64,000 bases of DNA. It comes from Agromyces ramosus (GTDB taxonomy: Bacteria > Actinomycetota > Actinomycetes > Actinomycetales > Microbacteriaceae). The position numbers were made by a program, and so were the translations under genes. Position 1 is the stretch's first letter, and every line of letters begins with the position of its first letter. Where the stretch lies: positions 372,001 through 436,000 of the forward strand of contig NZ_JAUSYY010000001.1 of assembly GCF_030817175.1 (NCBI RefSeq), written 5' to 3'. Positions 1 to 64,000 of this stretch are shown in pieces. The notes under the pieces are model-generated. The model was not told the origin of the DNA and searched no databases. It saw only the letters and a program-made list of their open reading frames with translations.

Positions 1-1278
1 ACGATGGTGGATGCCGCATTGCTCGACGGCACCGCCCATCGCGAGAGCCTCTTCGAGGCGTTCGCGCGGCGCCTGCCCGACGGGCGTCGCTACGGCGTGG
101 TCGCGGGCACGGGGCGCCTGCTCGAGCTCATCGAGCGGTTCCGCTTCGAGGAGTCAGAGCTCGACTGGCTGCGTGAGCACGAGGTCGTGCGACCTGCCAC
201 CCTCGACTGGCTCGCCGACTACCGGTTCACGGGCGACATCTGGGGCTACCGCGAGGGCGAGGCCTACTTCCCCGGCTCACCGCTGCTCACGATCCGGGCG
301 AGCTTCGCCGAGGCGGTTCTGCTCGAGACGGTCGTGCTCTCGACCCTCAACTACGACTCGTCGGTCGCGAGCGCGGCCGCGCGCATGGTGTCGGTCGCGC
401 TCGGCCGTCCCATCGCCGAGATGGGATCACGGCGCACGAGCGAGCATGCCGCCGTGGCCGCCGCGCGCGCCGCCTACATCGCGGGCTTCGATGCGACGTC
501 GAACCTCGAGGCGGGGCGCACCTGGGGCATCCCCACCATGGGCACCGCGGCGCACGCGTTCACCCTCCTGCACGACACCGAGGAGGACGCGTTCCGCGCA
601 CAGGTCGAGGCGTTCGGACCGAAGACCACCCTGCTCGTCGACACCTACGACATCGCGAAGGGTGTCGAACTCGCGGTGCGGGTGGCCGGACCGGAGCTGG
701 GGGCGGTGCGCATCGACTCGGGCGACCTGCCCACGGTCGTCGCGTCGGTTCGGGAACAACTCGACTCGCTCGGCGCGGTCGACACCCGCATCACCGTGAC
801 GAGCGACCTCGACGAGTTCACCATCGCGGGCCTCTCCGGCGCTCCCGTCGACTCATACGGCGTCGGCACGGCCGTCGTCACGGGATCGGGCTTCCCCGCC
901 GCGGGCATGGTCTACAAGCTCGTCGCCCGGCGCGACGACACCGGCGACTGGGTCGCCGTCGCGAAGGCCTCCACGCAGAAGGCGAGCGTCGGCGGGCGCA
1001 AGAACGCCGCACGGCGACTCGACACCACCCGCACGGCGCGTGAAGAGCTCGTCTTCGTCGGCGACGGCCCCGACGGCGAGGCCGAGTTCGAGGCGGGCAC
1101 GCAGTTGCGCCCGCTCCTGGTCCAGCTCATGGCTGGCGGCGACGCCGACCCCGCATTCCTCGGGCGCGCAGGCACGGAGGCCGCCAGGGCGCATCGGAGC
1201 GACACCATGCAGGAGCTGCCGATCGAGGCGTTCCGGCTGGGTCGCGGCGAACCGGTGATCCCGACGAGCTATCGCTGA
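1..1278 (+). CDS. pncB: Nicotinate phosphoribosyltransferase (5' end outside window)
   Basis: This enzyme makes nicotinate mononucleotide from nicotinate and PRPP in the NAD salvage (Preiss-Handler) pathway, in the cytoplasm. The frame is already open at base 1 and reads T-M-V-D-A, matching the family N-terminus (usually ...YELTMVDAAL...), so roughly 15-20 codons lie upstream and the ATG at base 4 is not the real start. Family features visible are GVVAGTGR near residue 35, the GSRRTSEHAA segment, MGTAAHAF with the candidate phosphorylatable histidine, LLVDTYD, and VRIDSGDL in the PRPP/phosphate site. About 425 residues are visible of an expected 440 or so. It ends at TGA 1276-1278. The AraC-type gene follows after 29 bases, but nothing shows that they work together. 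Confidence 0.95.
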   Translation, partial: TMVDAALLDGTAHRESLFEAFARRLPDGRRYGVVAGTGRLLELIERFRFEESELDWLREHEVVRPATLDWLADYRFTGDIWGYREGEAYFPGSPLLTIRASFAEAVLLETVVLSTLNYDSSVASAAARMVSVALGRPIAEMGSRRTSEHAAVAAARAAYIAGFDATSNLEAGRTWGIPTMGTAAHAFTLLHDTEEDAFRAQVEAFGPKTTLLVDTYDIAKGVELAVRVAGPELGAVRIDSGDLPTVVASVREQLDSLGAVDTRITVTSDLDEFTIAGLSGAPVDSYGVGTAVVTGSGFPAAGMVYKLVARRDDTGDWVAVAKASTQKASVGGRKNAARRLDTTRTAREELVFVGDGPDGEAEFEAGTQLRPLLVQLMAGGDADPAFLGRAGTEAARAHRSDTMQELPIEAFRLGRGEPVIPTSYR

Positions 1279-1307
1279 GCTCGCAAGACGAGCGGGCAGG
1301 GCCATCG

Positions 1308-2144
1308 ATGATCTTCCAGGAACGCGCGGCACCGCCGGAGTGGGCTCCATTCGTCACGCGTCTCTGGTATCTCGAGACACCACGCGTGCGCCGGTACGAG
1401 AAGATCCTGCCCCTCCCCTTCGTGCACCTCATCGTGAACCTGTCGGAGCCCTACCGGCTGGTCGACCCGCGTGGCCAAGCATCCGTCGTCGAAGACGCAT
1501 TCGTCTCCGGGATCCAGACCGAGTACCTCCTGATCGAGAGCCCGAGACTCATCCGCCACGTCGGCGTCGAGTTCACACCGCAGGGACTTCGCGCATTCAG
1601 CACGATCGCGCCGTCGGATGCCACCGGGCGCGTGCAGCCGGCGAGTGCGGCGCTGTCCGGCATCGCTCAGCTCACTCGGCGGCTTCGTCGACAGCCGACG
1701 CCCGACGCAGCTCTCGCGAGCCTCGAGGCGTTCCTGCACGAGCGCAGACGACCCGAATTGCAGGCCGACACACTTGTCACCGAGGTTCTGGCGGCCATGG
1801 CCGATCATCCCGACGAGCGGATCGGCGAGTTCGCCGTGCGGGCGGGAATCACCCACAAGACGGTGATCGCGCACTTCCGGGCGGCGTGCGGCATCACGCC
1901 GAAGGCGTTCGCGGAGGTGCTCCGATTCCACCGCTTCGTGACGGGGCTCCCGATCGGCGAGCACCTACCGGGGTGGGCGGACCTCGCTGCGACGTCGTGG
2001 TACTACGACCAGCCCCACGTCGTCCGCGCCTTCCGGCGCTTCAGCGGATACACGCCCGCCGAGTACGTGCGGCGGGTGACCGAGTTCGGCCCGGATGCCG
2101 CGAGCTTCGTGCCGCTCGACGAAGTGCCGCAGTCGCCGAGCTGA
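1308..2144 (+). CDS. AraC-family transcriptional regulator
   Basis: The protein has 278 residues: an N-terminal effector-like domain (about 1-150, of the kind often called DUF6597) and a C-terminal AraC/XylS DNA-binding domain (about 170-260). The C-terminal half shows the two helix-turn-helix units of the family: IGEFAVRAGITHKTVIAHFR, then a second unit with YYDQPHVVRAFRRFSGYTPAEYVR, the usual AraC ending. The N-terminal part (LPLPFVHLIVNLSEPY, VGVEFTPQGLRAF) resembles cupin-like sensor domains of this subfamily. Target and ligand cannot be told. No strong ribosome binding site precedes the ATG. Confidence 0.9.
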   Translation: MIFQERAAPPEWAPFVTRLWYLETPRVRRYEKILPLPFVHLIVNLSEPYRLVDPRGQASVVEDAFVSGIQTEYLLIESPRLIRHVGVEFTPQGLRAFSTIAPSDATGRVQPASAALSGIAQLTRRLRRQPTPDAALASLEAFLHERRRPELQADTLVTEVLAAMADHPDERIGEFAVRAGITHKTVIAHFRAACGITPKAFAEVLRFHRFVTGLPIGEHLPGWADLAATSWYYDQPHVVRAFRRFSGYTPAEYVRRVTEFGPDAASFVPLDEVPQSPS

Positions 2145-2167
2145 CCCTCCTGCCCGGGTGAAATTCG

Positions 2168-2173
2168 TACAAT
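2168..2173 (+). promoter_or_regulatory. Candidate -10 box for the DUF1761 gene
   Basis: TACAAT matches the actinobacterial sigma-A -10 (TANNNT) and lies 24 bases after the stop of the AraC gene. It would give a 5' leader of about 45-50 bases ending in a GGGAAGGGA ribosome binding site before ATG 2228. No convincing -35 is visible. Confidence 0.45.
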
Positions 2174-2227
2174 CGCCCCCACGTGAGACGGCGCTACCGT
2201 CGCTATCACGAGGGAAGGGAGCAGCCG

Positions 2228-2626
2228 ATGACCGTCGAGATCAACTGGTGGGGGGTCTTGCTCGCCGCACTCTCGGCCTTCGTCATCGGGGGCCTCTGGT
2301 ACTCGCTCCTGTTCGCACGCCCGTGGCAGCGTGCTGCCGGCGTGACCGACGAGCAGCTGAAGCGCGGCGTCGTGCGTGCATTCGCCGGGACGTTCCTGCT
2401 GTCATTCGTCATGGCGGCGACACTCGCCGCGTTCATCGGCCCGAACGGGGCGGCCTTCGGTGCGGCGGCGGGAGCGGCGGCCGGCGTGGCCTGGGTCGCC
2501 GCCGCGTTCGGTGTGACCTACCTGTTCGAGCGCCGGAGCTTGACCCTCTTCGCCATCAACGGCGGGTACAACGCCGTGACCTTCACCGTGATGGGCACCA
2601 TCGTGGGGGTTCTCCAAGCGGGCTGA
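2228..2626 (+). CDS. DUF1761 family membrane protein
   Basis: A 132-residue integral membrane protein of unknown function with about four hydrophobic segments. It opens with the family hallmark INWWGVLLAALSAFVIGGLWYS followed by LFARPWQ, and has a glycine/alanine-rich helix (FGAAAGAAAGVAWVAAAF) near residue 85. The ATG at 2228 is preferred over an in-frame ATG at 2183 because a strong Shine-Dalgarno (GGGAAGGGA, about 2212-2220) lies 7 bases before it and homologues start with M-x-V-x-I-N-W. Upstream codons read as a basic, non-conserved tail. It is probably a single-gene transcript. Confidence 0.85.
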   Translation: MTVEINWWGVLLAALSAFVIGGLWYSLLFARPWQRAAGVTDEQLKRGVVRAFAGTFLLSFVMAATLAAFIGPNGAAFGAAAGAAAGVAWVAAAFGVTYLFERRSLTLFAINGGYNAVTFTVMGTIVGVLQAG

Positions 2627-2652
2627 AGCTCATTGGGTCGGAACCCGCACGT

Positions 2653-2943
2653 TCACTCCTTGCGGAGGCGCTCGTAGATCTCCTTGCAGGTGGGGCACAC
2701 CGGGAACTTCTCGGGGTCGCGTCCGGGCGTCCACTTCTTGCCGCAGAGCGCGCGAACCGGCTTGCCGGTGACCGCCGATTCGAGGATCTGCTCCTTCTTC
2801 ACGTAGTGCGAGAAGCGCTCGTGGTCGCCGGGCTCGATGGCCTCCTCTTCGAGGAGCTTCTCGAGCTCGCGGTCGAGGACGGAGGTGCTGCCGCCGCCCG
2901 GGGCATCCGGGTCGGCGATGCTCACGCGCACGGAGGGATTCAT
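2653..2943 (-). CDS. DUF3039 family small protein
   Basis: A 96-residue actinobacterial protein of unknown function. The conserved part starts at STSVLDRELEKLLEEE and runs through RFSHYVKKEQILESAVTGKPVRALCGKKW to FPVCPTCKEIYERL at the C-terminus. The single Cys of ALCGKKW plus CPTC form a plausible zinc-binding knuckle. The ATG at 2943 is chosen because homologues have about 95-100 residues and because a -10 box sits 7 bases before this codon, implying a leaderless mRNA. A longer reading that starts near 3105 has no family similarity. It ends 27 bases after the convergent DUF1761 gene. Confidence 0.88.
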   Translation of the reverse strand: MNPSVRVSIADPDAPGGGSTSVLDRELEKLLEEEAIEPGDHERFSHYVKKEQILESAVTGKPVRALCGKKWTPGRDPEKFPVCPTCKEIYERLRKE

Positions 2944-2956
2944 GCGGTCGATTCTA
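2944..2956 (-). promoter_or_regulatory. Leaderless-type -10 before DUF3039
   Basis: On the minus strand TAGAAT (2956-2951) is followed by 7 bases and then the ATG at 2943. This spacing places the transcription start on or next to the A of the start codon. Confidence 0.6.
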
Positions 2957-2980
2957 CCCGCGGATGGCTCGTGGCCGGCG

Positions 2981-4555
2981 CTATGCCCGGAGGGCGGCGC
3001 CGAGGATCTCGGGCCCCCGGTGGTCGAACACGCGACCCCCGAGCCAGATGCCGGCGGCGAGCGTGATGAGCCCGAGGCCAACCCCGGAGGCGAACGACGC
3101 CACATGCCACGCGGGATCCACGAACAGCCCCAGCCACCCGAAGTAGAGGGCCGGCAGGGCGATGAGGAGCGAGCAGAACATCGTGATCGACTGCACGAGC
3201 GCGGTGACGCTGCCGGTCGACTGCGGCTGCTGGAACGGGCTGTCGCCCGGCTTCACTGCCGGGTACGGGAACCGTGCCGACGTCACCGAGCCGACCCCGA
3301 GGCCCGCCAGGAGCAGTGCGGTGCTCACGCCCACGATCGACGGCAGCAGTCGCCAATCGTTGAGCACGAACACCGTCACGGCGCTGCCGAGGCCGATCAC
3401 GAGCGCGCCCGCGATCAGCACGGGCACGAGGCGGCCCGCACGATCGGCGGCGCCGCGCACTCCCGACACCACGTGCAGCCAGACCGCGGTGGAGTCGTAG
3501 GCGGTGTCGTTGTGCAGGCTCCAGCCGAGGAAGAGACACATGAGCGGCACCGGAATGAGCCCCACGTAGAGATCGGGAACACCGGCGAGCGAAAGCGGCA
3601 CGATCACGAGCACCGGCACGATCGGCACCATCACGAGCGAGACCCAGTACCGCGCGTCGCGGAACCAGTAGGTCAAGCTGCGCGCCGCGACGGCACCGGT
3701 GGCACCGTGCGGCATGCGGTCGAACCAGCCGAGTCCGCGATAGCTCTTGCCGGATGCCTCGCGGCCGGGCGTCACGAGCATCTTGGCGACGAGCGCCTGC
3801 CAAGCGAGCCACACGACAGCGAGCGTCGCGAGGGCGAGCAGGAGCTTCAGGATCGCCGGACCCACCTCGCCGGATGCCGCATCGCCCGGCACCGCGAACG
3901 CCGCCCCGAACGGGGTCCAGCCGAGCACGCCGGCGATCGACTCCAGCACCGCGAGTCCTGACGTCGCCCAGTCGACCGACACGAGCACCACCACGAGCGG
4001 TGACACCATCACGATGAGCAGCAGACCGAGGACGCCCGTGAGTTCCCTGGCGCGGCGGGTCGAGAGCAGGAACGAGGCGATCGCCGTCGACACACGGGCG
4101 AGCAGCAGGCATGTCGCGAAGGCGAGCACCGCCGTGATCACGGCGAGGAGCGTGACGCCGGGGTCGCGCGACCAGGTCACGACGGTGCCGAGCAGCACGA
4201 TGGCGAGCACGAGCGCGGGAATCCCGATCGTCGCCGCGACAGCCAGACTGAATGCGAGCGTACGGTCGGGCAGGCCGAAGAGGGCGAACCGGCGCGGGTC
4301 CATGGTGTCGTCGACGCCGAAGATCAGCGGCACGACGATGAAGCCGACGACCGTCGCCGAGCCGGCCACGATGAATGCATCACGGATGACCTCGACGTCA
4401 TCGACGAACCGCAGGCCCACGAGCGTCGTGAACAGGACTGCTGCGAATCCGAGCCCGTAGACGAGTCCGATGAGGATGCCGACGACCTGCCAGGGGCTTC
4501 GCCGGAAGATGTTGCCGAGCAGTCGCAGCTTCAGTCGGAGAAACTGTGCTGTCAT
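2981..4555 (-). CDS. ABC exporter permease (large multi-span)
   Basis: A 524-residue membrane protein and the likely partner of the ABC ATPase encoded just upstream on the same strand (4817-6535). It begins MTAQFLRLKLRLLGNIFRRS, a positively charged N-terminus typical of this actinobacterial permease group, and has about twelve hydrophobic stretches with repeated G/A/V/L-rich helices. The substrate is unknown. An alternative ATG 18 codons upstream (4609) and a longer frame to 4699 exist. I chose 4555 because the family-like start is there, but the 261-base spacer to the ATPase gene and the lack of a clean ribosome binding site leave the start uncertain. Confidence 0.75.
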   Translation of the reverse strand: MTAQFLRLKLRLLGNIFRRSPWQVVGILIGLVYGLGFAAVLFTTLVGLRFVDDVEVIRDAFIVAGSATVVGFIVVPLIFGVDDTMDPRRFALFGLPDRTLAFSLAVAATIGIPALVLAIVLLGTVVTWSRDPGVTLLAVITAVLAFATCLLLARVSTAIASFLLSTRRARELTGVLGLLLIVMVSPLVVVLVSVDWATSGLAVLESIAGVLGWTPFGAAFAVPGDAASGEVGPAILKLLLALATLAVVWLAWQALVAKMLVTPGREASGKSYRGLGWFDRMPHGATGAVAARSLTYWFRDARYWVSLVMVPIVPVLVIVPLSLAGVPDLYVGLIPVPLMCLFLGWSLHNDTAYDSTAVWLHVVSGVRGAADRAGRLVPVLIAGALVIGLGSAVTVFVLNDWRLLPSIVGVSTALLLAGLGVGSVTSARFPYPAVKPGDSPFQQPQSTGSVTALVQSITMFCSLLIALPALYFGWLGLFVDPAWHVASFASGVGLGLITLAAGIWLGGRVFDHRGPEILGAALRA

Positions 4556-4816
4556 TCCCCGACTCACCAGTGTTTTACTTGGCTGTTCGGTCAGTGTCGC
4601 TTGTGTCATCCCCGCGAAACCCCGTGCTCCCTCGTTGCCGTGCTTCGAGCCTACTTCGTCGCACGCCGGCTCGCGTGTTTCCTCCGGATGCCCCGTCACC
4701 GCCCCGAGGCTCGGGCCTGTGGCGATCCGACGCCCGGCGATGGGTGCGCGACCGGCAGTGACGCGCGTGCGGTGGTCGCGGCCGACGACCCGGGTGAGTT
4801 CAGGAAACGGGTGCGC

Positions 4817-6535
4817 TCAGTCGGAGAAGCTGTGCAGCCACTCCATGCCCTCGGCGGCCTTGCGGCCACCCGCGAGCTCGACGAAGCGATCTTCGAGGCT
4901 CTGTCCGGCGCGAACCTCGTCGAGCGTGCCGGCCGCGAGCACTCGCCCGGCGACGACGATGGCCGCGGAGTCGCAGACGCGTTCGATGAGGTCCATGCCG
5001 TGGCTCGACAGCACGACGGTGCCGCCGCCGGCGACGTAGCGTTCGAGGATCTCGGTGAGGTTCGCCGCCGAGACGGGATCGACGGACTCGAAGGGCTCGT
5101 CGAGCACGAGCAGTCGCGGCGAGTGGATCATCGCGCACGCGAGCGCGATCTTCTTCGTCATGCCGGCGGAGTAGTCGGCGACGAGGCGGTCGACCGCATC
5201 GTCGAGGCCGAAGGCGCCGATCAGGTCGGCACTGCGCTCGCGCACCGTTCGACTGTCGAGCCCGCGGAGCACGCCCGAGTAGTAGAGCAGCTGGGCGCCG
5301 GTGAGCCGGTCGAACAGGCGGAGACGGTCGGGCAGCACGCCCGTCGCGCGCTTGGCGGCGCGGCGATCGGCCCACGCGTCGATGTTGTTGATGCGCACGG
5401 TGCCCGCGTCGGGTCGCAGCAGGCCGGTGACCATCGAGAGCGTCGTGGTCTTGCCCGCACCGTTCGGTCCGACGATGCCGAAGAACGAGCCGGCGCGCAC
5501 GTCGAGGGTGATGCCGTCGACCGCGGTGTTCGCGCCGAATCGCTTCACGAGACCCTCGATGGCGAGCACCCTGGGCGCGTCAGCCGGCGGCGCCACGCGT
5601 GCGACGCGAAGCGTTCGCTTCTTTCGGCTGGCTGCTTTCTTGGGCACGGCGATGACCGCGACGGCCTGCTGACCGGTACCGGATGCCTCGGCCGGCGCCT
5701 CGCGGGCGGCGGCGGACGGGTCATCGGGGGTGACGCTCTCGGGCGCCGCGGGCGTTTCAGGCGCCGCGGGCGTCTCGGCCTCGACCTCGGGCGCGTCGGC
5801 CACGACTGCGGCGACCACTGCGGCTTCGACGGCGGCCGACGGACGGCGCGGTGCGCGCTCCGTCGTCTCCTCATCGATCTCGGATGCGTGCGCGACCTGT
5901 GGTTCGGAGGGCTCCGCGGCGACCGGAGGCTCTGAGATCGCTGCCGCCAGCACCTCGGTCGCCGGCTTACGGGGCGCGCGCTCCACCTCGGTGGTCTCGG
6001 TGGTGAGCGACGCCGCCACACGCTGCGCCTGGCGCTGCGCGCTCGCAGCGGCAGCCGCACGGCTGCGTGACGTCGACGTGCTCGCAGCGCCCGTGGTGGA
6101 AGACGAGCGCGTCGCGCGGGTCGCCTTCGCGGCCTCGCCACGCGCGGTGGCGGCTTCCGCCGAGGCGGCCCGGGACGCGGCAGTGCGCTTCGAGGCAGCG
6201 GGCGGCTTCGTGTCACCGTCTGACGCTGCGGCGTCGGCGGATGCCGACGTCTTGCGTGCCGTCGTCTTCGAGGCGGCCGGCTTCGCGGCGCCGGTTTTGG
6301 CCGCCGAGGTCTTCGCCGCTGGGGTCTTCGCGGCAGCGCTCTTCGCCGACGCGGAGTTGGCCGCAGCCGACTTCGCGGTCGCGGGCTTCGCCGCGCCCGA
6401 CTTCGCCGCGGCGGGCTTCACGCGGCTCGACGATGGCGCTGCCGAGCCCGAAGGGGATGCCCGCTTCGCAGACGCCCCCGTGTCGGTGCCTTCAGCAGCT
6501 TCGTCGTCGTGTTCTGAGCGCGAAACGGAAGTCAC
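4817..6535 (-). CDS. ABC transporter ATPase with Ala/Lys-repeat N-terminal extension
   Basis: The last 250 residues of this 572-residue protein form a normal ABC ATPase: VLAIEGLVKRFG from residue 323, Walker A GPNGAGKTTT at 356-365, signature YSAGMTKK in place of LSGGQ, Walker B LLVLDEPFES, and the switch histidine in VVLSSHGMD. The first 320 residues are low complexity. Residues 41-95 are eleven tandem pentapeptides of the form [P/S/T]-x-A-A-K, and then come Ala/Arg/Ser-rich and Ala/Glu/Pro-rich stretches with no predicted fold. No ATG lies near the ATPase boundary, and a leaderless-type promoter fits the GTG at 6535, so I infer the extension is translated. It presumably energises the permease at 2981-4555. 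Confidence 0.85.
   Translation of the reverse strand: MTSVSRSEHDDEAAEGTDTGASAKRASPSGSAAPSSSRVKPAAAKSGAAKPATAKSAAANSASAKSAAAKTPAAKTSAAKTGAAKPAASKTTARKTSASADAAASDGDTKPPAASKRTAASRAASAEAATARGEAAKATRATRSSSTTGAASTSTSRSRAAAAASAQRQAQRVAASLTTETTEVERAPRKPATEVLAAAISEPPVAAEPSEPQVAHASEIDEETTERAPRRPSAAVEAAVVAAVVADAPEVEAETPAAPETPAAPESVTPDDPSAAAREAPAEASGTGQQAVAVIAVPKKAASRKKRTLRVARVAPPADAPRVLAIEGLVKRFGANTAVDGITLDVRAGSFFGIVGPNGAGKTTTLSMVTGLLRPDAGTVRINNIDAWADRRAAKRATGVLPDRLRLFDRLTGAQLLYYSGVLRGLDSRTVRERSADLIGAFGLDDAVDRLVADYSAGMTKKIALACAMIHSPRLLVLDEPFESVDPVSAANLTEILERYVAGGGTVVLSSHGMDLIERVCDSAAIVVAGRVLAAGTLDEVRAGQSLEDRFVELAGGRKAAEGMEWLHSFSD
6251..6415 (-). repeat. Eleven tandem 15-base units encoding [PST]xAAK pentapeptides
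   Basis: Within the ABC ATPase gene the minus strand encodes eleven back-to-back pentapeptides, residues 41-95, each ending in Lys except one ending in Asn. Examples are PAAAK, SGAAK, SAAAK, TPAAK, TSAAK and TGAAK. The DNA copies are similar but not identical, so the peptide rather than the DNA appears to be conserved. Confidence 0.85.
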
Positions 6536-6547
6536 CCAGACAACCTA
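6536..6547 (-). promoter_or_regulatory. Leaderless-type -10 before the ABC ATPase
   Basis: TAGGTT (6547-6542, minus strand) lies exactly 6 bases before GTG 6535. It supports the long N-terminal form of the ATPase and a leaderless mRNA. Confidence 0.55.
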
Positions 6548-6794
6548 CCAATGTCGCCGGCTCGAGCGCTCGCCCGCACCGTCGCGGAATGGTCCACAAG
6601 CTGAGGATCTCCTGAGTGTCGCATCACGATCCCGCTACGACCTCTGTCAAGCCTTGGTCGCTCACAGGGGCGTCCCGATATCCTGAGGAACGGCATAACG
6701 GCGTGTCCATACGTGAACTTCCGGTGATACGGCGGCGAACTCTCGGCGACGAGAGCGGCGCCCCGGGGTCATCCGCACCACCAAAGGAGATGCA

Positions 6795-7487
6795 GTGAAC
6801 ACCCAGATCGTGATTCTCGCGGCCGGCATGGGGAGCCGGCTCGGGCGATCCCTTCCCAAGCCCCTCACCGAGCTCAGCGACGGCCGCACCATCATGCGGC
6901 AGCAGTTCGACAACATCGAGCACGCCTTCGGTGCGAACGCGAGCGTGACGATCGTCGTCGGGTACAAGCTCGAGCACATCATCGAGGCGTTCCCGCAGGC
7001 GTCCTTCGTCTACAACGAAGAGTACGACCAGACGAACACCTCGAAGAGCCTCATGCGCGCCCTCCAGGCCTCGCAGCCGGGCGGCGTGCTGTGGATGAAC
7101 GGCGACGTCGTGTTCGACCCGCGCATCCTCGACCGCGCCCTGCCCTTCATCGCGCGCGACCAGTCCTTCGTCACCGTCAACACCTCGAAGGTGTCCGACG
7201 AAGAGGTGAAGTACACGACCACCGCCGAGGGCTACATCAAAGAGCTCTCCAAGACCGTCCGGGGCGGTCTCGGCGAGGCCGTCGGCATCAACTACATCTC
7301 GAGCCGCGACAAGGCGACCCTGCTCGGTCACCTCGCCCGTGTCGGCGATCAAGACTATTTCGAGCGCGGCATCGAGCTCGCCATCGAGAAGAACGGCCTG
7401 CTCGTCGAGCCGATGGACATCTCCGACCTCTACGCGGTCGAGATCGACTTCGCCGAAGACCTGGAGCGTGCGAACCACTTCGTGTGA
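6795..7487 (+). CDS. Sugar/choline-phosphate nucleotidyltransferase (LicC-like)
   Basis: A 230-residue nucleotidyltransferase with the GT-A-like fold of enzymes that load CTP or UTP onto a phosphorylated alcohol or sugar. The nucleotide-binding loop is LAAGMGSRLGR (residues 8-18), followed by the lysine-containing SLPKPLTEL. The metal-binding Asp is in WMNGDVVFD, and YDQTNTSKSLMRAL matches the phosphocholine cytidylyltransferase subgroup. The start is GTG with a strong AAAGGAG 5 bases upstream. The 259-base divergent spacer before it contains no other gene. A TATCCT near 6679 is a weak -10 candidate. Context suggests it makes a CDP-activated alcohol for the wall-polymer genes downstream. The exact substrate is unproven. 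Confidence 0.8.
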   Translation: MNTQIVILAAGMGSRLGRSLPKPLTELSDGRTIMRQQFDNIEHAFGANASVTIVVGYKLEHIIEAFPQASFVYNEEYDQTNTSKSLMRALQASQPGGVLWMNGDVVFDPRILDRALPFIARDQSFVTVNTSKVSDEEVKYTTTAEGYIKELSKTVRGGLGEAVGINYISSRDKATLLGHLARVGDQDYFERGIELAIEKNGLLVEPMDISDLYAVEIDFAEDLERANHFV

Positions 7488-7517
7488 CCTGCACCACAGC
7501 AACTCAGCACCACAGCA

Positions 7518-7554
7518 AGCAGAGCGGATGCCCCCGGGGGGCATCCGCTCTGCT
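7518..7554. terminator. Perfect 18-base inverted repeat, bidirectional terminator
   Basis: Bases 7518-7535 and 7537-7554 are exact reverse complements around one central base, giving a very stable G+C-rich hairpin between two convergent genes (ends at 7487 and 7564). Each arm carries the over-represented word CGGATGCC. There is no clear T-tract, as is usual for high-G+C actinobacteria. Confidence 0.8.
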
Positions 7555-7563
7555 CGTTCACGT

Positions 7564-8103
7564 TCAGCCGACGCTTCTCGCGACTCCGGCACGGGTCAGC
7601 CGCGCCGCGATGACGCGGCCGACCCAGGTGAAGAGCACGGGGCTGCCGGCGTAGAGGGGCAGCGCGATCGCCCACGCCCACCAGGCGAAGTGCTCGCCGC
7701 CGATCACGACGAACACGCCGGCGGCGATGACCACTCCTGCGGCGATGGCGGCGACGTAGTAGAGCCAGGTGTCCCAGCGCCGGTAGCGCGTCACGAGGAA
7801 CGGCAGTTCGAGGAGGGCGCCGACGAGGAGCCCGGTGCCGATGAAGCGCGGCAGCCAGTGCGGTGCGAACGCGGCGCCGACGAGCCCCGCGATGAGCCCG
7901 GTGAGCACGGCCACGCCCGGACGCTTGAGCAGCGCGAGCGCGATGACGCTCGGGAGGAAGTGGCTGCCGATCGTGATGCCGTAGAACATGGGCCCGACAG
8001 CGGCCATGAACAACGCGAAGTACCCGGATGCCGCCGCGACCACTCCCCCGCCGACACCGATCGCCGCGCAGCTCAGGATGACGCGAGTGCTGGTGCGGTG
8101 CAC
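7564..8103 (-). CDS. Putative ECF transporter S component (YkoE-like)
   Basis: A 179-residue integral membrane protein with five or six helices. The segment YGITIGSHFLPSVIALALLK followed by RPGVAVLTGLIAGLVGAA resembles the conserved region of YkoE-type substrate-binding subunits of energy-coupling-factor transporters (aromatic helix, then R-K-P-G-A/V-A). These import vitamins such as thiamine or its HMP moiety. No ECF ATPase or T component is adjacent, so it would have to share a module encoded elsewhere. The GTG start has a GGAGGGAG ribosome binding site, and a TAGGTT -10 candidate lies about 45 bases upstream. No TPP riboswitch fits in that short leader. Assignment to the family is moderate, and the substrate is unknown. 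Confidence 0.6.
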   Translation of the reverse strand: MHRTSTRVILSCAAIGVGGGVVAAASGYFALFMAAVGPMFYGITIGSHFLPSVIALALLKRPGVAVLTGLIAGLVGAAFAPHWLPRFIGTGLLVGALLELPFLVTRYRRWDTWLYYVAAIAAGVVIAAGVFVVIGGEHFAWWAWAIALPLYAGSPVLFTWVGRVIAARLTRAGVARSVG

Positions 8104-8184
8104 GGTGCTCCCTCCGGCGGCTCGGCACGCGCCGTGGCCCTCGCATCAAACCTACCGCCGCGCGCATCTACGATGAGAGGCGTG

Positions 8185-8997
8185 ATGAGCACCGCATCGG
8201 TCGCGTACGGCGACGCGCATCCGCTGCAGCGGACGCCCTGGGATCGGTATCGCCATTCCCTGTGGCTGCTCACCACACGCGACCTCAAGGTGCGCTACTC
8301 GACGTCGGCGCTCGGCTACCTCTGGTCGGTGCTCGACCCGCTGGTGATGGCCGGCATCTACTGGTTCGTGTTCACGCAGGTGTTCCAGCGCCCGGTCGGC
8401 ACCGATCCGTACATCGTGTTCCTGCTCTCAGCGCTGCTGCCGTGGATGTGGTTCAACGGCGCGGTCTCCGATTCGACGCGGGCTTTCCTGAAGGACGCGA
8501 AGCTCGTGCGCTCGACGAAGATCCCGCGCACGATCTGGGTGAACCGCATCGTGCTGTCCAAAGGCATCGAGTTCCTGCTCGCACTTCCGGTGCTCGCACT
8601 CTTCGCCATCGTCTTCCGCGCCGAGGTGGGGTGGCAGGTCGTCTACTTCCCCCTCGCCATCCTCATGCAGGCGCTGCTCACGGCGGGGGTCGCGCTCATC
8701 GTCGCCCCCCTCGTGGTCTTCTTCCGCGACCTCGAGCGCGCAGTGAAGCTCATCCTGCGATTCCTGTTCTACGCGTCGCCGATCATCTACGGGGTGTCCG
8801 ACCTCCCCGAGAACCTTCACTTCTGGGCGGCCTTCAACCCGCTCTCGGGCATCTTCGGGCTCTACCGCTCGGCGTTCTTCCCCGACGAGCTCGACTGGTT
8901 CAACGTCGTAGTCGCCGCTTTGATGTCGTTGGCGCTGCTCGCCATCGGGTTGCTCGTGTTCCGCTCGTCGGTGCGACAGGTGCTGAAGGAGATCTGA
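8185..8997 (+). CDS. Polysaccharide/teichoic acid ABC exporter permease (TagG/Wzm type)
   Basis: A 270-residue ABC-2-type permease with six hydrophobic segments. Diagnostic features are the amphipathic RDLKVRYSTSALGYLWSVLDPL near the N-terminus, the GTDPYIVFLLSALLPWMWF helix, FLKDAKLVRSTKIPRTIWV in the coupling region, and LRFLFYASPIIYGVSDLP. These match the permease of lipid-linked teichoic acid, O-antigen or galactan exporters. ATG 8185 is chosen for the GAGAGG ribosome binding site 4 bases before it. In-frame starts at 8173 and 8182 are possible, and TACGAT at 8169 may be the -10. The stop overlaps the start of the ATPase gene, so the two should be co-translated. Confidence 0.9.
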   Translation: MSTASVAYGDAHPLQRTPWDRYRHSLWLLTTRDLKVRYSTSALGYLWSVLDPLVMAGIYWFVFTQVFQRPVGTDPYIVFLLSALLPWMWFNGAVSDSTRAFLKDAKLVRSTKIPRTIWVNRIVLSKGIEFLLALPVLALFAIVFRAEVGWQVVYFPLAILMQALLTAGVALIVAPLVVFFRDLERAVKLILRFLFYASPIIYGVSDLPENLHFWAAFNPLSGIFGLYRSAFFPDELDWFNVVVAALMSLALLAIGLLVFRSSVRQVLKEI

Positions 8998-9773
8998 TGA
9001 TGACGGATGCCACCACCGCCGTCGCCTCGGCCGCCCCTCCCGCGATCCGCACCGAGGGCCTCGGCATCCGCTTCCGGCGCAACCGACGCGGACGCCGCTC
9101 CTTCAAGGATCTCCTCGCCGGACGCCGGCGTCGTACGCGCCCCGGCGAGTTCTGGGCCCTTCGCGACGTGTCGATCGAGGTGCAGCCCGGTGAGGCGATC
9201 GGCGTCGTCGGCCGCAACGGGCAGGGCAAGTCGACGCTGCTGAAGATCGTCGCGGGCGTCATGATCGCCGACGAGGGCACCGTCGAGGTCACCGGCGGGG
9301 TCGCGCCGCTCATCGAGATCACGGGCGGCTTCGTCGACGACCTCACGGTGCGCGACAACGTGTACCTGACGGCGGGGCTCCACGGCATGACGCGTTCGCA
9401 GATCGACGCGAAGTTCGAGGAGATCGTCGGGTTCGCCGACATCGGCGACTTCCTCGACACGCCCTACAAGCACCTCTCGAGCGGCATGAAGGTGCGCATC
9501 GCGTTCGCCGTGATCGCCCAGCTCGAGGAGCCGATCATGCTCGTCGACGAGGTGCTCGCCGTCGGCGACAAGGCGTTCCGCGAGAAGTGCTACCGACGCA
9601 TCGATGAGATGCTCGCCGGCGGTCGCACGCTCTTCTTCGTCTCGCACAACGAGCGCGACCTCCGCCGGTTCTGCACGCGCGGGCTCTACCTCGACAAGGG
9701 CGCCCTCGTGCTCGACGGCCCCATCGACGAGGTGCTCGACCGCTACAACGCCGACTACGGCACGGTCAAGTAG
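8997..9773 (+). CDS. Polysaccharide/teichoic acid ABC exporter ATPase (TagH/Wzt type)
   Basis: A 258-residue ABC ATPase of the polysaccharide-export class: Walker A GRNGQGKST, signature HLSSGMKVRIAF, Walker B IMLVDEVLAVGD (the VDE..AVGD form typical of Wzt/TagH) and switch VSHNERDL. It lacks the extra C-terminal carbohydrate-binding domain of some Wzt proteins. The ATG at 8997 uses the last base of the permease stop codon (TGATG), with AAGGAG just upstream inside the permease gene. It works with the permease to flip a lipid-linked wall polymer across the membrane. Confidence 0.92.
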   Translation: MMTDATTAVASAAPPAIRTEGLGIRFRRNRRGRRSFKDLLAGRRRRTRPGEFWALRDVSIEVQPGEAIGVVGRNGQGKSTLLKIVAGVMIADEGTVEVTGGVAPLIEITGGFVDDLTVRDNVYLTAGLHGMTRSQIDAKFEEIVGFADIGDFLDTPYKHLSSGMKVRIAFAVIAQLEEPIMLVDEVLAVGDKAFREKCYRRIDEMLAGGRTLFFVSHNERDLRRFCTRGLYLDKGALVLDGPIDEVLDRYNADYGTVK

Positions 9774-9823
9774 CGTTCGATCCGCTGATGTGCAACCTCC
9801 AGCCCCACCACGGGATCGCCGTC

Positions 9824-9829
9824 TAGGAT
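9824..9829 (+). promoter_or_regulatory. Candidate -10 for the 9840 gene
   Basis: TAGGAT ends 10 bases before ATG 9840, which would give a leader of only about 3-4 bases, close to leaderless. Confidence 0.4.
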
Positions 9830-9839
9830 CGACGGCACC

Positions 9840-10823
9840 ATGACCGATCGTGTACACCGCATCACCTCCATGGGCGCGGATGCCCCGAACGAGGCCAACG
9901 CCCAGACTGGCGCGCGCCCCGACGAGCGCGATGCGCAGGCGACCCCCACGACACCCCGGGCGTACGGCATGGAGCGCGGCATCGACCGGGTGCTGTCCAT
10001 CCAGCGGCCCATCGTCGTGGCGCACCTCCGCGGCATCCGTCGCCGGGCGCCCGGCGCCACACCCGAGCAGCTCGTGCGCATCCTCGAGCGCCGGTACCTC
10101 GCCGCCGTCACGACCGGGGGTGCCGCGGTCGGCGCGACCGCCGTGGTTCCCGGCATCGGCACGGGCGTCACGCTCGCGCTCTCCGGCGTCGAGACCGCCG
10201 GGTTCCTCGAGGCGACGGCCCTGTTCGCACAGTCGGTGGCAGAGGTGCACGGCATCGCCGTCGAGAATCCCGATCGGGCGAGGGCGCTCGTGATGACGCT
10301 GATGCTCGGCAACGAGGGCGTCGACCTCGTGCGCCAGTTCGCCGGACAGGCAAGCGGCACGGGCATTGCGCGCAACGCCTATTGGGGCGAACTCATCACC
10401 AACACCATGCCCAAGGCGCTCATGGGCTCGGTCGCCGACCGCCTTCGCAGCGTGTTCATCAGGCAGTTCGCGCTGAAGGGCGGCGCGGGCATCATCGGCA
10501 AGGCCATCCCGTTCGGCATCGGCGCCGCGATCGGCGGCGTCGGCAACCACGTGCTCGGGCGGCGGGTGCTGCGCCAGGCACGCCTCGCGTTCGGGCAGGC
10601 ACCCGTGGTGCTCCCGGCCGAACTCGAACCCCGCGACCGCGATGCGCTGCTGCGAGGCACGGGCACCCGGATGTCACGGGCCGGCACCGCCGTCGGCGGC
10701 GCCGCGCTCACCGTGGGGCGGGGCATCCAGGCTGCCGGCCGAGCGACCGGCCGAGCCGCCCGAATCAGGCGGCGGAGCGGCGCCGAAGACGGCGAGCTCG
10801 ACGGCGACGACTCGGCGTCCTGA
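9840..10823 (+). CDS. Uncharacterised glycine-rich membrane-associated protein
   Basis: A 327-residue protein I cannot assign to a named family. Residues 1-45 are polar and probably disordered. The centre has glycine/alanine-rich hydrophobic stretches: TTGGAAVGATAVVPGIGTG near residue 90 and GGAGIIGKAIPFGIGAAIGG near residue 220. The second is glycine-zipper-like and could sit in or on a membrane. The C-terminus is Arg/Ala rich and ends in an acidic tail (EDGELDGDD). A faint resemblance to EcsC-type proteins is possible but not convincing. It lies between the exporter genes and the TagF-like gene, so a role in envelope biology is a guess from position only. Confidence 0.7.
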   Translation: MTDRVHRITSMGADAPNEANAQTGARPDERDAQATPTTPRAYGMERGIDRVLSIQRPIVVAHLRGIRRRAPGATPEQLVRILERRYLAAVTTGGAAVGATAVVPGIGTGVTLALSGVETAGFLEATALFAQSVAEVHGIAVENPDRARALVMTLMLGNEGVDLVRQFAGQASGTGIARNAYWGELITNTMPKALMGSVADRLRSVFIRQFALKGGAGIIGKAIPFGIGAAIGGVGNHVLGRRVLRQARLAFGQAPVVLPAELEPRDRDALLRGTGTRMSRAGTAVGGAALTVGRGIQAAGRATGRAARIRRRSGAEDGELDGDDSAS

Positions 10824-10854
10824 GCGACACCGTCGCGTCGCTGCGCTCCGGCGC

Positions 10855-12162
10855 TCAGCCGAAGCTCGCGCCGGGCTCCTCCTCGAGTGACTCCTCGGCC
10901 TCGACCTCGAACTCGTCGACCTCGCCGTCGGCGGCGTGCAGCGCCGCGAAGCGCTCCCATTCGGCCATCAGGTGGTCGATCGCGGCATGGAAGCGCGCCG
11001 TCGTGACGCCCGGCGTGGTGTCGCCGAAGTACCGCTCGACCCACACGCCGAGTCGCTCGAGCGCGACCTCGTCATGGGCGACCTCGTCGACGCGGGCGAC
11101 CATCGACGAGGCATCCGTCGCCTCGAGCCATTCGCAGGCCTGCAGATAGCCCGACGTGTCGACCTGCGCCGCGGGGTTCACCGGACGCGTGATGAGCAGG
11201 GGGCGGCCCGCCGCGAGGCGGTCGTAGACCATCGCCGAGATGTCGACGATCGCGATGTCGGCGGCCGCGAGCTGCCACCCGAGCGTGGGGCCGTCGTCGA
11301 AGATGTGCTGCGCCGACGGGTCGGCGGCGTTCGCAGCAGCGATGGCGGCGATGATCGAGCGGTTCGCCGCACCGTACTCGGAGTCGACGACCCCCGAGCG
11401 GGGATGCGGGCGGTAGATCACGCGGTGGCGACCGCTCTCGAGGAGCCCCTGCACGAGCGCGACGCCGTGCGAGGCGATGGAGCCGTACGCGGCGGCTCCG
11501 CGATCGCCCTCCCAGGTCGGCGCGTAGAGCACGACCTCGCGGTCGTCGGGCGCGTACGGCAGCGGCGAGCCGTCGAGGTAGTGGTCGGCCTGCGGCCGCC
11601 CGATCGGGATGGCCCGCTTGTCGAAGTCGTAGTCCCAGAGCACCGTGTCGAGTCGCGCCCGCGCGGCGTCGCCGGCGATGAACGCATAGTCGTATGCCTT
11701 GAACTGGTTGGTGGTCATGTACATCTTGTCGGACTCGCCGTGGTTGATGAACACGTGCCAGCGGCGCCCGTAGCGCATCATCTGGAAGTTCTTCGCGTTC
11801 TGGTTCACGTAGAGGATGACGTGCAGGTCCTGGTCGTGGATGACCTGCTCGAGGTCGACGATGCGGCGCACGTAGGCGACCGGGAGCGGCGACTCCTCGA
11901 GCAGTTCGAGCGCAGCGCCCGACGCACGGCTCAGGATGAGCACCGGGTGCCGCTTCGCGAGCTCGGCGAGCGGCGCGTACCACTGCCGCAACTGGTACAG
12001 GTTGACCTTGCCGTCGGCGAAGTAGACGCCGATGCGGAAGCGACGCGGCTCGAGCGGCGGCTGCTCGGCGAGTTTCACCAGCAGCGCGCGCTGGGCACGT
12101 CTGGACCACATGATGTCCTTGGCCAGCTTCACGGCACGACGCGCGTCTTTCCTCAATCCCAC
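10855..12162 (-). CDS. CDP-glycerol glycerophosphotransferase family protein (TagB/TagF-like)
   Basis: A 435-residue enzyme of the family that adds glycerol-phosphate or similar polyol-phosphate units from a CDP-alcohol onto a wall teichoic acid acceptor at the inner membrane face. Family signals are INHGESDK near residue 140 (the base-containing HG motif), a nucleotide-site stretch VVLYAPTWEGD, the conserved YRPHPRS, and DIAIVDISAMVYDRLAAGRPLL near the C-terminus. A basic amphipathic N-terminus (KDARRAVKLAK) could bind membrane. The acidic tail (EVEAEESLEEE) is unusual. The GTG start has a -10 exactly 6 bases upstream, suggesting a leaderless mRNA. It is transcribed away from the downstream glycosyltransferase operon as a separate unit. 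Confidence 0.88.
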   Translation of the reverse strand: MGLRKDARRAVKLAKDIMWSRRAQRALLVKLAEQPPLEPRRFRIGVYFADGKVNLYQLRQWYAPLAELAKRHPVLILSRASGAALELLEESPLPVAYVRRIVDLEQVIHDQDLHVILYVNQNAKNFQMMRYGRRWHVFINHGESDKMYMTTNQFKAYDYAFIAGDAARARLDTVLWDYDFDKRAIPIGRPQADHYLDGSPLPYAPDDREVVLYAPTWEGDRGAAAYGSIASHGVALVQGLLESGRHRVIYRPHPRSGVVDSEYGAANRSIIAAIAAANAADPSAQHIFDDGPTLGWQLAAADIAIVDISAMVYDRLAAGRPLLITRPVNPAAQVDTSGYLQACEWLEATDASSMVARVDEVAHDEVALERLGVWVERYFGDTTPGVTTARFHAAIDHLMAEWERFAALHAADGEVDEFEVEAEESLEEEPGASFG

Positions 12163-12174
12163 CGTCCAAGGGTA
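12163..12174 (-). promoter_or_regulatory. Leaderless-type -10 before the TagF-like gene
   Basis: TACCCT (12174-12169, minus strand) is followed by 6 bases and GTG 12162. Confidence 0.55.
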
Positions 12175-12241
12175 GCGAGGGCAGCCTGGGCGGTCGCCTC
12201 TTTCGGCTGCATCCGCCCGACCGAGAGGCGATCGTTACCGC

Positions 12242-13177
12242 TCAGACGACCGGAGGCCGCCCTGCGATCGTCATGCGCCAGACGGTGCGCCAGCTCAGCG
12301 GCCGGCGCACGCCCGGGTTCTCGCGCCACCCGGCACGCCAGCCGCCGAACCACGCGCGCAGCGCCGCCGGGTCTCGAGCCCAGCGGAGCACCTGGATGCC
12401 GGTCCACGCGCCCACGTAGAGCGGCACGAGGACGGCCGGGAGGTTGCGGCGTGCGAGCCACACCCGGTTCCTGGCGTTCAGGCGGTAGTAGTAGGCGTGT
12501 CTGGCCGGGTCGATGACCGGATGCGCCGCTTCGAGCTCGCCCGCGTACCAGGCGACGTGCCCGGTTTCCCACACGCGCCAGGCGAGTTCGATGCCCTCGT
12601 GCGCGTAGAAGAAGGGATCGGCCCAGCCGCCGGTCGCATCGAACACCGCGCGCGGCATCAGCACCGCGCCCTCCCAGCACGAGAAGACGTTGCTCGAGTG
12701 GGTCGCATCACCCTTGCGGATGCGCGGGATCCACCGCCGCGGCGAGACGAGACCGGTGGGATCGACGACGCGAGGCTGGATGAGCCCGAGCTCGGGCCGC
12801 TCGGCGAGCATGCGACATCCGTCGGCGAGGAATCGCTCGCTCGGCAGGAAGGCGTCGTCATCGAGGAAGAACACCGCCTCGCCCGACACGAGCGGAACGC
12901 CGCGGTTGCGGCCGGCCGGAATGCCGAGGTTCTCGGGCAGGTGCAGGGTCTTCACGCCCGCCGGCAGCGGCGGTTCGGCGGTCGCGGGGTCCCAGCCGTT
13001 GCCGACGCAGACCACATCGGTGATGACGCCCTGCTGGTCGAGGATGCTCCGGATGCCGCGGGCGAGGTCGTCGGGGCGGGTGCCCATGGTGAGCACCACC
13101 ACGCCGACGCGCGGCTGCGTCCAGACGGTCGGCGGCGCGGCGGGCCCGGGCGCTGCTGGCAGGTCAGGACCGGACAC
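12242..13177 (-). CDS. Family 2 glycosyltransferase
   Basis: A 311-residue GT-A glycosyltransferase. After a short Pro/Ala-rich N-terminus come the nucleotide-sugar-binding strand VGVVVLTMGTRP (from about residue 24), NLGIPAGRNRGV, the metal-binding FFLDDDAF (DDD at 106-108) and WEGAVLMPRAVFDATGGWAD with a downstream HEGIELAWRV acceptor motif. The C-terminal 70 residues include membrane-proximal aromatic stretches (VPLYVGAWTGIQVLRW). The GTG at 13177 is the first plausible start. It overlaps the CDP-alcohol phosphotransferase gene by 14 bases, which implies translational coupling. It is the last gene of a three-gene minus-strand operon for wall-polymer or glycolipid assembly. Confidence 0.85.
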   Translation of the reverse strand: MSGPDLPAAPGPAAPPTVWTQPRVGVVVLTMGTRPDDLARGIRSILDQQGVITDVVCVGNGWDPATAEPPLPAGVKTLHLPENLGIPAGRNRGVPLVSGEAVFFLDDDAFLPSERFLADGCRMLAERPELGLIQPRVVDPTGLVSPRRWIPRIRKGDATHSSNVFSCWEGAVLMPRAVFDATGGWADPFFYAHEGIELAWRVWETGHVAWYAGELEAAHPVIDPARHAYYYRLNARNRVWLARRNLPAVLVPLYVGAWTGIQVLRWARDPAALRAWFGGWRAGWRENPGVRRPLSWRTVWRMTIAGRPPVV

Positions 13178-13976
13178 GACGTGACGACATGATGGCGACG
13201 AAGTGGCCGAAGAGCGAGAGCAGAGCGAGCGGCAGGAGCACCGCGACGACGATGCGGTCGACGAGCGGCTGGCCCGCGACAAGCCCGATGAGCGCGGCGG
13301 CGAACGCGACGAGGGTGAGCTCGACCGAGTGGTAGAGGCGGTGGAAGGGCAGGAAGCGTGCGACCTTTCGCAGCTTCGCGACCAGGCCACCGCGGGGTGC
13401 CGTCTCGCCGTGCGTGTCGGCGAGCTTCGGAAGCCCGGCGTTCGCTCGCGCGACGTGCACCATGTCGTTGAGCGCCTTGTTGAGCACGATGACGAGCGCG
13501 AGGAGTGCGGCGATCGTCGTCCACAGGAAGTCGGCCGGCAGCTCGATGGGATACGCCGCCGCCCGGATGCCGAGCGCGAGTGGAATGAGCGCCTCGGTCG
13601 AGTAGTGCCCGACCTTGTCGAGGAACACGCCCGCGGGCGAGGAGGTGCGCCGCCAGCGTGCGACCTCGCCGTCGCAGCAGTCGACGAGCATCTGCAGCTG
13701 GCCGAGCACCACCGCGAGGAGCGCACCCCAGATGCCGGGGATGAGGAGGGCTGCGGCGGTCGACCAGCCGACGAGGATCATGAGGCCGGTCACGCCGTTG
13801 GCCGAGATCGAGGTCTTCAGCAGCACCCAGGTGAGGTACGGCGAGAACTGGCGCAGGTACAGCGACGCCGTCCAGTGCTCGGCGTTGCGCCGGAGGCGAA
13901 CCTCTGGAGGCTGGGTCACCGCGCGCAGCTCGGCGATGCTCGAGGGTCTCGTGGTGACCGGATCGGCCTGTGACAT
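13164..13976 (-). CDS. CDP-alcohol phosphotransferase family protein with altered active site
   Basis: A 270-residue membrane enzyme of the family that transfers a phospho-alcohol or phosphatidyl group from a CDP-linked donor. The family signature D-x2-D-G-x2-A-R-x8-G-x3-D-x3-D is present as D99-C-C-D102-G-E-V-A-R107, G116 and D120. The last Asp, the proposed general base, is His124 (LDKVGHYSTE). I checked this directly: the codon is CAC. Six hydrophobic segments follow the usual plan. The start ATG has GGAAGG 8-9 bases upstream, lying in the tail of the preceding glycosyltransferase gene. Between two glycosyltransferases, it probably decorates a wall polymer or glycolipid rather than making a bulk phospholipid. 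The donor is unknown. Confidence 0.85.
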   Translation of the reverse strand: MSQADPVTTRPSSIAELRAVTQPPEVRLRRNAEHWTASLYLRQFSPYLTWVLLKTSISANGVTGLMILVGWSTAAALLIPGIWGALLAVVLGQLQMLVDCCDGEVARWRRTSSPAGVFLDKVGHYSTEALIPLALGIRAAAYPIELPADFLWTTIAALLALVIVLNKALNDMVHVARANAGLPKLADTHGETAPRGGLVAKLRKVARFLPFHRLYHSVELTLVAFAAALIGLVAGQPLVDRIVVAVLLPLALLSLFGHFVAIMSSRRVRS

Positions 13977-13981
13977 CCGCG

Positions 13982-15037
13982 TCACCTTCCCGTGTGCCTG
14001 GCGATGTTGCTCGTCAGCGACAGGTAGCCGAGCACGAAGCCGACTCCCCACGAGACGTGTATGCACGGCAAGACTACGAGAAACCACGCCGCGGTGGCGC
14101 CACCGCGCCCGCGGGCGTAGCCGATCGTCGCGGCCACGACGAACAGCGCATACACGGCCGGCACGAGGAAACCGAGGAGCAGCCACGGCGCGGCGCCCAT
14201 GAGCGCCTGCATGACGCCGACGAGACCGAGGACGAGGCCGAGCGCGACGCCGATCACCATGATCGGCGGGATGAAGTACCGGATGCCGTTCGCCGACGGG
14301 AAGCGACGGGCGAGCTCCCCGCGCCAGAGCCCCGTCGAGAACATCTGGCGGGCGAGTCGCTCGAGCGTGGATCGCGGACGATAGGTGACCCCGAGCGCCG
14401 GCGTGAACCACACCGTGCCGCCGGTCTCGCGCAGGCGACGATTCAGCTCCCAGTCTTGTCCGCGCTTGATGCTCTCGTCGAAGAGGCCGACCCGGAGGAG
14501 CGCGCTGCGGCGGAACACGCCGAGGTACACGGTGTCGGCCGGCCCCTCGTCGCCGCCGACGTGGAACGCCGAACCGCCGAGGCCCACCTTGGTCGTGTAG
14601 GCGAGGGCGACGGCACGCTCGAACGGCGTCTCGCCCTGTGCGTCCATGATGCCGCCGACGTTGTCGGCGCCCGTGCGCTCGAGCGTCTCGACGGCGATCC
14701 TCGCGTAGTCGGGGGGCAGCATGGAGTGCGAGTCGACGCGCACGACCACCGGATGCTGCGCGGCCCTGATGCCGATGTTCAGGCCCGCCGGAGTCGAGCC
14801 GATCTCGTTCTCGAGCACGCGGACTCGTGCATCGCGGGAGGCGAGATCGGCGACGAGCTCGTTCGTGCCGTCGATCGATGGACCGAGTGCGATGAGCACC
14901 TCGACCGGGCCCGCATAGTCTTGCGCGAGGATCGACCCGACGGCCGCGCGAACGTGCGACGCATCGTTGAGCACGGGCATGACGTAGGAGACGCCGAGGA
15001 GCGGCGACGACGTCGCCTCAGGGTGTTGCTCGGGCAT
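13982..15037 (-). CDS. Membrane-anchored family 2 glycosyltransferase
   Basis: A glycosyltransferase of about 351 residues: VSYVMPVLNDASHVRAAV at the N-terminus, VVVRVDSHSMLPPDY as the DxS/DxD metal site near 105, and GQDWELNRRLRETGG as the acceptor/ED motif near 210. It ends in three or four membrane helices (IMVIGVALGLVLGLVGVM and beyond), as in polymerising or lipid-linked-acceptor transferases. ATG 15037 is preferred over GTG 15046 because GAGG precedes it, although the spacing is short. A -10 TAGGCT lies about 28 bases upstream. It is the first gene of the operon, 5 bases before the CDP-alcohol phosphotransferase. Confidence 0.87.
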   Translation of the reverse strand: MPEQHPEATSSPLLGVSYVMPVLNDASHVRAAVGSILAQDYAGPVEVLIALGPSIDGTNELVADLASRDARVRVLENEIGSTPAGLNIGIRAAQHPVVVRVDSHSMLPPDYARIAVETLERTGADNVGGIMDAQGETPFERAVALAYTTKVGLGGSAFHVGGDEGPADTVYLGVFRRSALLRVGLFDESIKRGQDWELNRRLRETGGTVWFTPALGVTYRPRSTLERLARQMFSTGLWRGELARRFPSANGIRYFIPPIMVIGVALGLVLGLVGVMQALMGAAPWLLLGFLVPAVYALFVVAATIGYARGRGGATAAWFLVVLPCIHVSWGVGFVLGYLSLTSNIARHTGR

Positions 15038-15064
15038 GTTCCTCACTCGCGCTCGGGTCGATCG

Positions 15065-15070
15065 AGCCTA
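15065..15070 (-). promoter_or_regulatory. Candidate -10 of the glycosyltransferase operon
   Basis: TAGGCT on the minus strand. The start point would fall about 20 bases before ATG 15037, leaving room for the GAGG ribosome binding site. Confidence 0.45.
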
Positions 15071-15112
15071 GCAGCCGCGTCCGTCGGGGGCCCGATCGGC
15101 GGACGGGAACGA

Positions 15113-15141
15113 CGGGGCCGGATCGTGGAGATCCGGCCCCG
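15113..15141 (-). terminator. Hairpin terminator downstream of the HtrA-like gene
   Basis: Arms 15113-15124 and 15130-15141 are perfect 12-base complements around a 5-base loop, 26 bases beyond the stop of the protease gene (minus strand). There is no T-tract. Confidence 0.65.
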
Positions 15142-15166
15142 CCGTGCGGCATCCGCGGTGCTGCGA

Positions 15167-16867
15167 TCAGCCCTCGAACGTACCGACCGTGACGTCGATG
15201 GTCTGCGACTCGCCATCGCGCGTGAACGTGATGTCGGCGGTCGCGCCGCCCGGCAGTGCCCGGACCTGCGCCGTGAGGTCGGTCTGGTCGGTGATCGGCA
15301 CGCCGTTGAAGCCCGTCACGACGTCGCCGGCCTGCAGGCCGGCCTTCGCCGCGGCGCCATCGGGGCTGACCTCGGAGATGAGGGCGCCGACCGTGTCGCT
15401 CGAGCCCTCGGCCTCGGCCGACGTGACCGTCGCACCGAGCAGGCCGTGCGTGGCTGCGCCGTTCTCGATGATCTCGTTCGCGATGCGCTCGGCGAGGTTC
15501 GACGGGACCGCGAAGCCGACGCCGATGTTGCCGGCCTCGGCCTGGGCGCCGCCGGCCGACAGGATCGCCACGTTGATGCCGATCAGCCTGCCCTCGGAGT
15601 CGACGAGCGCCCCGCCGGAGTTGCCGGGGTTGATCGCGGCATCCGTCTGGATCACCGGAAGGGCGACCTGGCCGGACGCGGTGGGTTGCTGCTGCTCTTC
15701 ACCGCCGTCGGGGTTGGGCAGGTCGAAGAAGAAGTCGAACGGGTCGGACTGCTCGCCCTCGCCCCCGCCTTCGCTGCCGTCGCCCTGGGAGTCGTCGGGC
15801 GTCTCGGGTGCCGCCGACGACGCGACGTCGATCGATCGGTTCAGCGCGCTCACGATGCCGTTCGTGACCGTGCCGGAGAGGCCGAGCGGGGCCCCGATCG
15901 CGATCGCGGTGTCGCCGACATCGAGCTTGTCGGAGTCGGCGAACTCGAGCGGCGTGAGGCCGGAGGCATCCACGAGCTTGATCACGGCGAGGTCGGAGAG
16001 CGGGTCGGTGCCGACGAGCTCGGCGTCGTAGAGGCGCCCGTCATCGGTCTTCACCTGGATCGCCGGGTCGCCGGTGGCACCGTCGAGGGTGACCACGTGG
16101 GTGTTGGTGAGCACGTAGCCGTCGTCGGAGAGGATGACGCCCGACCCCGTGCCGCCGGACTGGCCGCCCGAAACCGAGATCGTGACGACGCTCGGGCTCG
16201 CCTTGGCGGCCACGGCGGTGATCTGGTTCACGGAGTCCGTGTCGTTCACGACGATGCTCTGGGCGTCGGCGCCCTCGCTCGAGGCGGGCGACTGGCTGCC
16301 CACGACGAGGGCGGTGATGCCCGCACCAGACGCGCCACCGATGAGCGCCGCAGCGACCACGGCGGCCGCGATGCCGAGGCCGACCCGGCGCTGCTTCGGC
16401 GCAGGCTCAGCGGTCGTGCCCTGCGCAGGTGCGCCGGCGAGCGGCACGGTCGGCTGGGTCGCGTACTGCGACGGCGGCGCGGCCTGCGGGCCGCCGAATG
16501 CGGGGGGCACCTGCCCCGACACCGGCGCCGTCGAAGCGGTCTGGTGCTCGTACTGCGGTGCGTGGTAGGGCTGGGGTGCCTGGCCGGGGTGGTAGACCGT
16601 GCCCGTCGCGGGGGCGGCAGGCGCTGCGGCCGCAGCGGCCGGCTCGGCAGGAGCAGCGGGCGCGGCGGCGGCCGGCTCGGCCTGCGTGGCCGTTGCTGCC
16701 GGCTCGGGCTCGGCAGCGGTGGCCGGAGCGACCGGAGTGGCGGAGGTGGCGGGAGTCTCGACGCCCTCGGCGGGCGCCGACGTTGCAGCGGTCTCGGCCG
16801 CGGCGGCGGGCTCGGCGGCGTTGCGCTCGCGGGCCTCTCCCGTGGGGCCGTCAGTGTTGTCGGTCAT
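15167..16867 (-). CDS. HtrA/DegP-like membrane-anchored serine protease with PDZ domain
   Basis: A 566-residue envelope protease for damaged exported proteins. Residues 1-160 are a cytoplasmic Ala/Pro/Glu-rich disordered region. One transmembrane helix (about 163-189) anchors it. The trypsin-like domain follows with catalytic His257 (TNTHVV), Asp292 (DPLSDLAV) and Ser417 (NPGNSGG). Between them, residues 350-400 hold an acidic Gly/Glu-rich insert (in the position of the regulatory LA loop) with FDFFFDLPNPDGGEE. A PDZ domain occupies about 450-566 (GLLGATVTS, AGLQAGDVVTGFNGVPI). The ATG at 16867 has GGAAGGAG 6 bases upstream. It does not sit next to tatB, where mycobacterial htrA lies. Confidence 0.93.
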   Translation of the reverse strand: MTDNTDGPTGEARERNAAEPAAAAETAATSAPAEGVETPATSATPVAPATAAEPEPAATATQAEPAAAAPAAPAEPAAAAAAPAAPATGTVYHPGQAPQPYHAPQYEHQTASTAPVSGQVPPAFGGPQAAPPSQYATQPTVPLAGAPAQGTTAEPAPKQRRVGLGIAAAVVAAALIGGASGAGITALVVGSQSPASSEGADAQSIVVNDTDSVNQITAVAAKASPSVVTISVSGGQSGGTGSGVILSDDGYVLTNTHVVTLDGATGDPAIQVKTDDGRLYDAELVGTDPLSDLAVIKLVDASGLTPLEFADSDKLDVGDTAIAIGAPLGLSGTVTNGIVSALNRSIDVASSAAPETPDDSQGDGSEGGGEGEQSDPFDFFFDLPNPDGGEEQQQPTASGQVALPVIQTDAAINPGNSGGALVDSEGRLIGINVAILSAGGAQAEAGNIGVGFAVPSNLAERIANEIIENGAATHGLLGATVTSAEAEGSSDTVGALISEVSPDGAAAKAGLQAGDVVTGFNGVPITDQTDLTAQVRALPGGATADITFTRDGESQTIDVTVGTFEG

Positions 16868-17031
16868 GTCTGCTCCTTCCAAAGCCATGCCAGCATCCCG
16901 CCGGAAGCTGTGTGCCGCATCGGCGGAGTCTGTGATCCGACTATGCCCGAGCAGTGATTCGTCCGTACGTCGACGAGCCCTGCCGAGGCGACCCGTCGGC
17001 GCCTAGCCAGCGTAGCCGCCGCACCCTCGCG

Positions 17032-17043
17032 TACGGTGTGAAC
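17032..17043 (+). promoter_or_regulatory. Leaderless-type -10 before the aminotransferase
   Basis: TACGGT (17032-17037) is followed by 6 bases and GTG 17044. This decides the start codon against a longer in-frame GTG at 16954. Confidence 0.6.
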
Positions 17044-18261
17044 GTGAGCGACTTCTCCCCTGCGCCCGGCCTGCGTCCGTGGCAGCGGACGGCGGCCGGC
17101 GCCGGCCTCCTCGCCGCCGACGGCACGATCGCTGCGACCATCTTCGCCGAGATGAGTGCGCTCGCCATGCGAACCGGTGCGATCAACCTCGGCCAGGGGT
17201 TCCCCGACGAAGACGGACCGGCCGTCGTGCTCGAGGCCGCCCGCCAGGCGATCGCCGACGGGGTCAACCAGTACCCGCCCGGCATCGGGGCGCCGGTGCT
17301 GCGCGAGGCCATCGCCGCGCACCAGCGGCGCTGGTACGGGCTCGAGTTCGACGCGGCATCCGAGGTGCTCGTGACCGCCGGCGCCACCGAGGGGCTCGCC
17401 GCGACATTGCTCGCGCTCGTCGACACCGGCGACGAGGTCGTCACGTTCGAGCCCTACTACGACGCCTACGCGGCACTCATCGCCCGAGCCGGCGGCGTGC
17501 ATCGCACGGTGCCGCTGCGGTTCCCCGACTGGCGGCCCGATCCCGACGAACTGCGCGCCGCCGTCACCGACCGCACCCGCGTGATCCTCGTGAACTCCCC
17601 GCACAATCCGACCGGGGCCGTGCTCGACCCCGAGACGCTCGCGCTCGTCGTCGAGCTCGCGACCCGCCACGACGCGATCATCGTGACCGACGAGGTGTAC
17701 GAACACCTGACGTTCGGCGCACCGCACGTGCCGATCGCCACCCTGCCCGGCGCCCGCGAGCGAACGATCTCGATCTCGTCGGGCGGCAAGACGTTCAGCA
17801 CCACCGGCTGGAAGATCGGCTGGCTCACCGCGCCCGCCTCACTCGTCACGAGTGTGCTCGCGGTGAAGCAGTACCTCACGTTCGTGAACGGCGCACCGTT
17901 CCAGCCGGCGATCGCCGTGGGTCTCGGCCTGCCCGATTCCTCGTTCACGGATGCCGCAGCCGCACTCGGCGCGAAACGCGACGTGCTCGCAGCGGGGCTC
18001 ACGGCGGCCGGCTTCGCCGTGTCGCTTCCCGAGGCCGGCTACTTCATCGTCGCCGACGCCGCACCGCTCGGCCACGACGACGGTGCGGCCCTCTGCCGGC
18101 AGCTGCCCGAGCTCGCGGGCGTCGTGGGGGTGCCGGTGACGGCATTCGTGCATCCTGATCGGCACGAGGCCTCTCGCAGCCTCGTGCGCTTCGCGTTCTG
18201 CAAGCGGCTCGAGGTGCTCGAGGAGGCGTCGCGGCGCCTCGCCGGGCTCAGCGCCCGGTGA
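17044..18261 (+). CDS. Class I/II PLP-dependent aminotransferase
   Basis: A 405-residue fold-type I aminotransferase, cytoplasmic. INLGQGFPDEDGP near residue 48 is typical of the kynurenine/methionine/glutamine aminotransferase subgroup. PLP contacts are NSPHNPTG (184-191), TDEVYE (Asp216) and SSGGKTFSTTGWKIGW with the Schiff-base Lys249. The C-terminal SLVRFAFCK carries the substrate-carboxylate Arg. The start is GTG 17044, supported by the leaderless-type -10. Its 3' end overlaps the convergent nitrilase gene by 14 bases. Pairing of a glutamine/methionine-type transaminase with an omega-amidase-like nitrilase is common in bacteria, and it suggests processing of alpha-keto-acid amides. That link is inference. 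Confidence 0.9.
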   Translation: MSDFSPAPGLRPWQRTAAGAGLLAADGTIAATIFAEMSALAMRTGAINLGQGFPDEDGPAVVLEAARQAIADGVNQYPPGIGAPVLREAIAAHQRRWYGLEFDAASEVLVTAGATEGLAATLLALVDTGDEVVTFEPYYDAYAALIARAGGVHRTVPLRFPDWRPDPDELRAAVTDRTRVILVNSPHNPTGAVLDPETLALVVELATRHDAIIVTDEVYEHLTFGAPHVPIATLPGARERTISISSGGKTFSTTGWKIGWLTAPASLVTSVLAVKQYLTFVNGAPFQPAIAVGLGLPDSSFTDAAAALGAKRDVLAAGLTAAGFAVSLPEAGYFIVADAAPLGHDDGAALCRQLPELAGVVGVPVTAFVHPDRHEASRSLVRFAFCKRLEVLEEASRRLAGLSAR

Positions 18262-19096
18262 CTGGCTCGTCGCGTCCGACTCGCTCGCCCACATCGAAGC
18301 GGCGGAGCGCGAGCGCCGGGTTCACGCGGCGCACGGCATCGATGCGCTCCCGAGACACCCACGCGACCGCGACGTCCGTCGCCTCGCCGATCGTCGCGAG
18401 CTCGACCCCCATCGGGTCGACGATCATGCTGTTGCCGGCGCCGACGGGCGGCGCGTGGTCGGCTGCGGCGACGTACATCGTGTTCTCGATCGCGCGCGCC
18501 GTGGTGAGCACCCGCCAGTGCGCCTCTTTCAGCGGCCCGCGCACCCACTCGGCGGGCATGCAGACCACGTCGGCGCCCGCGTCGACGATGCGCCTGGTCA
18601 CCTCGGGGAACCGCGCGTCGTAGCAGGTCTGCAGGCCGAAGCGGATGCCGCCCGCCTCGAATGTCTCCGGCGCCGCGATGTCGCCCGGCGCCACCCAGTC
18701 GGACTCGCGCTGCCCGAACGCGTCGTACAGGTGCAGCTTGCGGTACCGCGCCACGACACCCTCGCCCGGGGCGACCGCGACGACGGTGTTGCCGACCCGG
18801 CGCCCGTCGCCGTCGATGCGCTCGATCAGCCCCGCGACGAGGTGGATGCCGAGACGATCGGCGAGCGCGTTGAGGCGCTCCGTGAACGGTCCGCCGACCG
18901 GCTCCGACGCAGCGTGCCATTCGGGCCCCGGCTCAGGCGTGAAGAAGCTCGAGTACTCGGGGAACACGACGAGTCGGGCCCCTCGTGCAGCGGCGAGCTC
19001 GGCGAGGCGGGTGATCTCACTGAGATTCGCCTCGGAATCGGCACCGGGCGCGAATTGCGCGACGGCGATCGCGAATCCGGTCGTGTCGCTCTGCAT
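18248..19096 (-). CDS. Carbon-nitrogen hydrolase (nitrilase/omega-amidase family)
   Basis: A 282-residue amidase with the nitrilase-superfamily triad: Glu47 in VVFPEYSS, Lys120 in YRKLHLYD and Cys158 in GLQTCYDARFPE. The RKLHLYDAFG and CYDARFPE contexts are those of the omega-amidase/Nit2-like branch, which hydrolyses amides of keto-dicarboxylates or deaminated glutathione. It is cytoplasmic. Start ATG 19096 has TAGGCT 6 bases upstream, so the mRNA is probably leaderless. It is convergent with, and overlaps by 14 bases, the aminotransferase gene. Confidence 0.9.
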   Translation of the reverse strand: MQSDTTGFAIAVAQFAPGADSEANLSEITRLAELAAARGARLVVFPEYSSFFTPEPGPEWHAASEPVGGPFTERLNALADRLGIHLVAGLIERIDGDGRRVGNTVVAVAPGEGVVARYRKLHLYDAFGQRESDWVAPGDIAAPETFEAGGIRFGLQTCYDARFPEVTRRIVDAGADVVCMPAEWVRGPLKEAHWRVLTTARAIENTMYVAAADHAPPVGAGNSMIVDPMGVELATIGEATDVAVAWVSRERIDAVRRVNPALALRRFDVGERVGRDEPVTGR

Positions 19097-19108
19097 GCCG
19101 ACAGCCTA
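19097..19108 (-). promoter_or_regulatory. Leaderless-type -10 before the nitrilase gene
   Basis: TAGGCT (19108-19103, minus strand) is followed by 6 bases and ATG 19096. Confidence 0.55.
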
Positions 19109-19324
19109 GGCGGCGATCGCGCCTCGGCGCACCGTCGTCTCCGCGCACTCGGAGAGCGGTTTCACATTGCTGGCAACCCCTTTTCATGAAGGAAACCTCG
19201 TGTTTGAATGACCCGGTTCAACCCGGGAGCCGCACCGTCGCGGCATCCGGCATCCGATCGGTCCCCGCTCGAGGAAGGCAGACCGTCTGGGCTCGGTGGG
19301 GCCATGAAAGAGGGGGACACTGCC

Positions 19325-21466
19325 GTGCTCCGAGTTCCACGCCGAACGATCGGCGCCGTCATGAGCGGCACGATCGCCGTCACGTTGGTGGCAACGGCCG
19401 CCGCACCGGCGAATGCCGACGACCACGAGAACCTTCCGGGCGAGCCGACGCTCACCCTTCCCATCAACGACAGTGAAGCCGGTGGCACCTACGACCAGGA
19501 CTTCACGCGGGTCTACGCCGGGGTCACCCCCGACGGCACGCCCGTCTACATCTACGTCCCCGAGGGCACTCCGCTCGACGGCACGGCCCCGACCGGCGTT
19601 GCGAGCCTCGACCCGGCCTATGACCCTACTCCCGATGACGAGTTCGTCCCGTGTGCGGCCGCGGAAGCCGAGGACTTCACCCTCACGCAAGCGCAGATCG
19701 ACTACATGGGCGACGAGCTCGCGAACCAGATCGTCGCCGTCGACGAGGAGCACTTCGGACTCATGGGTGCGGCGAACCCGGATGAACCGGCGAGCGACTC
19801 CCTCGTCATGGTCGTCTACAACGTGCAGGACGCCAACTACTACGACTGCGAGGAGACGACCTACACGGCGGGGTACTTCGCTCCGGAATTCATCGACACC
19901 TCCGGCATCAACGCGATCGTGATCGACGCCTTCGACTGGGCGAACCGGGTCGGGCCGGCCGACTCGCCGTGGAACGACGATGACCCCGCCAACGACCAGC
20001 CCACGCTCTACGAGGGCGTCATCGCCCACGAACTGGAGCACCTGCTGCACAACTACAGCGACCCCGGCGAGCTGTCGTGGGTCGACGAGGGGCTCGCCGA
20101 CTTCGCCGTGTTCCTCAACGGCTACGACGTGGGCGGCTCGCACCTGAGCAATCACCAGGTGTTCTACGCCGAGACCTCGCTCACCAGATGGGGCGGGTCG
20201 CTCGCGAACTACGGCGCTGCGTACACCTTCTTCCAGTACCTGTGGGAGCAGGCTGGCGGCAACGGCGACGGCACGTACGAGCCCGATCTCAGCTACGACG
20301 CCGCCGGCGGCGACCTGCTCATCAAGCTGATCTTCGAGAACCAGGCCGACGGCATGGAGGGCGTGCAGGCCGCGATCGACGAGTTCAACGCCCAGACGGG
20401 CGCCGGGCTTCGGGCGGCGGACGAGCTGTACCAGGACTGGGCCGTCGCCGTATACCTCGACGACGAGGCATCCGACCGCTTCGACATCAAGGCCGTGGAC
20501 TTCGGCGACCCGGCGTTCACGAGCTGGACGATGGACATCGCCGACGACCAGTTCTGGGGCGGCCGCGGCTCGAACCAGGGCGCTCAGCCCGAGGCGAAGT
20601 GGCTGCGCCGCGCGAACGGGCAGAGCTCCATCGCCCTGCCGTACGGCCTGCAGGTCGAGCGGTTCCGCAACCCGGGTCCGAACGTCGCCGTCTCGCTCGA
20701 CGGCGACGACACGACGCGGATCGCACCTCACACCGGAGAGACGCACTGGTACGCGGGATACGAGAGCCAGGCCGACAACATCCTCGACGCTGAGGTCGCC
20801 GGCCCGGTCACGTCGCTCGACTTCTGGACGTGGCACTTCATCGAGGAGGGCTGGGACTACGGGTTCGTCGAGGCGCTCGTCGGCGGCGAGTGGGTCACGG
20901 TGCCCCTCATCGACGACTCGGGCGCCGTCGTCACCACGAACGACGACCCGCATGGCAACAACACCGAGGGCAACGGCATCACTGGCACGTCGGGCGGCGA
21001 GTACTTCGTCGACGAGCCGGTGTACGTGCACTACACGGCGCAAGTGCCTGCAGGCACGACCGATGTGCGGTTCCGGTACTCGACGGATGCGGCCTACCTC
21101 GACACCGGATGGTTCGTCGACGACGTGCTCGTCAATGGGCAGCCCGTGTCGCTCACCTCGGCCGAGGGCGAGTGGTTCGAGACGACCGGACTCCAGGACA
21201 ACAACTGGACGCTTCAGGTCGTCGCGCGCTGCGACCTCACACCGGGAGTCGACTCCTCGTTCGAGATCGTCGACGAGGCGGGCAACCACGTGTACCGGCT
21301 GGAAGGCGACCTCATCACACAAGGCGGCTTCGACACCACGTGCGCGAAGGGTCCGAACCGTGACTTCGCGACACTCGTCTCGAACCTGCCGACGGGTGAC
21401 CTGACGTTCCTCGACGCGGGCTACGCGCTCAACGTCACGAACACCGGAAAGGGCAAGAAGGGCTGA
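19325..21466 (+). CDS. Secreted zinc metallopeptidase, immune inhibitor A-like
   Basis: A 713-residue exported protein. The GTG at 19325 is chosen because AGAGGGGGA sits 7 bases upstream and the reading then begins with a clean signal peptide (basic VLRVPRR, hydrophobic core, cleavage after PANA near residue 31). The zinc site is HELEH (235-239), with Glu255 in WVDEGLADF as likely third ligand. The C-terminal half carries a beta-sandwich resembling the immune inhibitor A tail (FWTWHFIEEGWDYGFVEA and later DTGWFVDDVLVNG). A last domain (520-713) is unassigned. It is acidic (many Asp/Glu), as expected for a Ca-stabilised extracellular protease. Substrate unknown. The 228-base region upstream holds no other gene. 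Confidence 0.85.
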   Translation: MLRVPRRTIGAVMSGTIAVTLVATAAAPANADDHENLPGEPTLTLPINDSEAGGTYDQDFTRVYAGVTPDGTPVYIYVPEGTPLDGTAPTGVASLDPAYDPTPDDEFVPCAAAEAEDFTLTQAQIDYMGDELANQIVAVDEEHFGLMGAANPDEPASDSLVMVVYNVQDANYYDCEETTYTAGYFAPEFIDTSGINAIVIDAFDWANRVGPADSPWNDDDPANDQPTLYEGVIAHELEHLLHNYSDPGELSWVDEGLADFAVFLNGYDVGGSHLSNHQVFYAETSLTRWGGSLANYGAAYTFFQYLWEQAGGNGDGTYEPDLSYDAAGGDLLIKLIFENQADGMEGVQAAIDEFNAQTGAGLRAADELYQDWAVAVYLDDEASDRFDIKAVDFGDPAFTSWTMDIADDQFWGGRGSNQGAQPEAKWLRRANGQSSIALPYGLQVERFRNPGPNVAVSLDGDDTTRIAPHTGETHWYAGYESQADNILDAEVAGPVTSLDFWTWHFIEEGWDYGFVEALVGGEWVTVPLIDDSGAVVTTNDDPHGNNTEGNGITGTSGGEYFVDEPVYVHYTAQVPAGTTDVRFRYSTDAAYLDTGWFVDDVLVNGQPVSLTSAEGEWFETTGLQDNNWTLQVVARCDLTPGVDSSFEIVDEAGNHVYRLEGDLITQGGFDTTCAKGPNRDFATLVSNLPTGDLTFLDAGYALNVTNTGKGKKG

Positions 21467-21497
21467 GTCCACAGGGCTCTGCTGCCGTGAGGTGACG

Positions 21498-21528
21498 AGG
21501 ATCCCGGTCTCACTCGGACCGGGATCTT
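21498..21528 (+). terminator. Terminator of the secreted peptidase gene
   Basis: GATCCCGGTC (21500-21509) pairs with GACCGGGATC (21517-21526) around a 7-base loop, with wobble or A-T extension by two pairs and a short TTCT after it. Confidence 0.7.
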
Positions 21529-21584
21529 CTCACCTCTATACGGGCGGGACGCGTCGGGTGTCTGGCGCCGGCCAGCGCAGAGCA

Positions 21585-21615
21585 AAGGCCCGGAATCGTG
21601 ATGATTCCGGGCCTT
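21585..21615 (-). terminator. Terminator of the initiator tRNA gene
   Basis: Perfect 13-base arms (21585-21597 and 21603-21615) with a 5-base loop. Read on the minus strand they directly follow the tRNA CCA end and are followed by TTTGCTCT. Confidence 0.75.
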
Positions 21616-21617
21616 CG

Positions 21618-21694
21618 TGGTTGCGGGGGCAGGATTTGAACCTACGACCTCTGGGTTATGAGCCCAGCGAGCTACCGAACTGCTCCACCCCGCG
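21618..21694 (-). tRNA. Initiator tRNA-Met (CAT), CCA encoded
   Basis: The minus strand folds into a 77-nucleotide cloverleaf. The acceptor stem starts CGCGGGG and closes with CCCCGCA, leaving the C1:A72 mismatch that marks initiator tRNAs. The anticodon stem has the three G:C pairs (CTGGG/CCCAG) needed for P-site entry, with anticodon CAT (21660-21658). The T loop is GGTTCAAATCC. Discriminator A and an encoded CCA (21620-21618) follow. It is a lone tRNA with its own terminator. Confidence 0.97.
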
Positions 21695-21749
21695 GCACAA
21701 GAGATAACACTAGCATGCGGTGCATCCGTCGTCCAATCGAGCGCGGGGG

Positions 21750-22124
21750 TCAGAACGACATCGCGACGAGCACGAGTACCGGCAGCAGCACCTGGGTCGC
21801 CGCAGTCTTCCACAGCCCCAGCTCGGTGAAGAGCAGCACGAACCCGAGCACGATCATTGCGATGCTCACGAAGATCACGAGGGCGCGCCCCACCTGCTCC
21901 TGCCCGAGGTTCACGAGCACGACGCCGGAGAGCGCACCGACCCCCCAGACGATGTCGGAGAAGCCGGCATTGACGACCCAGAGCCGCACGGTCTCGGTGT
22001 CTTCTGGCCGGATGAGGAAGAGTCGGCGGAATCGCTGGTTGCGGAACGCGAACGCCTCGAGCACCCCGACACCGATGAGCACGAGTCCCTCGACGATGGT
22101 GAGCACCTGCGCAGCGGTGTTCAT
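21750..22124 (-). CDS. DUF1304 family membrane protein
   Basis: A 124-residue integral membrane protein with four hydrophobic helices. It starts MNTAAQVLTIVEGLVLIGVG, and the family pattern continues with a polar loop (RRLFLIRPEDTE), VNAGFSDIVWGVGALSG and a Gly-Leu-Trp-containing last segment. Function is unknown. ATG 22124 is chosen because the extra 18 upstream codons of the longer frame are polar and unlike the family. Its position next to the tRNA has no obvious meaning. Confidence 0.75.
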   Translation of the reverse strand: MNTAAQVLTIVEGLVLIGVGVLEAFAFRNQRFRRLFLIRPEDTETVRLWVVNAGFSDIVWGVGALSGVVLVNLGQEQVGRALVIFVSIAMIVLGFVLLFTELGLWKTAATQVLLPVLVLVAMSF

Positions 22125-22182
22125 GCGGTCAGTGTGCTCTCGCCACCGTTCCAGGGCAACCCCCAAAGCGGATGACACACCC

Positions 22183-22214
22183 TGAGTCGGGCCGGCCGCG
22201 GCCGACCCGACTCA
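22183..22214 (-). terminator. Terminator of the UPF0182 gene
   Basis: Arms 22183-22196 and 22201-22214 match at 13 of 14 positions around a CGCG loop, 16 bases beyond the UPF0182 stop codon (minus strand). Confidence 0.65.
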
Positions 22215-22229
22215 CGCAGAATGGTGCAA

Positions 22230-25160
22230 CTACTCTGCGGTCGGCGCCTCGGTCGCGGGCGCCTCGGTCGAGGTGCCCTCGGTCGAGGTGGCCTGGAGGA
22301 GTTTCGCGATGATCTCGGCCAGCTGGGCGTCGGCGGCACCATAGGCGGCCCAGTCGCCCTCGGCCAGCGCGGCCTGCTTGTTCTTCAACGCCTGCGAGGC
22401 CTGATTGAGCAGGGCCTGCACCTCGTCGTTCGGCGTGGTGGGCGTAGTGGGCGTCGTGGGCTCACCCTCGGGCGGCGTGGGTTCGGTTCCGGGCTCGACC
22501 TCGTTGTCGCCGGCATCAGCCCCGGAGTCGCCTCCGAACAGCACGTCGAGCGCGAGGTCGAGCGTGTCCTGGAAGGCGATCTGATCACCGAACGCGACGA
22601 GCACCTTCTGCAGCAGCGGGTAGCTCGTGTTGCCCGTGGACTTCACGTACACCGGTTGCACGTAGAGCAGGCCGCCGCCGACCGGCACCGTCAGCAGGTT
22701 GCCGTTGATCACGTCGGACTGGCCCTGCGCGAGGAGGTTCAGCGATTGCGACACGGTGGGGTCGCCGTTGAACTGCGCTTGCACCTGACCCGGGCCTGGG
22801 ACGCTGTCGTCCTCGGGCAGCGTCAACAGGCGGAGCTTGCCATACCCGTCGCTTCGCTCGCCGTCGGTGCTGCCGGCATCGGCATCTGCAGCGAGGTAGC
22901 CGCGCAGCACATTGCGGCTCTGGTCGCCGCGCGCCTCGGGAATGAAGGTCGAGTACAGCGAGTACGCCGGAACGTCCTGGCCCGGCATCTGCATCGTCAG
23001 GTAGTACGGCGGCTGCAGGAGCGTGCTCGCCGCCGGCGCCGTCGGATCCTTCGGGGTCGTCCACGCGTCTTCACGGGAGTAGAACGCGCTGGCGTCGGTC
23101 ACGTGGTAGCGACCGAGTACGGCCCGCTGCACCTTGAAGAGGTCGGCTGGGTAGCGCACGTGACTCATGAGCTCGCCCGACATCTCACTCATCGGCTTGA
23201 TCGTCGTGGGGAAGATCTTCTGCCACGTCTGGAGGATCGGGTCCTCGTCGTCCCACGCGTAGAGCGTGACAGTGCCGTCGTAGGCGTCGACGGTGGCCTT
23301 CACGGAGTTGCGGATGTAGTTGATCTCGTCGAACGCGAGGGCGGGGGCGAGTCCCTCGCTGTCGGCGATCGCGTCGCTCATGCTGACCTTGTTCGAGTAC
23401 GGGAACTGATCGGTGAGCGTGTAGCCGTCGACGATCCAGACGATGCGCCCGTCGACGACCGAGGGGTAGGTGTCGGAGTCGAGCGTGAGGTACGGCGCGA
23501 CCTTCTGCACACGCTCGATCGGTTCGCGGTCGTAGAGGATCTGCGAGTCGGTGCTCACCTGGTCGGACAGGAAGATCTGCTCGGACTGGAACTTCAGGGC
23601 ATAGACGAGCTTGGTGAAGACGTTGTCGAGCTTCGGACCGCCGTCGCCGGCGAATGTCGTCTGAGTCTGCTCCTCGTTGCCGCCGCCGGCCGGATAGTCG
23701 AGCTCGACGGGCGGGTCGCCTTCGGGGGCACCGACGATCGAATAGGGCGGCGAGGTCTCGCCGAAGTAGACGCGCGGTTCGAAGTCGCCGAGCGAACCCG
23801 TGGAGGGGATTCCCGATTGCAGGAACACGGGCTGGCCGTCAACTGAGCGCTGGTTGCCGGCGGCCGCGACGAGGCCGTACCCGTGCGTGTAGACGAGGTG
23901 CGAGTTGAACCAGGTCTCGGCGTCGCCGAGTCCCGAGAGCGCAACGTCACGCACCGCCACCACGGTGTCTTGCGTCGTGCCGTCGATCTGGTATCGGTCG
24001 ACATCGAGCGCCTCGGGGAACTGGTAGTACTGGCGGAATTGCTCGAGCTGCTGGAACGCCGGGCTGATGACGAGCGGGTCCATGAGGCGGATGCTCGCCG
24101 TCGTGGTCGCGTCGGCACGGAGTGCGCCCGGCTCGGCGTCGGTCTTCGCCTCGAACGGGATCTGCTCCACATCGGCCACGTCGTAGGCGTCGCGAGTGAG
24201 GTCGATGTTGCGCTGGATGTACGGGGCCTCGAGCGACCGTGCACTCGGGTCGACCTGGAAGCGCTGCACGATCCACGGGTAGAGCGAGCCGATGAGCAGG
24301 CTCGAGACGATGAGGAGCGCCGTGCCGACGAGCGGCAGGCGCCAGCGACCGATCACCGCGGTGATGAAGAACAGCACTGCGACGACCGCGGCGATGGCGG
24401 CCAGGATGCCGCGGCCGGGGATCGTCGCGTTCACGTCGGTGTACGCGGCGCCCGTGATCAGCGAGCCCGTCTCGGAGACGGTGGCGTACTGGTCGAGCCA
24501 GATGCTCACGGCCTGCAGCAACAGGTAGATGCCCGCCGTCACGGCGATCTGGACGCGCGCAGACTTGGAGATGACGACCTCGCGTCCACTCACGCGGATG
24601 GCGCCGTAGAGGTAGTTCGTCGCGATGACGAGCAGCACGGAGAGCAGTACCACTGCCGAGGCGAAGCCGACGATCGAGCGGTAGAAGGGCAGTTCGAACA
24701 CGTAGAAGCCCACGTCGAAGCCGAACTGCGGGTCGGTCGTGCCGAACGGCGTGCGATTCAGCCAGGCGAGGGTGAGTTCCCAACGACTCGACACCGAGAC
24801 CCCGGCGAACACGCCGAGCACCGCGGGGATGCCGTACATCGCAAGCCGGCGCAGCGGCTCGAACACCTCCTGGTAGCGATCGAGCTGCGAGTTCAGCTTC
24901 GCGTACACGGGCCGCGTGCGGTAGGCGAGCTGGATCGACGCCCACACGGGCACGGCCATGGCGACGAAGCCGATGGCGAACAGGACGAGGCGCGCGATCC
25001 ATTCGGTGGTGAGCACCGGGAGGTAGCCGAGCTGGTCGTACCACAGCACGTCGGCGTAGAGTCCGGTGAACACGAAGAACGCGATGACGAGCGCGGCCAC
25101 CACTCCGACGGTGATGGCGATCGGCGCACGGCGGCGCGAAGTCCTCGGTTCTTGCGGCAT
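22230..25160 (-). CDS. UPF0182 family large membrane protein
   Basis: A 976-residue protein of a family found in most actinobacteria and some other bacteria, with unknown function. It has seven or so membrane helices in the first 310 residues (starting RRAPIAITVGVVAALVIAFF). A large extracellular region of about 600 residues follows with family landmarks such as TRDAYDV, LPEDDSVPGPGQV and GNLLTVPVGGGLLYVQPVYV. The last 80 residues are a Thr/Pro-rich linker (PTTPTTPTTP) and an Ala-rich helix. ATG 25160 is used. An ATG 21 bases upstream is possible, and TAGGAT near 25208 may be the -10. It is next to the PDZ/Lon protease, as in M. tuberculosis (Rv3193c/Rv3194c, from memory). Confidence 0.92.
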   Translation of the reverse strand: MPQEPRTSRRRAPIAITVGVVAALVIAFFVFTGLYADVLWYDQLGYLPVLTTEWIARLVLFAIGFVAMAVPVWASIQLAYRTRPVYAKLNSQLDRYQEVFEPLRRLAMYGIPAVLGVFAGVSVSSRWELTLAWLNRTPFGTTDPQFGFDVGFYVFELPFYRSIVGFASAVVLLSVLLVIATNYLYGAIRVSGREVVISKSARVQIAVTAGIYLLLQAVSIWLDQYATVSETGSLITGAAYTDVNATIPGRGILAAIAAVVAVLFFITAVIGRWRLPLVGTALLIVSSLLIGSLYPWIVQRFQVDPSARSLEAPYIQRNIDLTRDAYDVADVEQIPFEAKTDAEPGALRADATTTASIRLMDPLVISPAFQQLEQFRQYYQFPEALDVDRYQIDGTTQDTVVAVRDVALSGLGDAETWFNSHLVYTHGYGLVAAAGNQRSVDGQPVFLQSGIPSTGSLGDFEPRVYFGETSPPYSIVGAPEGDPPVELDYPAGGGNEEQTQTTFAGDGGPKLDNVFTKLVYALKFQSEQIFLSDQVSTDSQILYDREPIERVQKVAPYLTLDSDTYPSVVDGRIVWIVDGYTLTDQFPYSNKVSMSDAIADSEGLAPALAFDEINYIRNSVKATVDAYDGTVTLYAWDDEDPILQTWQKIFPTTIKPMSEMSGELMSHVRYPADLFKVQRAVLGRYHVTDASAFYSREDAWTTPKDPTAPAASTLLQPPYYLTMQMPGQDVPAYSLYSTFIPEARGDQSRNVLRGYLAADADAGSTDGERSDGYGKLRLLTLPEDDSVPGPGQVQAQFNGDPTVSQSLNLLAQGQSDVINGNLLTVPVGGGLLYVQPVYVKSTGNTSYPLLQKVLVAFGDQIAFQDTLDLALDVLFGGDSGADAGDNEVEPGTEPTPPEGEPTTPTTPTTPNDEVQALLNQASQALKNKQAALAEGDWAAYGAADAQLAEIIAKLLQATSTEGTSTEAPATEAPTAE

Positions 25161-25239
25161 TGCTGACACTCTCGGCCTCATGTTCGGTCGGGACGGGATC
25201 GGGACTCCATCCTAGAGTCGCTCGCTTGGAATCGCCTGT

Positions 25240-26355
25240 TCAGGCCGCGGGGCACGACGGGTAGGAGCCCGTCAACTCGCCGTCGCCGAGATCTTCGACG
25301 ATCGTGCGTGCCTCGTCGAGAGTCTTCACGGCGAACACGGAGACGCCGTCGGGCACATGGCCGGTCACCTCGTCGCAATTCACCTCGGGTGCGAGGAACC
25401 ACTCGGCACCGGCATCCCTCGCCCCCCAGAGCTTCTGACGGATGCCGCCGATCGCGCCGACCGCGCCGACCGAGTCGATCGTGCCGGTGCCCGCGATGAT
25501 CTCACCGCCGGTCATCGCGCCGGGAGTGAGCTTGTCGACGATGCCGAGTGCGAACATCATGCCCGCACTCGGTCCGCCGACGTTGTCGAGCTGGAGCTCG
25601 ACCTCGAAGGGGAACTCATAGTGCATGCGGACCCCCACGCCGAGCACGGCGGTGCCGTTGCGTTCGACCGGCGTCACCTCGACGGTCTGCTCGACGCCGT
25701 CGCGTTCGATGACGATCGACGCCGGGGCATCCGACCCGTGCTCGCGGACCGCGTGCTGGAGCTCGCCGATCGAGTTCACGTCGGTGCCGTCGAGCGAGAG
25801 GATCACGTCGTCCTCTTCGATGACGCCGTCGGCCGGCGAGTCGTCGAGGAGTCCGACGACGGTGACCTCGCGGGTGAAGTCGATGTCGAGCTCGACGAGC
25901 GCGGCGGCGATCGCATCCTGCTGGGAGTCGACCATCGCGGCCTGGTTCTGCGCGTCGCGGTCTTCATCGCTGAGGCCGGGCGGGAAGATCGCCTCGACCG
26001 GCACCACGGAACGGGTGGGGTCGGCCCACGCGAGGAGCACCTCGAACCAATTCGGCGTCTGCCCCGGACGGCCGACCACCGAGACGGTGAGGAGGTTCAG
26101 CTCGCCGTCGGTGGGATAGGTGGTCTCATCGGGGATCTCGATGAGGGGCACTTCCTCGTCATCGCCGTTCTTCGCGACGCCGAGCGTGTCGTAGACGGGG
26201 CCCGGCTGCTCGATGACATACGGCGACGGCAGCAGCGCGAACACGACCGCGATCGCCACCGCGAGCGTGATGGCCCCCCAGCCGATGCGCTCGCCGCGTG
26301 AACGCCGATCGTGCCTGGCTGGGATCGCCGACGGCTCGTCGGTGAAGAGGGCCAT
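25240..26355 (-). CDS. Membrane-anchored PDZ/Lon-S16 protease (YlbL-like)
   Basis: A 371-residue protease with one N-terminal membrane helix (about 26-43), an extracellular PDZ domain (about 165-230, VVGLLDDSPADGVIEEDDVI) and a Lon-type (S16) proteolytic domain. The Ser-Lys dyad is visible as Ser263 (DNVGGPSAGMMFALG) and Lys308 (GGIRQKLWGARDAG). No ATPase domain is present, as in all YlbL-like proteins. It probably cleaves membrane or secreted substrates and may act with the neighbouring UPF0182 protein. ATG 26355 has GGAAGG upstream. It is divergent from the DUF2342 gene, with -10 candidates for both directions (TAGGCT near 26450 minus, TACGGT at 26483 plus). Confidence 0.92.
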   Translation of the reverse strand: MALFTDEPSAIPARHDRRSRGERIGWGAITLAVAIAVVFALLPSPYVIEQPGPVYDTLGVAKNGDDEEVPLIEIPDETTYPTDGELNLLTVSVVGRPGQTPNWFEVLLAWADPTRSVVPVEAIFPPGLSDEDRDAQNQAAMVDSQQDAIAAALVELDIDFTREVTVVGLLDDSPADGVIEEDDVILSLDGTDVNSIGELQHAVREHGSDAPASIVIERDGVEQTVEVTPVERNGTAVLGVGVRMHYEFPFEVELQLDNVGGPSAGMMFALGIVDKLTPGAMTGGEIIAGTGTIDSVGAVGAIGGIRQKLWGARDAGAEWFLAPEVNCDEVTGHVPDGVSVFAVKTLDEARTIVEDLGDGELTGSYPSCPAA

Positions 26356-26518
26356 CGTGTTCCTTCCGGGGCGACGGGACGTCGCCGCATGCGAGCGCCG
26401 GGTGCCGGCACTGTTCGCGAAGGGCGGACAGCCGGAACGCCCAGCCTAGGCCATTTCCCAGACTCGCGGCCGTGCCCCGGCGTTACGGTTGAGGGGACGC
26501 GACTTGGAGGTGGCGACA

Positions 26519-27895
26519 GTGGCCGATCGGGACGATGAGCCTGGCGACCGGAACCCCGAAGACGAGTTCCGCGAGATGCTCCGTGAGCTCCTCTCGGGCG
26601 CTGGAGGCATCGATCCGTCGAGCCTCGCAGGGGCGGCCGGCCTTCCCAACGACCCGGCGAGCCTCGCCGCCCTGTTCGGGCAGTTGCAGCAGGCGATGAA
26701 CCGCGGCGGCGACGGCATCGACTGGGACGTCGCCCTCCGCCAGGGCGAGGAGCGCGCGGCATCCGGCCAGCAGCAGATCACCGACGAGCAGCGCGCACGC
26801 CTCGACCAGGCGTTCCAGGTCGCGGCGCTCTGGCTCGATGAGGCCGTCGACTTCTCCGCACTGCCCACGACCCCCGAGCTCCTCACGCGGCGAGCGTGGG
26901 TGGCGGCGACCATGCCGATCTGGTCGCAGTTGGCCGAACCCGTCGCCCTCTCGATCTCCGACGCCCTCACGCGGGTCATGAGCGAGCAGGCTCCAGAAGA
27001 GATGCGCGCCATGATCGAGGGCGCGAGCCGAATGATGCGCGGCATCGGCGGCGCCCTGTTCGCCATGCAGCTCGGGCAGGTCGTCGGCCAGCTCGCGACC
27101 GAGGTCGTCTCGGGCGGAGACATCGGCATTCCACTGCTCGAAGACGGCCGCGCCGCGATCCTGCCGCAGAACGCGGCGGTGTTCGGCGAGGGACTCGACA
27201 TCCCGACCGATCAGGTCGAGCTCTACCTCGCGGTGCGGGAGCTCGCGCACGCCCGGCTCTTCCGCCACGCGCGCTGGCTGCGACTCCACCTCATCACGGC
27301 GATCACGGCCTTCGCCCGTGGCATCGACATCGACCTCGAGCGCCTCGAGCAGCTGGCCGAGGGATTCGATCCAGCGAACACCGAAGAGCTGCGCAACGCC
27401 GTCGTCAACGGCGCGCTCATCCGGCCCAAGAGCGGGGCCCAGGAGGCAGCGCTCGCCCGCCTCGAGACGATGCTCGCGCTCGTCGAGGGCTGGGTCGACG
27501 CCGCCACCGCCGACGCCACCGGCCGACTGCCGAAGTCCGACGCGATCGCCGAGTCCATCCGCCGCCGCCGCGCGTCGGGCGGCCCCGCCGAGTCGGCGTT
27601 CGCGACGCTCGTCGGTCTCGAGCTCCGGCCGCGCCGGCTGCGCGAGGCGACCGCCATGTGGCGGGCCGTCACCGAGGCGGTCGGCGTCGAGGCTCGCGAC
27701 GCGCTCTGGTCGCACCCCGACCTCCTGCCGACGAGCGAGGACCTCGACGACCCGAGCCGCCTCATCGCGCGCCTCACGGGCGCCGACACCTCGGAGTCCG
27801 AAGCCGACGACGAGTTCGACCAGGCGCTCGAGCAGCTCCTTCGAGGCGAGACGCCGGCGGCGCCCGGCGAAGACGGCGAGGAGCCGAAGGGCTGA
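26519..27895 (+). CDS. DUF2342 / zinc-dependent metalloprotease-like protein
   Basis: A 458-residue cytoplasmic protein of an actinobacteria-wide family annotated as putative zinc hydrolase with a degenerate HEXXH-like helix. Here the relevant segment is LAVRELAHARLFRHARWLR, near residue 240. The conserved core (LGQVVGQLATEVVSGGDIGIP, AILPQNAAVFGEGLDIP) is intact. Whether it is an active protease is not known. GTG 26519 is chosen because GGAGG lies 8 bases upstream. An in-frame GTG at 26510 is weaker. It matches Rv3195 in position relative to the PDZ protease. Confidence 0.85.
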   Translation: MADRDDEPGDRNPEDEFREMLRELLSGAGGIDPSSLAGAAGLPNDPASLAALFGQLQQAMNRGGDGIDWDVALRQGEERAASGQQQITDEQRARLDQAFQVAALWLDEAVDFSALPTTPELLTRRAWVAATMPIWSQLAEPVALSISDALTRVMSEQAPEEMRAMIEGASRMMRGIGGALFAMQLGQVVGQLATEVVSGGDIGIPLLEDGRAAILPQNAAVFGEGLDIPTDQVELYLAVRELAHARLFRHARWLRLHLITAITAFARGIDIDLERLEQLAEGFDPANTEELRNAVVNGALIRPKSGAQEAALARLETMLALVEGWVDAATADATGRLPKSDAIAESIRRRRASGGPAESAFATLVGLELRPRRLREATAMWRAVTEAVGVEARDALWSHPDLLPTSEDLDDPSRLIARLTGADTSESEADDEFDQALEQLLRGETPAAPGEDGEEPKG

Positions 27896-27997
27896 TCCGG
27901 TCCGAACGCCAGGCTGATCGGCTGGACTCTGCGGCCTGATCCGGCGGCCTGTGGACGGATGCACCGGCGAGCTGCGCGATTCGGGCATGCTCTCGGC

Positions 27998-28903
27998 ATG
28001 GCACCGCGCATCGACCCGAACCTTCCCCTCGTCTGGCGCACTCCGAACGAGCTGCAGCTCGGCGCCGCCGTCCCCCGCGTCGTGCTGACCGACCCCGGCG
28101 AGCTCGAGACCGGCCTCATCGCCGCGCTGCGGCACGGGGCGTCCCTCTCGACGCTGCAGACCATCGGCGGGGGCCTCGGCGGCTCCCCTGAGGCGGTGAC
28201 CCGGTTGCTCGACACCCTCGCCCCCGCGTTCGAGGCATCAGCAGGGCGAGCGGATGCCGCGACATCCGTTCAGCACGGCCGACGACCGCTCGTGGCGCTC
28301 GACGCCGACGACTCGACGTCCGAACGCATCGCCGCCAACCTCGCGGCCCTCGGCTACGCGATCGCGAGCGCGCGCGACGCGTTCATCGACGGGGTGCCCG
28401 CACCCGGGGTGGGACTTGTCGTGATCGCGGCGGCATGGGTCATCGCGCCCGCTCGGCACCTGCCGTGGCTCCGCCACGACGTGCCGCACCTCGCGATCGT
28501 CTTCGACGACACCGGAGCCCGCGTCGGCCCGCTCGTGGAGCCGGGCGTCGGCCCGTGTCTGCGGTGTCTCGACCTCAGCCGTCGCGACCACGATGCCGCG
28601 TGGCCGGTGATCGCCGCGCAGCTGGCGTCACGACCCGCCGCGAGTCGCACGGCACGGGCGGTGCTCGACGCTGCAGGCGTCGCGGCATCCGTCGTCGACG
28701 ACCGGTTGGCGCACGACGTGACCGCCCTCGCGAGTGCGTCGATCACCCTCGCCGGGCAGGGCGCGCCGCCGCAGCGCCGCGCGCATCGGCCGCATCCCGA
28801 GTGCGGGTGCCGAGCTCCAGGAGGAAGCGCGACGGCTCCCGCTCGCCTCGATGCCCACCGCGACGTGCCCAGCTCAGTTCGAGTCGCCGCCGTGCCCGCG
28901 TGA
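27998..28903 (+). CDS. E1-like / TOMM leader-peptide-binding-type protein, orphan
   Basis: A 301-residue protein resembling the cyclodehydratase-partner (E1/ThiF-fold, Ocin-ThiF) family that binds RiPP leader peptides. The Rossmann-like part starts at RRPLVALDADD (about 96). GPLVEPGVGPCLRCLDLSRRD supplies Cys187 and Cys190, and HPECGCR near the C-terminus supplies Cys269 and Cys271, together a likely zinc tetrad. No precursor peptide, YcaO or dehydrogenase gene is nearby, and the same position in mycobacteria (Rv3196) is occupied by a related protein. It is therefore probably a lineage housekeeping protein rather than part of a toxin cluster. The last 53 codons, including the CxC, overlap uvrD2 on the other strand. 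Confidence 0.75.
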   Translation: MAPRIDPNLPLVWRTPNELQLGAAVPRVVLTDPGELETGLIAALRHGASLSTLQTIGGGLGGSPEAVTRLLDTLAPAFEASAGRADAATSVQHGRRPLVALDADDSTSERIAANLAALGYAIASARDAFIDGVPAPGVGLVVIAAAWVIAPARHLPWLRHDVPHLAIVFDDTGARVGPLVEPGVGPCLRCLDLSRRDHDAAWPVIAAQLASRPAASRTARAVLDAAGVAASVVDDRLAHDVTALASASITLAGQGAPPQRRAHRPHPECGCRAPGGSATAPARLDAHRDVPSSVRVAAVPA

Positions 28904-30515
28904 TGCCGACGTAGAGCAGCCGCCGCTCCTCGTCGATGGCGTCGAAGCCCTTCGCATAGGCGATCGGCAGCATGCCCTCGTTGAGTCCGACGATGAACAC
29001 CTCGTCCCACTCGAGGCCCTTCGCCGAGTGCAGCGTCGCGAGGGTGACGGCCGACACGGTCGGCTCGTGCTGCGCCTCGGCGCGGGCCCGCAGGTCGTCG
29101 GCGAACATGCGGAACGTCGTTCCGGGCGGCGCGTCGTCGACGAGCCGGGCGATCGCGTTCAGCGACTCCCAACGTGCGCGCACCGCGCCCGGTCCCTCTG
29201 GCGCCTGGGCCGTCATGCCGAGCCCGCGCAGCACATCGCTCACCGACTTGAAGAGGGGCTCCCCCGCGATGGTGAGCGCGGCCGCCCGCAAGGCGTGCAC
29301 CGCCTCGCGCACCTCGGGCTGGTCGAAGAATCGAGCCGCGCCGCGCACCCGGGACGCCACGCCGACCTCCTCGAGCGCCCGCTCGAGGATCGCCGACTGC
29401 GAGTTCACGCGCATGAGCACCGCGATCGACTCGGGCGGGGCGCCGGTGTCGATGCGAGCCCTGATGCGGGTCGCGACGCCCCGCGCCTCGGAGAGCTCGT
29501 CGGCGTATTCGGTGATCGAGGGTTCGGCCGAGGGAGGGTGCTGCCGCTGCTGCTTCGACGGGGCATCCGAATCGATGACGGACTCGAGCCGCAGCGCGCC
29601 CGCCCGCCCGCGCATCAGCCGGTTCGCGAGCCCGACGATCGCGGCCGACGAGCGGTAGTTCCGCTCGAGTCGCACCACCGTCGCATCTTCGAAGCGCCGC
29701 TCGAAGTCGAGCAGGTACGTCGGGGTCGCCCCCGCGAACGAGTAGATCGTCTGGCTCGCGTCGCCGACGACGCAGAGGTCGCGGCGTCCGCCGAGCCACA
29801 GGTCGAGCAGCTGCTGCTGGGCGGGCGACACGTCCTGGTACTCGTCGACGATGAAGTGGCGATAGCTCTCGCGCACCTGCATGGCGACGGATGCCTCGGA
29901 TTCGATCATGCCGGCCGTCGCGAGCAGCACGTCTTCGAAGTCGAGCATGCGGCGCTCGTCTTTCAGGGCCTCGTAGGCCTCGACCAGCGTCGTGAACTGC
30001 TCGACGGTGAGATCGCCGGGTGCGCCGCGAGTGGCGAGCCGGGTGGTCGCGGCCTCGGGGCCGAGCGCGCTCACCTTGCGCCACTCGATCTCTGCGGCGA
30101 CGTCGCGAAGCGTCGGCGCGTCGACCCGGATTCGCGCGCGTTCGGCGGCCTGGCCGAGGAGCCGGCCCTTGTAGTCGAGGATGCGGGGGGCTGGACCGCC
30201 GACGACGATCGGCCAGAAGTGGTTCAGCTGGGCGAGCGCCGCGGCGTGGAACGTGCGCGCGGGCACCGCGCCCGCGCCGAGTGCGCGCAGCCGCCCCCGC
30301 AGCTCGGCCGCTGCACGCGCGGTGAACGTCAACGCCATGACGCGCGCCGGGTCGTAGGCACCGGACGTGACCCCGTAGGCGATGCGATGGGTGATCGCGC
30401 GGGTCTTGCCGGTGCCCGCGCCCGCGAGCACGCAGACCGGGCCGTTCAGCGCCTCGGCGGCGACCCGCTGCTCGTCGTCGAGGACGTCGAGGAGGGGGTC
30501 TGAGGTCTCGGTCAC
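28743..30515 (-). CDS. uvrD2: UvrD2-type superfamily 1 DNA helicase, lacking HRDC
   Basis: A 590-residue 3'-5' helicase. Motifs in order are: Walker A GAGTGKTRA (32-40), Ia VMALTFTARAAAEL, motif II FIVDEYQDVSPAQQQ, III GDASQTIYSFAGA, IV VVRLERNYRSSA, V TLHSAKGLEWDEVFIVGL and VI LLYVGITRARRRLEL. Mycobacterial UvrD2 has a further HRDC and tetracysteine domain. Here the protein stops about 30 residues after motif VI, so that region is missing. The GTG start shares a GTGA overlap with the nudC stop, so the two are translationally coupled. The 3' end overlaps the E1-like gene by 161 bases. Confidence 0.9.
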   Translation of the reverse strand: MTETSDPLLDVLDDEQRVAAEALNGPVCVLAGAGTGKTRAITHRIAYGVTSGAYDPARVMALTFTARAAAELRGRLRALGAGAVPARTFHAAALAQLNHFWPIVVGGPAPRILDYKGRLLGQAAERARIRVDAPTLRDVAAEIEWRKVSALGPEAATTRLATRGAPGDLTVEQFTTLVEAYEALKDERRMLDFEDVLLATAGMIESEASVAMQVRESYRHFIVDEYQDVSPAQQQLLDLWLGGRRDLCVVGDASQTIYSFAGATPTYLLDFERRFEDATVVRLERNYRSSAAIVGLANRLMRGRAGALRLESVIDSDAPSKQQRQHPPSAEPSITEYADELSEARGVATRIRARIDTGAPPESIAVLMRVNSQSAILERALEEVGVASRVRGAARFFDQPEVREAVHALRAAALTIAGEPLFKSVSDVLRGLGMTAQAPEGPGAVRARWESLNAIARLVDDAPPGTTFRMFADDLRARAEAQHEPTVSAVTLATLHSAKGLEWDEVFIVGLNEGMLPIAYAKGFDAIDEERRLLYVGITRARRRLELSWARRGGHRGEREPSRFLLELGTRTRDAADARGAAAARPARRG

Positions 30516-31465
30516 GACGTGGTCCACGGCAGGACCTGATGCTCCGGAGCGCCGATGGGCCCGCCGAACCAGCGCTCGAGGAGCCACCGTGCGATCGAGG
30601 TCTCACCCGGGAGGGTGATGTCGGCGAGCGCGCCGACGAGCTCGTCGCGGGTGAACCAGCGCAGCTCGAGGATCTCCTCGCCGTCGGGCGTCGCGGTCGC
30701 GGCTTCGATGCCCGACTCGAGCCTCGCGGTGAACCCGAGCATGAGGCTCGCGGGGAACGGCCATGGCTGCGAGCCGACGTACTCGACGTGGTCGACCGGC
30801 AGGCCGGTCTCCTCGCCGAGCTCCCTGACGACGGCGGCCTCGAGCGACTCCCCCGGCTCCACGAAGCCCGCGAGCAGTGAGAAGCGATGCTGCTCCCAGA
30901 GGGCGTTCGAGCCGAGCAGCACGCGGTCGCGGTCGTCGGTGACGAGCACGATCACCGCGGGATCGGTGCGCGGGAAGAGCAGGTTGCCCTCGCGGGTGCA
31001 CCGCCGCGCCCAGCCGGCCTGGGTCGGCTCGGTCGTCGCGCCGCACCGCGGACAGTGCCCGTGGCCCTCGTGCCAGTTCGCGATCGCGAGGGCCGCGGTG
31101 AAGAGCGCCGCGTCGCGGCCGTCGAGCGCGGCGGCCGCGTGCCGGAGGCCCTCCCAGCGCGCCGCCTCGGGTTCGATGCCGTGTGCCGCCGCCTCGTCGA
31201 ACAACCACAACTCGTAGCGCGCCTCGGTGTCGCGACCCAGGTAGCAGCGAAGCAGCGGAGCGGGCAGTTCACTCGGATGCCGCAGCTCGAGTCGCGGCGC
31301 AGAGCCGTCGACCCGCTCTTCGAGCAGCGCCGTGCCGCGGTGGAGTGCGACGACTCGTGCGGCCGGATCGGCGTCGAACGCCGCCTCGAATCCTGCGTCG
31401 CTGCGCGCTTTTGCGTCACGGTCGATGGCCGGTCGGGTGAGCGGCGGGAACGTCGGTTCGGACAC
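30512..31465 (-). CDS. nudC: NADH pyrophosphatase / NAD-cap hydrolase
   Basis: A 317-residue Nudix enzyme that hydrolyses NAD(H) and removes NAD caps from RNA. It has the NudC layout: an N-terminal domain, a zinc ribbon with Cys138 and Cys141 (CPRC) and Cys156, the YPR-like FPRTDPAVI, the Nudix box GFVEPGESLEAAVVRELGEE and onward (200-222), and the NudC signature SQPWPFPAS (232-240). The fourth zinc cysteine is not at the usual spacing (CTREG), as in several actinobacterial NudC proteins. It is the first gene of a nudC-uvrD2 pair and divergent from the phosphotransferase-like gene. Confidence 0.95.
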   Translation of the reverse strand: MSEPTFPPLTRPAIDRDAKARSDAGFEAAFDADPAARVVALHRGTALLEERVDGSAPRLELRHPSELPAPLLRCYLGRDTEARYELWLFDEAAAHGIEPEAARWEGLRHAAAALDGRDAALFTAALAIANWHEGHGHCPRCGATTEPTQAGWARRCTREGNLLFPRTDPAVIVLVTDDRDRVLLGSNALWEQHRFSLLAGFVEPGESLEAAVVRELGEETGLPVDHVEYVGSQPWPFPASLMLGFTARLESGIEAATATPDGEEILELRWFTRDELVGALADITLPGETSIARWLLERWFGGPIGAPEHQVLPWTTS

Positions 31466-31538
31466 GTGCCACCTCTCGCAGATCGGGCGGAGTCGGCGGG
31501 AAGGCGTGGCGGTCGCCCACCGCTCGGCGATGCCTGCT

Positions 31539-31551
31539 TAAGCTGTGTGCC
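31539..31551 (+). promoter_or_regulatory. Leaderless-type -10 before the phosphotransferase-like gene
   Basis: TAAGCT (31539-31544) is followed by 7 bases and ATG 31552. Confidence 0.6.
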
Positions 31552-32787
31552 ATGGCCAGACCCCCTCTCACTTTAGCCGCGTTGGCCACCGCGGCGGTGC
31601 CCGGACTCGAGGTGCAGGCCGCACGGCTGCACACGCGCCGAAGCCATGGTGCGTACGACGCCGTCCTGCTCCGCACCGCCGAGGCACGCCACCTGCTGAT
31701 CCGCGCTCCGCGGTCGCAGGCCTCCGAGTCGGAGCAGTCCGCCGACCTCATCGCGCTCCGGGCGCTCACGCCCGGCATCCGCTCGCGCCTGCCGTTCGAG
31801 GTTCCCGTCTTCGTCGGACAGGCGCCGATCGACGGTACTCGCGCCGTCGTGACCGAGTTCGTGCCGGGCTCGGTGCGCTCCGCTGATGAGCTCACCGAGC
31901 CCGAGCGACTCGCCGAATCGGTCGGGCTCGCGATCGCCGCGATCCACGCGCTGCCGAGCGGATTCATCGCCGAAGCCGGCCTCCCGAAGCAGACCGCCGA
32001 GGAGGCCCGCGACGCCGTGGTCGCGCTCATCGGACGCGCCGCCGACACCGGCCGGCTCCCCGCGGCGCTGCTCAGGCGTTGGGAGGAGGCCACCGACGAC
32101 TCCGCGCTCTGGCGCTTCAAGCCCACGGTCGTGAACGGCTCGCTCACGGCCGACTCGATCCTCGTCGACGGTGAGCGGGTCACTGGCGTGATCGGCTGGT
32201 CGGCGTTGTCGCAGAGCGACCCGGCGCGCGACCTGCACTGGCTGCTCACCTCGCGCGGCGCATCGGCCGAGCGCGCACTGGAGGCGTACGTCACCGCTCG
32301 CGAGGGCGGTGCCGACGCGCACCTGCCGCAGCGCGCGTTGCTCTACGGGGAACTCGAGCTCGCCCGATGGCTGCTCCACGGCGTCGAGGCTCGCGACGAC
32401 GCGATCATGGCCGACGCGGTCGCGTTGCTCGACGGACTCGTGTCGAGCGTGCACGACCGATCGAGCGAGCCGCTGTCTCCCGAGACCGGGCCGATCCTCA
32501 CGGTCGACGACGTCGAGCGTCTCCTCGACGGAACCCCGCGCCGCCACGTTCCTCGCGAGGCCGGGGGCAGCATGCTCACCGACACCTACGACTTCTCCGA
32601 TCTCGAGCGACACGCTGCCGGTGAACGCGATTCGACCCCGCAGGATGCCACGGCACCGATCCCGCTCGACCTCAGCGACTGGGGTGACGCGACGCCGCCG
32701 AGCAGTGACGCTCAGACCGGGGCCGACGCGGGCGACACCGACGACGCGACCGACGCCCAGGCCCGCCGCAACGCCGCCTCGTCGTAG
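31552..32787 (+). CDS. Aminoglycoside-phosphotransferase-fold protein, probable pseudokinase
   Basis: A 411-residue protein with the APH/choline-kinase fold. Residues 25-105 form the N-lobe (VLLRTAEARHLLIRAP, VVTEFVPG as hinge) and 110-310 the C-lobe. The catalytic loop that should read H-G-D-x4-N reads N195-G-S197-L-T-A-D-S202, and the metal-binding Asp of the DFG-equivalent (normally V-I-D-W) is Gly215 (GVIGWSALSQSDPARDLHW). All key catalytic residues are thus replaced, while the fold-defining GDPARDL-like segment is kept. Residues 320-411 are a polar acidic tail. A leaderless promoter is likely. The 3' end overlaps adnB by 76 bases, tail to tail. Confidence 0.85.
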   Translation: MARPPLTLAALATAAVPGLEVQAARLHTRRSHGAYDAVLLRTAEARHLLIRAPRSQASESEQSADLIALRALTPGIRSRLPFEVPVFVGQAPIDGTRAVVTEFVPGSVRSADELTEPERLAESVGLAIAAIHALPSGFIAEAGLPKQTAEEARDAVVALIGRAADTGRLPAALLRRWEEATDDSALWRFKPTVVNGSLTADSILVDGERVTGVIGWSALSQSDPARDLHWLLTSRGASAERALEAYVTAREGGADAHLPQRALLYGELELARWLLHGVEARDDAIMADAVALLDGLVSSVHDRSSEPLSPETGPILTVDDVERLLDGTPRRHVPREAGGSMLTDTYDFSDLERHAAGERDSTPQDATAPIPLDLSDWGDATPPSSDAQTGADAGDTDDATDAQARRNAASS

Positions 32788-35700
32788 AGTTCGTCGGGCC
32801 GCACGACCAGGTCGTCTTCGACGAAGTAGAACACGGCGTCGATCGTCTCGGGTTCGACGCCCGCCCAGCTGGCATAGGCGAGGCGGTAGAGCGCGAGCTG
32901 GGTCTGCTTCAGCTCGAGGTCGCGTGCACTCGCCGGTGCCTTGCCGGTCTTCCAGTCGACGACCTGGTACCGGATGCCGCGTGCGGCGAGCGCAGTGCCC
33001 TCGGGCACCTCGTAGACCGCGTCGAGCTTGCAGACGAAGACGTTCGGCCCGATCGGAAGGTGGAGCTCGAGCTCGACGGCGATGGGCCGGCGACCGCCCC
33101 ACTCGGATGCTGCGAACGTCGCCTGCAGGGCACGGAGACGCTCGGGCGCGGCATCGGCCACGAACTGGCCCGCGCCGGCGTCTGGGTCGAGGGCGCCGCT
33201 GCCGCCGAGTTCGAGCTCGTCGATCGCCGACGCCTCGATCGCACCCGTCGAGCGGTGCTCGACCCACTCGTGGAACAGGGTACCGATGCGCGTCGCCCGG
33301 AACGGGCGGAGCGGCATCGGGCGTCGCAGCGCCGCCGCCACCGCGGCCGGATCGTCGACGTAGTCCTTGAACCGCGATGCCGGAACGCGCGCCGGGATCT
33401 CTGCCGAGGCCGGGCCTTCGAACCGGCGACGGCGCTCTTCGAGCAGCAGCTTCAGCTGCTCCGCCAGTTGCGGGCCGATGCCGGCACCACTCGGACGACG
33501 TGCCGCCTCGCGCACCGCGCACGCTGCCGCCTCGACCGCGTCGCGGCGCGCTCCGAGCGGGTCGAGCGGCCAGCGGACCGGAGCGATCGCTCCATCGCGG
33601 GGGTTCTCGTCGGCGACGGGCGCCGACGGGAGCCAGGAGAGGTCGAGCACGCCGGCTTGCGCGAGCTCGCGGAGGAACGGGCTCGGTGGGCGCGGCGCCT
33701 TCTGTGTCGACCACCACGAGCCCGAGAGGAACAGCTCGGAGCGGGTTCGGGTCAGCGCGACGTACGCGAGGCGTCGCTCCTCGTCGGCGTGACGGGCACG
33801 GTTCTCGTCGGCGAACGCCGCGACCGCTTGGTCGAACTCGGCTTGGCTCTGGACGCCGCGCCACTGGAGTTCGGGCAGCTCATCGCGGTCGCCCTTGAAC
33901 TCGTTCGGCAACTCGCCGAACGCCAGCCATCCCTTCGTCGATCGGGGCTTCGACGGGAGCTCATCGGCGACGAGGCGCGGGATCGCGACGATGTCCCATT
34001 CGAGGCCCTTCGAGCCGTGGATGGACAGCACCTGCACGGCACCCGGTTCGGGTTCGTCGTGCCGGGGAGTGAGGCGATCGCGCTGCTCGGCCTCGGTCAG
34101 CCACGAGAGGAAGGCGCCGAGCGTCGGATGCTCGGAGACATCGGCGAAGCCGGCCAGCAGCTCATCGAAGGCTTCGAGGCTCGGGCCACCGAGCGGCTGC
34201 GTGGCATTCGAGGCGACCTCGATGTCGAGGAGCAGCTCCTGCTGGACGAGGCTCACGAAGTCGACGAGCCCGAGGCCGGCACGCCTGCGGAGGGATTGCA
34301 ACTGTGCGCCGGCACGTCGCATGCGGGCGAGCCCGATCTCGGTGAAGGCCTTGAGTGCCGAGTGGGTGTCGGGTGCGGTGAGCACGAAGTCGAGCGCGTC
34401 GACGATCGACGGCGACTCGTCGGGTGAGATCGACGCGCGGAGTCCCTTGCGGATGTCGTCGGCGAGTCGCTGGGCCGCGAGGTCCCGGTCGGCGAGCCAC
34501 TTCGCGAGCCCGTGCAGGGCCGCGAGGTCGGCCGCGCCGATGCGCCACCGCGCGCCGCCGAGCACGCGGATGAGCTCGGACCCGGCCGTCGGGTCGTGCA
34601 GCACCCGGAGCACGCAGACGAGGTCGGCGATGACCGGCTGGTCGAGGAGCCCGGCCATGCCGAGCACGTGCACCGGCACACCTCGCGCTCGGAGCGCCGC
34701 GGTGAAGATCCCGACATCGGTGAACGTGCGGCAGAGCAATGCCCCGCTCGGCACCGAGCCCTCGGCGCCGAGCGCAAGCCGGCTGGCGAACCAGTCGGCG
34801 ACCTGCTGCGCCTCCTCTTCGATGGTCTCCGACCACGAGCAGTCGATGCGGCCGTCGCCGGCGAAGGGCGACGCGGTGAGCTCGGCCTTCGGGATGCCGG
34901 CGTCGAGCGGGCGGATGAGCACGTTCGCCGCGTCGAGCACGATGCGCGGATTGCGCCAGCTCGTCGACAGGTCGTAGACGGCAGCGTCGCCCCCGGAGGC
35001 GAAGTCGCGACCGAACCGGGCGAGGTTCGCGGCACTCGCCCCGCGCCATCCGTAGATCGACTGGTCGGGGTCGCCGACCGCCATGACCGATTGCCCGCCG
35101 AAGAGCGTCGCGAGGAGTCGCGTCTGCACGACGCTCGTGTCTTGATACTCGTCGAGCAGCACCGTGCGATACCGCTCGCGGTGGGCCTCGACGACAGCGG
35201 GATGCCCCTCGCAGATCGCCAGGGCGAGCGCCACCTGGTCGGAGAACTCGACGAAGCCCCGTGCCTGCTTGGCCGCCGCGTAGGCGTCGGCCAGGTCGAG
35301 GAGCGGCGGCAGCGCGTCGACCACGCCGAGCGCGTCGACGAACGACGCGAAGTCGGTGCGCTTGCGCGGGGCCTCGATGGGCAGCCCCTGCATGGCGAGG
35401 AAGTCGCGGGCCATGGCGTGCACGTCGCGGCTGTCGACCACGTTCTCGGCGAGCGCACGGCTGAGCGAGAGCACCGCGCCTGTGACCCGGTCGAGTGACG
35501 CATCGAGCTCGATGAGGCGTGGGTCGTCGGATGCGGCCACCACCGAGCGGGCGAGCTGCCACGCGGATGCCTCACCGAGCACCGCGGCGTCGGGTTCGCG
35601 CCCGATCAGCATGGCGTGCTCGCGGTAGATCGAGCTGGCGAAGGCGTTGTAGGTGCCCACGGAGGCGGATTCGAGCGGGTCGAGCGAGACGTCGGCGATG

Positions 35701-36020
35701 CCCTCGGCGACGAGCTGGGCGATGCGTTCGCGCACGCGCTCGGCGAGTTCGCCGGCGGCCTTGCGGGTGAAGGTGAGGCCGAGCACCTCGGGGACCGCGA
35801 CGTGGCCGTTCGCGAGCATCCACACGACCCGGTTCGCCATGGTCTCGGTCTTGCCGCTGCCCGCGCCGGCGACCACGATGCTCTGGCCCCGGGGGTCGGC
35901 TTCGATGACGGCACGTTGCTCGGGGGTCGGTGCATGCAGTCCGAGGAGTGCGGCGATCGCTTCGGCGCGCAGGCCGGTACCAGTGGTGCCCTCGGCGTTC
36001 GCCGGAGTGGTCGCGTTCAT
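32712..36020 (-). CDS. adnB: AdnB-like helicase-nuclease subunit
   Basis: A 1102-residue double-strand-break resection protein (the mycobacterial AdnB is about 1100 residues). It has a UvrD-type motor: Walker A AGAGSGKTET (51-60), Ia LGLTFTRKAAGEL, motif II VLLDEYQDTSVVQTRLL, III GDPDQSIYGWRGA, IV LSTSWRNP, V LSIHGSKGLEWDIVAIPRL and VI LAYVALTRTRSELFL. A C-terminal RecB-family nuclease has YQVVDWKTGKAP and KQTQLALYRLAYA, with the catalytic D-x-K intact. Its ATG overlaps the adnA stop (ATGA), giving coupled synthesis of the heterodimer. It ends inside the 3' end of the convergent phosphotransferase-like gene. Confidence 0.93.
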   Translation of the reverse strand: MNATTPANAEGTTGTGLRAEAIAALLGLHAPTPEQRAVIEADPRGQSIVVAGAGSGKTETMANRVVWMLANGHVAVPEVLGLTFTRKAAGELAERVRERIAQLVAEGIADVSLDPLESASVGTYNAFASSIYREHAMLIGREPDAAVLGEASAWQLARSVVAASDDPRLIELDASLDRVTGAVLSLSRALAENVVDSRDVHAMARDFLAMQGLPIEAPRKRTDFASFVDALGVVDALPPLLDLADAYAAAKQARGFVEFSDQVALALAICEGHPAVVEAHRERYRTVLLDEYQDTSVVQTRLLATLFGGQSVMAVGDPDQSIYGWRGASAANLARFGRDFASGGDAAVYDLSTSWRNPRIVLDAANVLIRPLDAGIPKAELTASPFAGDGRIDCSWSETIEEEAQQVADWFASRLALGAEGSVPSGALLCRTFTDVGIFTAALRARGVPVHVLGMAGLLDQPVIADLVCVLRVLHDPTAGSELIRVLGGARWRIGAADLAALHGLAKWLADRDLAAQRLADDIRKGLRASISPDESPSIVDALDFVLTAPDTHSALKAFTEIGLARMRRAGAQLQSLRRRAGLGLVDFVSLVQQELLLDIEVASNATQPLGGPSLEAFDELLAGFADVSEHPTLGAFLSWLTEAEQRDRLTPRHDEPEPGAVQVLSIHGSKGLEWDIVAIPRLVADELPSKPRSTKGWLAFGELPNEFKGDRDELPELQWRGVQSQAEFDQAVAAFADENRARHADEERRLAYVALTRTRSELFLSGSWWSTQKAPRPPSPFLRELAQAGVLDLSWLPSAPVADENPRDGAIAPVRWPLDPLGARRDAVEAAACAVREAARRPSGAGIGPQLAEQLKLLLEERRRRFEGPASAEIPARVPASRFKDYVDDPAAVAAALRRPMPLRPFRATRIGTLFHEWVEHRSTGAIEASAIDELELGGSGALDPDAGAGQFVADAAPERLRALQATFAASEWGGRRPIAVELELHLPIGPNVFVCKLDAVYEVPEGTALAARGIRYQVVDWKTGKAPASARDLELKQTQLALYRLAYASWAGVEPETIDAVFYFVEDDLVVRPDELYDEAALRRAWASVASSVSPASAPV

Positions 36021-39000
36021 GCCGACACCGCCGGGACGAGGTGCACCCGGTAGGTCCAGCCGCCGAACCGCGAGCGTGGGCCGGCATCGGCCGGGGCGTC
36101 GAACTCGGCGGCCGCCATCGTGCGCGCGACCGCCGTGAGGCGCGCACGGAAGGCGGTCTCGGCTTCGTCGTCGAAGGGCTGTTGAGCGCGTTCGGTGAAG
36201 GCGACTCCGCGGCTGGGCTTTGCGAGGTACACGAGCTTGGCACCGCCGTGCACGCCGGCATTCGGGACCTCGCCGGCGCGGGTCGCGAGTTGGTAGGCGG
36301 CGAGCTGTGGATGCGCAGCGGTCTCGGCGGCGGTCGGCGGCGTGCGCCCCGTCTTGAGGTCGACGATGACGGTGGTGCCGTCGGCCGACGCCTCGACGCG
36401 GTCGATGGTTCCGGAAATGCGCACGCGGTCGACGACGAGCGTGAATCGTCCCTCGGCGCCGAGGAGCACCTTGCCGTCATCGGCGAAGTGCTCGAGGTAC
36501 TCGGCGGCGCCCTCGGCCATGCGGCGTGCGCCCCGGCGCTCGCGCTCGGCCACCCAGCCGGCTTCGAACCTGAGGTCCTTCCAGCGCTCTTCGACTGCGG
36601 CCCAGAGCGTCTCGAGGCTCGTGTCGCCGTCGGGACGCGCCGCCGCCTCTTCGACGACGGCATGGACAATGGTGCCGATCGACGCGGCGAGTCCCGAAGG
36701 AGGAGCGGCGACGTGGTCGACGAACCAGCCGAGCGGCGACTCCTCGGCGCGATCGATCTGTGACGGCGAGACCGGCACGAGCGCCTCGGGGTCGCCGTCG
36801 AGGTCGACCAGCGGCGCGACGGTCGACGGCTCGGCGAGGCCGTACCAGTCGTCGGGGTGCGCTCCGGGAACGCCGGCCTCGGCCAGCAACGCGAGCGCGC
36901 CCGCGGCCTCGCCGTCGCCGGCGACCACCGCCTCGTGGCGGAGCGCGCCGACGAGGCCGCGCAGGTGCAGCGGCCTGCGCCTCGTGGCCCGGATTCGGCG
37001 CGGTGCGTAGGCCATGAGCATCGACGGCTGCTCGTCGTCGTTGGCGGTGCAGCTCAGCACGAGCTGGCGCCGCGCGCGGGAGGCGGCGAGTGCGAACAGG
37101 CGCAGTTCGTCGCCGCGCACGGAGGCGCGTGCCTCGGCGACGGACTCGGGGCCCGGCAGGGGCGCGCCGGACCACGCTGCAGTGGCCACGCGCGGCAGGA
37201 GCGCCGAATGCAGGAGCGTGCCGCGCGGACGCAGGTTCGGCCATACGCCGTCTTGGAGCCCGGCGATGACGACGACGTCGAACTCCCGGCCGATCAGTGC
37301 CGGCGGCGTGGTCACGAGCACGGTCTCGGCACTGCGTTGCGGGGCCAGGGAGTCTTCTGGCAGCTCGCTCGCGAGCACTTCGTCGATGAACCGGGTGGCA
37401 GGCGCGCCGGGCTCGCGCTCGACGAAGCGCTGTGCGGCGGCGAAGAGGGCGACGGCGGCATCGAGAGCACGGTTCGCCTCTTCGGCGAGCACGCCGGTGC
37501 CCGTCGCCTGCGAGCCCCATTCGCCGGCGAGGCCGCTGCCGTCCCAGAGCGCCCACAGCACCTCTTCGACCGTGCCGCCCTCGAGCGCGACACTGCGCGC
37601 GGCGGCGAGGAGCTTCGCGAGCCTCGCGGCCCGGCGGGCGGGTGCGGCATCGATCGTCTCGAAGCCGCCCGGTGCGCCGAGCGCGTCGACCAGGAGTTCG
37701 TCGCCGGTGCGCGTGCCGCCCGATGCGAGCTCGTCGTGGCGCAGCGCGAGACGCAATCGCCGCAGCCCCACGCCGTCGAGTCGGCCGAGCGGCCCGGTGA
37801 GCACCGAGACGGCGGACTCCGCGGTGAGGGGCTCACGATCGAGCGCGAGCGAGGCGGCGTTCAGCAGCGCGGCGGCGGCCGGCGCATCACGCAGCGCGGT
37901 GCGGGCGGTGCTGCCGGCCGTCGGCACGTCGGCGAGGGCGAGCCCGCGCTCGAACGCCGGGACATCGCCGCCGGAACGCAGCACGACCGCCATCGACGAC
38001 CACGGAACGCCGTCGAGGAGGTGCCGCTCGCGCAGCACTGCGGCGACCGACTGGCACTCGGCCGCGTGCGACGGCGCCTCGACGCCGAGTACCGGCGCGA
38101 GCGGATCGGCATCGTCGTCGGGGCCATCGGCGCCAGCCAGCTGCGCCGACCGATGCGCGCCGCCGAGCGCCGTGCCGATGTGCGCGGTCGCCGATTGCAC
38201 GATCGTGCGGAGCGCGGCGCGCCCGCGGTGCACCGCGGGGAGGTCGACCCGGCGCACGGCCGCCCCGTCGAGCACGGCGCCGAGCGAGCCGAGCAGTTCG
38301 GGCCGGCCGCCGCGGAACCCGTTGCTCGCCACGTCTGGATCGCCGAATGCGACCACGGTGACGCCGCGGGCCGCGAAGGCGCCGAGGAGCGCGGCGGTCG
38401 TCTCGGTCGCCTCTTGGGCGTCGTCGACGACGATGAGCCGCAGGCCCGCGAGCGTGCCGAGCGCGGCGGCTGCCTCGGGCTCGATGATGCTGCGCCGCAC
38501 GATCGCGGCGGCGTAGGCGGCGAGTTCGGCCGAGTCGAACTGGGTGGGTCGCAACTGCGCCTTCACCTCGTCGTACTCCGCGAGGAAGTCGGCTGCGGCG
38601 AGCCACTCGGCCCGGCCGGCACGCGCACCCAGCCGCGCTAACCCAGAGGCGCCGACGCCGTGCTCGACGGCCCGCATGAGCAGGTCGCGGAGCTCGGAGC
38701 GGAAGCCCCGCAGCATGCGGACCTCGGGCGTGAGGGGGTCGGGCCAGTCGGGCCCGAATCCGTCGCGGATGCCGCCCTCGAGGAGCTCGCCGACGATCTG
38801 GTCGTGCTCGGCTCCGGTGAGCAGGGTGACCGGCACCCCGGTGTAGGCACGCACGAGCTGGAATGCGATCGAGTTGGCCGTGCGGGCGAGCGGCCCCCGG
38901 GTCGTCACCGCGAGCCGCACCGCGAGCGCGTCGCGCAGCGACGTCGCCGCGGCACGGGTCGCCGACACCACGAGCACCTCGTCGGTGGTGTAGTCGAGCC

Positions 39001-39130
39001 GCTCGACCCGGTCGGCGAGGAGCTCGACGGCCAGCGTCGTCTTGCCGCTGCCGGGAGCCCCGAAGACCGCTGCGTGCTCGCCCTCGGCGAGGGTCAGCAG
39101 CTGCTCGACGGAGGGTGCGGTGGCCTGCAT
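36017..39130 (-). CDS. adnA: AdnA-like helicase-nuclease subunit
   Basis: A 1037-residue partner of AdnB. It has Walker A GAPGSGKTT (24-32), a motif II variant LIVVDDAQEATE (Asp-Asp instead of Asp-Glu, consistent with the weaker motor of AdnA proteins), GDPDVASNGFRGG, and VVIAGLQDGVWPNLRPRG in motif V. The C-terminal nuclease has IGTIVHAVVEEAA, VIVDLKTGRTPP and HPQLAAYQLA, so the nuclease residues are kept. ATG 39130 is used. A TAACGT -10 stands 7 bases upstream, so the operon mRNA appears leaderless. The product loads on DNA ends with AdnB for resection or single-strand annealing (known for mycobacteria). Confidence 0.92.
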   Translation of the reverse strand: MQATAPSVEQLLTLAEGEHAAVFGAPGSGKTTLAVELLADRVERLDYTTDEVLVVSATRAAATSLRDALAVRLAVTTRGPLARTANSIAFQLVRAYTGVPVTLLTGAEHDQIVGELLEGGIRDGFGPDWPDPLTPEVRMLRGFRSELRDLLMRAVEHGVGASGLARLGARAGRAEWLAAADFLAEYDEVKAQLRPTQFDSAELAAYAAAIVRRSIIEPEAAAALGTLAGLRLIVVDDAQEATETTAALLGAFAARGVTVVAFGDPDVASNGFRGGRPELLGSLGAVLDGAAVRRVDLPAVHRGRAALRTIVQSATAHIGTALGGAHRSAQLAGADGPDDDADPLAPVLGVEAPSHAAECQSVAAVLRERHLLDGVPWSSMAVVLRSGGDVPAFERGLALADVPTAGSTARTALRDAPAAAALLNAASLALDREPLTAESAVSVLTGPLGRLDGVGLRRLRLALRHDELASGGTRTGDELLVDALGAPGGFETIDAAPARRAARLAKLLAAARSVALEGGTVEEVLWALWDGSGLAGEWGSQATGTGVLAEEANRALDAAVALFAAAQRFVEREPGAPATRFIDEVLASELPEDSLAPQRSAETVLVTTPPALIGREFDVVVIAGLQDGVWPNLRPRGTLLHSALLPRVATAAWSGAPLPGPESVAEARASVRGDELRLFALAASRARRQLVLSCTANDDEQPSMLMAYAPRRIRATRRRPLHLRGLVGALRHEAVVAGDGEAAGALALLAEAGVPGAHPDDWYGLAEPSTVAPLVDLDGDPEALVPVSPSQIDRAEESPLGWFVDHVAAPPSGLAASIGTIVHAVVEEAAARPDGDTSLETLWAAVEERWKDLRFEAGWVAERERRGARRMAEGAAEYLEHFADDGKVLLGAEGRFTLVVDRVRISGTIDRVEASADGTTVIVDLKTGRTPPTAAETAAHPQLAAYQLATRAGEVPNAGVHGGAKLVYLAKPSRGVAFTERAQQPFDDEAETAFRARLTAVARTMAAAEFDAPADAGPRSRFGGWTYRVHLVPAVSA

Positions 39131-39143
39131 GCCCGCAACGTTA
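39131..39143 (-). promoter_or_regulatory. Leaderless-type -10 of adnA-adnB
   Basis: TAACGT (39143-39138, minus strand) is followed by 7 bases and ATG 39130. Confidence 0.55.
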
Positions 39144-39192
39144 TGGGGTTCCGCCGACAGTGAACGCGAACGGGCCGGCTCGGCGCGTGTCA

Positions 39193-39198
39193 TAGTGT
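39193..39198 (+). promoter_or_regulatory. Candidate -10 of the DUF3107 gene
   Basis: TAGTGT would start transcription about 20 bases before GTG 39224, leaving room for the AAAGG ribosome binding site. It is divergent from the adnA promoter. Confidence 0.45.
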
Positions 39199-39223
39199 GG
39201 GAGCACGAGCAGAAAGGCGCACC

Positions 39224-39448
39224 GTGGACGTTCGAATCGGTATCCAGAACTCCCCCCGTGAACTCTCCTTCGAGACTTCGCAATCGGCGGCGGAGGTCGA
39301 GCAGGCCGTCGCGGCCGCGCTCGCCGGCCAGTCGGCGCTCCTCAAGCTCGCCGATGCGAAGGGCACCGTCTACGTGGTCCCCGCGTCGGCGCTCGCGTAC
39401 GTCGAGATCGGCTCCGAGGAGTCGCGCCGCATCGGCTTCGTCGGCTGA
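39224..39448 (+). CDS. DUF3107 family small protein
   Basis: A 74-residue conserved actinobacterial protein of unknown function, starting at GTG 39224 (VDVRIGIQNSPRELSFE), 7 bases after AAAGG. The family pattern is complete: alternating strands, a central helix (AAEVEQAVAAALAG) and the end VPASALAYVEIGSEESRRIGFV. Homologues (Rv3208A in M. tuberculosis, from memory) lie in the same neighbourhood. It is followed after 2 bases by a small membrane protein, probably co-transcribed. Confidence 0.92.
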   Translation: MDVRIGIQNSPRELSFETSQSAAEVEQAVAAALAGQSALLKLADAKGTVYVVPASALAYVEIGSEESRRIGFVG

Positions 39449-39450
39449 CC

Positions 39451-39756
39451 ATGGAGCTGCTGTTCGTCACGCTCGGCGGAGCGATCCTCGGTCTCGCGGC
39501 TCGCTATGCGCTGCCCCGCCGTCAGACCCACGGGGTCGCGCTCATCCCCGCGATCGGCGCCGCCGCCGCCGGCGTCGTCTGGGTCGGGCTCACCTGGCTC
39601 GGCTGGCCATGGGACGGCGCTTGGATCTGGGTCGTGTCCCTCGTGGCGGCAGGGCTCGTCGCCGCGGCATCCGCGTACCTCATCGGGCCCCGCCGCGAAC
39701 GGGCCGACGCCGCGCTCTTCGAACGCCTCGCACGCCCTGGAGTCGGCCGGGCATAG
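39451..39756 (+). CDS. Small three-helix membrane protein
   Basis: A 101-residue protein with three hydrophobic segments: LLFVTLGGAILGLAARYAL, VALIPAIGAAAAGVVWVGL and WIWVVSLVAAGLVAAASAYL. A cytoplasmic Arg-rich tail (IGPRRERADAALFERLA) follows. No named domain is recognised. The 2-base gap after the DUF3107 stop indicates one operon. Confidence 0.8.
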   Translation: MELLFVTLGGAILGLAARYALPRRQTHGVALIPAIGAAAAGVVWVGLTWLGWPWDGAWIWVVSLVAAGLVAAASAYLIGPRRERADAALFERLARPGVGRA

Positions 39757-39818
39757 CTCGCCGCGGCTCCAGCGCTGCCCCGCGGTCGGCGCCAGTCGCC
39801 GCCGCTGCGGTCAGGCCG

Positions 39819-40535
39819 TCAGGCGGTCAGGCCGAGCGCGTCCATTCGGCGCGTATGCGAAGCGATGAGCTCGGTGAAGACGGGTTCGACCGCGCCGCTC
39901 AGGCGGTCGGCGGCATCCGATGCCTTGAGTGCCGAGCGGGCGATCAGCAGCGTGTCGCCGACGAGGCTGCGGCCCCAGAGGGCGAGGCGGTCGGAGAGCC
40001 CGGGATGCTCCGCGATCGCCGAGAGCAGCTCCGAGTAGAGCACTGCCGCTGCGCCCTCCTCGGCGAGGATCACGCGCACGCGCGCGCCGAGGTCGGCCGG
40101 CAACCCGGCGGCGAGCCGCGAGAAGTAGTCGTCGAGCATTCCCGAGGTGACGTGGATGCCGAGCAGCTGCTCGTACCAGTCGGCGCCGGCGGTGGCCTGG
40201 CGGAACCGGTCGGTCGCGGGGGCGAACGGCGCCATGACGCCGTCGGGTTCGACGCCCAGGCGCCGGAGCTCGGCGATGAGCGCGTGGTGCTTGCGCAGCG
40301 CAACCCCCGCGGCTGAGCTCAGTCCCTCTTTCGAGGGCAGCGTCGGCGCGGTGGCGACGGCCCGGGCGAGTCCCTCGAAGAACTCGAGCTGGATGTACGC
40401 CGCCTGGCCGAGGAACGGCACCGGGTCGGGCACGAGTTCGGTGAAGTCGATCTTCGTGAGGTCGGTCGGCGCCACTCGCGGACGCAGCCGCGAGGACTCC
40501 GGGCGCGTCATCCCCCGCTTCGGCCAGTTCACCAC
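39819..40535 (-). CDS. Ferritin-like fold protein (MiaE-like)
   Basis: A 238-residue all-helical protein of the ferritin-like family found beside RhlE-type helicases in actinobacteria. The conserved segments are PVPFLGQAAYIQLEFFEGLARAV, VALRKHHALIAELRRLG, and HVTSGMLDDYFSRLA, with GARVRVILAEEGAAAVLYSELL carrying Glu residues that may bind iron. Similarity to tRNA-hydroxylase MiaE is structural only, and the activity is unknown. GTG 40535 is used. An ATG at 40511 is a plausible alternative start. It is divergent from the DEAD helicase gene, with TAGGGT (40574) between them on the plus strand. Confidence 0.8.
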   Translation of the reverse strand: MVNWPKRGMTRPESSRLRPRVAPTDLTKIDFTELVPDPVPFLGQAAYIQLEFFEGLARAVATAPTLPSKEGLSSAAGVALRKHHALIAELRRLGVEPDGVMAPFAPATDRFRQATAGADWYEQLLGIHVTSGMLDDYFSRLAAGLPADLGARVRVILAEEGAAAVLYSELLSAIAEHPGLSDRLALWGRSLVGDTLLIARSALKASDAADRLSGAVEPVFTELIASHTRRMDALGLTA

Positions 40536-40669
40536 GCGACACAGCCTATCCGAGGCTCACAGGGAGACTCGGATAGGGTAGGGGGTGCACGCGGGCAATG
40601 GAACCGCGGCCGTGCGCCTGGGGATCGAAGCGGGGCGCACCTACGTTCGCAAGACCGACAGGCAGATTT

Positions 40670-42196
40670 TTGACTACTTTCAGTGACCTCGGGGTCGCGT
40701 CCGACATCGTCGACGCCCTCGCCGGGAAGGGCATCGTCGATGCCTTCCCCATCCAGGAACAGACCATTCCCCTCGCCCTCGCGGGCCAGGACATCATCGG
40801 CCAGGCCAAGACCGGCACCGGCAAGACCTTCGGCTTCGGCCTGCCGATCATCCAGCGCATCGGCGGCGACCCCGAGGGCGGCGTCAAGGTGCTCGTCGTC
40901 GTGCCGACGCGCGAGCTGTGCGTGCAGGTGACCGAAGACCTCGAGATCGCCACCTCGAACCGCCCCACCAAGATCGTCTCGATCTACGGCGGCAAGGCCT
41001 ATGAGGGTCAGATCGAACAGCTCAAGGCGGGCGCGCAGATCGTCGTCGGCACCCCTGGGCGCCTCCTCGACCTCGCCTCGCAGCGCCTGCTCTCGCTGAA
41101 GAACGTGAGCGAGCTGGTGCTCGACGAGGCCGACAAGATGCTCGACCTCGGCTTCCTCGCCGACATCGAGAAGCTCATCGCGCAGACACCGCCGAGCCGC
41201 CACACGATGCTCTTCTCGGCCACGATGCCCGGCCCGATCGTCGCGCTCGCGCGCCGGTTCATGTCCAAGCCCATCCACATCCGCGCGAACGACCCCGACG
41301 AGGGCCTCACGCAGGCGAACATCAAGCACCTCGTGTACCGGGCGCACTCGCTCGACAAAGACGAGGTCATCTCGCGCATCCTCCAGGCCGAGGGCCGCGG
41401 CAAGACCGTGATCTTCACGCGCACGAAGCGCGCGGCGGCGAAGCTCGTCGAAGAGCTCAACGACCGCGGTTTCAATGCCGCCGCCGTGCACGGCGACCTC
41501 AACCAAGACCAGCGCGAGCGTGCCATGGCCGCGTTCAAGGCCGGCAAGAAAGACGTGCTCATCGCCACGGATGTCGCGGCTCGCGGCATCGACGTCGACG
41601 ACGTGACGCACGTCATCAACCACACCATCCCCGATGACGACAAGGCGTACCTGCATCGCGTGGGCCGCACCGGCCGCGCCGGCAAGACCGGCATCGCGGT
41701 GACCTTCGTCGACTGGGACGACCTGCACAAGTGGGCGCTCATCAACCGCGCCCTCGAGTTCGGCCAGCCCGAGCCGACCGAGACGTACTCGTCGAGCCCG
41801 CACCTCTTCCACGACCTCGACATCCCCGCCGGCACGAAGGGCCGTCTGCGGGCGTCCACGGCGGTCGCACCGGCGCGGTCGAGCACGGCCGGACGCAGTG
41901 AGGCACGCACCGAGACGCGAACCGAGACCCGACCGGATGCCACATCCGACCGGGCACCGCGCACGCGCAACCGCAACCGCACCCGCGGCGGCACGGCGGC
42001 CGCACCCGCTTCCGCCCCCGTCACCGGCGGCGCGCCGGCAGCGACCGCCGAGGCCGGCGTCGAGTCGTCGGCGAAGGCACCCGGCACGGGCACGCACGAC
42101 GGCAAGGGACACGAGCACCACGACGGCAATGCGGCTCCGCAGCGTCGTCGCCGTCGCCGCGGCCCTCGCACCGGCGGCACGACGCCGCAGGCCTGA
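40670..42196 (+). CDS. DEAD-box RNA helicase (RhlE/CshA-like)
   Basis: A 508-residue ATP-dependent RNA helicase. It has the Q motif (GIVDAFPIQEQTIP), motif I AKTGTGKT, Ia VPTRELCVQV, GGKAYEGQ, Ib TPGRLLD, II VLDEADKML, III SATMP, IV VIFTRTKR, V ATDVAARGIDVDDV and VI HRVGRTGRAGKTG. Residues 400-508 are a basic, low-complexity RNA-binding tail rich in Arg, Thr and Ala, ending RRRRRRGPRTGG. Homologues start LTTFSDLGV, so the TTG at 40670 is preferred. An in-frame ATG at 40598 would add 24 non-conserved residues. With TAGGGT at 40574 as -10 the TTG form would have a leader of about 85 bases. Confidence 0.9.
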   Translation: MTTFSDLGVASDIVDALAGKGIVDAFPIQEQTIPLALAGQDIIGQAKTGTGKTFGFGLPIIQRIGGDPEGGVKVLVVVPTRELCVQVTEDLEIATSNRPTKIVSIYGGKAYEGQIEQLKAGAQIVVGTPGRLLDLASQRLLSLKNVSELVLDEADKMLDLGFLADIEKLIAQTPPSRHTMLFSATMPGPIVALARRFMSKPIHIRANDPDEGLTQANIKHLVYRAHSLDKDEVISRILQAEGRGKTVIFTRTKRAAAKLVEELNDRGFNAAAVHGDLNQDQRERAMAAFKAGKKDVLIATDVAARGIDVDDVTHVINHTIPDDDKAYLHRVGRTGRAGKTGIAVTFVDWDDLHKWALINRALEFGQPEPTETYSSSPHLFHDLDIPAGTKGRLRASTAVAPARSSTAGRSEARTETRTETRPDATSDRAPRTRNRNRTRGGTAAAPASAPVTGGAPAATAEAGVESSAKAPGTGTHDGKGHEHHDGNAAPQRRRRRRGPRTGGTTPQA

Positions 42197-42233
42197 CTCC
42201 GGCGAAACGCGCATCGGCGCGGCATCCGTGTTG

Positions 42234-43103
42234 CTACGGCAGCACGGGTGCCGCGCCGTTCGCTTGGGCGATGAGGCGCTCGACCACCTCGCGTGTCGTA
42301 CGGTTCTGCCCGAGCCGGTTCGGCTTGCCGGTGCCGTGGTAGTCGCTCGACCCCGTGACCTCGAGGCCGAACCGGGTCGCGAGGGCACGCAGGCGCCGCT
42401 TCGCGTCGGTGCGATTCTCGGGGTGGTCGATCTCGAGCCCGAACAGGCCCGCATCGACGAGCCGGGCGAGCCGTTCGGGCGGGATCACGCTTTCGGCGCC
42501 ACGGGTGCCGGGGTGGGCGAGCACCGGAACGCCGCCCGCCGCCCTGATGAGGCGCACGCCGGTGAGCGGGTCGGGCGCGTAGTGCGGCTGCGCGTACCCC
42601 GACCTCGGGTGCAGGATGCCCTCGAACGCCGCCGATCGGGTGGAGGCGTGACCGCGTGCGACGAGGGCGTCGGCGATGTGCGGCCGGCCGATCGTCGTGC
42701 CCTCGGCGGTCTGGGCGAGCACGTCCTCCCAGCTCAGGGCGTAGTCGCGGCCGATGCGCCGGACGATCTCCTCGGCGCGCGTGAAGCGCGACTCCCGGAT
42801 GCGCGCCGTTTCGGCCAGCAGCCCCTCGTCGAGCGGGTCGACGAGGTAGGCGAGCATGTGCACGCTCATGTACCCCTCGCGGGTCGACAGCTCCATGCCG
42901 GGGATGAGCGCGACCCCGGTCTCGGGAACGGCCGCAGCGGCCTCGGCCCAGCCGGTCGTCGAATCGTGGTCGGTGAGGGCCACGCCCCAGAGCCCCGCAC
43001 GAGCCGCTTGCCGCATGACCTCCGCGGGGGGCTCGGTGCCATCGGAGACCGTCGAATGCGTGTGCAGGTCGGCTTCGCCGACGACGACGGGGGCTGCTGG
43101 CAT
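42234..43103 (-). CDS. PHP-domain phosphoesterase (RNase AM / YciV-like)
   Basis: A 289-residue metal-dependent phosphoesterase. PHP motifs in order are EADLHTHSTVSDG (12-24), ALTDHDSTTGW (43-53), PGMELSTREG near 68, VLAHPGTRG near 190 and GSSDYHGTGKP near 250. Together they provide the His/Asp/Glu ligands for three metals. The family degrades 3',5'-nucleotide bisphosphates or short RNAs (RNase AM of E. coli), which suits a gene facing an RNA helicase. The start ATG has a -10 exactly 6 bases upstream, indicating a leaderless mRNA. It ends 37 bases from the convergent helicase gene. Confidence 0.9.
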   Translation of the reverse strand: MPAAPVVVGEADLHTHSTVSDGTEPPAEVMRQAARAGLWGVALTDHDSTTGWAEAAAAVPETGVALIPGMELSTREGYMSVHMLAYLVDPLDEGLLAETARIRESRFTRAEEIVRRIGRDYALSWEDVLAQTAEGTTIGRPHIADALVARGHASTRSAAFEGILHPRSGYAQPHYAPDPLTGVRLIRAAGGVPVLAHPGTRGAESVIPPERLARLVDAGLFGLEIDHPENRTDAKRRLRALATRFGLEVTGSSDYHGTGKPNRLGQNRTTREVVERLIAQANGAAPVLP

Positions 43104-43115
43104 CCCACAATGCTA
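43104..43115 (-). promoter_or_regulatory. Leaderless-type -10 before the PHP gene
   Basis: TAGCAT (43115-43110, minus strand) is followed by 6 bases and ATG 43103. Confidence 0.6.
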
Positions 43116-43199
43116 GTCGCGGCGATCGTCGCGGCATCCTCACCGGCGACTCCCAGCCGATCGGCAGCGAGCGCCTCGGCGCAGCCCACGGCGCTCGCC

Positions 43200-43212
43200 T
43201 AGGGTTGGTGGA
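43200..43212 (+). promoter_or_regulatory. Leaderless-type -10 before the endonuclease/phosphatase gene
   Basis: TAGGGT (43200-43205) is followed by 7 bases and ATG 43213. It is divergent from the PHP gene promoter. Confidence 0.6.
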
Positions 43213-44241
43213 ATGCTCCCCCGCATCCTCGGCTGGGCCGTCGTGCTCGGCACTGCCGCCTTGGCGCTCGTGCTCCTCTGGCCGCAGGCGTTCGGCCTGC
43301 AGAACCAGTGGGTCGCCGCGCACGTCGTCGCGCTCCGCGGGGCCGCCGCCGCGTTCGGTGTCGCAGCGGCGGTGCTGTTCCTGCTGCTCGCACTCGCCCG
43401 GCAGGTGCGCACGTTCGCGTTCGCCATGGCAGTCGTCTTCGCGCTCTTCGCCGTGGGCAACGTCGCGGTGCTCGCGGTGCGCGGCTTCGGCGGCGAACCG
43501 GAGGAGGCGCGGGCCGAGGCATCCGAATCGGTCACCGTGCTGTCGTGGAACACCCTCGGGGAGGTGCCCGACGCGTCCGCCATCGCCGGCCTCGCCCTCG
43601 AGGAGGGCGCCGATGTCGTGGTGCTGCCCGAGACGACGGGGCCGCTCGGCGAGGAGGTCGCCGTCGCGATGCGTGAGGGCGGCAGCCCGATGTGGGTGCA
43701 CACCCTCGCCTACGACCTGATCGCCAAGGCGCGGTCGACCACGATCCTGATCAGTCCCGAGCTCGGCGACTACGAGGTCGTCTCGGCCGAGGCGCCCGGT
43801 CCGCCGGGGAACACGAACACCCTGCCGAGTGTGGTGGCCGACCCGGTCAGCGGCGAAGGCCCGCGCATCGTCGCCGTGCACGCCGTGGCGCCCATCCGCT
43901 GGGAGCTTCGCAACTGGCGGAGCGATCTCGACTGGCTCGCCGAGCAGTGTGCGCGCGAGAACGTGATCATGGCGGGCGACTTCAACGCCACCGTCGATCA
44001 CTTCGCCGGACACGGCATCGACGGCGGCGACCTCGGGCGGTGCGTGGATGCCGCGGTGCAGGGCGGCGCGGGCGGTGTCGGCACGTGGCCCACCGACCTG
44101 CTGACGCTCCTCGGCAGCCCGATCGACCACGTGCTCGCGACGCCCGACTGGAGCGTCCAGGAGTTCCGCGTGCTCCTCGGCTACGACGACGCAGGGAGCG
44201 ACCACCGCCCGATCGTGACGACCCTCACGCGCTCGGGCTGA
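43213..44241 (+). CDS. Membrane-anchored endonuclease/exonuclease/phosphatase family protein
   Basis: A 342-residue protein with three N-terminal membrane helices (about 5-24, 36-63 and 68-90) and an extracellular EEP-fold hydrolase. EEP motifs are VLSWNTLGE (first Asn), VVVLPETTG (metal Glu), VHAVAPIR, VIMAGDFNAT (Asp-x-Asn) and the terminal AGSDHRPIVTTL (catalytic His). Such proteins act on nucleic acids, phospholipids or phospho-sugars outside the membrane. The actual substrate cannot be inferred. Homologues with the same three-helix anchor are common in Microbacteriaceae. Confidence 0.87.
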   Translation: MLPRILGWAVVLGTAALALVLLWPQAFGLQNQWVAAHVVALRGAAAAFGVAAAVLFLLLALARQVRTFAFAMAVVFALFAVGNVAVLAVRGFGGEPEEARAEASESVTVLSWNTLGEVPDASAIAGLALEEGADVVVLPETTGPLGEEVAVAMREGGSPMWVHTLAYDLIAKARSTTILISPELGDYEVVSAEAPGPPGNTNTLPSVVADPVSGEGPRIVAVHAVAPIRWELRNWRSDLDWLAEQCARENVIMAGDFNATVDHFAGHGIDGGDLGRCVDAAVQGGAGGVGTWPTDLLTLLGSPIDHVLATPDWSVQEFRVLLGYDDAGSDHRPIVTTLTRSG

Positions 44242-44291
44242 CCGACCCCGTCACGGCGACCTCACGGGCGCCGCGGCGTGCTGTGCGGTGC

Positions 44292-44304
44292 GAGAATGGA
44301 CGGC
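44292..44304 (+). promoter_or_regulatory. Leaderless-type GAGAAT -10 before the aminopeptidase
   Basis: GAGAAT (44292-44297) is followed by 7 bases and ATG 44305. The same hexamer at the same spacing precedes the stress-protein gene at 48828. Confidence 0.4.
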
Positions 44305-45873
44305 ATGGCGAACTCGACCGACACCTCCACGACCACTGCTCCCCCGGCCTCCGAGGAGTCGGGCCGCAACGCGAACCGCTCGACGACGCCGGGCTCCGAG
44401 GGCTTCAAGGAGTTCATCGGCAGCGGCTGGGCCGAGCGTGACGAGACCCTGCCGTCCGCGCGCGAGCAGGCGTCGTTCGCAGCCGTCCGCCGGGCGAAGG
44501 TCTCTGCGGCGTTCACCGGCGTGCGGCTCATCGTGCCCGCCGGCGACATGAAGCAGCGGGCCAACGACACCGACTACCCGTTCCGCGCGCACTCCGCGTT
44601 CACGCACCTCACCGGGTGGGGCTCCGACACCGAGCCCGGCGCGGTGCTCGTGTTCGAACCGCACGGCGACGGGCACGAGACGACCGTGTACTTCCGCGAG
44701 CGCGCGGGCCGCGACTCCGAGGAGTTCTACGCGAACCCCGCGATCGGCGAGTTCTGGATCGGTGCGCGTCCGTCCCTCGCGCACGTCGCCGCCGACCTGG
44801 CGATCGACACCCGCGGGCTCGACGAGTTCGACCGGGTCATCGACGCCGTCGACACGGCGACGCTCGTGCTGCGCGAGGCCGACGCATCCGTCACCGAACG
44901 TGTCGACCACGCCCGTATCCGATTCGCCGCCGAGCAGGCGCTGTCGACGAATGCGTCGGATGCCCCGTTCAGCATCGAGGTCGGCGGCGAGCACGAGCCC
45001 GACGCCGGGCTCGCGCGCATGCTCTCCGAGCTGCGCCTCGTGAAAGACGAGTTCGAGATCGCCGAGATGCGTGCTGCGATCGACGCGACCGAACGCGGCT
45101 TCACCGAGGTGCTCGAAGAGCTTCCCCGCATGACGGCAGAGGTGCGCGGCGAGCGCGTCATCGAGGGCGTGTTCGCCACCCGCGCCCGCCTCGACGGCAA
45201 CGACGTCGGCTACGGCTCGATCGCCGCCGCCGGCCCGCACGCGACGATCCTGCACTGGACCCGGAACGACGGCCCCGTGGTGCCCGGCGATCTCGTGCTG
45301 CTCGACGCGGGTGTCGAGCTCGACTCCTATTACACGGCCGATATCACGCGTACCTTCCCGGTGAACGGCACCTTCTCGCCCGTGCAGCGGCAGGTCTACG
45401 AGGCCGTGCTGGAGGCAGCGGATGCCGCATTCGCCGTCGTCAAGCCGGGCGCGATCTTCCGCGAGGTGCACGCGGCGGCCATGCAGGTCATCGCGAGGAA
45501 GACCGCCGAGTGGGGCTTCCTCCCGGTCTCGGCCGAGGAGTCGCTCGAGCCCGAGAACCAGTTCCACCGCCGGTACATGGTGCACGGCACGAGTCACCAC
45601 CTCGGCCTCGACGTGCACGACTGCGCGCAGGCGCGGCGCGAGATGTACCTCGACGGCGTCCTCGAGCCGGGCATGGTCTTCACGATCGAGCCGGGCCTCT
45701 ACTTCCAGCCCGACGACCTCACCGTGCCCGAGGAGTTCCGCGGCATCGGCGTGCGCATCGAAGACGACATCCTCGTGACGGCGGCCGGCGCGGAGAACCT
45801 CTCGGCCCGCATCCCGCGCACCGCCGACGAGGTCGAGGCGTGGGTGCGCGGCGGCGCCGTCACCAAATCGTGA
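44305..45873 (+). CDS. Xaa-Pro aminopeptidase (M24B)
   Basis: A 522-residue cytoplasmic peptidase that removes N-terminal residues before proline. The N-terminal 170 residues form the creatinase-like domain (DTDYPFRAHSAFTHLTGWG is the family signature). The pita-bread domain carries the dimetal ligands: Asp in LLDAGVELDS, Asp in YTADITRTFPV, His in VHGTSHHLGLDVHD, Glu in TIEPGLYF and Glu in GVRIEDDILVT. ATG 44305 follows a GAGAAT -10 by 7 bases. An in-frame ATG at 44296 is possible. Confidence 0.93.
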   Translation: MANSTDTSTTTAPPASEESGRNANRSTTPGSEGFKEFIGSGWAERDETLPSAREQASFAAVRRAKVSAAFTGVRLIVPAGDMKQRANDTDYPFRAHSAFTHLTGWGSDTEPGAVLVFEPHGDGHETTVYFRERAGRDSEEFYANPAIGEFWIGARPSLAHVAADLAIDTRGLDEFDRVIDAVDTATLVLREADASVTERVDHARIRFAAEQALSTNASDAPFSIEVGGEHEPDAGLARMLSELRLVKDEFEIAEMRAAIDATERGFTEVLEELPRMTAEVRGERVIEGVFATRARLDGNDVGYGSIAAAGPHATILHWTRNDGPVVPGDLVLLDAGVELDSYYTADITRTFPVNGTFSPVQRQVYEAVLEAADAAFAVVKPGAIFREVHAAAMQVIARKTAEWGFLPVSAEESLEPENQFHRRYMVHGTSHHLGLDVHDCAQARREMYLDGVLEPGMVFTIEPGLYFQPDDLTVPEEFRGIGVRIEDDILVTAAGAENLSARIPRTADEVEAWVRGGAVTKS

Positions 45874-45917
45874 TGCTGACCGAGGTCGTGGCGTGCCGAC
45901 GGCCTGCGGTGGCCCGG

Positions 45918-45930
45918 TAGATTCCGAGCC
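45918..45930 (+). promoter_or_regulatory. Leaderless-type -10 before the lipoprotein (pseudo)gene
   Basis: TAGATT (45918-45923) is followed by 7 bases and ATG 45931. Confidence 0.55.
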
Positions 45931-46519
45931 ATGACCCGACGAACACGGTGGTACGGCCTCATCGCCGCAGCGACGCTCTCCATCCTCCTGAGCGCATGCG
46001 CGGCGGGCGCACCGAACGGGCCACTCGCCCAGGCCTCTGAAACCCCGGTCGTTCAGGCCGAGCCTGAGCCGACCCCGGTGCCCGCATTTGATGAGCCCGT
46101 CGAGGTCGACCCGGCGCTCTACACCGACGAGTACCGGCGTGAGTTTCGGCGTCGCCGACGGGGCCGTGAACTGCCAGATCACCGCATCATCAGACGACCC
46201 GAGCATCGCCGCATGGGGATGCGCCGTCCTCAGCCAGACCTGGCGGTGGGAAGACACCGAGTTCGCCGAGTACTGCGCGCAGTTCGAGGAGTTCGGCTGC
46301 CGGAACGGACTGGTCGTGCGCGGCCCTGACAGTGCCACGCCTCGGCGCAATACCGACAGCGATTTCGGTGGCTACCCGGCCACGCACCTCCTCGCCGACG
46401 GCGAGCGCATCACCGTCGACACCGTCTCGTGCGAACCGGCGGGTGAGGGCGTTCGCTGCGAAGACGACTCGAGCGGCCACGGGTTCGAACTCTCAGCGGC
46501 GGCGATCGAAGCCTGGTAG
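45931..46519 (+). pseudogene. Lipoprotein gene broken by a frameshift
   Basis: The first frame encodes a lipoprotein signal (basic start, hydrophobic core, lipobox ILLSAC with Cys23), then a Pro/Glu-rich linker to VDPALYTDEY near base 46130. It then degenerates into an Arg-rich reading that ends at 46329. The frame one base later continues with folded-protein-like sequence from about 46132 (TGVSFGVADGAVNCQITAS) to the stop at 46519, with four or five cysteines, as expected for an exported domain. Joining the two would give a protein of about 195 residues. The break lies between 46120 and 46145. It is either a real mutation or a sequencing error. No slippery heptamer is visible. Function unknown. 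Confidence 0.75.
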
Positions 46520-46591
46520 CCGTCACCCGGAGGTCACGCGGCCGAGTTCGCCGATGCACGGAGGAGTCTGGCGAGGCGGATGAGGTCGGTC

Positions 46592-46597
46592 TAGATT
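46592..46597 (+). promoter_or_regulatory. Candidate -10 of the M1 peptidase gene
   Basis: TAGATT would give a leader of about 35 bases that includes the CTGGAGG ribosome binding site before ATG 46638. Confidence 0.45.
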
Positions 46598-46637
46598 GGC
46601 AGCACTGCCGATCGCACCGCTCCCCGCTGGAGGATCC

Positions 46638-48074
46638 ATGTCTCGTCGCCGCACCGTCCTGCTCACTCTCGGAGCGGCCGGCGTCGCCATCGCCGTCGCC
46701 TGCGCTCCGGGCCTCGCCGTGGCGGCGCCGGGCGATCCCGGCTCGCCGCGATACGGCCACGGCGCCGATGGCGCCGGCGACCCCTACTTCCCACTCGCGG
46801 GCAACGGCGGCATCGACGTGCTGCACTACGACCTCGACCTCGACTACACCCCCGCACCTCCGGCGCCGGCACCCATGGAGGGCCGCCTCGACGGCGTCGC
46901 CACGATCGACCTCGTCGCGACCGCCGACCTCGATCGCTTCAACCTCGACCTCCGCGGGCTCACGGCGTCCGAGGTGACCGTCGGCGGCAAGCCGATGGCG
47001 TTCACCCAGACCGACAACGAGCTCGTCATCACGCCACGCCCCAAGCTCAAGACGGGCTCGCAGGCGCAGGTCGTCGTCACGTACGGCGGCACGACGATTC
47101 GGCCGACCGACATCGAGGGCGCCCTGTACGGCTGGGTCACCACGCGCGATGGCGCGATGGTCGTGAGCGAGCCCGACGGCTCGGCCACGTGGTTCCCCGT
47201 CAACGACCACCCGACCGACAAGTCGACGTATTCGTTCGAGATCACGGTGCCCGAGGGCCTCGTGGCGGTCGCGAACGGCTTGCCCAGCGCCGCGCCGAGC
47301 ACCGCCGACGGGAGGACGACGTGGTTCTGGGACGCACCCGACCCCATGGCCGCCTACCTCTCGACCGCGAGCGTCGGCGACTACGTGGTGAATGAGTACG
47401 TCGCCGCGAACGGCACGCCCATCTTCGATGCCGTCGACCCCTCTCGCCTCGGTGCTGCCACGGCCGACCTCGCGCTCACGAGCGACATGCTCGTCTTCTT
47501 CGAGGAGCTGTACGGCCCGTATCCCTTCAACTCCTATGGCGCGATCGTCGACGACGACTCCGTGGGCTACGCGCTCGAGACGCAGACCCGTTCCTTCTTC
47601 TCGCGCAACGCGCGTGAGGGCACGATCGCGCACGAGCTCGCGCACCAGTGGATGGGCGACCACGTGAGCCCCGAGCGCTGGGCCGACATCTGGCTCAACG
47701 AGGGCTGGGCGACCTACTCGACCTGGATGTGGAACGAGCACCGCGACCGCGCCACCGCCGGCGAGACGTTCGACGAGTTCATGTCGCTGCCGGCCGACGA
47801 CCCCGAGTGGGACTTCGTCGTGGCCGACCCGCAGCCCCTCGGCCTCTTCGCCGGCCCGGTCTACGATCGCGGCGCCGCGACCCTCCACGCCCTGCGCGTG
47901 AAGATCGGCGACGACGCGTTCTTCGAGCTCGCGCAAACCTGGGTCGAGCGCTTCGGCGGCGGCACGGCGAGCACGCAGGACTTCGCCGGCCTCGCTGAGG
48001 AGATCTCGGGCCTCGACCTCGAGGAGTTCTTCGACGTCTGGGTCTACACGCCCGAGAAGCCGGTCGCCTGGTAG
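46638..48074 (+). CDS. Secreted M1-family metallopeptidase
   Basis: A 478-residue exported aminopeptidase-like enzyme. The ATG at 46638 follows CTGGAGG. A signal peptide (MSRRRTVLLTLGAAGVAIAV, cleavage near AVAA at 30) comes next. The N-terminal beta domain is followed by the gluzincin core TIAHELAHQWMGDHVS (HEXXH) with WLNEGWATY providing the third ligand 18 residues later, and a downstream Tyr (VYDRGAATLHALR) as in M1 active sites. The usual GxMEN exopeptidase motif is replaced by DDSVGYALETQTR, common in actinobacterial secreted M1 members. The long C-terminal HEAT-like domain of classical PepN is absent, so it is a short M1 form. Confidence 0.92.
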   Translation: MSRRRTVLLTLGAAGVAIAVACAPGLAVAAPGDPGSPRYGHGADGAGDPYFPLAGNGGIDVLHYDLDLDYTPAPPAPAPMEGRLDGVATIDLVATADLDRFNLDLRGLTASEVTVGGKPMAFTQTDNELVITPRPKLKTGSQAQVVVTYGGTTIRPTDIEGALYGWVTTRDGAMVVSEPDGSATWFPVNDHPTDKSTYSFEITVPEGLVAVANGLPSAAPSTADGRTTWFWDAPDPMAAYLSTASVGDYVVNEYVAANGTPIFDAVDPSRLGAATADLALTSDMLVFFEELYGPYPFNSYGAIVDDDSVGYALETQTRSFFSRNAREGTIAHELAHQWMGDHVSPERWADIWLNEGWATYSTWMWNEHRDRATAGETFDEFMSLPADDPEWDFVVADPQPLGLFAGPVYDRGAATLHALRVKIGDDAFFELAQTWVERFGGGTASTQDFAGLAEEISGLDLEEFFDVWVYTPEKPVAW

Positions 48075-48081
48075 CCGGCGC

Positions 48082-48828
48082 TCAACGGCCCGATTCGGGT
48101 TCACCGGTCGCGGGGGCGTCAGTGCGGGCGGATGACTCGGCATCGGCCTCCTCGGTGGGCGCCAGTTCGCCGTAACGGGGTCGCGCCGGCTGCGTCTGGG
48201 CGACGCGCTGCTCGTCGGCACGGGCCCGCTTCGCGGCATCCGTCGCCTCGCCGTAGCTCAACGGCGCCGCCGTGGGCTCCCCGCCGGGACGCTCGGTCGC
48301 ACGAGCAGCAGGCCGCGCGGGCGCCGCACCGACGACCGGTGCGTCGACGCCCAGCACGGAGCGCGCCCGGTCGACGTGCGGCGAGTCGGCGATGATCGCG
48401 TAGCGGGTCGCGAGCACCTGCATGACCGACGTGAAGTCACGACGACGGCGGTTGACCGAGTACGAGACCACGCCGAAGATCATGCCGAAGCCCGCACCCA
48501 GGAGCACCGCGGCCAGGAGGATGCCGAGCGACGCGCCCGTCGGCGAGAAGATGAACAGCAGGAGGCCGAGGAACGTGCCGAACCACGCGCCCGACAACGC
48601 TCCTGCGCCCGCCGCGCGGCCCCACGTGAGCTTGCCGGTGATGCGCTCGACGCTCGTGAGGTCGGTGCCGACGATCGCGAGCTCCTTCACCGGGAACTCC
48701 GCCTTCGCGAGTGCGTCGACGGCCGACTGCGCCTCGGCGTAGGTCTCGAAGCTCGCAACGGTCTCGCCCTTGGGCAGGCTCGGGAAGGCGCGGCCGACTC
48801 GGCCACCGAACGGCGATTGATTCGTCAC
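48082..48828 (-). CDS. General stress protein 17M-like membrane protein
   Basis: A 248-residue protein. The first 70 residues have the general-stress-protein/YflT-like domain (VASFETYAEAQSAVDALAK, FPVKELAIVGTDL). Two adjacent glycine-rich hydrophobic segments follow (GAGALSGAWFGTFLGLLLFIF and LAAVLLGAGFGMIFGVVSY), which probably insert in the membrane. The last 100 residues are polar and disordered, rich in Ala, Pro, Glu and Arg. The GTG start has GAGAAT 6 bases upstream, suggesting leaderless expression. The stop is 7 bases from that of the convergent M1 gene, with no separate terminator. Confidence 0.83.
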   Translation of the reverse strand: MTNQSPFGGRVGRAFPSLPKGETVASFETYAEAQSAVDALAKAEFPVKELAIVGTDLTSVERITGKLTWGRAAGAGALSGAWFGTFLGLLLFIFSPTGASLGILLAAVLLGAGFGMIFGVVSYSVNRRRRDFTSVMQVLATRYAIIADSPHVDRARSVLGVDAPVVGAAPARPAARATERPGGEPTAAPLSYGEATDAAKRARADEQRVAQTQPARPRYGELAPTEEADAESSARTDAPATGEPESGR

Positions 48829-48840
48829 CCGGGTATTCTC
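48829..48840 (-). promoter_or_regulatory. Leaderless-type GAGAAT -10 before the stress protein
   Basis: GAGAAT (48840-48835, minus strand) is followed by 6 bases and GTG 48828. Two genes with the same non-TANNNT hexamer could share an alternative sigma factor. Confidence 0.4.
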
Positions 48841-48895
48841 CCACGGCAGGCTGACGAGCGGCCCGGCAGCGGCCTCGGTTGAGGCCTGCGGGGGC

Positions 48896-48907
48896 TAAGT
48901 TGGAACC
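48896..48907 (+). promoter_or_regulatory. Leaderless-type -10 of the MgtE-N/DUF1003/mrp operon
   Basis: TAAGTT (48896-48901) is followed by 6 bases and GTG 48908. Confidence 0.6.
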
Positions 48908-50236
48908 GTGAGCGCCACGAGAGTCTTCGTCGCCCGACTCGCCGGGTGCGCCGTCTTCGACCCCAACGGCGATCGGGTCGGCAAGGTGCGCGACGTCCTC
49001 GTCGTGTACCGCAAGAGCGACCCCCCGCGCGTCGTCGGGCTCATCGTCGAGATTCCCGGCAAGCGCCGCGTGTTCGTCTCGATCGGCCGAGTCACGTCCA
49101 TCGGCGGTGGGCAGATCATCACGACCGGCCTCATCAACCTGCGCCGCTTCGAGCAGCGCGGCGGCGAGGTGCGCGTGATCGCCGAGATGCTCGGCCGCAA
49201 GGTCGCCTTCACCGACGGTTCCGGCGAGGCCACCATCGAAGACGTGGCGATCGAGGAGCAGGAGCCCGGAGAGTGGGAGGTCGACCAGCTCTTCGTACGT
49301 CGCCCCAAGGGCGCGTCGCCGTTCTCGAAGGGCCAGTCGGCCTACGTCACGTGGCGCGAGGTGCGTGAGGCGAAGCCGAGCGGCGAGGCGCAGTCGGCCG
49401 AGCAGCTCATCGCGACGTACTCCGAGCTGAAGCCGGCCGACCTCGCCAGCACCCTGCTCGACCTGCCGGCACGCCGACGCCAGGAGGTTGCGGAAGAGCT
49501 CTCCGACGACCGGCTCGCCGATGTGCTCGAGGAGATGCCCGAGTCCGACCAGGTCGTCATCCTCGCCGGCCTCGGCGACGACCGTGCCGCCGACGTGCTC
49601 GACCACATGCAGCCCGACGACGCCGCCGACCTCATCGCGCAGCTCCCCGAAGAGCGCGGAGAGCACCTCCTCGAGCTCATGGAGCCCGAAGAGGCCGAAG
49701 ACGTGCGCTTCCTCCTCTCCTATGGTCCCGACACCGCCGGCGGGCTCATGACGACCGAGCCGATCATCGTCTCCGCCGACGCGACCGTCGCCGAGGGCCT
49801 CGCACTCATCCGCCGTCACGACCTGCCGCCCGCGCTCGGCGCCGCGGTGTGCGTCACGCTGCCGCCGTACGAGCCTCCGACGGGCCGCTTCCTCGGCCTC
49901 GTGCACTTCCAGCGCATGCTCCGCTACCCCCCGCACGAGCGCCTCGGCACCCTCATCGACCAGGGTCTCGAGCCGGTTCGCGCCGACACCTCGGCCGCAG
50001 AGGTCAGCCGCATCCTCGCGAGCTACGACCTGGTGTCGGTGCCGGTCGTCGATGAGAAGCATCGACTCGTCGGGGTGGTGACGATTGACGACGTGCTCGA
50101 CTACCTCCTGCCCGATGACTGGCGAAGTCATCCCGAAGAAACCGAGGTGGGGCGCCGCGCAGCAGCGCGAGCCCAGCTGACGACGGGGAGTATCCCCATC
50201 CCACACGGAAGGAGGGCAGGAGATGGCACGCGCTGA
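48908..50236 (+). CDS. MgtE N-domain/CBS protein with PRC-barrel, no transport domain
   Basis: A 442-residue cytoplasmic protein. Residues 5-75 and about 85-160 look like PRC-barrel units (VFVARLAGCAVFDPNGDRVG, and VAFTDGSGEATIEDVAI). Residues 165-275 are the superhelical MgtE N-domain (KPADLASTLLDLPARRRQEV and repeats of D-x-A-A-D-L). A CBS pair follows (MTTEPIIVSADATVAEGLALI; VPVVDEKHRLVGVVTIDDVLDYLL). The membrane channel of MgtE is missing, so it is a magnesium- or nucleotide-sensing regulator at most. It starts an operon with DUF1003 and Mrp (14-base overlaps each), an arrangement shared with mycobacteria (Rv1232c region). Confidence 0.9.
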   Translation: MSATRVFVARLAGCAVFDPNGDRVGKVRDVLVVYRKSDPPRVVGLIVEIPGKRRVFVSIGRVTSIGGGQIITTGLINLRRFEQRGGEVRVIAEMLGRKVAFTDGSGEATIEDVAIEEQEPGEWEVDQLFVRRPKGASPFSKGQSAYVTWREVREAKPSGEAQSAEQLIATYSELKPADLASTLLDLPARRRQEVAEELSDDRLADVLEEMPESDQVVILAGLGDDRAADVLDHMQPDDAADLIAQLPEERGEHLLELMEPEEAEDVRFLLSYGPDTAGGLMTTEPIIVSADATVAEGLALIRRHDLPPALGAAVCVTLPPYEPPTGRFLGLVHFQRMLRYPPHERLGTLIDQGLEPVRADTSAAEVSRILASYDLVSVPVVDEKHRLVGVVTIDDVLDYLLPDDWRSHPEETEVGRRAAARAQLTTGSIPIPHGRRAGDGTR

Positions 50237-50744
50237 CGCCGAAGACCGGCGATTCGACACCCCGAAGGGCATCCGCCGGTCCCCGTCCTTCCGCGGGTCG
50301 GGCGACAGCGACCGCTTCGGTCGCTTCACCGAGTGGGTCGCGCGCGGCATGGGCACGCCCGGCTTCCTCCTCGGCCTGTCGCTGTTCGCGATCGGCTGGA
50401 TGGTGTGGAACACCTTCGCGCCCGAGCAGTACCGGTTCGACTCCATCGCGATCGGCTTCACGGCGCTCACGCTCGTGCTCTCGCTGCAGGCGTCGTACGC
50501 CGCTCCCCTGATCCTGCTCGCGCAGAACCGTCAAGACGACCGTGACCGGGTGCAGATCGAACAAGACCGGCAGCGCGCCGAGCGCAACCTCGCCGACACC
50601 GAGTACCTCGCCCGCGAGGTCGTCGCGCTGCGACTGGCCGTGAAGGACCTCGCGTCGAAGGAGTTCATCCGCGCCGAGCTCCGGGCCGTGCTCGAGGAGC
50701 TCGACCGCCGTGACGAGGAGGAGGCGGAACATGCCTCCCGCTGA
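50223..50744 (+). CDS. DUF1003 family membrane protein
   Basis: A 173-residue protein. The N-terminal 35 residues are polar. Two membrane helices (GFLLGLSLFAIGWMVWNTF and FTALTLVLSLQASYAAPLIL) flank the family signature FDSIAIGF. A charged coiled-coil tail begins LLAQNRQDDRDRVQIEQDR and runs to the end with many Glu and Arg. This is the standard DUF1003 plan. Function unknown. It overlaps the gene before it by 14 bases and the mrp gene by 14 bases. Confidence 0.93.
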   Translation: MARADAEDRRFDTPKGIRRSPSFRGSGDSDRFGRFTEWVARGMGTPGFLLGLSLFAIGWMVWNTFAPEQYRFDSIAIGFTALTLVLSLQASYAAPLILLAQNRQDDRDRVQIEQDRQRAERNLADTEYLAREVVALRLAVKDLASKEFIRAELRAVLEELDRRDEEEAEHASR

Positions 50745-51909
50745 CCCGGTGGCACTCGAGGAGGCGGTGCGCGTGGCGCTCACCGGCGTCATCGATCCCG
50801 AGATCCGCAAGCCGATCACCGACCTCGACATGGTCGATCACGTGGTCGTCGGCGAGAACGGCCGCGTCGAGGTGGGCATCCGCCTGACGATCGTCGGATG
50901 CCCCGCCTCCGACCGCATCGAGCGCGATGTGCGGCAGGCCGCCGAGACCGTGGCGGGCGCCGGAATGGCCGAGGTCGTGCTGTCGGTGATGACACCCGAA
51001 CAGCGCGCCGCGCTCACCGAGCGGCTCCGCGGCGGGCGGGCTGCACGCAGCAACCCGTTCGGACCCGGCAGCCTCACCCGCGTCATCGCCGTCACGAGCG
51101 GCAAGGGCGGCGTGGGCAAGTCCACGATCACCGCGAACCTCGCCGTCGCGCTCGCCGCGCGAGGGCTCTCGGTGGGCCTCGTCGACGCCGACGTGCACGG
51201 CTTCTCGATCCCCGGGCTGCTCGGCCTCGTCGACGACTCCGGGCTCGCGGCGCGGCCCACGCGGGTCGACGAGATGATCCTCCCGCCAGTCGCGCACGGC
51301 GTGAAGGTGATCTCGATCGGCATGTTCGTCGAGCCCTCCGAGCCCGGCGGGCGCGCGTCATCCGTCGCCGTCGCCTGGCGAGGCCCGATGCTGCACCGCA
51401 CCCTCAACCAGTTCCTCACCGACGTGTACTTCGGCGACCTCGACGTGCTGCTCGTCGACCTCCCGCCGGGCACCGGCGACGTTGCCATCTCGCTCGGCCA
51501 GCTGCTGCCGAACGCCGAGGTCGTGGTCGTCACCACTCCACAACCCGCCGCGGCCGACGTCGCCGAGCGCTCCGGCGTCGTCGCACGCCAGACCGGCCAG
51601 CGCATCGTCGGCGTCATCGAGAACATGGCCGGCTTCGCCGAGCCCGGCGGCGGCACCATCGAGCTCTTCGGCGCGGGCGGCGGCGCCGAGGTCGCGAAAC
51701 GCCTCTCCCAGGGGCAGCCCGAGGCGGTGCCGCTGCTCGCGAGCGTTCCGCTCAGCATCGCGCTTCGCCGCGGCGGTGACGCAGGCACCCCGGTCGTCGC
51801 GGCGGAGCCCGACGATCCGGCGGCGCGCGCCATCGAGGCGGCCGCGACCGCGCTCGCCGCTCGCCCGCGCTCGCTGCAGGGCCGTCGGCTCGACGTCTCG
51901 GTACGGTAG
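50731..51909 (+). CDS. mrp: Mrp/ApbC-type P-loop ATPase (iron-sulfur carrier family)
   Basis: A 392-residue protein with an N-terminal MIP18/DUF59 domain (EEAVRVALTGVIDPEIRKPI, GCPASDRIERDV) and a deviant-Walker P-loop ATPase: VTSGKGGVGKSTITANLAVA near 112, LVDADVHGFSIP, and LLVDLPPGTGDVAIS. The C-terminal CxxC that binds a bridging Fe-S cluster in Mrp/NBP35 is absent (ENMAGFAEPGGGTIELFG), as I recall for mycobacterial Mrp, so classical cluster transfer is uncertain. ATG 50731 follows a GAGGAGGAGG ribosome binding site. Confidence 0.92.
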   Translation: MPPADPVALEEAVRVALTGVIDPEIRKPITDLDMVDHVVVGENGRVEVGIRLTIVGCPASDRIERDVRQAAETVAGAGMAEVVLSVMTPEQRAALTERLRGGRAARSNPFGPGSLTRVIAVTSGKGGVGKSTITANLAVALAARGLSVGLVDADVHGFSIPGLLGLVDDSGLAARPTRVDEMILPPVAHGVKVISIGMFVEPSEPGGRASSVAVAWRGPMLHRTLNQFLTDVYFGDLDVLLVDLPPGTGDVAISLGQLLPNAEVVVVTTPQPAAADVAERSGVVARQTGQRIVGVIENMAGFAEPGGGTIELFGAGGGAEVAKRLSQGQPEAVPLLASVPLSIALRRGGDAGTPVVAAEPDDPAARAIEAAATALAARPRSLQGRRLDVSVR

Positions 51910-51913
51910 TCCG
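51902..51913 (+). promoter_or_regulatory. Possible internal leaderless-type -10 before the lipoprotein gene
   Basis: TACGGT (51902-51907) is followed by 6 bases and ATG 51914. It overlaps the mrp stop codon, so the lipoprotein could be transcribed independently of the operon. Confidence 0.35.
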
Positions 51914-52795
51914 ATGCCGCGCGCCCGCCAGTCCCGGCAGCGTCGCCGGCTCTCGCTCGTCGGCGCACTCGTCCTCGTGCTCCTGCCCATTTCCCTCGTC
52001 GCCTGCTCCGCTGCTGAGCCCACTTCCCCGGCGCTGCCCGACGGACTCGTCACGAGCATCCAGCAGGGGCGCATGGACGTCGAGGCCCGCCAGCTGGTGG
52101 TGCGCGTTGAGAACACGACCGCCGCACCCGTCACGGTCGAGCACCTCGCATTCACCGCTCCGGCGCTCGAGGGCGAGCTCGCCTACGACGACCCGTTCGA
52201 GCTCTCGGCGGGTGAGGCCATCGCCATTCGCATCGACATCCCCGAGAGCCGGTGCGATGTTCCCTCCGCCCCCGGAACCGTCGAGCTCGCGGTCGTGACG
52301 GGCGCCGGCAGCGCCACCGGAACGCTCACTCCCGATGATCCGTTCGACACGCTCGTGCGCTTGAACAACGCCGACTGCCTCGCCGAGTCCGTGGCCGCCG
52401 TCGCGGAGATCACGATGCCCGAGCACCTGCGCTCGACCGGAAGCGGCACCGACCGGCGGGCGATCATCGACGTGCAGGTCACACCGGTGACTTCCGGAAG
52501 CGCCTCGATGCTGCTCGAGCAGGTGCCGAACACGACGCTGCTGGGCAACGAGGCGGGCGCCGAGTGGCCGCTCGGCATCGAGGTCGCCGCCGGCGGCGAG
52601 CCGTTCACGATCGAGCTGCCGGTCGCGCCGGCCCGCTGCGATGCGCACGCGATCGCCGACGACAAGCGCGGCACGATCATGGCGTTCGACATCACGACGA
52701 GCGACGGCCGCGCCGGTCGCATCGATCGCCCGTCGGGCGACACCCTGAAGGCTGAGCTCTACGCGTACTACGGGGAGCGCTGCGGGCTCCAGTGA
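51914..52795 (+). CDS. Uncharacterised lipoprotein
   Basis: A 293-residue exported protein with an Arg-rich start (MPRARQSRQRRR), a hydrophobic core and lipobox SLVAC at about 27-31, so a membrane-anchored lipoprotein. The mature part looks like two beta-sandwich domains. The first has QLVVRVENTTAAPVTVEHL and a Cys-containing ESRCDVP. The second has IIDVQVTPVTSGSASMLLEQ and PARCDAHAIADDKRG. Family unknown. It begins 4 bases after mrp and is probably transcribed with it, but functional linkage is not evident. Confidence 0.85.
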   Translation: MPRARQSRQRRRLSLVGALVLVLLPISLVACSAAEPTSPALPDGLVTSIQQGRMDVEARQLVVRVENTTAAPVTVEHLAFTAPALEGELAYDDPFELSAGEAIAIRIDIPESRCDVPSAPGTVELAVVTGAGSATGTLTPDDPFDTLVRLNNADCLAESVAAVAEITMPEHLRSTGSGTDRRAIIDVQVTPVTSGSASMLLEQVPNTTLLGNEAGAEWPLGIEVAAGGEPFTIELPVAPARCDAHAIADDKRGTIMAFDITTSDGRAGRIDRPSGDTLKAELYAYYGERCGLQ

Positions 52796-52836
52796 GCGGC
52801 CGGGGGCGACTCGCTGCAGGTGGATGCCGGGTCTCC

Positions 52837-54348
52837 TCAGTCGCGCGGTTCCACCACGCGTGCGAGCAGTTCGATGAGCAGGCGCTCGGTGAACGGCGCG
52901 GGCAGGGCGGCCACGAGCGCGAGCACGGGCGCCTGCCGCTCGGGCAGCGCCCCTGCGGCATCGCTTCCGCCGAGCAGCCCGAACGCACCGAGCAGTCCGG
53001 CCGCGGTGTCGGAGTCGAGCCCGACGGATGCCCCGGCGAGCGCGTCGGCACCGCCCGGCAGCGTCGCCAGGAGCCCCGTGAGCAGTGCCGCCCCGTCGAC
53101 CGGCGGCTCGCCGCGGACGGCATCGGCCGCGGCGACGAGCGCGGCCGAGAGGTCGGGCAGCACCGCCTCGGTCACGGGCGTCACCGTCAGGTGCGTCGTG
53201 TGCGGCAGCCGCGTGCCGTCGGATTGGGTGAGCGCCGGCTGCAGTTGCAGGTGCCAGCCCGCGACGCGCGCGACATCCGCCCAGTGATGCGGATCGACCC
53301 GCCGATCGGCCGGCACCCCGTCGTCGACGGCGACGGCGAAGAGCGGGCCGGTGGGCGAGCCCACGACGTGCAGGCCCTCGATGCCGTCGACGAGCTCACG
53401 CAGGGCAGCGGTGGCACGGGCCACCTGCGAGGTGAGCCGGGCGAAGCCGTCGTCGCCGAGCGCCTCGGTGATCGCCCAGGCCGCCGCAAGCGGTCCGGCG
53501 GGCTTCGAGCCCGTCAGCGTCGGGTTCACGACGGGGTAGCCGGGCCACGCCGTGGTCGCGAAGTACTGGCGGCGCTGGCGATCGCGGCCGCGGGTGAGCA
53601 GCACGGACACGCCCTTCGGCGCGTACCCGTACTTGTGCAGGTCGGCCGAGAGGCTCGTGACGCCCGGCACCCGCAGGTCCCATGCGGGCAGCGGATCGGG
53701 CCAGAACGCGAGCGCGAAGCCCCCGATGCAGGCGTCGACGTGCAGCGCGATGCCCCGCGGCGACGTGACGGCCGCGACATCGGCGACCGGGTCGAGTCCG
53801 GCGAACGGGTACGAGGGTGCGCTCACCACGACGAGCGCGACGTCGTCGCCGAGTCGCTCCTCGATGTCGGACGCCGCGACCGCACCGGTGATGGGGTCGA
53901 CGGGCACGAGGTCGAGCGCGAGCCCGAAGTACTCGGCCGCCTTGTGGAACGCCGCGTGCACGGTCACGGGCGCGACGAGCCTCGGCACCCGCGGCGTGCC
54001 CGCGCGAGCTGCCCGCCAGGCGTCACGGGCGGACTTCACGGCGAGCAGGCAGCTCTCGGTGCCCCCGGACGTGACCGAGCCGACGACATCGGCGTCGCCG
54101 CCGAGCACGCGCCGGGCGAAGCCCACGAGCCCGGCCTCCATCGTCGCGACCGAGGTGAAGGTCGTGGGGTCGAGTCCGTTGACGGGCTGCACGAGCCGCG
54201 CGGCCTGTGCGGCGAGCTCGTCGAGCTCGGGCATGCCCGAGTCGTAGACGTACGAGAGTACCCGGCCGCCGTGCGTGGGGGCATCGACGGCCCGCAATTG
54301 CTCGAGCTCGGCGAGGATGTCGGATGCCTCGCGGCGGAAGCGGCTCAT
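52837..54348 (-). CDS. PLP-dependent decarboxylase/lyase (sphingosine-phosphate-lyase-like)
   Basis: A 503-residue fold-type I PLP enzyme of the group II decarboxylase/S1P-lyase branch. PLP-site features are SVTSGGTESCLLAVK (phosphate loop, about 91-105), His131 stacking (VTVHAAFHKAAEY), Asp205 (LHVDACIGGF) and Schiff-base Lys239 (SADLHKYGYAPKG). The C-terminal 100 residues are Ala/Gly-rich helices (GALLTGLLATLPGGADAL in pattern) that are longer than in typical lyases. The start overlaps the stop of an upstream MFS transporter (ATGA), so import and cleavage of the same substrate, perhaps a phospho-amino-alcohol or amino acid, is likely but unproven. Confidence 0.87.
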   Translation of the reverse strand: MSRFRREASDILAELEQLRAVDAPTHGGRVLSYVYDSGMPELDELAAQAARLVQPVNGLDPTTFTSVATMEAGLVGFARRVLGGDADVVGSVTSGGTESCLLAVKSARDAWRAARAGTPRVPRLVAPVTVHAAFHKAAEYFGLALDLVPVDPITGAVAASDIEERLGDDVALVVVSAPSYPFAGLDPVADVAAVTSPRGIALHVDACIGGFALAFWPDPLPAWDLRVPGVTSLSADLHKYGYAPKGVSVLLTRGRDRQRRQYFATTAWPGYPVVNPTLTGSKPAGPLAAAWAITEALGDDGFARLTSQVARATAALRELVDGIEGLHVVGSPTGPLFAVAVDDGVPADRRVDPHHWADVARVAGWHLQLQPALTQSDGTRLPHTTHLTVTPVTEAVLPDLSAALVAAADAVRGEPPVDGAALLTGLLATLPGGADALAGASVGLDSDTAAGLLGAFGLLGGSDAAGALPERQAPVLALVAALPAPFTERLLIELLARVVEPRD

Positions 54349-55724
54349 CGTGCCACCGCCGTCACGGCGGCTGCTGCGGCATCCGCGTCGATGTCGCTGC
54401 GCCTGAGCGGATAGCGACGCAGTGCGAAGAGGCTCGCGGCGACGAGCAGCGCGGGGATCACGCTGAAGCTCAGCGCGATGCCCGCCACCGCGGTGGGCGA
54501 CTGCGTGACGATCTCGGAGCCGCTCGACTGGAGGTATCCGGTGAGGGCAAGCACGATCGTGAGCACGGTGGCGCCGAGCGCCATGCCGGCCGTCTCGCCG
54601 GCCGTCCAGACGCCGCCGAAGCTGCCCGCCCGACCGAGTCCGTGGGTACGCGCGTCGTGCGAGATGACGTCGGGCAGCATGGCCATGGGCAGCGACTGCA
54701 TGCCCGCGTACCCGATCCCCGCGACCGCGACGGGGAGGTAGATCCACGGCCCGGGCGCCCAGACCATGCCGACCAGTGTCAGCGCCGCGACGCCGAACAC
54801 GACGCTCGCGATGGCGAACCCGCGCTCCTTGCCGACGCGGCGGGCGACCCGCTCCCAGACCGGCGCCGCGAACACGGCCGGCGCGATGAGCGCCACGAAC
54901 AGGTAGGTGACGGCGCCCTCGTCGCGGAGCACCCAGGTCGCCACGAACTGGGCTCCGGCCAGCATGAGGCCCGTCGCGAGCCCCTGCAGCACGAATGCCG
55001 CGAGGAGCGCGCGGAACGGGGCGCTCCGCCGCAGCGCGGCGAGGCCCTCGGCGTAGCCGGCACGGATGCTCCGGCGAGGCGCGGCATCCGTCACCGCCAG
55101 GTTCTTCGGGGCGGTCGTCGACGCCACGAGCATGCCCACCCCGATGACGACGCCCGCGACGAGCGCCATGACGAGGTAGCCCGTGTGCTCGTCGGCGAAG
55201 GCGCCGCGGAGCTCGGGACCGCCCGCGCCGAACAACAGGATGGCGATCGTGAGCACCACGACCCGCCAGGTCAGCAGCCGCGTGCGGGCGTCGTAGTCGG
55301 TGGTCAGCTCTGCCGGGAGGGCGATGTAGGGCACCTGGAAGAGGCTGAAGGCAGTCGCGGTGGTGAGGAAGGACAGGAAGACCCAGACCGTGGCGACGGC
55401 CGGGATGCTGCCCGCCGGCACGGCGAAGGTGAGCAGGAAGCCGACCGGCAACGCGATCGCTCCGACGACCATCCAGGTGCGGCGGGTGCCGGTGCGCACG
55501 AGACGGCGATCGCTCCGCTCGCCGATCCACGGGTCGATCACGACGTCCCACACCTTCGCGGCGGTGACGACGAGCCCGGCGACGAGCGCCGTGACGCCGA
55601 GCGTGTCGGTCAGGTAGTAGACGAGTACGAGGCCGGGAAGGGTGGCGAAGCCGCCCGTGCCGATCGACCCGATCGCATAGCGGGTCACGACACCGCGGGA
55701 AATGCTTCGCTCCGTTGCGGTCAT
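54345..55724 (-). CDS. MFS transporter, GPH/MelB-like
   Basis: A 459-residue twelve-helix transporter of the glycoside-pentoside-hexuronide:cation symporter type. It has VWDVVIDPWIGERSDRR (the MelB-like cytoplasmic loop with Asp and Arg), FSLFQVPYIALPAEL, and LPDVISHDARTHG in the second half, matching the internal-repeat motifs of that family. The substrate is unknown. Coupling to the downstream lyase gene suggests it imports the lyase substrate. The ATG has TACACT 6 bases upstream, so the operon mRNA is probably leaderless, and its promoter is back to back with that of the dehydrogenase gene. Confidence 0.9.
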   Translation of the reverse strand: MTATERSISRGVVTRYAIGSIGTGGFATLPGLVLVYYLTDTLGVTALVAGLVVTAAKVWDVVIDPWIGERSDRRLVRTGTRRTWMVVGAIALPVGFLLTFAVPAGSIPAVATVWVFLSFLTTATAFSLFQVPYIALPAELTTDYDARTRLLTWRVVVLTIAILLFGAGGPELRGAFADEHTGYLVMALVAGVVIGVGMLVASTTAPKNLAVTDAAPRRSIRAGYAEGLAALRRSAPFRALLAAFVLQGLATGLMLAGAQFVATWVLRDEGAVTYLFVALIAPAVFAAPVWERVARRVGKERGFAIASVVFGVAALTLVGMVWAPGPWIYLPVAVAGIGYAGMQSLPMAMLPDVISHDARTHGLGRAGSFGGVWTAGETAGMALGATVLTIVLALTGYLQSSGSEIVTQSPTAVAGIALSFSVIPALLVAASLFALRRYPLRRSDIDADAAAAAVTAVAR

Positions 55725-55736
55725 GGAGGCAGTGTA
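55725..55736 (-). promoter_or_regulatory. Leaderless-type -10 of the MFS-lyase operon
   Basis: TACACT (55736-55731, minus strand) is followed by 6 bases and ATG 55724. Confidence 0.6.
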
Positions 55737-55767
55737 CCCACCCGGAGGCGAAGTGGGTCAACTGTCC

Positions 55768-55779
55768 TAGACTGTGCCC
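55768..55779 (+). promoter_or_regulatory. Leaderless-type -10 of the dehydrogenase gene
   Basis: TAGACT (55768-55773) is followed by 6 bases and ATG 55780. It lies within the same 55-base divergent spacer as the MFS promoter. Confidence 0.6.
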
Positions 55780-57330
55780 ATGCGCGCCACCACGGCCTCC
55801 CCCGAACTGTTCACGAGCCTCACCGACGACGTCGTCGCGTCCGGCTCCGAGACCATCCCCGTGCCCACCCCGTCGACCGGCGAGACACTGCACGAGCTGC
55901 CCCGCTCGAGTGCCGCCGACGTGCGCGACGCCGTGGCGCGGGCGCGCCTCGCGCAGCTCGCCTGGGTGCGAGCCGGCTTCGCCGAGCGTCGTCGCGTGCT
56001 GCTGCGCGCGCACGACCTCGTCATCGAACGGCGCGAACTCCTCCTCGACCTCATCCAGCTCGAGAGCGGCAAGACCCGCGGCCAGGCGTTCGAGGAGGTC
56101 TTCCAGGCGACGTCCGTCACCCGCTACAACGCGCTCGCGGCGCGACGAGTGCTGCGGGGACGCACGCGACGCTCCAGCATCCCCACCGTGGTGACCACCC
56201 GGGTGCGATACCAGCCCAAGGGCGTCGCCGGCGTCATCACGCCCTGGAACTACGCACTGAGCCTCGCCGCGATGGATGTCGTGCCGGCCCTCGCCGCCGG
56301 CTGCGGCGTCGTGCAGAAGGCCGACGACCAGGGCGCGCTCTCCATCCTCGCGCTCCGTCGCGCGTACATCGACGCCGGCGTCCCCGAAGCGCTCTGGGCA
56401 GTCGTCGCCGGCCCTGCGAGCGAGGTCGGCGAGGCGCTCACGGATGTCGCCGACTTCATCTGCTTCACCGGGTCGACGGCCACCGGCCGCAAGATCGCCG
56501 AGAAGGCGGGCCGGCGTCTCGTCGGCGCCTCCCTCGAGCTCGGCGGCAAGAACGCGATCATCGTGCTCGACGACGTCGACCCTGCCGAGGCCGCCGCGAA
56601 CACGATGCACGGGGCGTTCTCCGCGATGGGCCAGCTGTGCGTCTCGGCCGAGCGCATCTACGTGCACCACGCGGTCGCGGCGCCGTTCCAGCGGGCCCTG
56701 GTCGAGCAGCTCCGAGGCGCGAAGCTCGGATCCGCCCTCGGCTTCGACGCCGACTTCGGCTCGCTCGCGAGCGAAAACCAGCTCGCCCGCGTCGAGGCGC
56801 ACCTCGCCGACGCGGTCGCCAAGGGCGCGACGGTGCTCGTCGGCGGTCGCCCCCGACCCGACCTCGGTCCATGGTTCTTCGAACCGACGGTGCTCACGGG
56901 CGTCACGCCCGAGATGACCGTCTACGCCGAGGAGACCTTCGGCGCCATCGCCTCCCTCTACCTCGTCGGCAGCGATGAAGAGGCGGTGCTCGCGGCGAAC
57001 GCGAGCGACTACGGACTGAATGCCGCCGTGCTGACCGGCTCGAGGCGCCGCGGCCAGGGACTGGCCGACGCCCTCGAGGCGGGCAGCGTGAACATCAACG
57101 AGGGCTACCGCGGCGCCTTCTCATCGGTCGCGGCGCCCATGGGCGGCGTGAAGCAGTCGGGCGTCGGCCGCCGCAACGGCCCAGAGGGCCTCCTGCGCTT
57201 CGTCGAGCCGATCACGATCTCGGCGACCACGGGCCTCCTGCAGTTGCCGCGCACCGCTCGCGAGTACGAGGCGCAGGCACCGATGCTGCTCGCCCTCGCT
57301 CGCGCCCTGAAGGCGCTGCGTCGCCGCTGA
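55780..57330 (+). CDS. Succinate-semialdehyde dehydrogenase-like aldehyde dehydrogenase (GabD2 type)
   Basis: A 516-residue NAD(P)-dependent aldehyde dehydrogenase. It has PKGVAGVITPWNYALSLAAM (cofactor fold), QKADDQGALS (substituting the more usual KP-S-x-x-T-P), ICFTGSTATGRKIAEKAG, catalytic Glu in SLELGGKNA and catalytic Cys in AMGQLCVSAERI. The Gln-Leu-Cys context and the Q-K-A-D segment match the GabD2-like branch of actinobacteria, which oxidises succinate semialdehyde to succinate. ATG 55780 is preferred over GTG 55774 because of the -10 spacing. It is divergent from the MFS/lyase pair. A shared catabolic role is possible. Confidence 0.9.
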   Translation: MRATTASPELFTSLTDDVVASGSETIPVPTPSTGETLHELPRSSAADVRDAVARARLAQLAWVRAGFAERRRVLLRAHDLVIERRELLLDLIQLESGKTRGQAFEEVFQATSVTRYNALAARRVLRGRTRRSSIPTVVTTRVRYQPKGVAGVITPWNYALSLAAMDVVPALAAGCGVVQKADDQGALSILALRRAYIDAGVPEALWAVVAGPASEVGEALTDVADFICFTGSTATGRKIAEKAGRRLVGASLELGGKNAIIVLDDVDPAEAAANTMHGAFSAMGQLCVSAERIYVHHAVAAPFQRALVEQLRGAKLGSALGFDADFGSLASENQLARVEAHLADAVAKGATVLVGGRPRPDLGPWFFEPTVLTGVTPEMTVYAEETFGAIASLYLVGSDEEAVLAANASDYGLNAAVLTGSRRRGQGLADALEAGSVNINEGYRGAFSSVAAPMGGVKQSGVGRRNGPEGLLRFVEPITISATTGLLQLPRTAREYEAQAPMLLALARALKALRRR

Positions 57331-57339
57331 GGCTCGGGC

Positions 57340-57729
57340 TCAGGTGGCCTCGGAGTCGAACGGCGCCTGCTCTTCGGCCCCGAGCGCCTCACGCTGCCGC
57401 TTGCGCTGCAGGTAGGCGGAGTTCTCGTTCACGGCGGCTCGCGCGACGACCGGCGCGGCGGGCTCGGCGAACGGGTCGACGTCGGTCAGGGCTTCGCGGA
57501 TGATGCGGCGCGGGTCGTACTGGCGCGGGTCGAGCTTCTGCCAGTCGACGTCGTCGAAGTCGGGACCCATCTCTTCACGCATGCGGTCTTTCGCCCCGTT
57601 GGCCATGTCGCGGAGCGACCGCACGAGCCGGCCCAGCTGCGCCGCGTAGTGCGGCAGCCGCTCGGGACCGAGCAGGAAGACGGCGATGACCCCGATGATG
57701 AGGAGCTTCTCGAACGTCAGACCGAACAT
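57340..57729 (-). CDS. tatB: Twin-arginine translocase subunit TatB
   Basis: A 129-residue membrane protein: MFGLTFEKLLIIGVIAVFLL is the single membrane helix, followed by the family GPERLPHYAAQLGRLVRSLR (hinge plus amphipathic helix) and an acidic conserved region (EEMGPDFDDVDWQKLDPRQY). It forms the substrate-recognising part of the Tat export system with TatA and TatC encoded elsewhere. ATG 57729 gives the conserved M-F-G-L start. In mycobacteria sigE, rseA and htrA separate tatB from the O-methyltransferase gene. Here the two are direct neighbours, divergently transcribed, 91 bases apart. Confidence 0.94.
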   Translation of the reverse strand: MFGLTFEKLLIIGVIAVFLLGPERLPHYAAQLGRLVRSLRDMANGAKDRMREEMGPDFDDVDWQKLDPRQYDPRRIIREALTDVDPFAEPAAPVVARAAVNENSAYLQRKRQREALGAEEQAPFDSEAT

Positions 57730-57781
57730 CACTACAGGATAGTGGGCGGCGAGGCGTACCGAGGCCACGCCGTGTCGCCTC

Positions 57782-57787
57782 TAGGCT
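57782..57787 (+). promoter_or_regulatory. Candidate -10 of the O-methyltransferase gene
   Basis: TAGGCT would start transcription about 27 bases before GTG 57821. A GGGAG ribosome binding site lies 9 bases before the start codon. Confidence 0.45.
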
Positions 57788-57820
57788 GGGTTCTCGAGAG
57801 ATTCATCCGGGAGCTGCCAC

Positions 57821-58453
57821 GTGTCCGATCACGACTTGAACTGGAAGTACGTCGACGAGTCGGTCGTCGAGACCGAGTCCATCGCGAAGGCCCGCCAGCA
57901 GTCCCTCGAGCTCGGCGTCGAACCGGTCTCGCCCGCGGTCGGTGCCCAGCTCGCGGTCATCGCCGCCGCATCACGAGCCGAGTCGATCATCGAGGTCGGC
58001 ACCGGGCTCGGAGTATCGGGCCTCTGGATGCTGCAAGCGGCACGGCGCGCGATGCTCACGTCGATCGACACCGAGACCGAGTACCAGCAGCACGCCCGCC
58101 AGCACTTCGCCGACGCCGGCATCGCCGCTGCGCGCGTTCGCCTCATCGCGGGGCGCGCGAGCGAGGTGCTGCCGCGCATGAACGAGAGCTCCTACGACGT
58201 CGTCTTCGTCGACGCCGACGCGCCGTCGGTCATCGAGTACGCCGAGCACGGCCTGCGGCTGGCCAAGCCCGGTGGCACGGTGCTCGTCGCGCGCGCGCTC
58301 TGGAAGGGACGCGTTGCCGATCCGGCACGGCGCGACGAAGCGGCGGGCGCGTTCCGCACGCTCATCAGCGAGCTCGCGCCCTCCACCGCGGTGGCGACGG
58401 CGATCTCGCCCGCCGGCGACGGGCTCCTCCAGATCGTCAAGCTCGGCGCCTGA
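57821..58453 (+). CDS. Class I O-methyltransferase (family 3)
   Basis: A 210-residue SAM-dependent methyltransferase of the catechol-like O-MT family. Motif I is IIEVGTGLGVSGLWML (57-72), then LTSIDTETEYQQHARQHF, RLIAGRASEVLPRM, the metal-binding DVVFVDADAPSVIEY, and LAKPGGTVLVARALWKGR. The metal site Asp pair (VDAD) is present. Homologous to Rv1220c of M. tuberculosis, from memory. The physiological substrate is unknown. GTG start with GGGAG upstream. Confidence 0.92.
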   Translation: MSDHDLNWKYVDESVVETESIAKARQQSLELGVEPVSPAVGAQLAVIAAASRAESIIEVGTGLGVSGLWMLQAARRAMLTSIDTETEYQQHARQHFADAGIAAARVRLIAGRASEVLPRMNESSYDVVFVDADAPSVIEYAEHGLRLAKPGGTVLVARALWKGRVADPARRDEAAGAFRTLISELAPSTAVATAISPAGDGLLQIVKLGA

Positions 58454-58470
58454 ACCGCGCCCGGGCATGA

Positions 58471-58500
58471 CTCGAGCCCCGAGGAAACCCGGGGCTCGAG
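58471..58500. terminator. Bidirectional terminator between the O-methyltransferase and DUF3117 genes
   Basis: CTCGAGCCCCG (58471-58481) and CGGGGCTCGAG (58490-58500) are perfect 11-base arms with an 8-base loop, placed between the ends of two convergent genes (58453 and 58512). Confidence 0.8.
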
Positions 58501-58511
58501 GCGACGTGACT

Positions 58512-58685
58512 TCAGGCGGGATTCACGACGCCGCCGAGGACGTCGTAGAGCTCCTTGGCCTCAGCGTCGTTCACCGAGACGACGAGTCGCCCTCCTCCTT
58601 CGAGCGGAACCCGCACGATGATGAGTCGACCCTCCTTCACAGCCTCCATAGGCCCGTCTCCGGTGCGTGGCTTCATGGCCGCCAT
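58512..58685 (-). CDS. DUF3117 family small protein
   Basis: A 57-residue protein, almost invariant among actinobacteria: MAAMKPRTGDGPMEAVKEGR, then a beta-strand pair RLIIVRVPLEGGGRLVVSV and NDAEAKELYDVLGGVV. Function unknown. ATG 58685 has AAAGGGGAGC upstream and gives the family length. A 67-residue reading would add ten unrelated residues. GATAAT or TAATGG around 58715 may be the -10, giving a short leader. Confidence 0.95.
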   Translation of the reverse strand: MAAMKPRTGDGPMEAVKEGRLIIVRVPLEGGGRLVVSVNDAEAKELYDVLGGVVNPA

Positions 58686-58824
58686 TGAGCTCCCCTTTCG
58701 TGGCTGAGATTCCATTATCGGCCATCACGGGCGGTGCTGGGAAATCACCGCGAGTCTGTGGACAACGCTTCCACGCCCGAACGCGTGCGAAGCGGGCGCG
58801 GAATACCGCGGATTCCCGCCCCGA

Positions 58825-60072
58825 TCAGGGGGGCGTCCAATCGCGTCCGTCGATCCCCCACGCCAGCAGGAGCCACCCTGCCTGAAGCACGAGGAACAGC
58901 GCGACGAGGCTCCACCGATACCATGCCGCGCGCGGCACGGCGAGTGCGCCGACCAGGGGGAACATCGGGCCGACGATCCGGAACGTGCTCGACTGCGGGA
59001 AGAACACCGCGAGCAGGTAGGCGCCGTAGCTCGCGAGCCAGAGTCGCACGTCGACGCCGAGCCGGCGCACGGCCGGCGTGAAGAGCAGGGCGGCGAACCC
59101 CACGACGAACACGGCGACCGCCGTGATGCCGGTCCACGCTGGAAGCCCCGTCCAATCGGCCCACCACGCACCGCCCTGGAACCACGCGGTGAAGGGCACG
59201 AGCTCGACGTATCCGATGTACGCCGAGCGCCACGCGAGCTCCGTCTCGGTGTAGCCGTGCACCTCACCGGTGACCGCCCAGACGATGGCCGGCCAGGCGA
59301 ACCCCGCCACCACGGCGAAGAGGGTGACGGATGCCGCCGCCACGCGCTCCCGCGCGGAGAACGGGTCACGAGCGCGCGTCCACCACCGCCACGCCCAGTG
59401 CAGTCCGAGCGTGAGCGCGAATGCAAGTGCCCCCGGCCGCGTGAACGCCCACACGGCGATCACGGGCACGAGCCATCCGTATCGCCGGTCGACGAGCAGG
59501 AGCAGCGCCAGTGCGAGCAGGAGGAACCCGAGCGACTCCGCGTAGCCGAACTGCATGATCGGCGACACCGGGGCGACGCAGAACAGGACCACGGCGAAGA
59601 GCGCCCGATCGGGCTCGAGGAACCGCGACATCAGCCGATGCAGCACGAGCGCCGCCCCGAGTCCGGCGAGCACGGCGACGGTGACGGATGCCGCATTCCA
59701 CGGCAGCCCGAGCCAGGACAGTGCGCCCGACATCGTCGCGAAGACCGGGAGGAACGCCCACGCGTTCTCGGCGACATGCCCGGTGTCGGTGAGCGGCAGC
59801 TCGGAGGGGTAGCCCGCGAGCCAGATGATCTGGTACCACCGGGCATCCCACATGTTGGCGTACTCGAAGTAGCCGGGACGCGCCTGCGTCCACGGGTTCG
59901 CTCCCTGCACGCTCGCGAGTGCGAGCACGAGGATCGTCGTCACCGCCCGCGCGGCGAAGTACGCGAGGGTCACCTTCGCCCACCACGGCGTGAGGCGCCA
60001 GCGCACCCTCGGAGACCAGCGATGCGCCCGGAGCGGGTCGCGCTCCCGCGCGACGGTGGGGGTCGTCACCAT
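58825..60072 (-). CDS. PIG-V-like GT-C mannosyltransferase
   Basis: A 415-residue membrane protein with about ten helices. The first periplasmic loop contains YANMWDARWYQIIWLAGYPSE, the conserved Asp-Ala-Arg-Trp-Tyr motif of PIG-V/GT76-type dolichyl- or polyprenyl-phosphomannose-dependent enzymes. Later signature segments are FGYAESLGFLLLALAL and the Ser-Thr-Phe-Arg of PQSSTFRIVGPMFP. It probably adds a mannose to a lipid or protein acceptor outside the membrane. The start is 10 bases after the dapE stop, on the same strand, so it belongs to the dapE transcript. Confidence 0.87.
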   Translation of the reverse strand: MVTTPTVARERDPLRAHRWSPRVRWRLTPWWAKVTLAYFAARAVTTILVLALASVQGANPWTQARPGYFEYANMWDARWYQIIWLAGYPSELPLTDTGHVAENAWAFLPVFATMSGALSWLGLPWNAASVTVAVLAGLGAALVLHRLMSRFLEPDRALFAVVLFCVAPVSPIMQFGYAESLGFLLLALALLLLVDRRYGWLVPVIAVWAFTRPGALAFALTLGLHWAWRWWTRARDPFSARERVAAASVTLFAVVAGFAWPAIVWAVTGEVHGYTETELAWRSAYIGYVELVPFTAWFQGGAWWADWTGLPAWTGITAVAVFVVGFAALLFTPAVRRLGVDVRLWLASYGAYLLAVFFPQSSTFRIVGPMFPLVGALAVPRAAWYRWSLVALFLVLQAGWLLLAWGIDGRDWTPP

Positions 60073-60082
60073 CGCCTCTGGC

Positions 60083-61180
60083 TCACGCCTCGCCCGTGAG
60101 CCACGAGCGCAGCGCCCGCTCGCACGAGAGGATCTGCTCGACGGCGACGCGCTCGTCGTCGGCGTGCGCCTTCAGCGGATCGCCCGGACCGAAGTTCACG
60201 GCAGGGATGCCGAGTGCACTGAAGCGCGCGACATCCGTCCATCCGTACTTCGGCCGCGCTTCAGCGCCGACGGCGTGCACGAACTGCCGGGCGAGCGGCG
60301 CGTCGAGCCCGGGACGAGCGCCCTCGGACGCGTCGACGACGGTGACGTCGTAGTCGTGGAACAACCGGTGCACGATCGCGGATGCCTCGGACACCGAACG
60401 GCTCGGCGCGAAGCGGTAGTTCACCGTGAGCACCGCCTCGTCGGGGATCACGTTGCCGGCGACGCCGCCCGTGACGCCCACAGCGTTCAGTCCTTCGCGG
60501 TAGTCGAGCCCGTCGACCTCGACGGTCTCGGCCTGGTACGCCGCGAGCCGCTCGAGCGCTGGGGCGAGCTTGTGGATCGCGTTCTCGCCGACCCAGCTGC
60601 GCGCCGAGTGCGCTCGCAGCCCGGTGGCTCGCACCTCGGCACGAAGCGTGCCGTTGCAGCCACCCTCGACCTGGCCGTTCGACGGCTCGCCGAGGATCGC
60701 GAAGTCACCCACGAAGAGGTCGGGCCGGTTGTGGGCGAGCCGGCCGAGGCCGTTCAGCGACGCGGCCACCTCCTCGTTGTCGTACCACATCCACGTGAGG
60801 TCGACGATGGGCTCCGCGAGCTCGACCGCGAGCTTCAACTGCACGGCGACGCCCGCCTTCATGTCGACGGTGCCCCGCCCCCAGAGGAAGCGCTCGTCGT
60901 CGATCGTCTCGAAGCGCGTCGGCAGGTTGTCGTTGATCGGCACCGTGTCGAGGTGCCCGGCGATCACCACGCGACGGTCGCGGCCGAGGTGCGTGCGGGC
61001 GACCACGGTGTCACCATCACGGACGACCTCGAGGTGCTCGGCCTCCGCGAGCGCCGCGACGATGAGATCGGCGAGCGCCGTCTCGTCGCCCGAGACGCTC
61101 GGGATGTCGCAGATCGCCCGGGTGATCGCCACGGGATCGGCGGTGAGGTCGAGCGGGGGCCGGCGCGCTTCGAGGGGCAT
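60083..61180 (-). CDS. dapE: Succinyl-diaminopimelate desuccinylase
   Basis: A 365-residue di-zinc hydrolase of the M20 family that removes succinate from N-succinyl-LL-diaminopimelate in lysine/mDAP synthesis. Metal ligands are visible in VVIAGHLDTVPINDN (His, Asp), LWGRGTVDMKAGVAV (bridging Asp), WYDNEEVAA (catalytic Glu and ligand Glu), ILGEPSNGQVEGGCNGT (Asp-like ligand region) and the final His near NFGPGDPLKAHADDE. ATG 61180 is set by the leaderless-type -10. It is divergent from dapD, the enzyme two steps earlier, with a 79-base shared promoter region. Confidence 0.94.
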   Translation of the reverse strand: MPLEARRPPLDLTADPVAITRAICDIPSVSGDETALADLIVAALAEAEHLEVVRDGDTVVARTHLGRDRRVVIAGHLDTVPINDNLPTRFETIDDERFLWGRGTVDMKAGVAVQLKLAVELAEPIVDLTWMWYDNEEVAASLNGLGRLAHNRPDLFVGDFAILGEPSNGQVEGGCNGTLRAEVRATGLRAHSARSWVGENAIHKLAPALERLAAYQAETVEVDGLDYREGLNAVGVTGGVAGNVIPDEAVLTVNYRFAPSRSVSEASAIVHRLFHDYDVTVVDASEGARPGLDAPLARQFVHAVGAEARPKYGWTDVARFSALGIPAVNFGPGDPLKAHADDERVAVEQILSCERALRSWLTGEA

Positions 61181-61192
61181 CCATCGAGTGTA
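61181..61192 (-). promoter_or_regulatory. Leaderless-type -10 of dapE
   Basis: TACACT (61192-61187, minus strand) is followed by 6 bases and ATG 61180. Confidence 0.6.
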
Positions 61193-61247
61193 CGGCCGGC
61201 GCCCCGGGCGCCGCCGTCTCCCTCCGTCACACCGCGCGCCCGGCCGA

Positions 61248-61259
61248 TACGCTGGATGC
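61248..61259 (+). promoter_or_regulatory. Leaderless-type -10 of dapD
   Basis: TACGCT (61248-61253) is followed by 6 bases, GGATGC, and ATG 61260. The spacer itself is the over-represented GGATGC word. Confidence 0.6.
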
Positions 61260-62231
61260 ATGCCCGCGAACGCCGATGCCCTCTCCCCTGCCCCGCGCCT
61301 CGCGTGGGGCCATGGACTCGCCACGATCGCCGCCGACGGCACCCAGCTCGACGCGTGGTTCCCCGCGCCGGCGCTCGGCGCGCGGCCCGCAACTGCGGCA
61401 TCCGAGTCCCTTCCGGCGGAGACCCTCGAGCTCGTTGGCGCCGACTCCCGGCGCGCCGTGACCATCGAGGCGGTGACGGTCGAGGTCGACCTCGACGCTC
61501 CCCCGGCCGGCACGGCCGACGCGTACCTGCGCCTGCATGTGCTGTCGCACCTGCTGGCCCGCCCCAACACCGTGAACCTCGAGGGCGTGTTCGCGCACCT
61601 GCCCGCCATCGTGTGGACGAACGCCGGCCCGGTGCATCCGGCCGACTTCGACCGGCTGCGACCGAGCCTCCAGCGCGCCGGCATCCACGCGACCGGGCTC
61701 GACAAGTTCCCCCGCCTGCTCGACTACGTCACGCCAGAGCGTGTGCGCATCGCGGATGCCTCGCGCGTGCGCCTCGGCGCCCACCTCGCACCCGGCACGA
61801 CGGTCATGCACGAGGGGTTCGTGAACTTCAACGCCGGCACCCTCGGGGCCTCGATGGTCGAGGGACGCATCTCGCAGGGCGTCGTCGTCGGCGACGGCAG
61901 CGACATCGGCGGCGGCGCCTCGATCATGGGCACCCTCTCGGGCGGCGGCACCCAGCGGGTGACGATCGGCGAACGCGCCCTGCTCGGCGCCAATTCGGGC
62001 ATCGGCATCTCGATCGGCGACGATTCGGTCGTCGAAGCGGGCCTCTACGTCACGTCCGGCACGAAGGTCGTCGTGCTCGGCGGTGCCGGCGAACGGCCGC
62101 GCACCGTCAAGGCACTCGAACTCTCGGGAGTGGCGAACATCCTCTTCCGCCGAAACTCCCTGAACGGGCAGGTCGAAGTGCTCTCGCGCAGCGGCGACGG
62201 TGTCGCGCTGAACGCCGCGCTGCACGCCTGA
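61260..62231 (+). CDS. dapD: Tetrahydrodipicolinate N-succinyltransferase
   Basis: A 323-residue enzyme that adds succinate from succinyl-CoA to tetrahydrodipicolinate in lysine/mDAP synthesis. It is the actinobacterial DapD form: an N-terminal alpha/beta domain with LRLHVLSHLLARPNTVNLEG, then a left-handed beta-helix with hexapeptide repeats (VRLGAHLAPGTTVMHEGFVN, QGVVVGDGSDIGGGASIMG, GANSGIGISIGDDSVVEAG). Catalytic Glu is expected in MVEGRIS. The ATG at 61260 is supported by the -10 spacing. An out-of-frame ATG at 61256 is ignored. Confidence 0.95.
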   Translation: MPANADALSPAPRLAWGHGLATIAADGTQLDAWFPAPALGARPATAASESLPAETLELVGADSRRAVTIEAVTVEVDLDAPPAGTADAYLRLHVLSHLLARPNTVNLEGVFAHLPAIVWTNAGPVHPADFDRLRPSLQRAGIHATGLDKFPRLLDYVTPERVRIADASRVRLGAHLAPGTTVMHEGFVNFNAGTLGASMVEGRISQGVVVGDGSDIGGGASIMGTLSGGGTQRVTIGERALLGANSGIGISIGDDSVVEAGLYVTSGTKVVVLGGAGERPRTVKALELSGVANILFRRNSLNGQVEVLSRSGDGVALNAALHA

Positions 62232-62250
62232 CGGGGCCCCGCTTCTCGAC

Positions 62251-62256
62251 TACAGT
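62251..62256 (+). promoter_or_regulatory. Candidate -10 of the penicillin-acylase-family gene
   Basis: TACAGT would give a leader of about 50 bases ending in GAAGGAG before GTG 62313. Confidence 0.45.
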
Positions 62257-62312
62257 TGGGTGCTCAGGCCGCTTCCCGGGCGGCCGAGCCGTGCACATCA
62301 CGAAGGAGTGAC

Positions 62313-64000
62313 GTGGGTACCGACGCCCCGAGAACCCGCAGGCACCGCGGACTCAGCCTCCTGATCGGCCTGCTCGTGACCGTGCTGGTGCTCGCCATCG
62401 TCGGCGCGGGCGTCGGCTGGTGGACCGTGCAGCGTTCCTTCCCCACCACGAGCGGCCGGGTCGACGCTCCCGGCCTCACCGCCGCGGTCGTCGTGTACCG
62501 CGATGACGCCGGCGTGCCGCAGCTCGTCGCCGAGACCGACCACGACCTCTTCTTCGCGCAGGGCTACGTGCACGCGCAAGACCGATTCTGGGAGATGGAC
62601 TTCCGCCGGCACGTCACGGCCGGCCGGGTCGCCGAGCTCTTCGGTGAGTCGCAGGTCGCCACCGACGCGTTCATCCGCACCCTCGACTGGCGTGGCATCG
62701 CCGAGCAGGAATACGCCCTCCTCGACGAGCGGTCCCGGGCAGGCTACGACGCCTACGCCGAGGGGGTGAACGCGTACCTCGGTGAGCGCAGCGGCGCCGA
62801 CCTCTCACTCGAATACGCCGTCCTCGGGCTGCAGAACCCCGGGTACTCCCCCGAGCCGTGGACGCCTGTCGACTCGATCGCGTGGCTGAAGGCGATGGCG
62901 TGGGACCTCCGCTCCAACCTCGGCGACGAGATCGACCGTGCCCTGCTCGCGACGGTCCTGCCGCCCGAGGAGGTGGCGCGGCTGCACCCCGACTATCCCT
63001 GGGGCGCGAAGCCCACGATCGCCGGCGGCCCGCTCGGAGCGGCGCCGGCCGCGAGCTCCGCGTCGCCGGTCGAGCTCGTCGAACCGATCGCCGGCACCGG
63101 GTCGGTCGCGACGCCCGAATCCGCACCGCACGCCCCAGCGGATGCCGCGACGGGCGACTATGGGGTCGCTCTCGCGTCCCTCCGCGCCGTGCTCGACGGG
63201 ATCCCGGAACTCCTCGGGCCAGAGGGCGGCGACCTCGGCTCGAACTCGTGGGTCGTGTCCGGCAGCCTCACCGAATCCGGGCTGCCCCTGCTCGCGAACG
63301 ATCCGCACCTCGGACCCGCGATGCCGTCCATCTGGGCCCAGATGGGCCTGCACTGCGCAGAGCTCCGCGACGATTGCGGCTACAACGTGGCCGGCTACAC
63401 GTTCTCCGGCCTGCCTGGCGTGGTGATCGGGCACAACGAGCGCATCGCGTGGGGGTTCACGAACCTCGGCCCCGACGTCGCCGACCTCTACCTCGAGCGC
63501 GTCGAGGGCGACACCTACGAACTCGACGGCGTCATGACGCCGCTGTCCCTGCGCGAAGAGGTCATCGAGGTCGCGGGCGGCGATCCCGTCACGATCGCGG
63601 TTCGCTCGACGACGCGCGGGCCGCTCGTCACCGACATCGGCGAGGACTTCGGCCAGGTCGCTGCGACCGGCGCACCCGAAGGCGCCGACCACGTCTCACT
63701 GCAGTGGACGGCCCTCTCTCCCGGAACCACGGCGCAGGCGATCTTCGCCCTGAATCGCGCCGCCGACTGGGACGCCTTCCGCTCGGCCGCGGCGCTCTTC
63801 GACGTGCCCTCCCAGAACCTCGTCTACGCCGACGTCGACGGCAACATCGGCTATCAGGCGCCCGGCCGCATCCCGGTGCGCCGTTCCGGCGATGGCACCG
63901 TGCCGCTCGCCGGCTGGACGAGCGCGAACGGATGGTCGGGCACCATTCCGTTCGACCAGTTGCCGTCGGTGCTCAACCCGCCCGCCGGCTACATCGTCAC
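62313..64000 (+). CDS. Penicillin acylase family N-terminal-nucleophile hydrolase (3' end outside window)
   Basis: The frame starts at GTG with GAAGGAG 4 bases upstream and is open to the window end (562 codons visible of perhaps 850-900). A signal-anchor helix at about 15-36 (SLLIGLLVTVLVLAIVGAGV) precedes the alpha-subunit motif DHDLFFAQGYVHAQDRFWEM. A spacer peptide follows, and the autocatalytic Ser312 lies in LGSNSWVV, the new N-terminus of the beta subunit. After it come LLANDPHLGPAMPSIWAQM, GLPGVVIGHNERIAWGFTN and TTRGPLVTDIG. Family members hydrolyse amides such as penicillins, acyl-homoserine lactones or aculeacin-like lipids. The substrate here is unknown. It is extracytoplasmic. 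Confidence 0.92.
   Translation, partial: MGTDAPRTRRHRGLSLLIGLLVTVLVLAIVGAGVGWWTVQRSFPTTSGRVDAPGLTAAVVVYRDDAGVPQLVAETDHDLFFAQGYVHAQDRFWEMDFRRHVTAGRVAELFGESQVATDAFIRTLDWRGIAEQEYALLDERSRAGYDAYAEGVNAYLGERSGADLSLEYAVLGLQNPGYSPEPWTPVDSIAWLKAMAWDLRSNLGDEIDRALLATVLPPEEVARLHPDYPWGAKPTIAGGPLGAAPAASSASPVELVEPIAGTGSVATPESAPHAPADAATGDYGVALASLRAVLDGIPELLGPEGGDLGSNSWVVSGSLTESGLPLLANDPHLGPAMPSIWAQMGLHCAELRDDCGYNVAGYTFSGLPGVVIGHNERIAWGFTNLGPDVADLYLERVEGDTYELDGVMTPLSLREEVIEVAGGDPVTIAVRSTTRGPLVTDIGEDFGQVAATGAPEGADHVSLQWTALSPGTTAQAIFALNRAADWDAFRSAAALFDVPSQNLVYADVDGNIGYQAPGRIPVRRSGDGTVPLAGWTSANGWSGTIPFDQLPSVLNPPAGYIV

What the first reader, a model, noticed from the sequence alone, without database searches (positions are those of the whole stretch)
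1..64000. The word GGATGCC/GGCATCC is over-represented on both strands and overrides codon preference
Reading by eye, I located about 47 copies of GGATGC or its complement in the first 21.7 kb (for example 1616, 2092, 3751, 3872, 5681, 9004, 9876, 10031, 13048, 17352, 17947, 19240, 19248, 20467), roughly one per 460 bases. Assuming about 69% G+C (not measured), random expectation is about one per 1.5 kb. Copies occur in both orientations with no obvious skew. Inside genes they use codons that are otherwise rare here: Asp-Ala is GAT-GCC where GAC dominates, and Ala-Ser is GCA-TCC. The DNA word therefore seems selected, not the protein. Candidates are a Chi-like pause site for AdnAB, a DNA-uptake or methylation word, or a chromosome-organising motif.
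Basis: partly seen in the sequence, partly recalled or inferred. Interest (0 to 1): 0.7.

Follow-up and report, generated by a model that had tools for sequence, protein, structure and literature searches.

The report
Uptake-like DNA word in Agromyces
A short DNA word is scattered thousands of times through the genomes of Agromyces soil bacteria, is written in even against the genes' own codon preferences, and behaves like the 'take up my own kind's DNA' tags of Haemophilus and Neisseria, which I did not find reported for this branch of bacteria.

Summary
The window is Agromyces (Microbacteriaceae). GGATGCC is the core of an asymmetric word, CGGATGCCNCG: 32 copies in the window (1.3 expected), 513 in an 864-kb sample (18 expected), 2,349 in the 4.01-Mb genome. 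It has no strand bias (256 leading, 257 lagging). In genes it overrides codon choice: Ala-Ser with the right flanks is GCA-TCC in 213 of 261 cases, with neither flank 14 of 921; Asp-Ala is GAT-GCC in 157 of 158 against 216 of 906. A codon-pair null predicts 69 of 438.

Several sister genera share the core GGATGC with other flanks (dialects); most Leifsonia, Clavibacter and Rathayibacter lack the excess. Close pairs are mostly inverted and form hairpins. The word is scarce in one conjugative-type island and not enriched in seven Microbacterium phages. ComEA, ComEC and Tad-type pilus genes are present, but equally in genera without the word.

Best explanation: an uptake sequence like DUS/USS, accumulated by biased DNA uptake, here in Actinobacteria. 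A chromosome-organising word, Chi, a methylase site and codon bias fit less well. Preferential uptake and the receptor are untested.

The parts
2092..2102 (+). CGGATGCCGCG; in gene 1308-2144(+), read CCG GAT GCC GCG (PDAA)
2899..2909 (-). word copy; in gene 2656-2931(-), CCG GAT GCC CCG (PDAP)
3751..3761 (+). word copy; in gene 2984-4555(-), CGC GAG GCA TCC GGC (REASG)
4685..4695 (+). word copy outside called genes
5680..5690 (+). word copy; in gene 4820-6421(-), GCC GAG GCA TCC GGT (AEASG)
9877..9887 (+). word copy; in gene 9870-10823(+), GCG GAT GCC CCG (ADAP)
10029..10039 (-). word copy; in gene 9870-10823(+), CGC GGC ATC CGT (RGIR)
11107..11117 (-). word copy; in gene 10858-12132(-), ACG GAT GCC TCG (TDAS)
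13050..13060 (+). word copy; in gene 12245-13102(-), CGC GGC ATC CGG (RGIR)
15635..15645 (-). word copy; in gene 15170-16867(-), ACG GAT GCC GCG (TDAA)
17352..17362 (-). word copy; in gene 17038-18261(+), GAC GCG GCA TCC GAG (DAASE)
19239..19249 (-). word copy outside called genes
20464..20474 (-). word copy; in gene 19361-21466(+), GAC GAG GCA TCC GAC (DEASD)
25723..25733 (-). word copy; in gene 25243-26355(-), TCG GAT GCC CCG (SDAP)
26755..26765 (-). word copy; in gene 26519-27895(+), CGC GCG GCA TCC GGC (RAASG)
28251..28261 (+). word copy outside called genes
28681..28691 (-). word copy outside called genes
29559..29569 (-). word copy; in gene 28746-30527(-), TCG GAT GCC CCG (SDAP)
29888..29898 (+). 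word copy; in gene 28746-30527(-), TCC GAG GCA TCC GTC (SEASV)
32971..32981 (+). word copy; in AdnA/B-like gene 32715-36020(-), CGC GGC ATC CGG (RGIR)
39663..39673 (-). word copy; in gene 39451-39756(+), GCC GCG GCA TCC GCG (AAASA)
42218..42228 (-). word copy outside called genes
43515..43525 (-). word copy; in gene 43213-44241(+), GCC GAG GCA TCC GAA (AEASE)
44957..44967 (+). word copy; in gene 44296-45873(+), TCG GAT GCC CCG (SDAP)
48232..48242 (-). word copy; in gene 48085-48828(-), ACG GAT GCC GCG (TDAA)
50895..50905 (+). word copy; in gene 50749-51909(+), GTC GGA TGC CCC GCC (VGCPA); kept in 15 of 25 aligned Agromyces loci
53025..53035 (+). word copy; in gene 52840-54348(-), GCC GGG GCA TCC GTC (AGASV)
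54321..54331 (+). word copy; in gene 52840-54348(-), CGC GAG GCA TCC GAC (REASD)
55080..55090 (-). word copy; in gene 54348-55688(-), ACG GAT GCC GCG (TDAA)
60379..60389 (+). word copy; in gene 60086-61180(-), TCC GAG GCA TCC GCG (SEASA)
61753..61763 (+). word copy; in gene 61260-62231(+), GCG GAT GCC TCG (ADAS)
63139..63149 (+). word copy; in gene 62313 to window end (+), GCG GAT GCC GCG (ADAA)

Best explanation
CGGATGCCNCG is an uptake-type sequence of Agromyces, working like the DUS of Neisseriaceae and the USS of Pasteurellaceae. A surface DNA receptor of the transformation machine binds the word; because DNA carrying it is taken up and recombined more often, the word accumulates all over the chromosome, in both orientations, wherever the encoded protein tolerates it, and marks DNA of close relatives. 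The receptor is most likely a minor pilin of a Tad/Flp pilus, which hands DNA to ComEA and ComEC. Related genera share the core GGATGC but have drifted to other flanks; some genera lost the word or never had it. Shown here: the word, its excess over codon and Markov nulls, its symmetry, the inverted pairs, scarcity in one mobile-type island, no enrichment in seven phages, dialects, presence of ComEA, ComEC and T2SSE-family ATPase genes. Inferred: that Agromyces transforms naturally, preferential uptake, the receptor, and molecular drive as the cause.
For: 11-mer 513 against 18.3 by Markov-3; 438 coding against 31.6 (synonymous) and 68.8 (codon-pair); Ala-Ser GCA-TCC 213 of 261 with flanks against 14 of 921 with neither; Asp before GCC is GAT in 157 of 158 against 216 of 906. 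2,349 copies in 4.01 Mb, 585 per Mb; H. influenzae 86-028NP has USS10 1,014 and USS11 754 per Mb (PMC7811141, passages). 256 leading, 257 lagging. 74 copies outside genes (0.78/kb), 437 inside (0.57/kb); 1.27/kb between convergent genes, 16 copies. 23 of 28 close pairs are inverted, 12 of the 23 outside called genes; the 5 of these 12 that I folded are hairpins. DUS also form inverted pairs tied to terminators and occur in dialects with a common core (PMC3630211, passages). 1 copy in 20 kb of an ICE-like stretch; DUS are atypically distributed in mobile elements (PMC7371117, abstract). Seven Microbacterium phages: O/E of CGGATGCC 1.24, against 5.17 in a Microbacterium chromosome. Shared core, different best flanks. 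Window sites intact in 58 of 150 ortholog alignments, neighbouring words identical in 54 of 777. ComEC and T2SSE hits in 33 of 33 genomes; ComEA-model hits in 33 of 33, over the curated cut-off in 19. The actinobacterium Micrococcus luteus needs its tad (Flp pilus) loci to transform (PMC4322843, passages). Hi-C links report Microbacterium transformed by a free plasmid in mixed culture (PMC10257627, passages).
Against: No experiment shows uptake bias, or even competence, in Agromyces. ComEC, ComEA and T2SSE genes are as present in genera without the word, and classical PilB-type hits do not track it. No receptor identified. Word-poor stretches are also of lower G+C, so composition may explain part of the depletion; only one stretch was recognised as mobile, and its neighbour L205 is not poor (9 in 20 kb). 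10 of 23 inverted pairs overlap as an 18-base palindrome and 11 of 23 lie inside genes, whereas the DUS paper says that paired DUS do not overlap, apart from one species. A weak fall of density with distance from dnaA (Spearman -0.36, p 0.02, 41 stretches) is not predicted. Dialects overlap: the Agromyces word is also 10-11 times expected in Microbacterium and Cryobacterium. The Hi-C plasmid was synthetic, so that uptake did not obviously need a word. rRNA genes, which USS avoid, were not in my sample.
Confidence: 0.6

Rival explanations
1. A chromosome-organising word: an unknown nucleoid or condensation protein binds CGGATGCCNCG all over the chromosome, and selection keeps the sites, as proposed for other highly iterated words.
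For: Chromosome-wide, unskewed, near-Poisson spacing; held above background between species; weak rise towards the origin (Spearman -0.36, p 0.02); scarce in one mobile-type stretch, not enriched in seven phages.
Against: Does not by itself predict inverted hairpin pairs or dialects with different flanks, nor several sister genera without the excess. No candidate protein was found; none was searched for.
Confidence: 0.17
2. A Chi-like site that moderates the AdnAB helicase-nuclease during break repair.
For: An AdnAB-like gene pair lies in the window (UvrD and PDDEXK_1 domains in both); asymmetric word, frequent on the chromosome, scarce in one mobile-type stretch.
Against: No leading-strand bias, 256 against 257, where E. 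coli Chi is biased (recalled). Codon overriding in over 80% of eligible sites is stronger than I know for Chi (recalled). Dialects would need changing AdnAB specificity, not tested.
Confidence: 0.1
3. The site of a solitary DNA methylase, kept for regulation or protection.
For: A PF01555 methylase of RsrI/CcrM type is in 26 of 26 Agromyces genomes and in all 32 named Microbacteriaceae genomes searched (nearest solved chains RsrI and CcrM).
Against: Its central 85 residues, which I took for the target-recognition region, are 82-96% identical to Agromyces G000 in 28 of 28 other sequences aligned, word-free genera and another family included (one of 30 loci dropped for lack of the motif, and methylases of five further places not fetched). 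m5C methylases (PF00145) are patchy, 15 of 26. Phages do not avoid the word. Other methylase families were not searched.
Confidence: 0.06
4. Codon-pair preference, dipeptide frequency or context-dependent mutation.
For: Codon-pair null predicts 543 of 959 coding GGATGCC; maximal-order Markov model of the window nearly predicts the heptamer.
Against: The same nulls give 31.6 and 68.8 for 438 copies of the 11-mer; choice of GCA-TCC and GAT depends on flanks up to 4 bases outside the codons; density is higher outside genes; phages of a sister genus lack the excess.
Confidence: 0.04

Closest known systems
DUS dialects of Neisseriaceae (Frye et al. 2013, PMC3630211; passages seen)
   Same: Short asymmetric word, inside genes and as inverted pairs tied to gene ends; shared core with lineage-specific flanks; atypical in conjugative elements (PMC7371117, abstract).
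   Different: Core is GGATGC, not CTG; host is a high-G+C Gram-positive; inverted copies often overlap; uptake bias and receptor (ComP in Neisseria) not shown here.
USS of Pasteurellaceae (PMC7811141; passages seen)
   Same: Comparable density (585 per Mb here; 754-1,014 per Mb in H. influenzae 86-028NP); lower in coding sequence and in acquired DNA.
   Different: Unrelated sequence; no uptake assay here.
Flp/Tad-pilus transformation of Micrococcus luteus (PMC4322843; passages seen)
   Same: Same phylum; ComEA, ComEC and tad loci. The topA-linked Tad locus of G000 encodes a short protein with AAVGFAGLL, close to AAVGFAGVL printed for M. luteus Flp in PMC6370729 (comparison by eye).
   Different: The term 'uptake sequence' does not occur in that paper's main text; no word is described.
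HIP1 of cyanobacteria (recalled)
   Same: Very frequent chromosomal word kept against codon choice.
   Different: HIP1 is a palindrome; this word is not.
Chi sites (recalled)
   Same: Short, asymmetric, over-represented.
   Different: No leading-strand bias here.

Membership tests
DNA uptake sequence (DUS/USS) | Short word in hundreds to thousands of copies, far above composition and codon nulls | tested here: met
DNA uptake sequence (DUS/USS) | Both orientations, no strong replication-strand bias | tested here: met
   256 leading, 257 lagging of 513
DNA uptake sequence (DUS/USS) | Lower density in coding sequence than between genes | tested here: met
   0.57 against 0.78 per kb
DNA uptake sequence (DUS/USS) | Inverted pairs forming hairpins near gene ends | tested here: met
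   23 of 28 close pairs inverted; 12 of 23 outside called genes, 11 inside; 5 of 12 folded, all hairpins
DNA uptake sequence (DUS/USS) | Scarce in newly acquired DNA | tested here: inconclusive
   1 copy in the one stretch recognised as ICE-like (L020), 3 in L206 and 9 in L205 beside it; other poor stretches not shown to be mobile; phages not enriched
DNA uptake sequence (DUS/USS) | Related species carry dialects with a common core | tested here: met
   the Microbacterium form is the least distinct
DNA uptake sequence (DUS/USS) | Transformation machinery present | tested here: met
   ComEC and T2SSE in 33 of 33, ComEA model 33 of 33 (19 over cut-off), word-free genera included; in G000 ComEA has SLBB and HHH_3 domains
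DNA uptake sequence (DUS/USS) | Avoids rRNA genes | not tested
   no 16S signature in the sampled stretches
DNA uptake sequence (DUS/USS) | Cells preferentially take up DNA bearing the word | not testable with these tools
   needs an uptake assay
DNA uptake sequence (DUS/USS) | A receptor that binds the word | not tested
   candidates are small pilin-like proteins of Tad loci L188, L189; three given to Pfam, no hit
Chi site | Leading-strand bias of the E. coli kind (recalled) | tested here: not met
Chi site | Moderates the cell's helicase-nuclease | not testable with these tools
   AdnAB-like pair present in the window
Solitary methylase site | Methylase specificity tracks the word | tested here: not met
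   for the conserved PF01555 methylase only; PF00145 patchy; other families not searched
HIP1-like palindrome | Palindromic word (recalled) | tested here: not met
   asymmetric; an 18-base palindrome only where two copies overlap, 10 cases
KOPS/AIMS-type polar word | Skew towards the terminus (recalled) | tested here: not met

The most novel reading that the evidence does not exclude
Microbacteriaceae evolved, independently of Neisseria and Haemophilus, a sequence-specific DNA uptake system run by a Tad/Flp pilus: a minor pilin reads a GGATGC-core word, lineages have their own dialects, and the dialects act as mating barriers. As far as my searches show, it would be the first uptake-sequence system in Gram-positive bacteria.
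Probability: 0.45. Interest if true: 0.9.

Novelty: new variant of a known kind. Interest (0 to 1): 0.8.

Why it matters
A 2020 paper says that strong uptake preferences for short motifs are shown by species in two families, Pasteurellaceae and Neisseriaceae (PMC7811141, passage). If the word found here is an uptake sequence, the phenomenon arose again in a distant phylum with a different pilus, so that the question of how and why uptake sequences evolve could be tested on an independent origin. It would also point to a transformation route, and a simple tag for DNA delivery, in a large group of soil bacteria. Even if it is not an uptake sequence, a word that rewrites synonymous codons at 213 of 261 and 157 of 158 eligible sites needs a strong DNA-level cause that is so far unnamed.

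Tried and rejected
Maximal-order Markov statistics on the window alone absorb most of the heptamer's signal; replaced by an 864-kb sample with low-order Markov and codon nulls. The search tool's control (pattern read backwards) contains TAG and is rare for that reason; I do not rely on it.

Presence or absence of ComEC, ComEA and T2SSE-family ATPases as the reason why some genera have the word: all are in every genome searched. A prophage test in Agromyces failed: no TerL_ATPase match over the cut-off in 16 genomes, one below it in a Microbacterium; that one served as bait for phages. The seven phages are not a broad sample (four Dismasvirus, two Armstrongvirus, one unplaced), and the chromosome compared is of another Microbacterium species than their hosts. 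Other families of the order: in four genomes of 100 kb each no comparable word; the strongest is ACGACGCCG in G026, 39 against 9.3. The first methylase alignment mixed strands and is void; one search replaces it. Trees: only 52 of the 80 loci used (Agromyces and Cryobacterium thinned, short rows dropped), one gene, and 20-kb loci are noisy.

Paper searches: searches gave no paper; one search gave 8 unrelated ones; some searches gave 3, 4, 36 (20 listed), 14 (10 listed) and 21 (8 listed), read as titles and abstract starts, plus passages of the papers named here. The library holds open-licence papers only. One search was to show what is known of Chi for AdnAB; its passages do not say.

Full report
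WHAT WAS CHECKED. The window is bases 372,001-436,000 of a one-contig genome of 4,012,902 bases. A protein of the window (50,749-51,906) finds 25 Agromyces loci first, at 80-90% identity, then other Microbacteriaceae at 67-73%, so the genus is taken to be Agromyces.

THE WORD IS LONGER. In 864 kb (window plus 40 stretches of 20 kb) the flanks of GGATGCC are biased: C before it in 73%; after it a loose position (G 58%), then C 76% and G 62%. CGGATGCCNCG occurs 513 times, 264 on + and 249 on -, with N = G 247, C 115, T 110, A 41, against 18.3 by a third-order Markov model. Single substitutions at positions 2, 4 and 5 lie at 0.4-1.4 of expectation. Others are partly tolerated: T at position 7 (10.4), any base at position 11 (5.9-17.3) and at position 1 (3.3-3.5), T at 3, 6 and 8 (4.5-5.4), A at 3 and at 7 (2.8, 3.1). 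The genome has 1,175 + 1,174 copies.

IT OVERRIDES CODONS. Genes were called by my own codon-model script (765 genes covering 89% of the sample), not by a standard gene finder. Of 437 copies inside called genes, 213 are read xxC GNG GCA TCC Gxx and 157 xCG GAT GCC NCG; the frame with the favourite codons GGC ATC has 26, the other three 22, 14 and 5. Ala-Ser with the right flanks is GCA-TCC in 213 of 261, with neither flank in 14 of 921; Asp before GCC is GAT in 157 of 158 with both flanks, 216 of 906 with neither; cases with one flank only were left out. Arg-Gly-Ile-Arg shows little effect, 26 of 28 GGC-ATC against 1,018 of 1,203 elsewhere, as those codons are preferred anyway. The coding count is 438, against 31.6 +/- 4.3 (60 within-gene synonymous shuffles) and 68.8 +/- 7.9 (40 codon-pair resamplings trained on the same genes). 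Under a third null, which keeps amino acid and both junction bases, on 200 kb with 6 replicates, CGGATGC and GGATGCC rank first and second of all coding heptamers of Agromyces.

WHERE IT LIES. dnaA is at 1.754 Mb. Taking the origin there and the terminus opposite (assumed), 256 copies are leading and 257 lagging, while 62.6% of codons are leading; density falls weakly with distance from dnaA (Spearman -0.36, p 0.02, 41 stretches). Counts per bin are close to Poisson (variance/mean 1.02 at 1 kb, 1.16 at 4 kb, poor stretches left out). Density is 0.57 per kb in genes and 0.78 outside; 1.27 between convergent, 0.84 between divergent and 0.67 between tandem genes (16, 22 and 34 copies). Of 28 pairs closer than 60 bases 23 are inverted; 10 of these overlap as CGGATGCCGCGGCATCCG; 12 lie outside called genes, 11 inside. 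Five of the twelve, chosen by me, were folded: -29.5 to -55.3 kcal/mol, z -4.8 to -9.3. None was tested as a terminator.

MOBILE DNA. Three of 41 stretches are poor: L020 (1 copy), L040 (3) and L027 (4), all of 66-67% G+C. L020 encodes, judged by eye from translations, an FtsK/TraD-like ATPase, a ParB-like protein and membrane proteins as in conjugative elements. L040 is a tandemly doubled Tad/Flp pilus locus (by eye; two T2SSE hits there). Stretches taken beside them: L206 3, L205 9, L204 22, L203 23, L207 18. Seven Microbacterium phages (293 kb) have O/E 1.59 for GGATGCC, 1.24 for CGGATGCC, 1.95 for GGATGCCG; 200 kb of a Microbacterium chromosome has 4.17, 5.17 and 6.98. The phages neither collect nor avoid the word.

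RELATIVES AND DIALECTS. GGATGCC counts are 2,611-5,916 in 24 of 24 other genomes of the genus and 576-1,853 in 15 of 15 genomes of other families of the order. 25 of 25 Agromyces loci hold at least four 11-mers. The 11-mer in 33 genomes (34 asked, one not held): Agromyces 1,210-2,734 (4); Microbacterium 550-845 (5); Mycetocola 437, 674; Glaciibacter superstes 623; Leifsonia flava 614; Okibacterium 360; Cryobacterium 264-420 (3); Herbiconiux 68, 186, 464; Leifsonia poae 203; four other Leifsonia 55-70; Clavibacter 63, 63; Rathayibacter 29-37 (3); Frigoribacterium 20; Plantibacter 42; Naasia 72. Best forms differ (O/E in sampled DNA): Agromyces CGGATGCCNCG 30.9 (Microbacterium 10.0, Cryobacterium 11.3, Herbiconiux 3.6; Clavibacter, Leifsonia aquatica and Rathayibacter 0-0.4); Cryobacterium ARCGGATGCY 27.9 (Agromyces 10.8, Microbacterium 5.2, Herbiconiux 4.9); Herbiconiux CGGATGCGCG 11.2 (0.6-1.9 in the six other genera of the table); Microbacterium CGGATGCCG 8.5, hardly above Agromyces (7.7), so its dialect is the least distinct. 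Leifsonia aquatica has a weak CGGGATGC (2.9), Clavibacter a different palindrome, CGGATCC (2.6). In four genomes of other families GGATGC itself is at 1.0-1.2. On a one-gene tree of 52 rows the label 'core O/E of at least 2.5' needs eight changes, six forced by well-supported branches; but the cut also splits Agromyces and leaves Microbacterium low, so the tree is only suggestive.

SITE HISTORY. In orthologous DNA of 25 Agromyces loci (80.5-84.6% identical where aligned), window sites are intact in 58 of 150 alignments; words 33-60 bases away, compared over the same ten positions, in 54 of 777. Seen from the other genomes, 58 of 195 sites are intact in the window and 66 are one base off. Agromyces mediolanus keeps 0 of 15. 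Sites turn over, but are held above background.

MACHINERY. ComEC (PF03772) and T2SSE (PF00437) match in 33 of 33 genomes; the ComEA model TIGR00426 matches in 33 of 33, over its cut-off in 19, and not over it in G000, where SLBB and HHH_3 domains support the gene. Which T2SSE hits are Tad-type and which PilB-type I judged from scores. In G000 ComEA and ComEC are neighbours (L190:8273-11253), one Tad locus lies by topA (L189:9588-12638) with the same neighbours in word-free Rathayibacter (L191), and another is at L188:5873-10429 (names by eye). Micrococcus luteus needs its tad loci to transform (PMC4322843, passages). The machinery permits transformation; it does not say which genera prefer a word.

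RIVALS. The PF01555 methylase (26 of 26 Agromyces; 32 of 32 named Microbacteriaceae genomes) has a central region 82-96% identical in 28 of 28 other sequences aligned, word-free genera included; one of 30 loci, from a Rathayibacter, held another methylase and was dropped. AdnAB lies in the window, but the lack of strand bias speaks against Chi of the E. coli kind. A chromosome-organising protein is the strongest rival and cannot be excluded.

VERDICT. Six tested features of uptake sequences are met, one (mobile DNA) is inconclusive, and the two that define function, preferential uptake and a receptor, are untested. I file it as 'works like an uptake sequence', not as a proven member.

Noticed in passing
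L146-L155 (Clavibacter CASJ009): The palindrome CGGATCC/GGATCCG is far above the codon null (270 against 85.5 in coding sequence), while it is below Markov expectation in Agromyces (0.4), Herbiconiux (0.1) and Microbacterium phages (0.3).
   Followed up: partly
L260:1432-2310 and relatives among L235-L264: A RsrI/CcrM-type DNA methylase is conserved in all 32 named Microbacteriaceae genomes searched and in one genome of another family; its target is unknown.
   Followed up: partly
L040 (G000 2.30-2.32 Mb): A Tad/Flp pilus locus is doubled in tandem in a word-poor, lower-G+C stretch.
   Followed up: no
L020 (G000 2.20-2.22 Mb): Conjugative-type island with a 2,306-aa RHS/YD-repeat-like protein (by eye).
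   Followed up: no
L225-L229 (G026, another family): ACGACGCCG is moderately above the codon null (39 against 9.3); possibly another word of the same kind.
   Followed up: no
864-kb Agromyces sample: CTAG is strongly avoided (0.24 of Markov expectation) and GGACT/AGTCC is 2.26 times expected.
   Followed up: no
window 32715-36020 and 36020-39130 (-): Adjacent AdnA/AdnB-like helicase-nuclease genes, each with UvrD and PDDEXK_1 domains.
   Followed up: partly
L077 and other Rathayibacter loci near the Mrp gene: Words around TCGATACGCC and GGCTACTCGA are repeated in the 63 kb of orthologous Rathayibacter loci but not prominent in 200 kb elsewhere; perhaps a local repeat.
   Followed up: no
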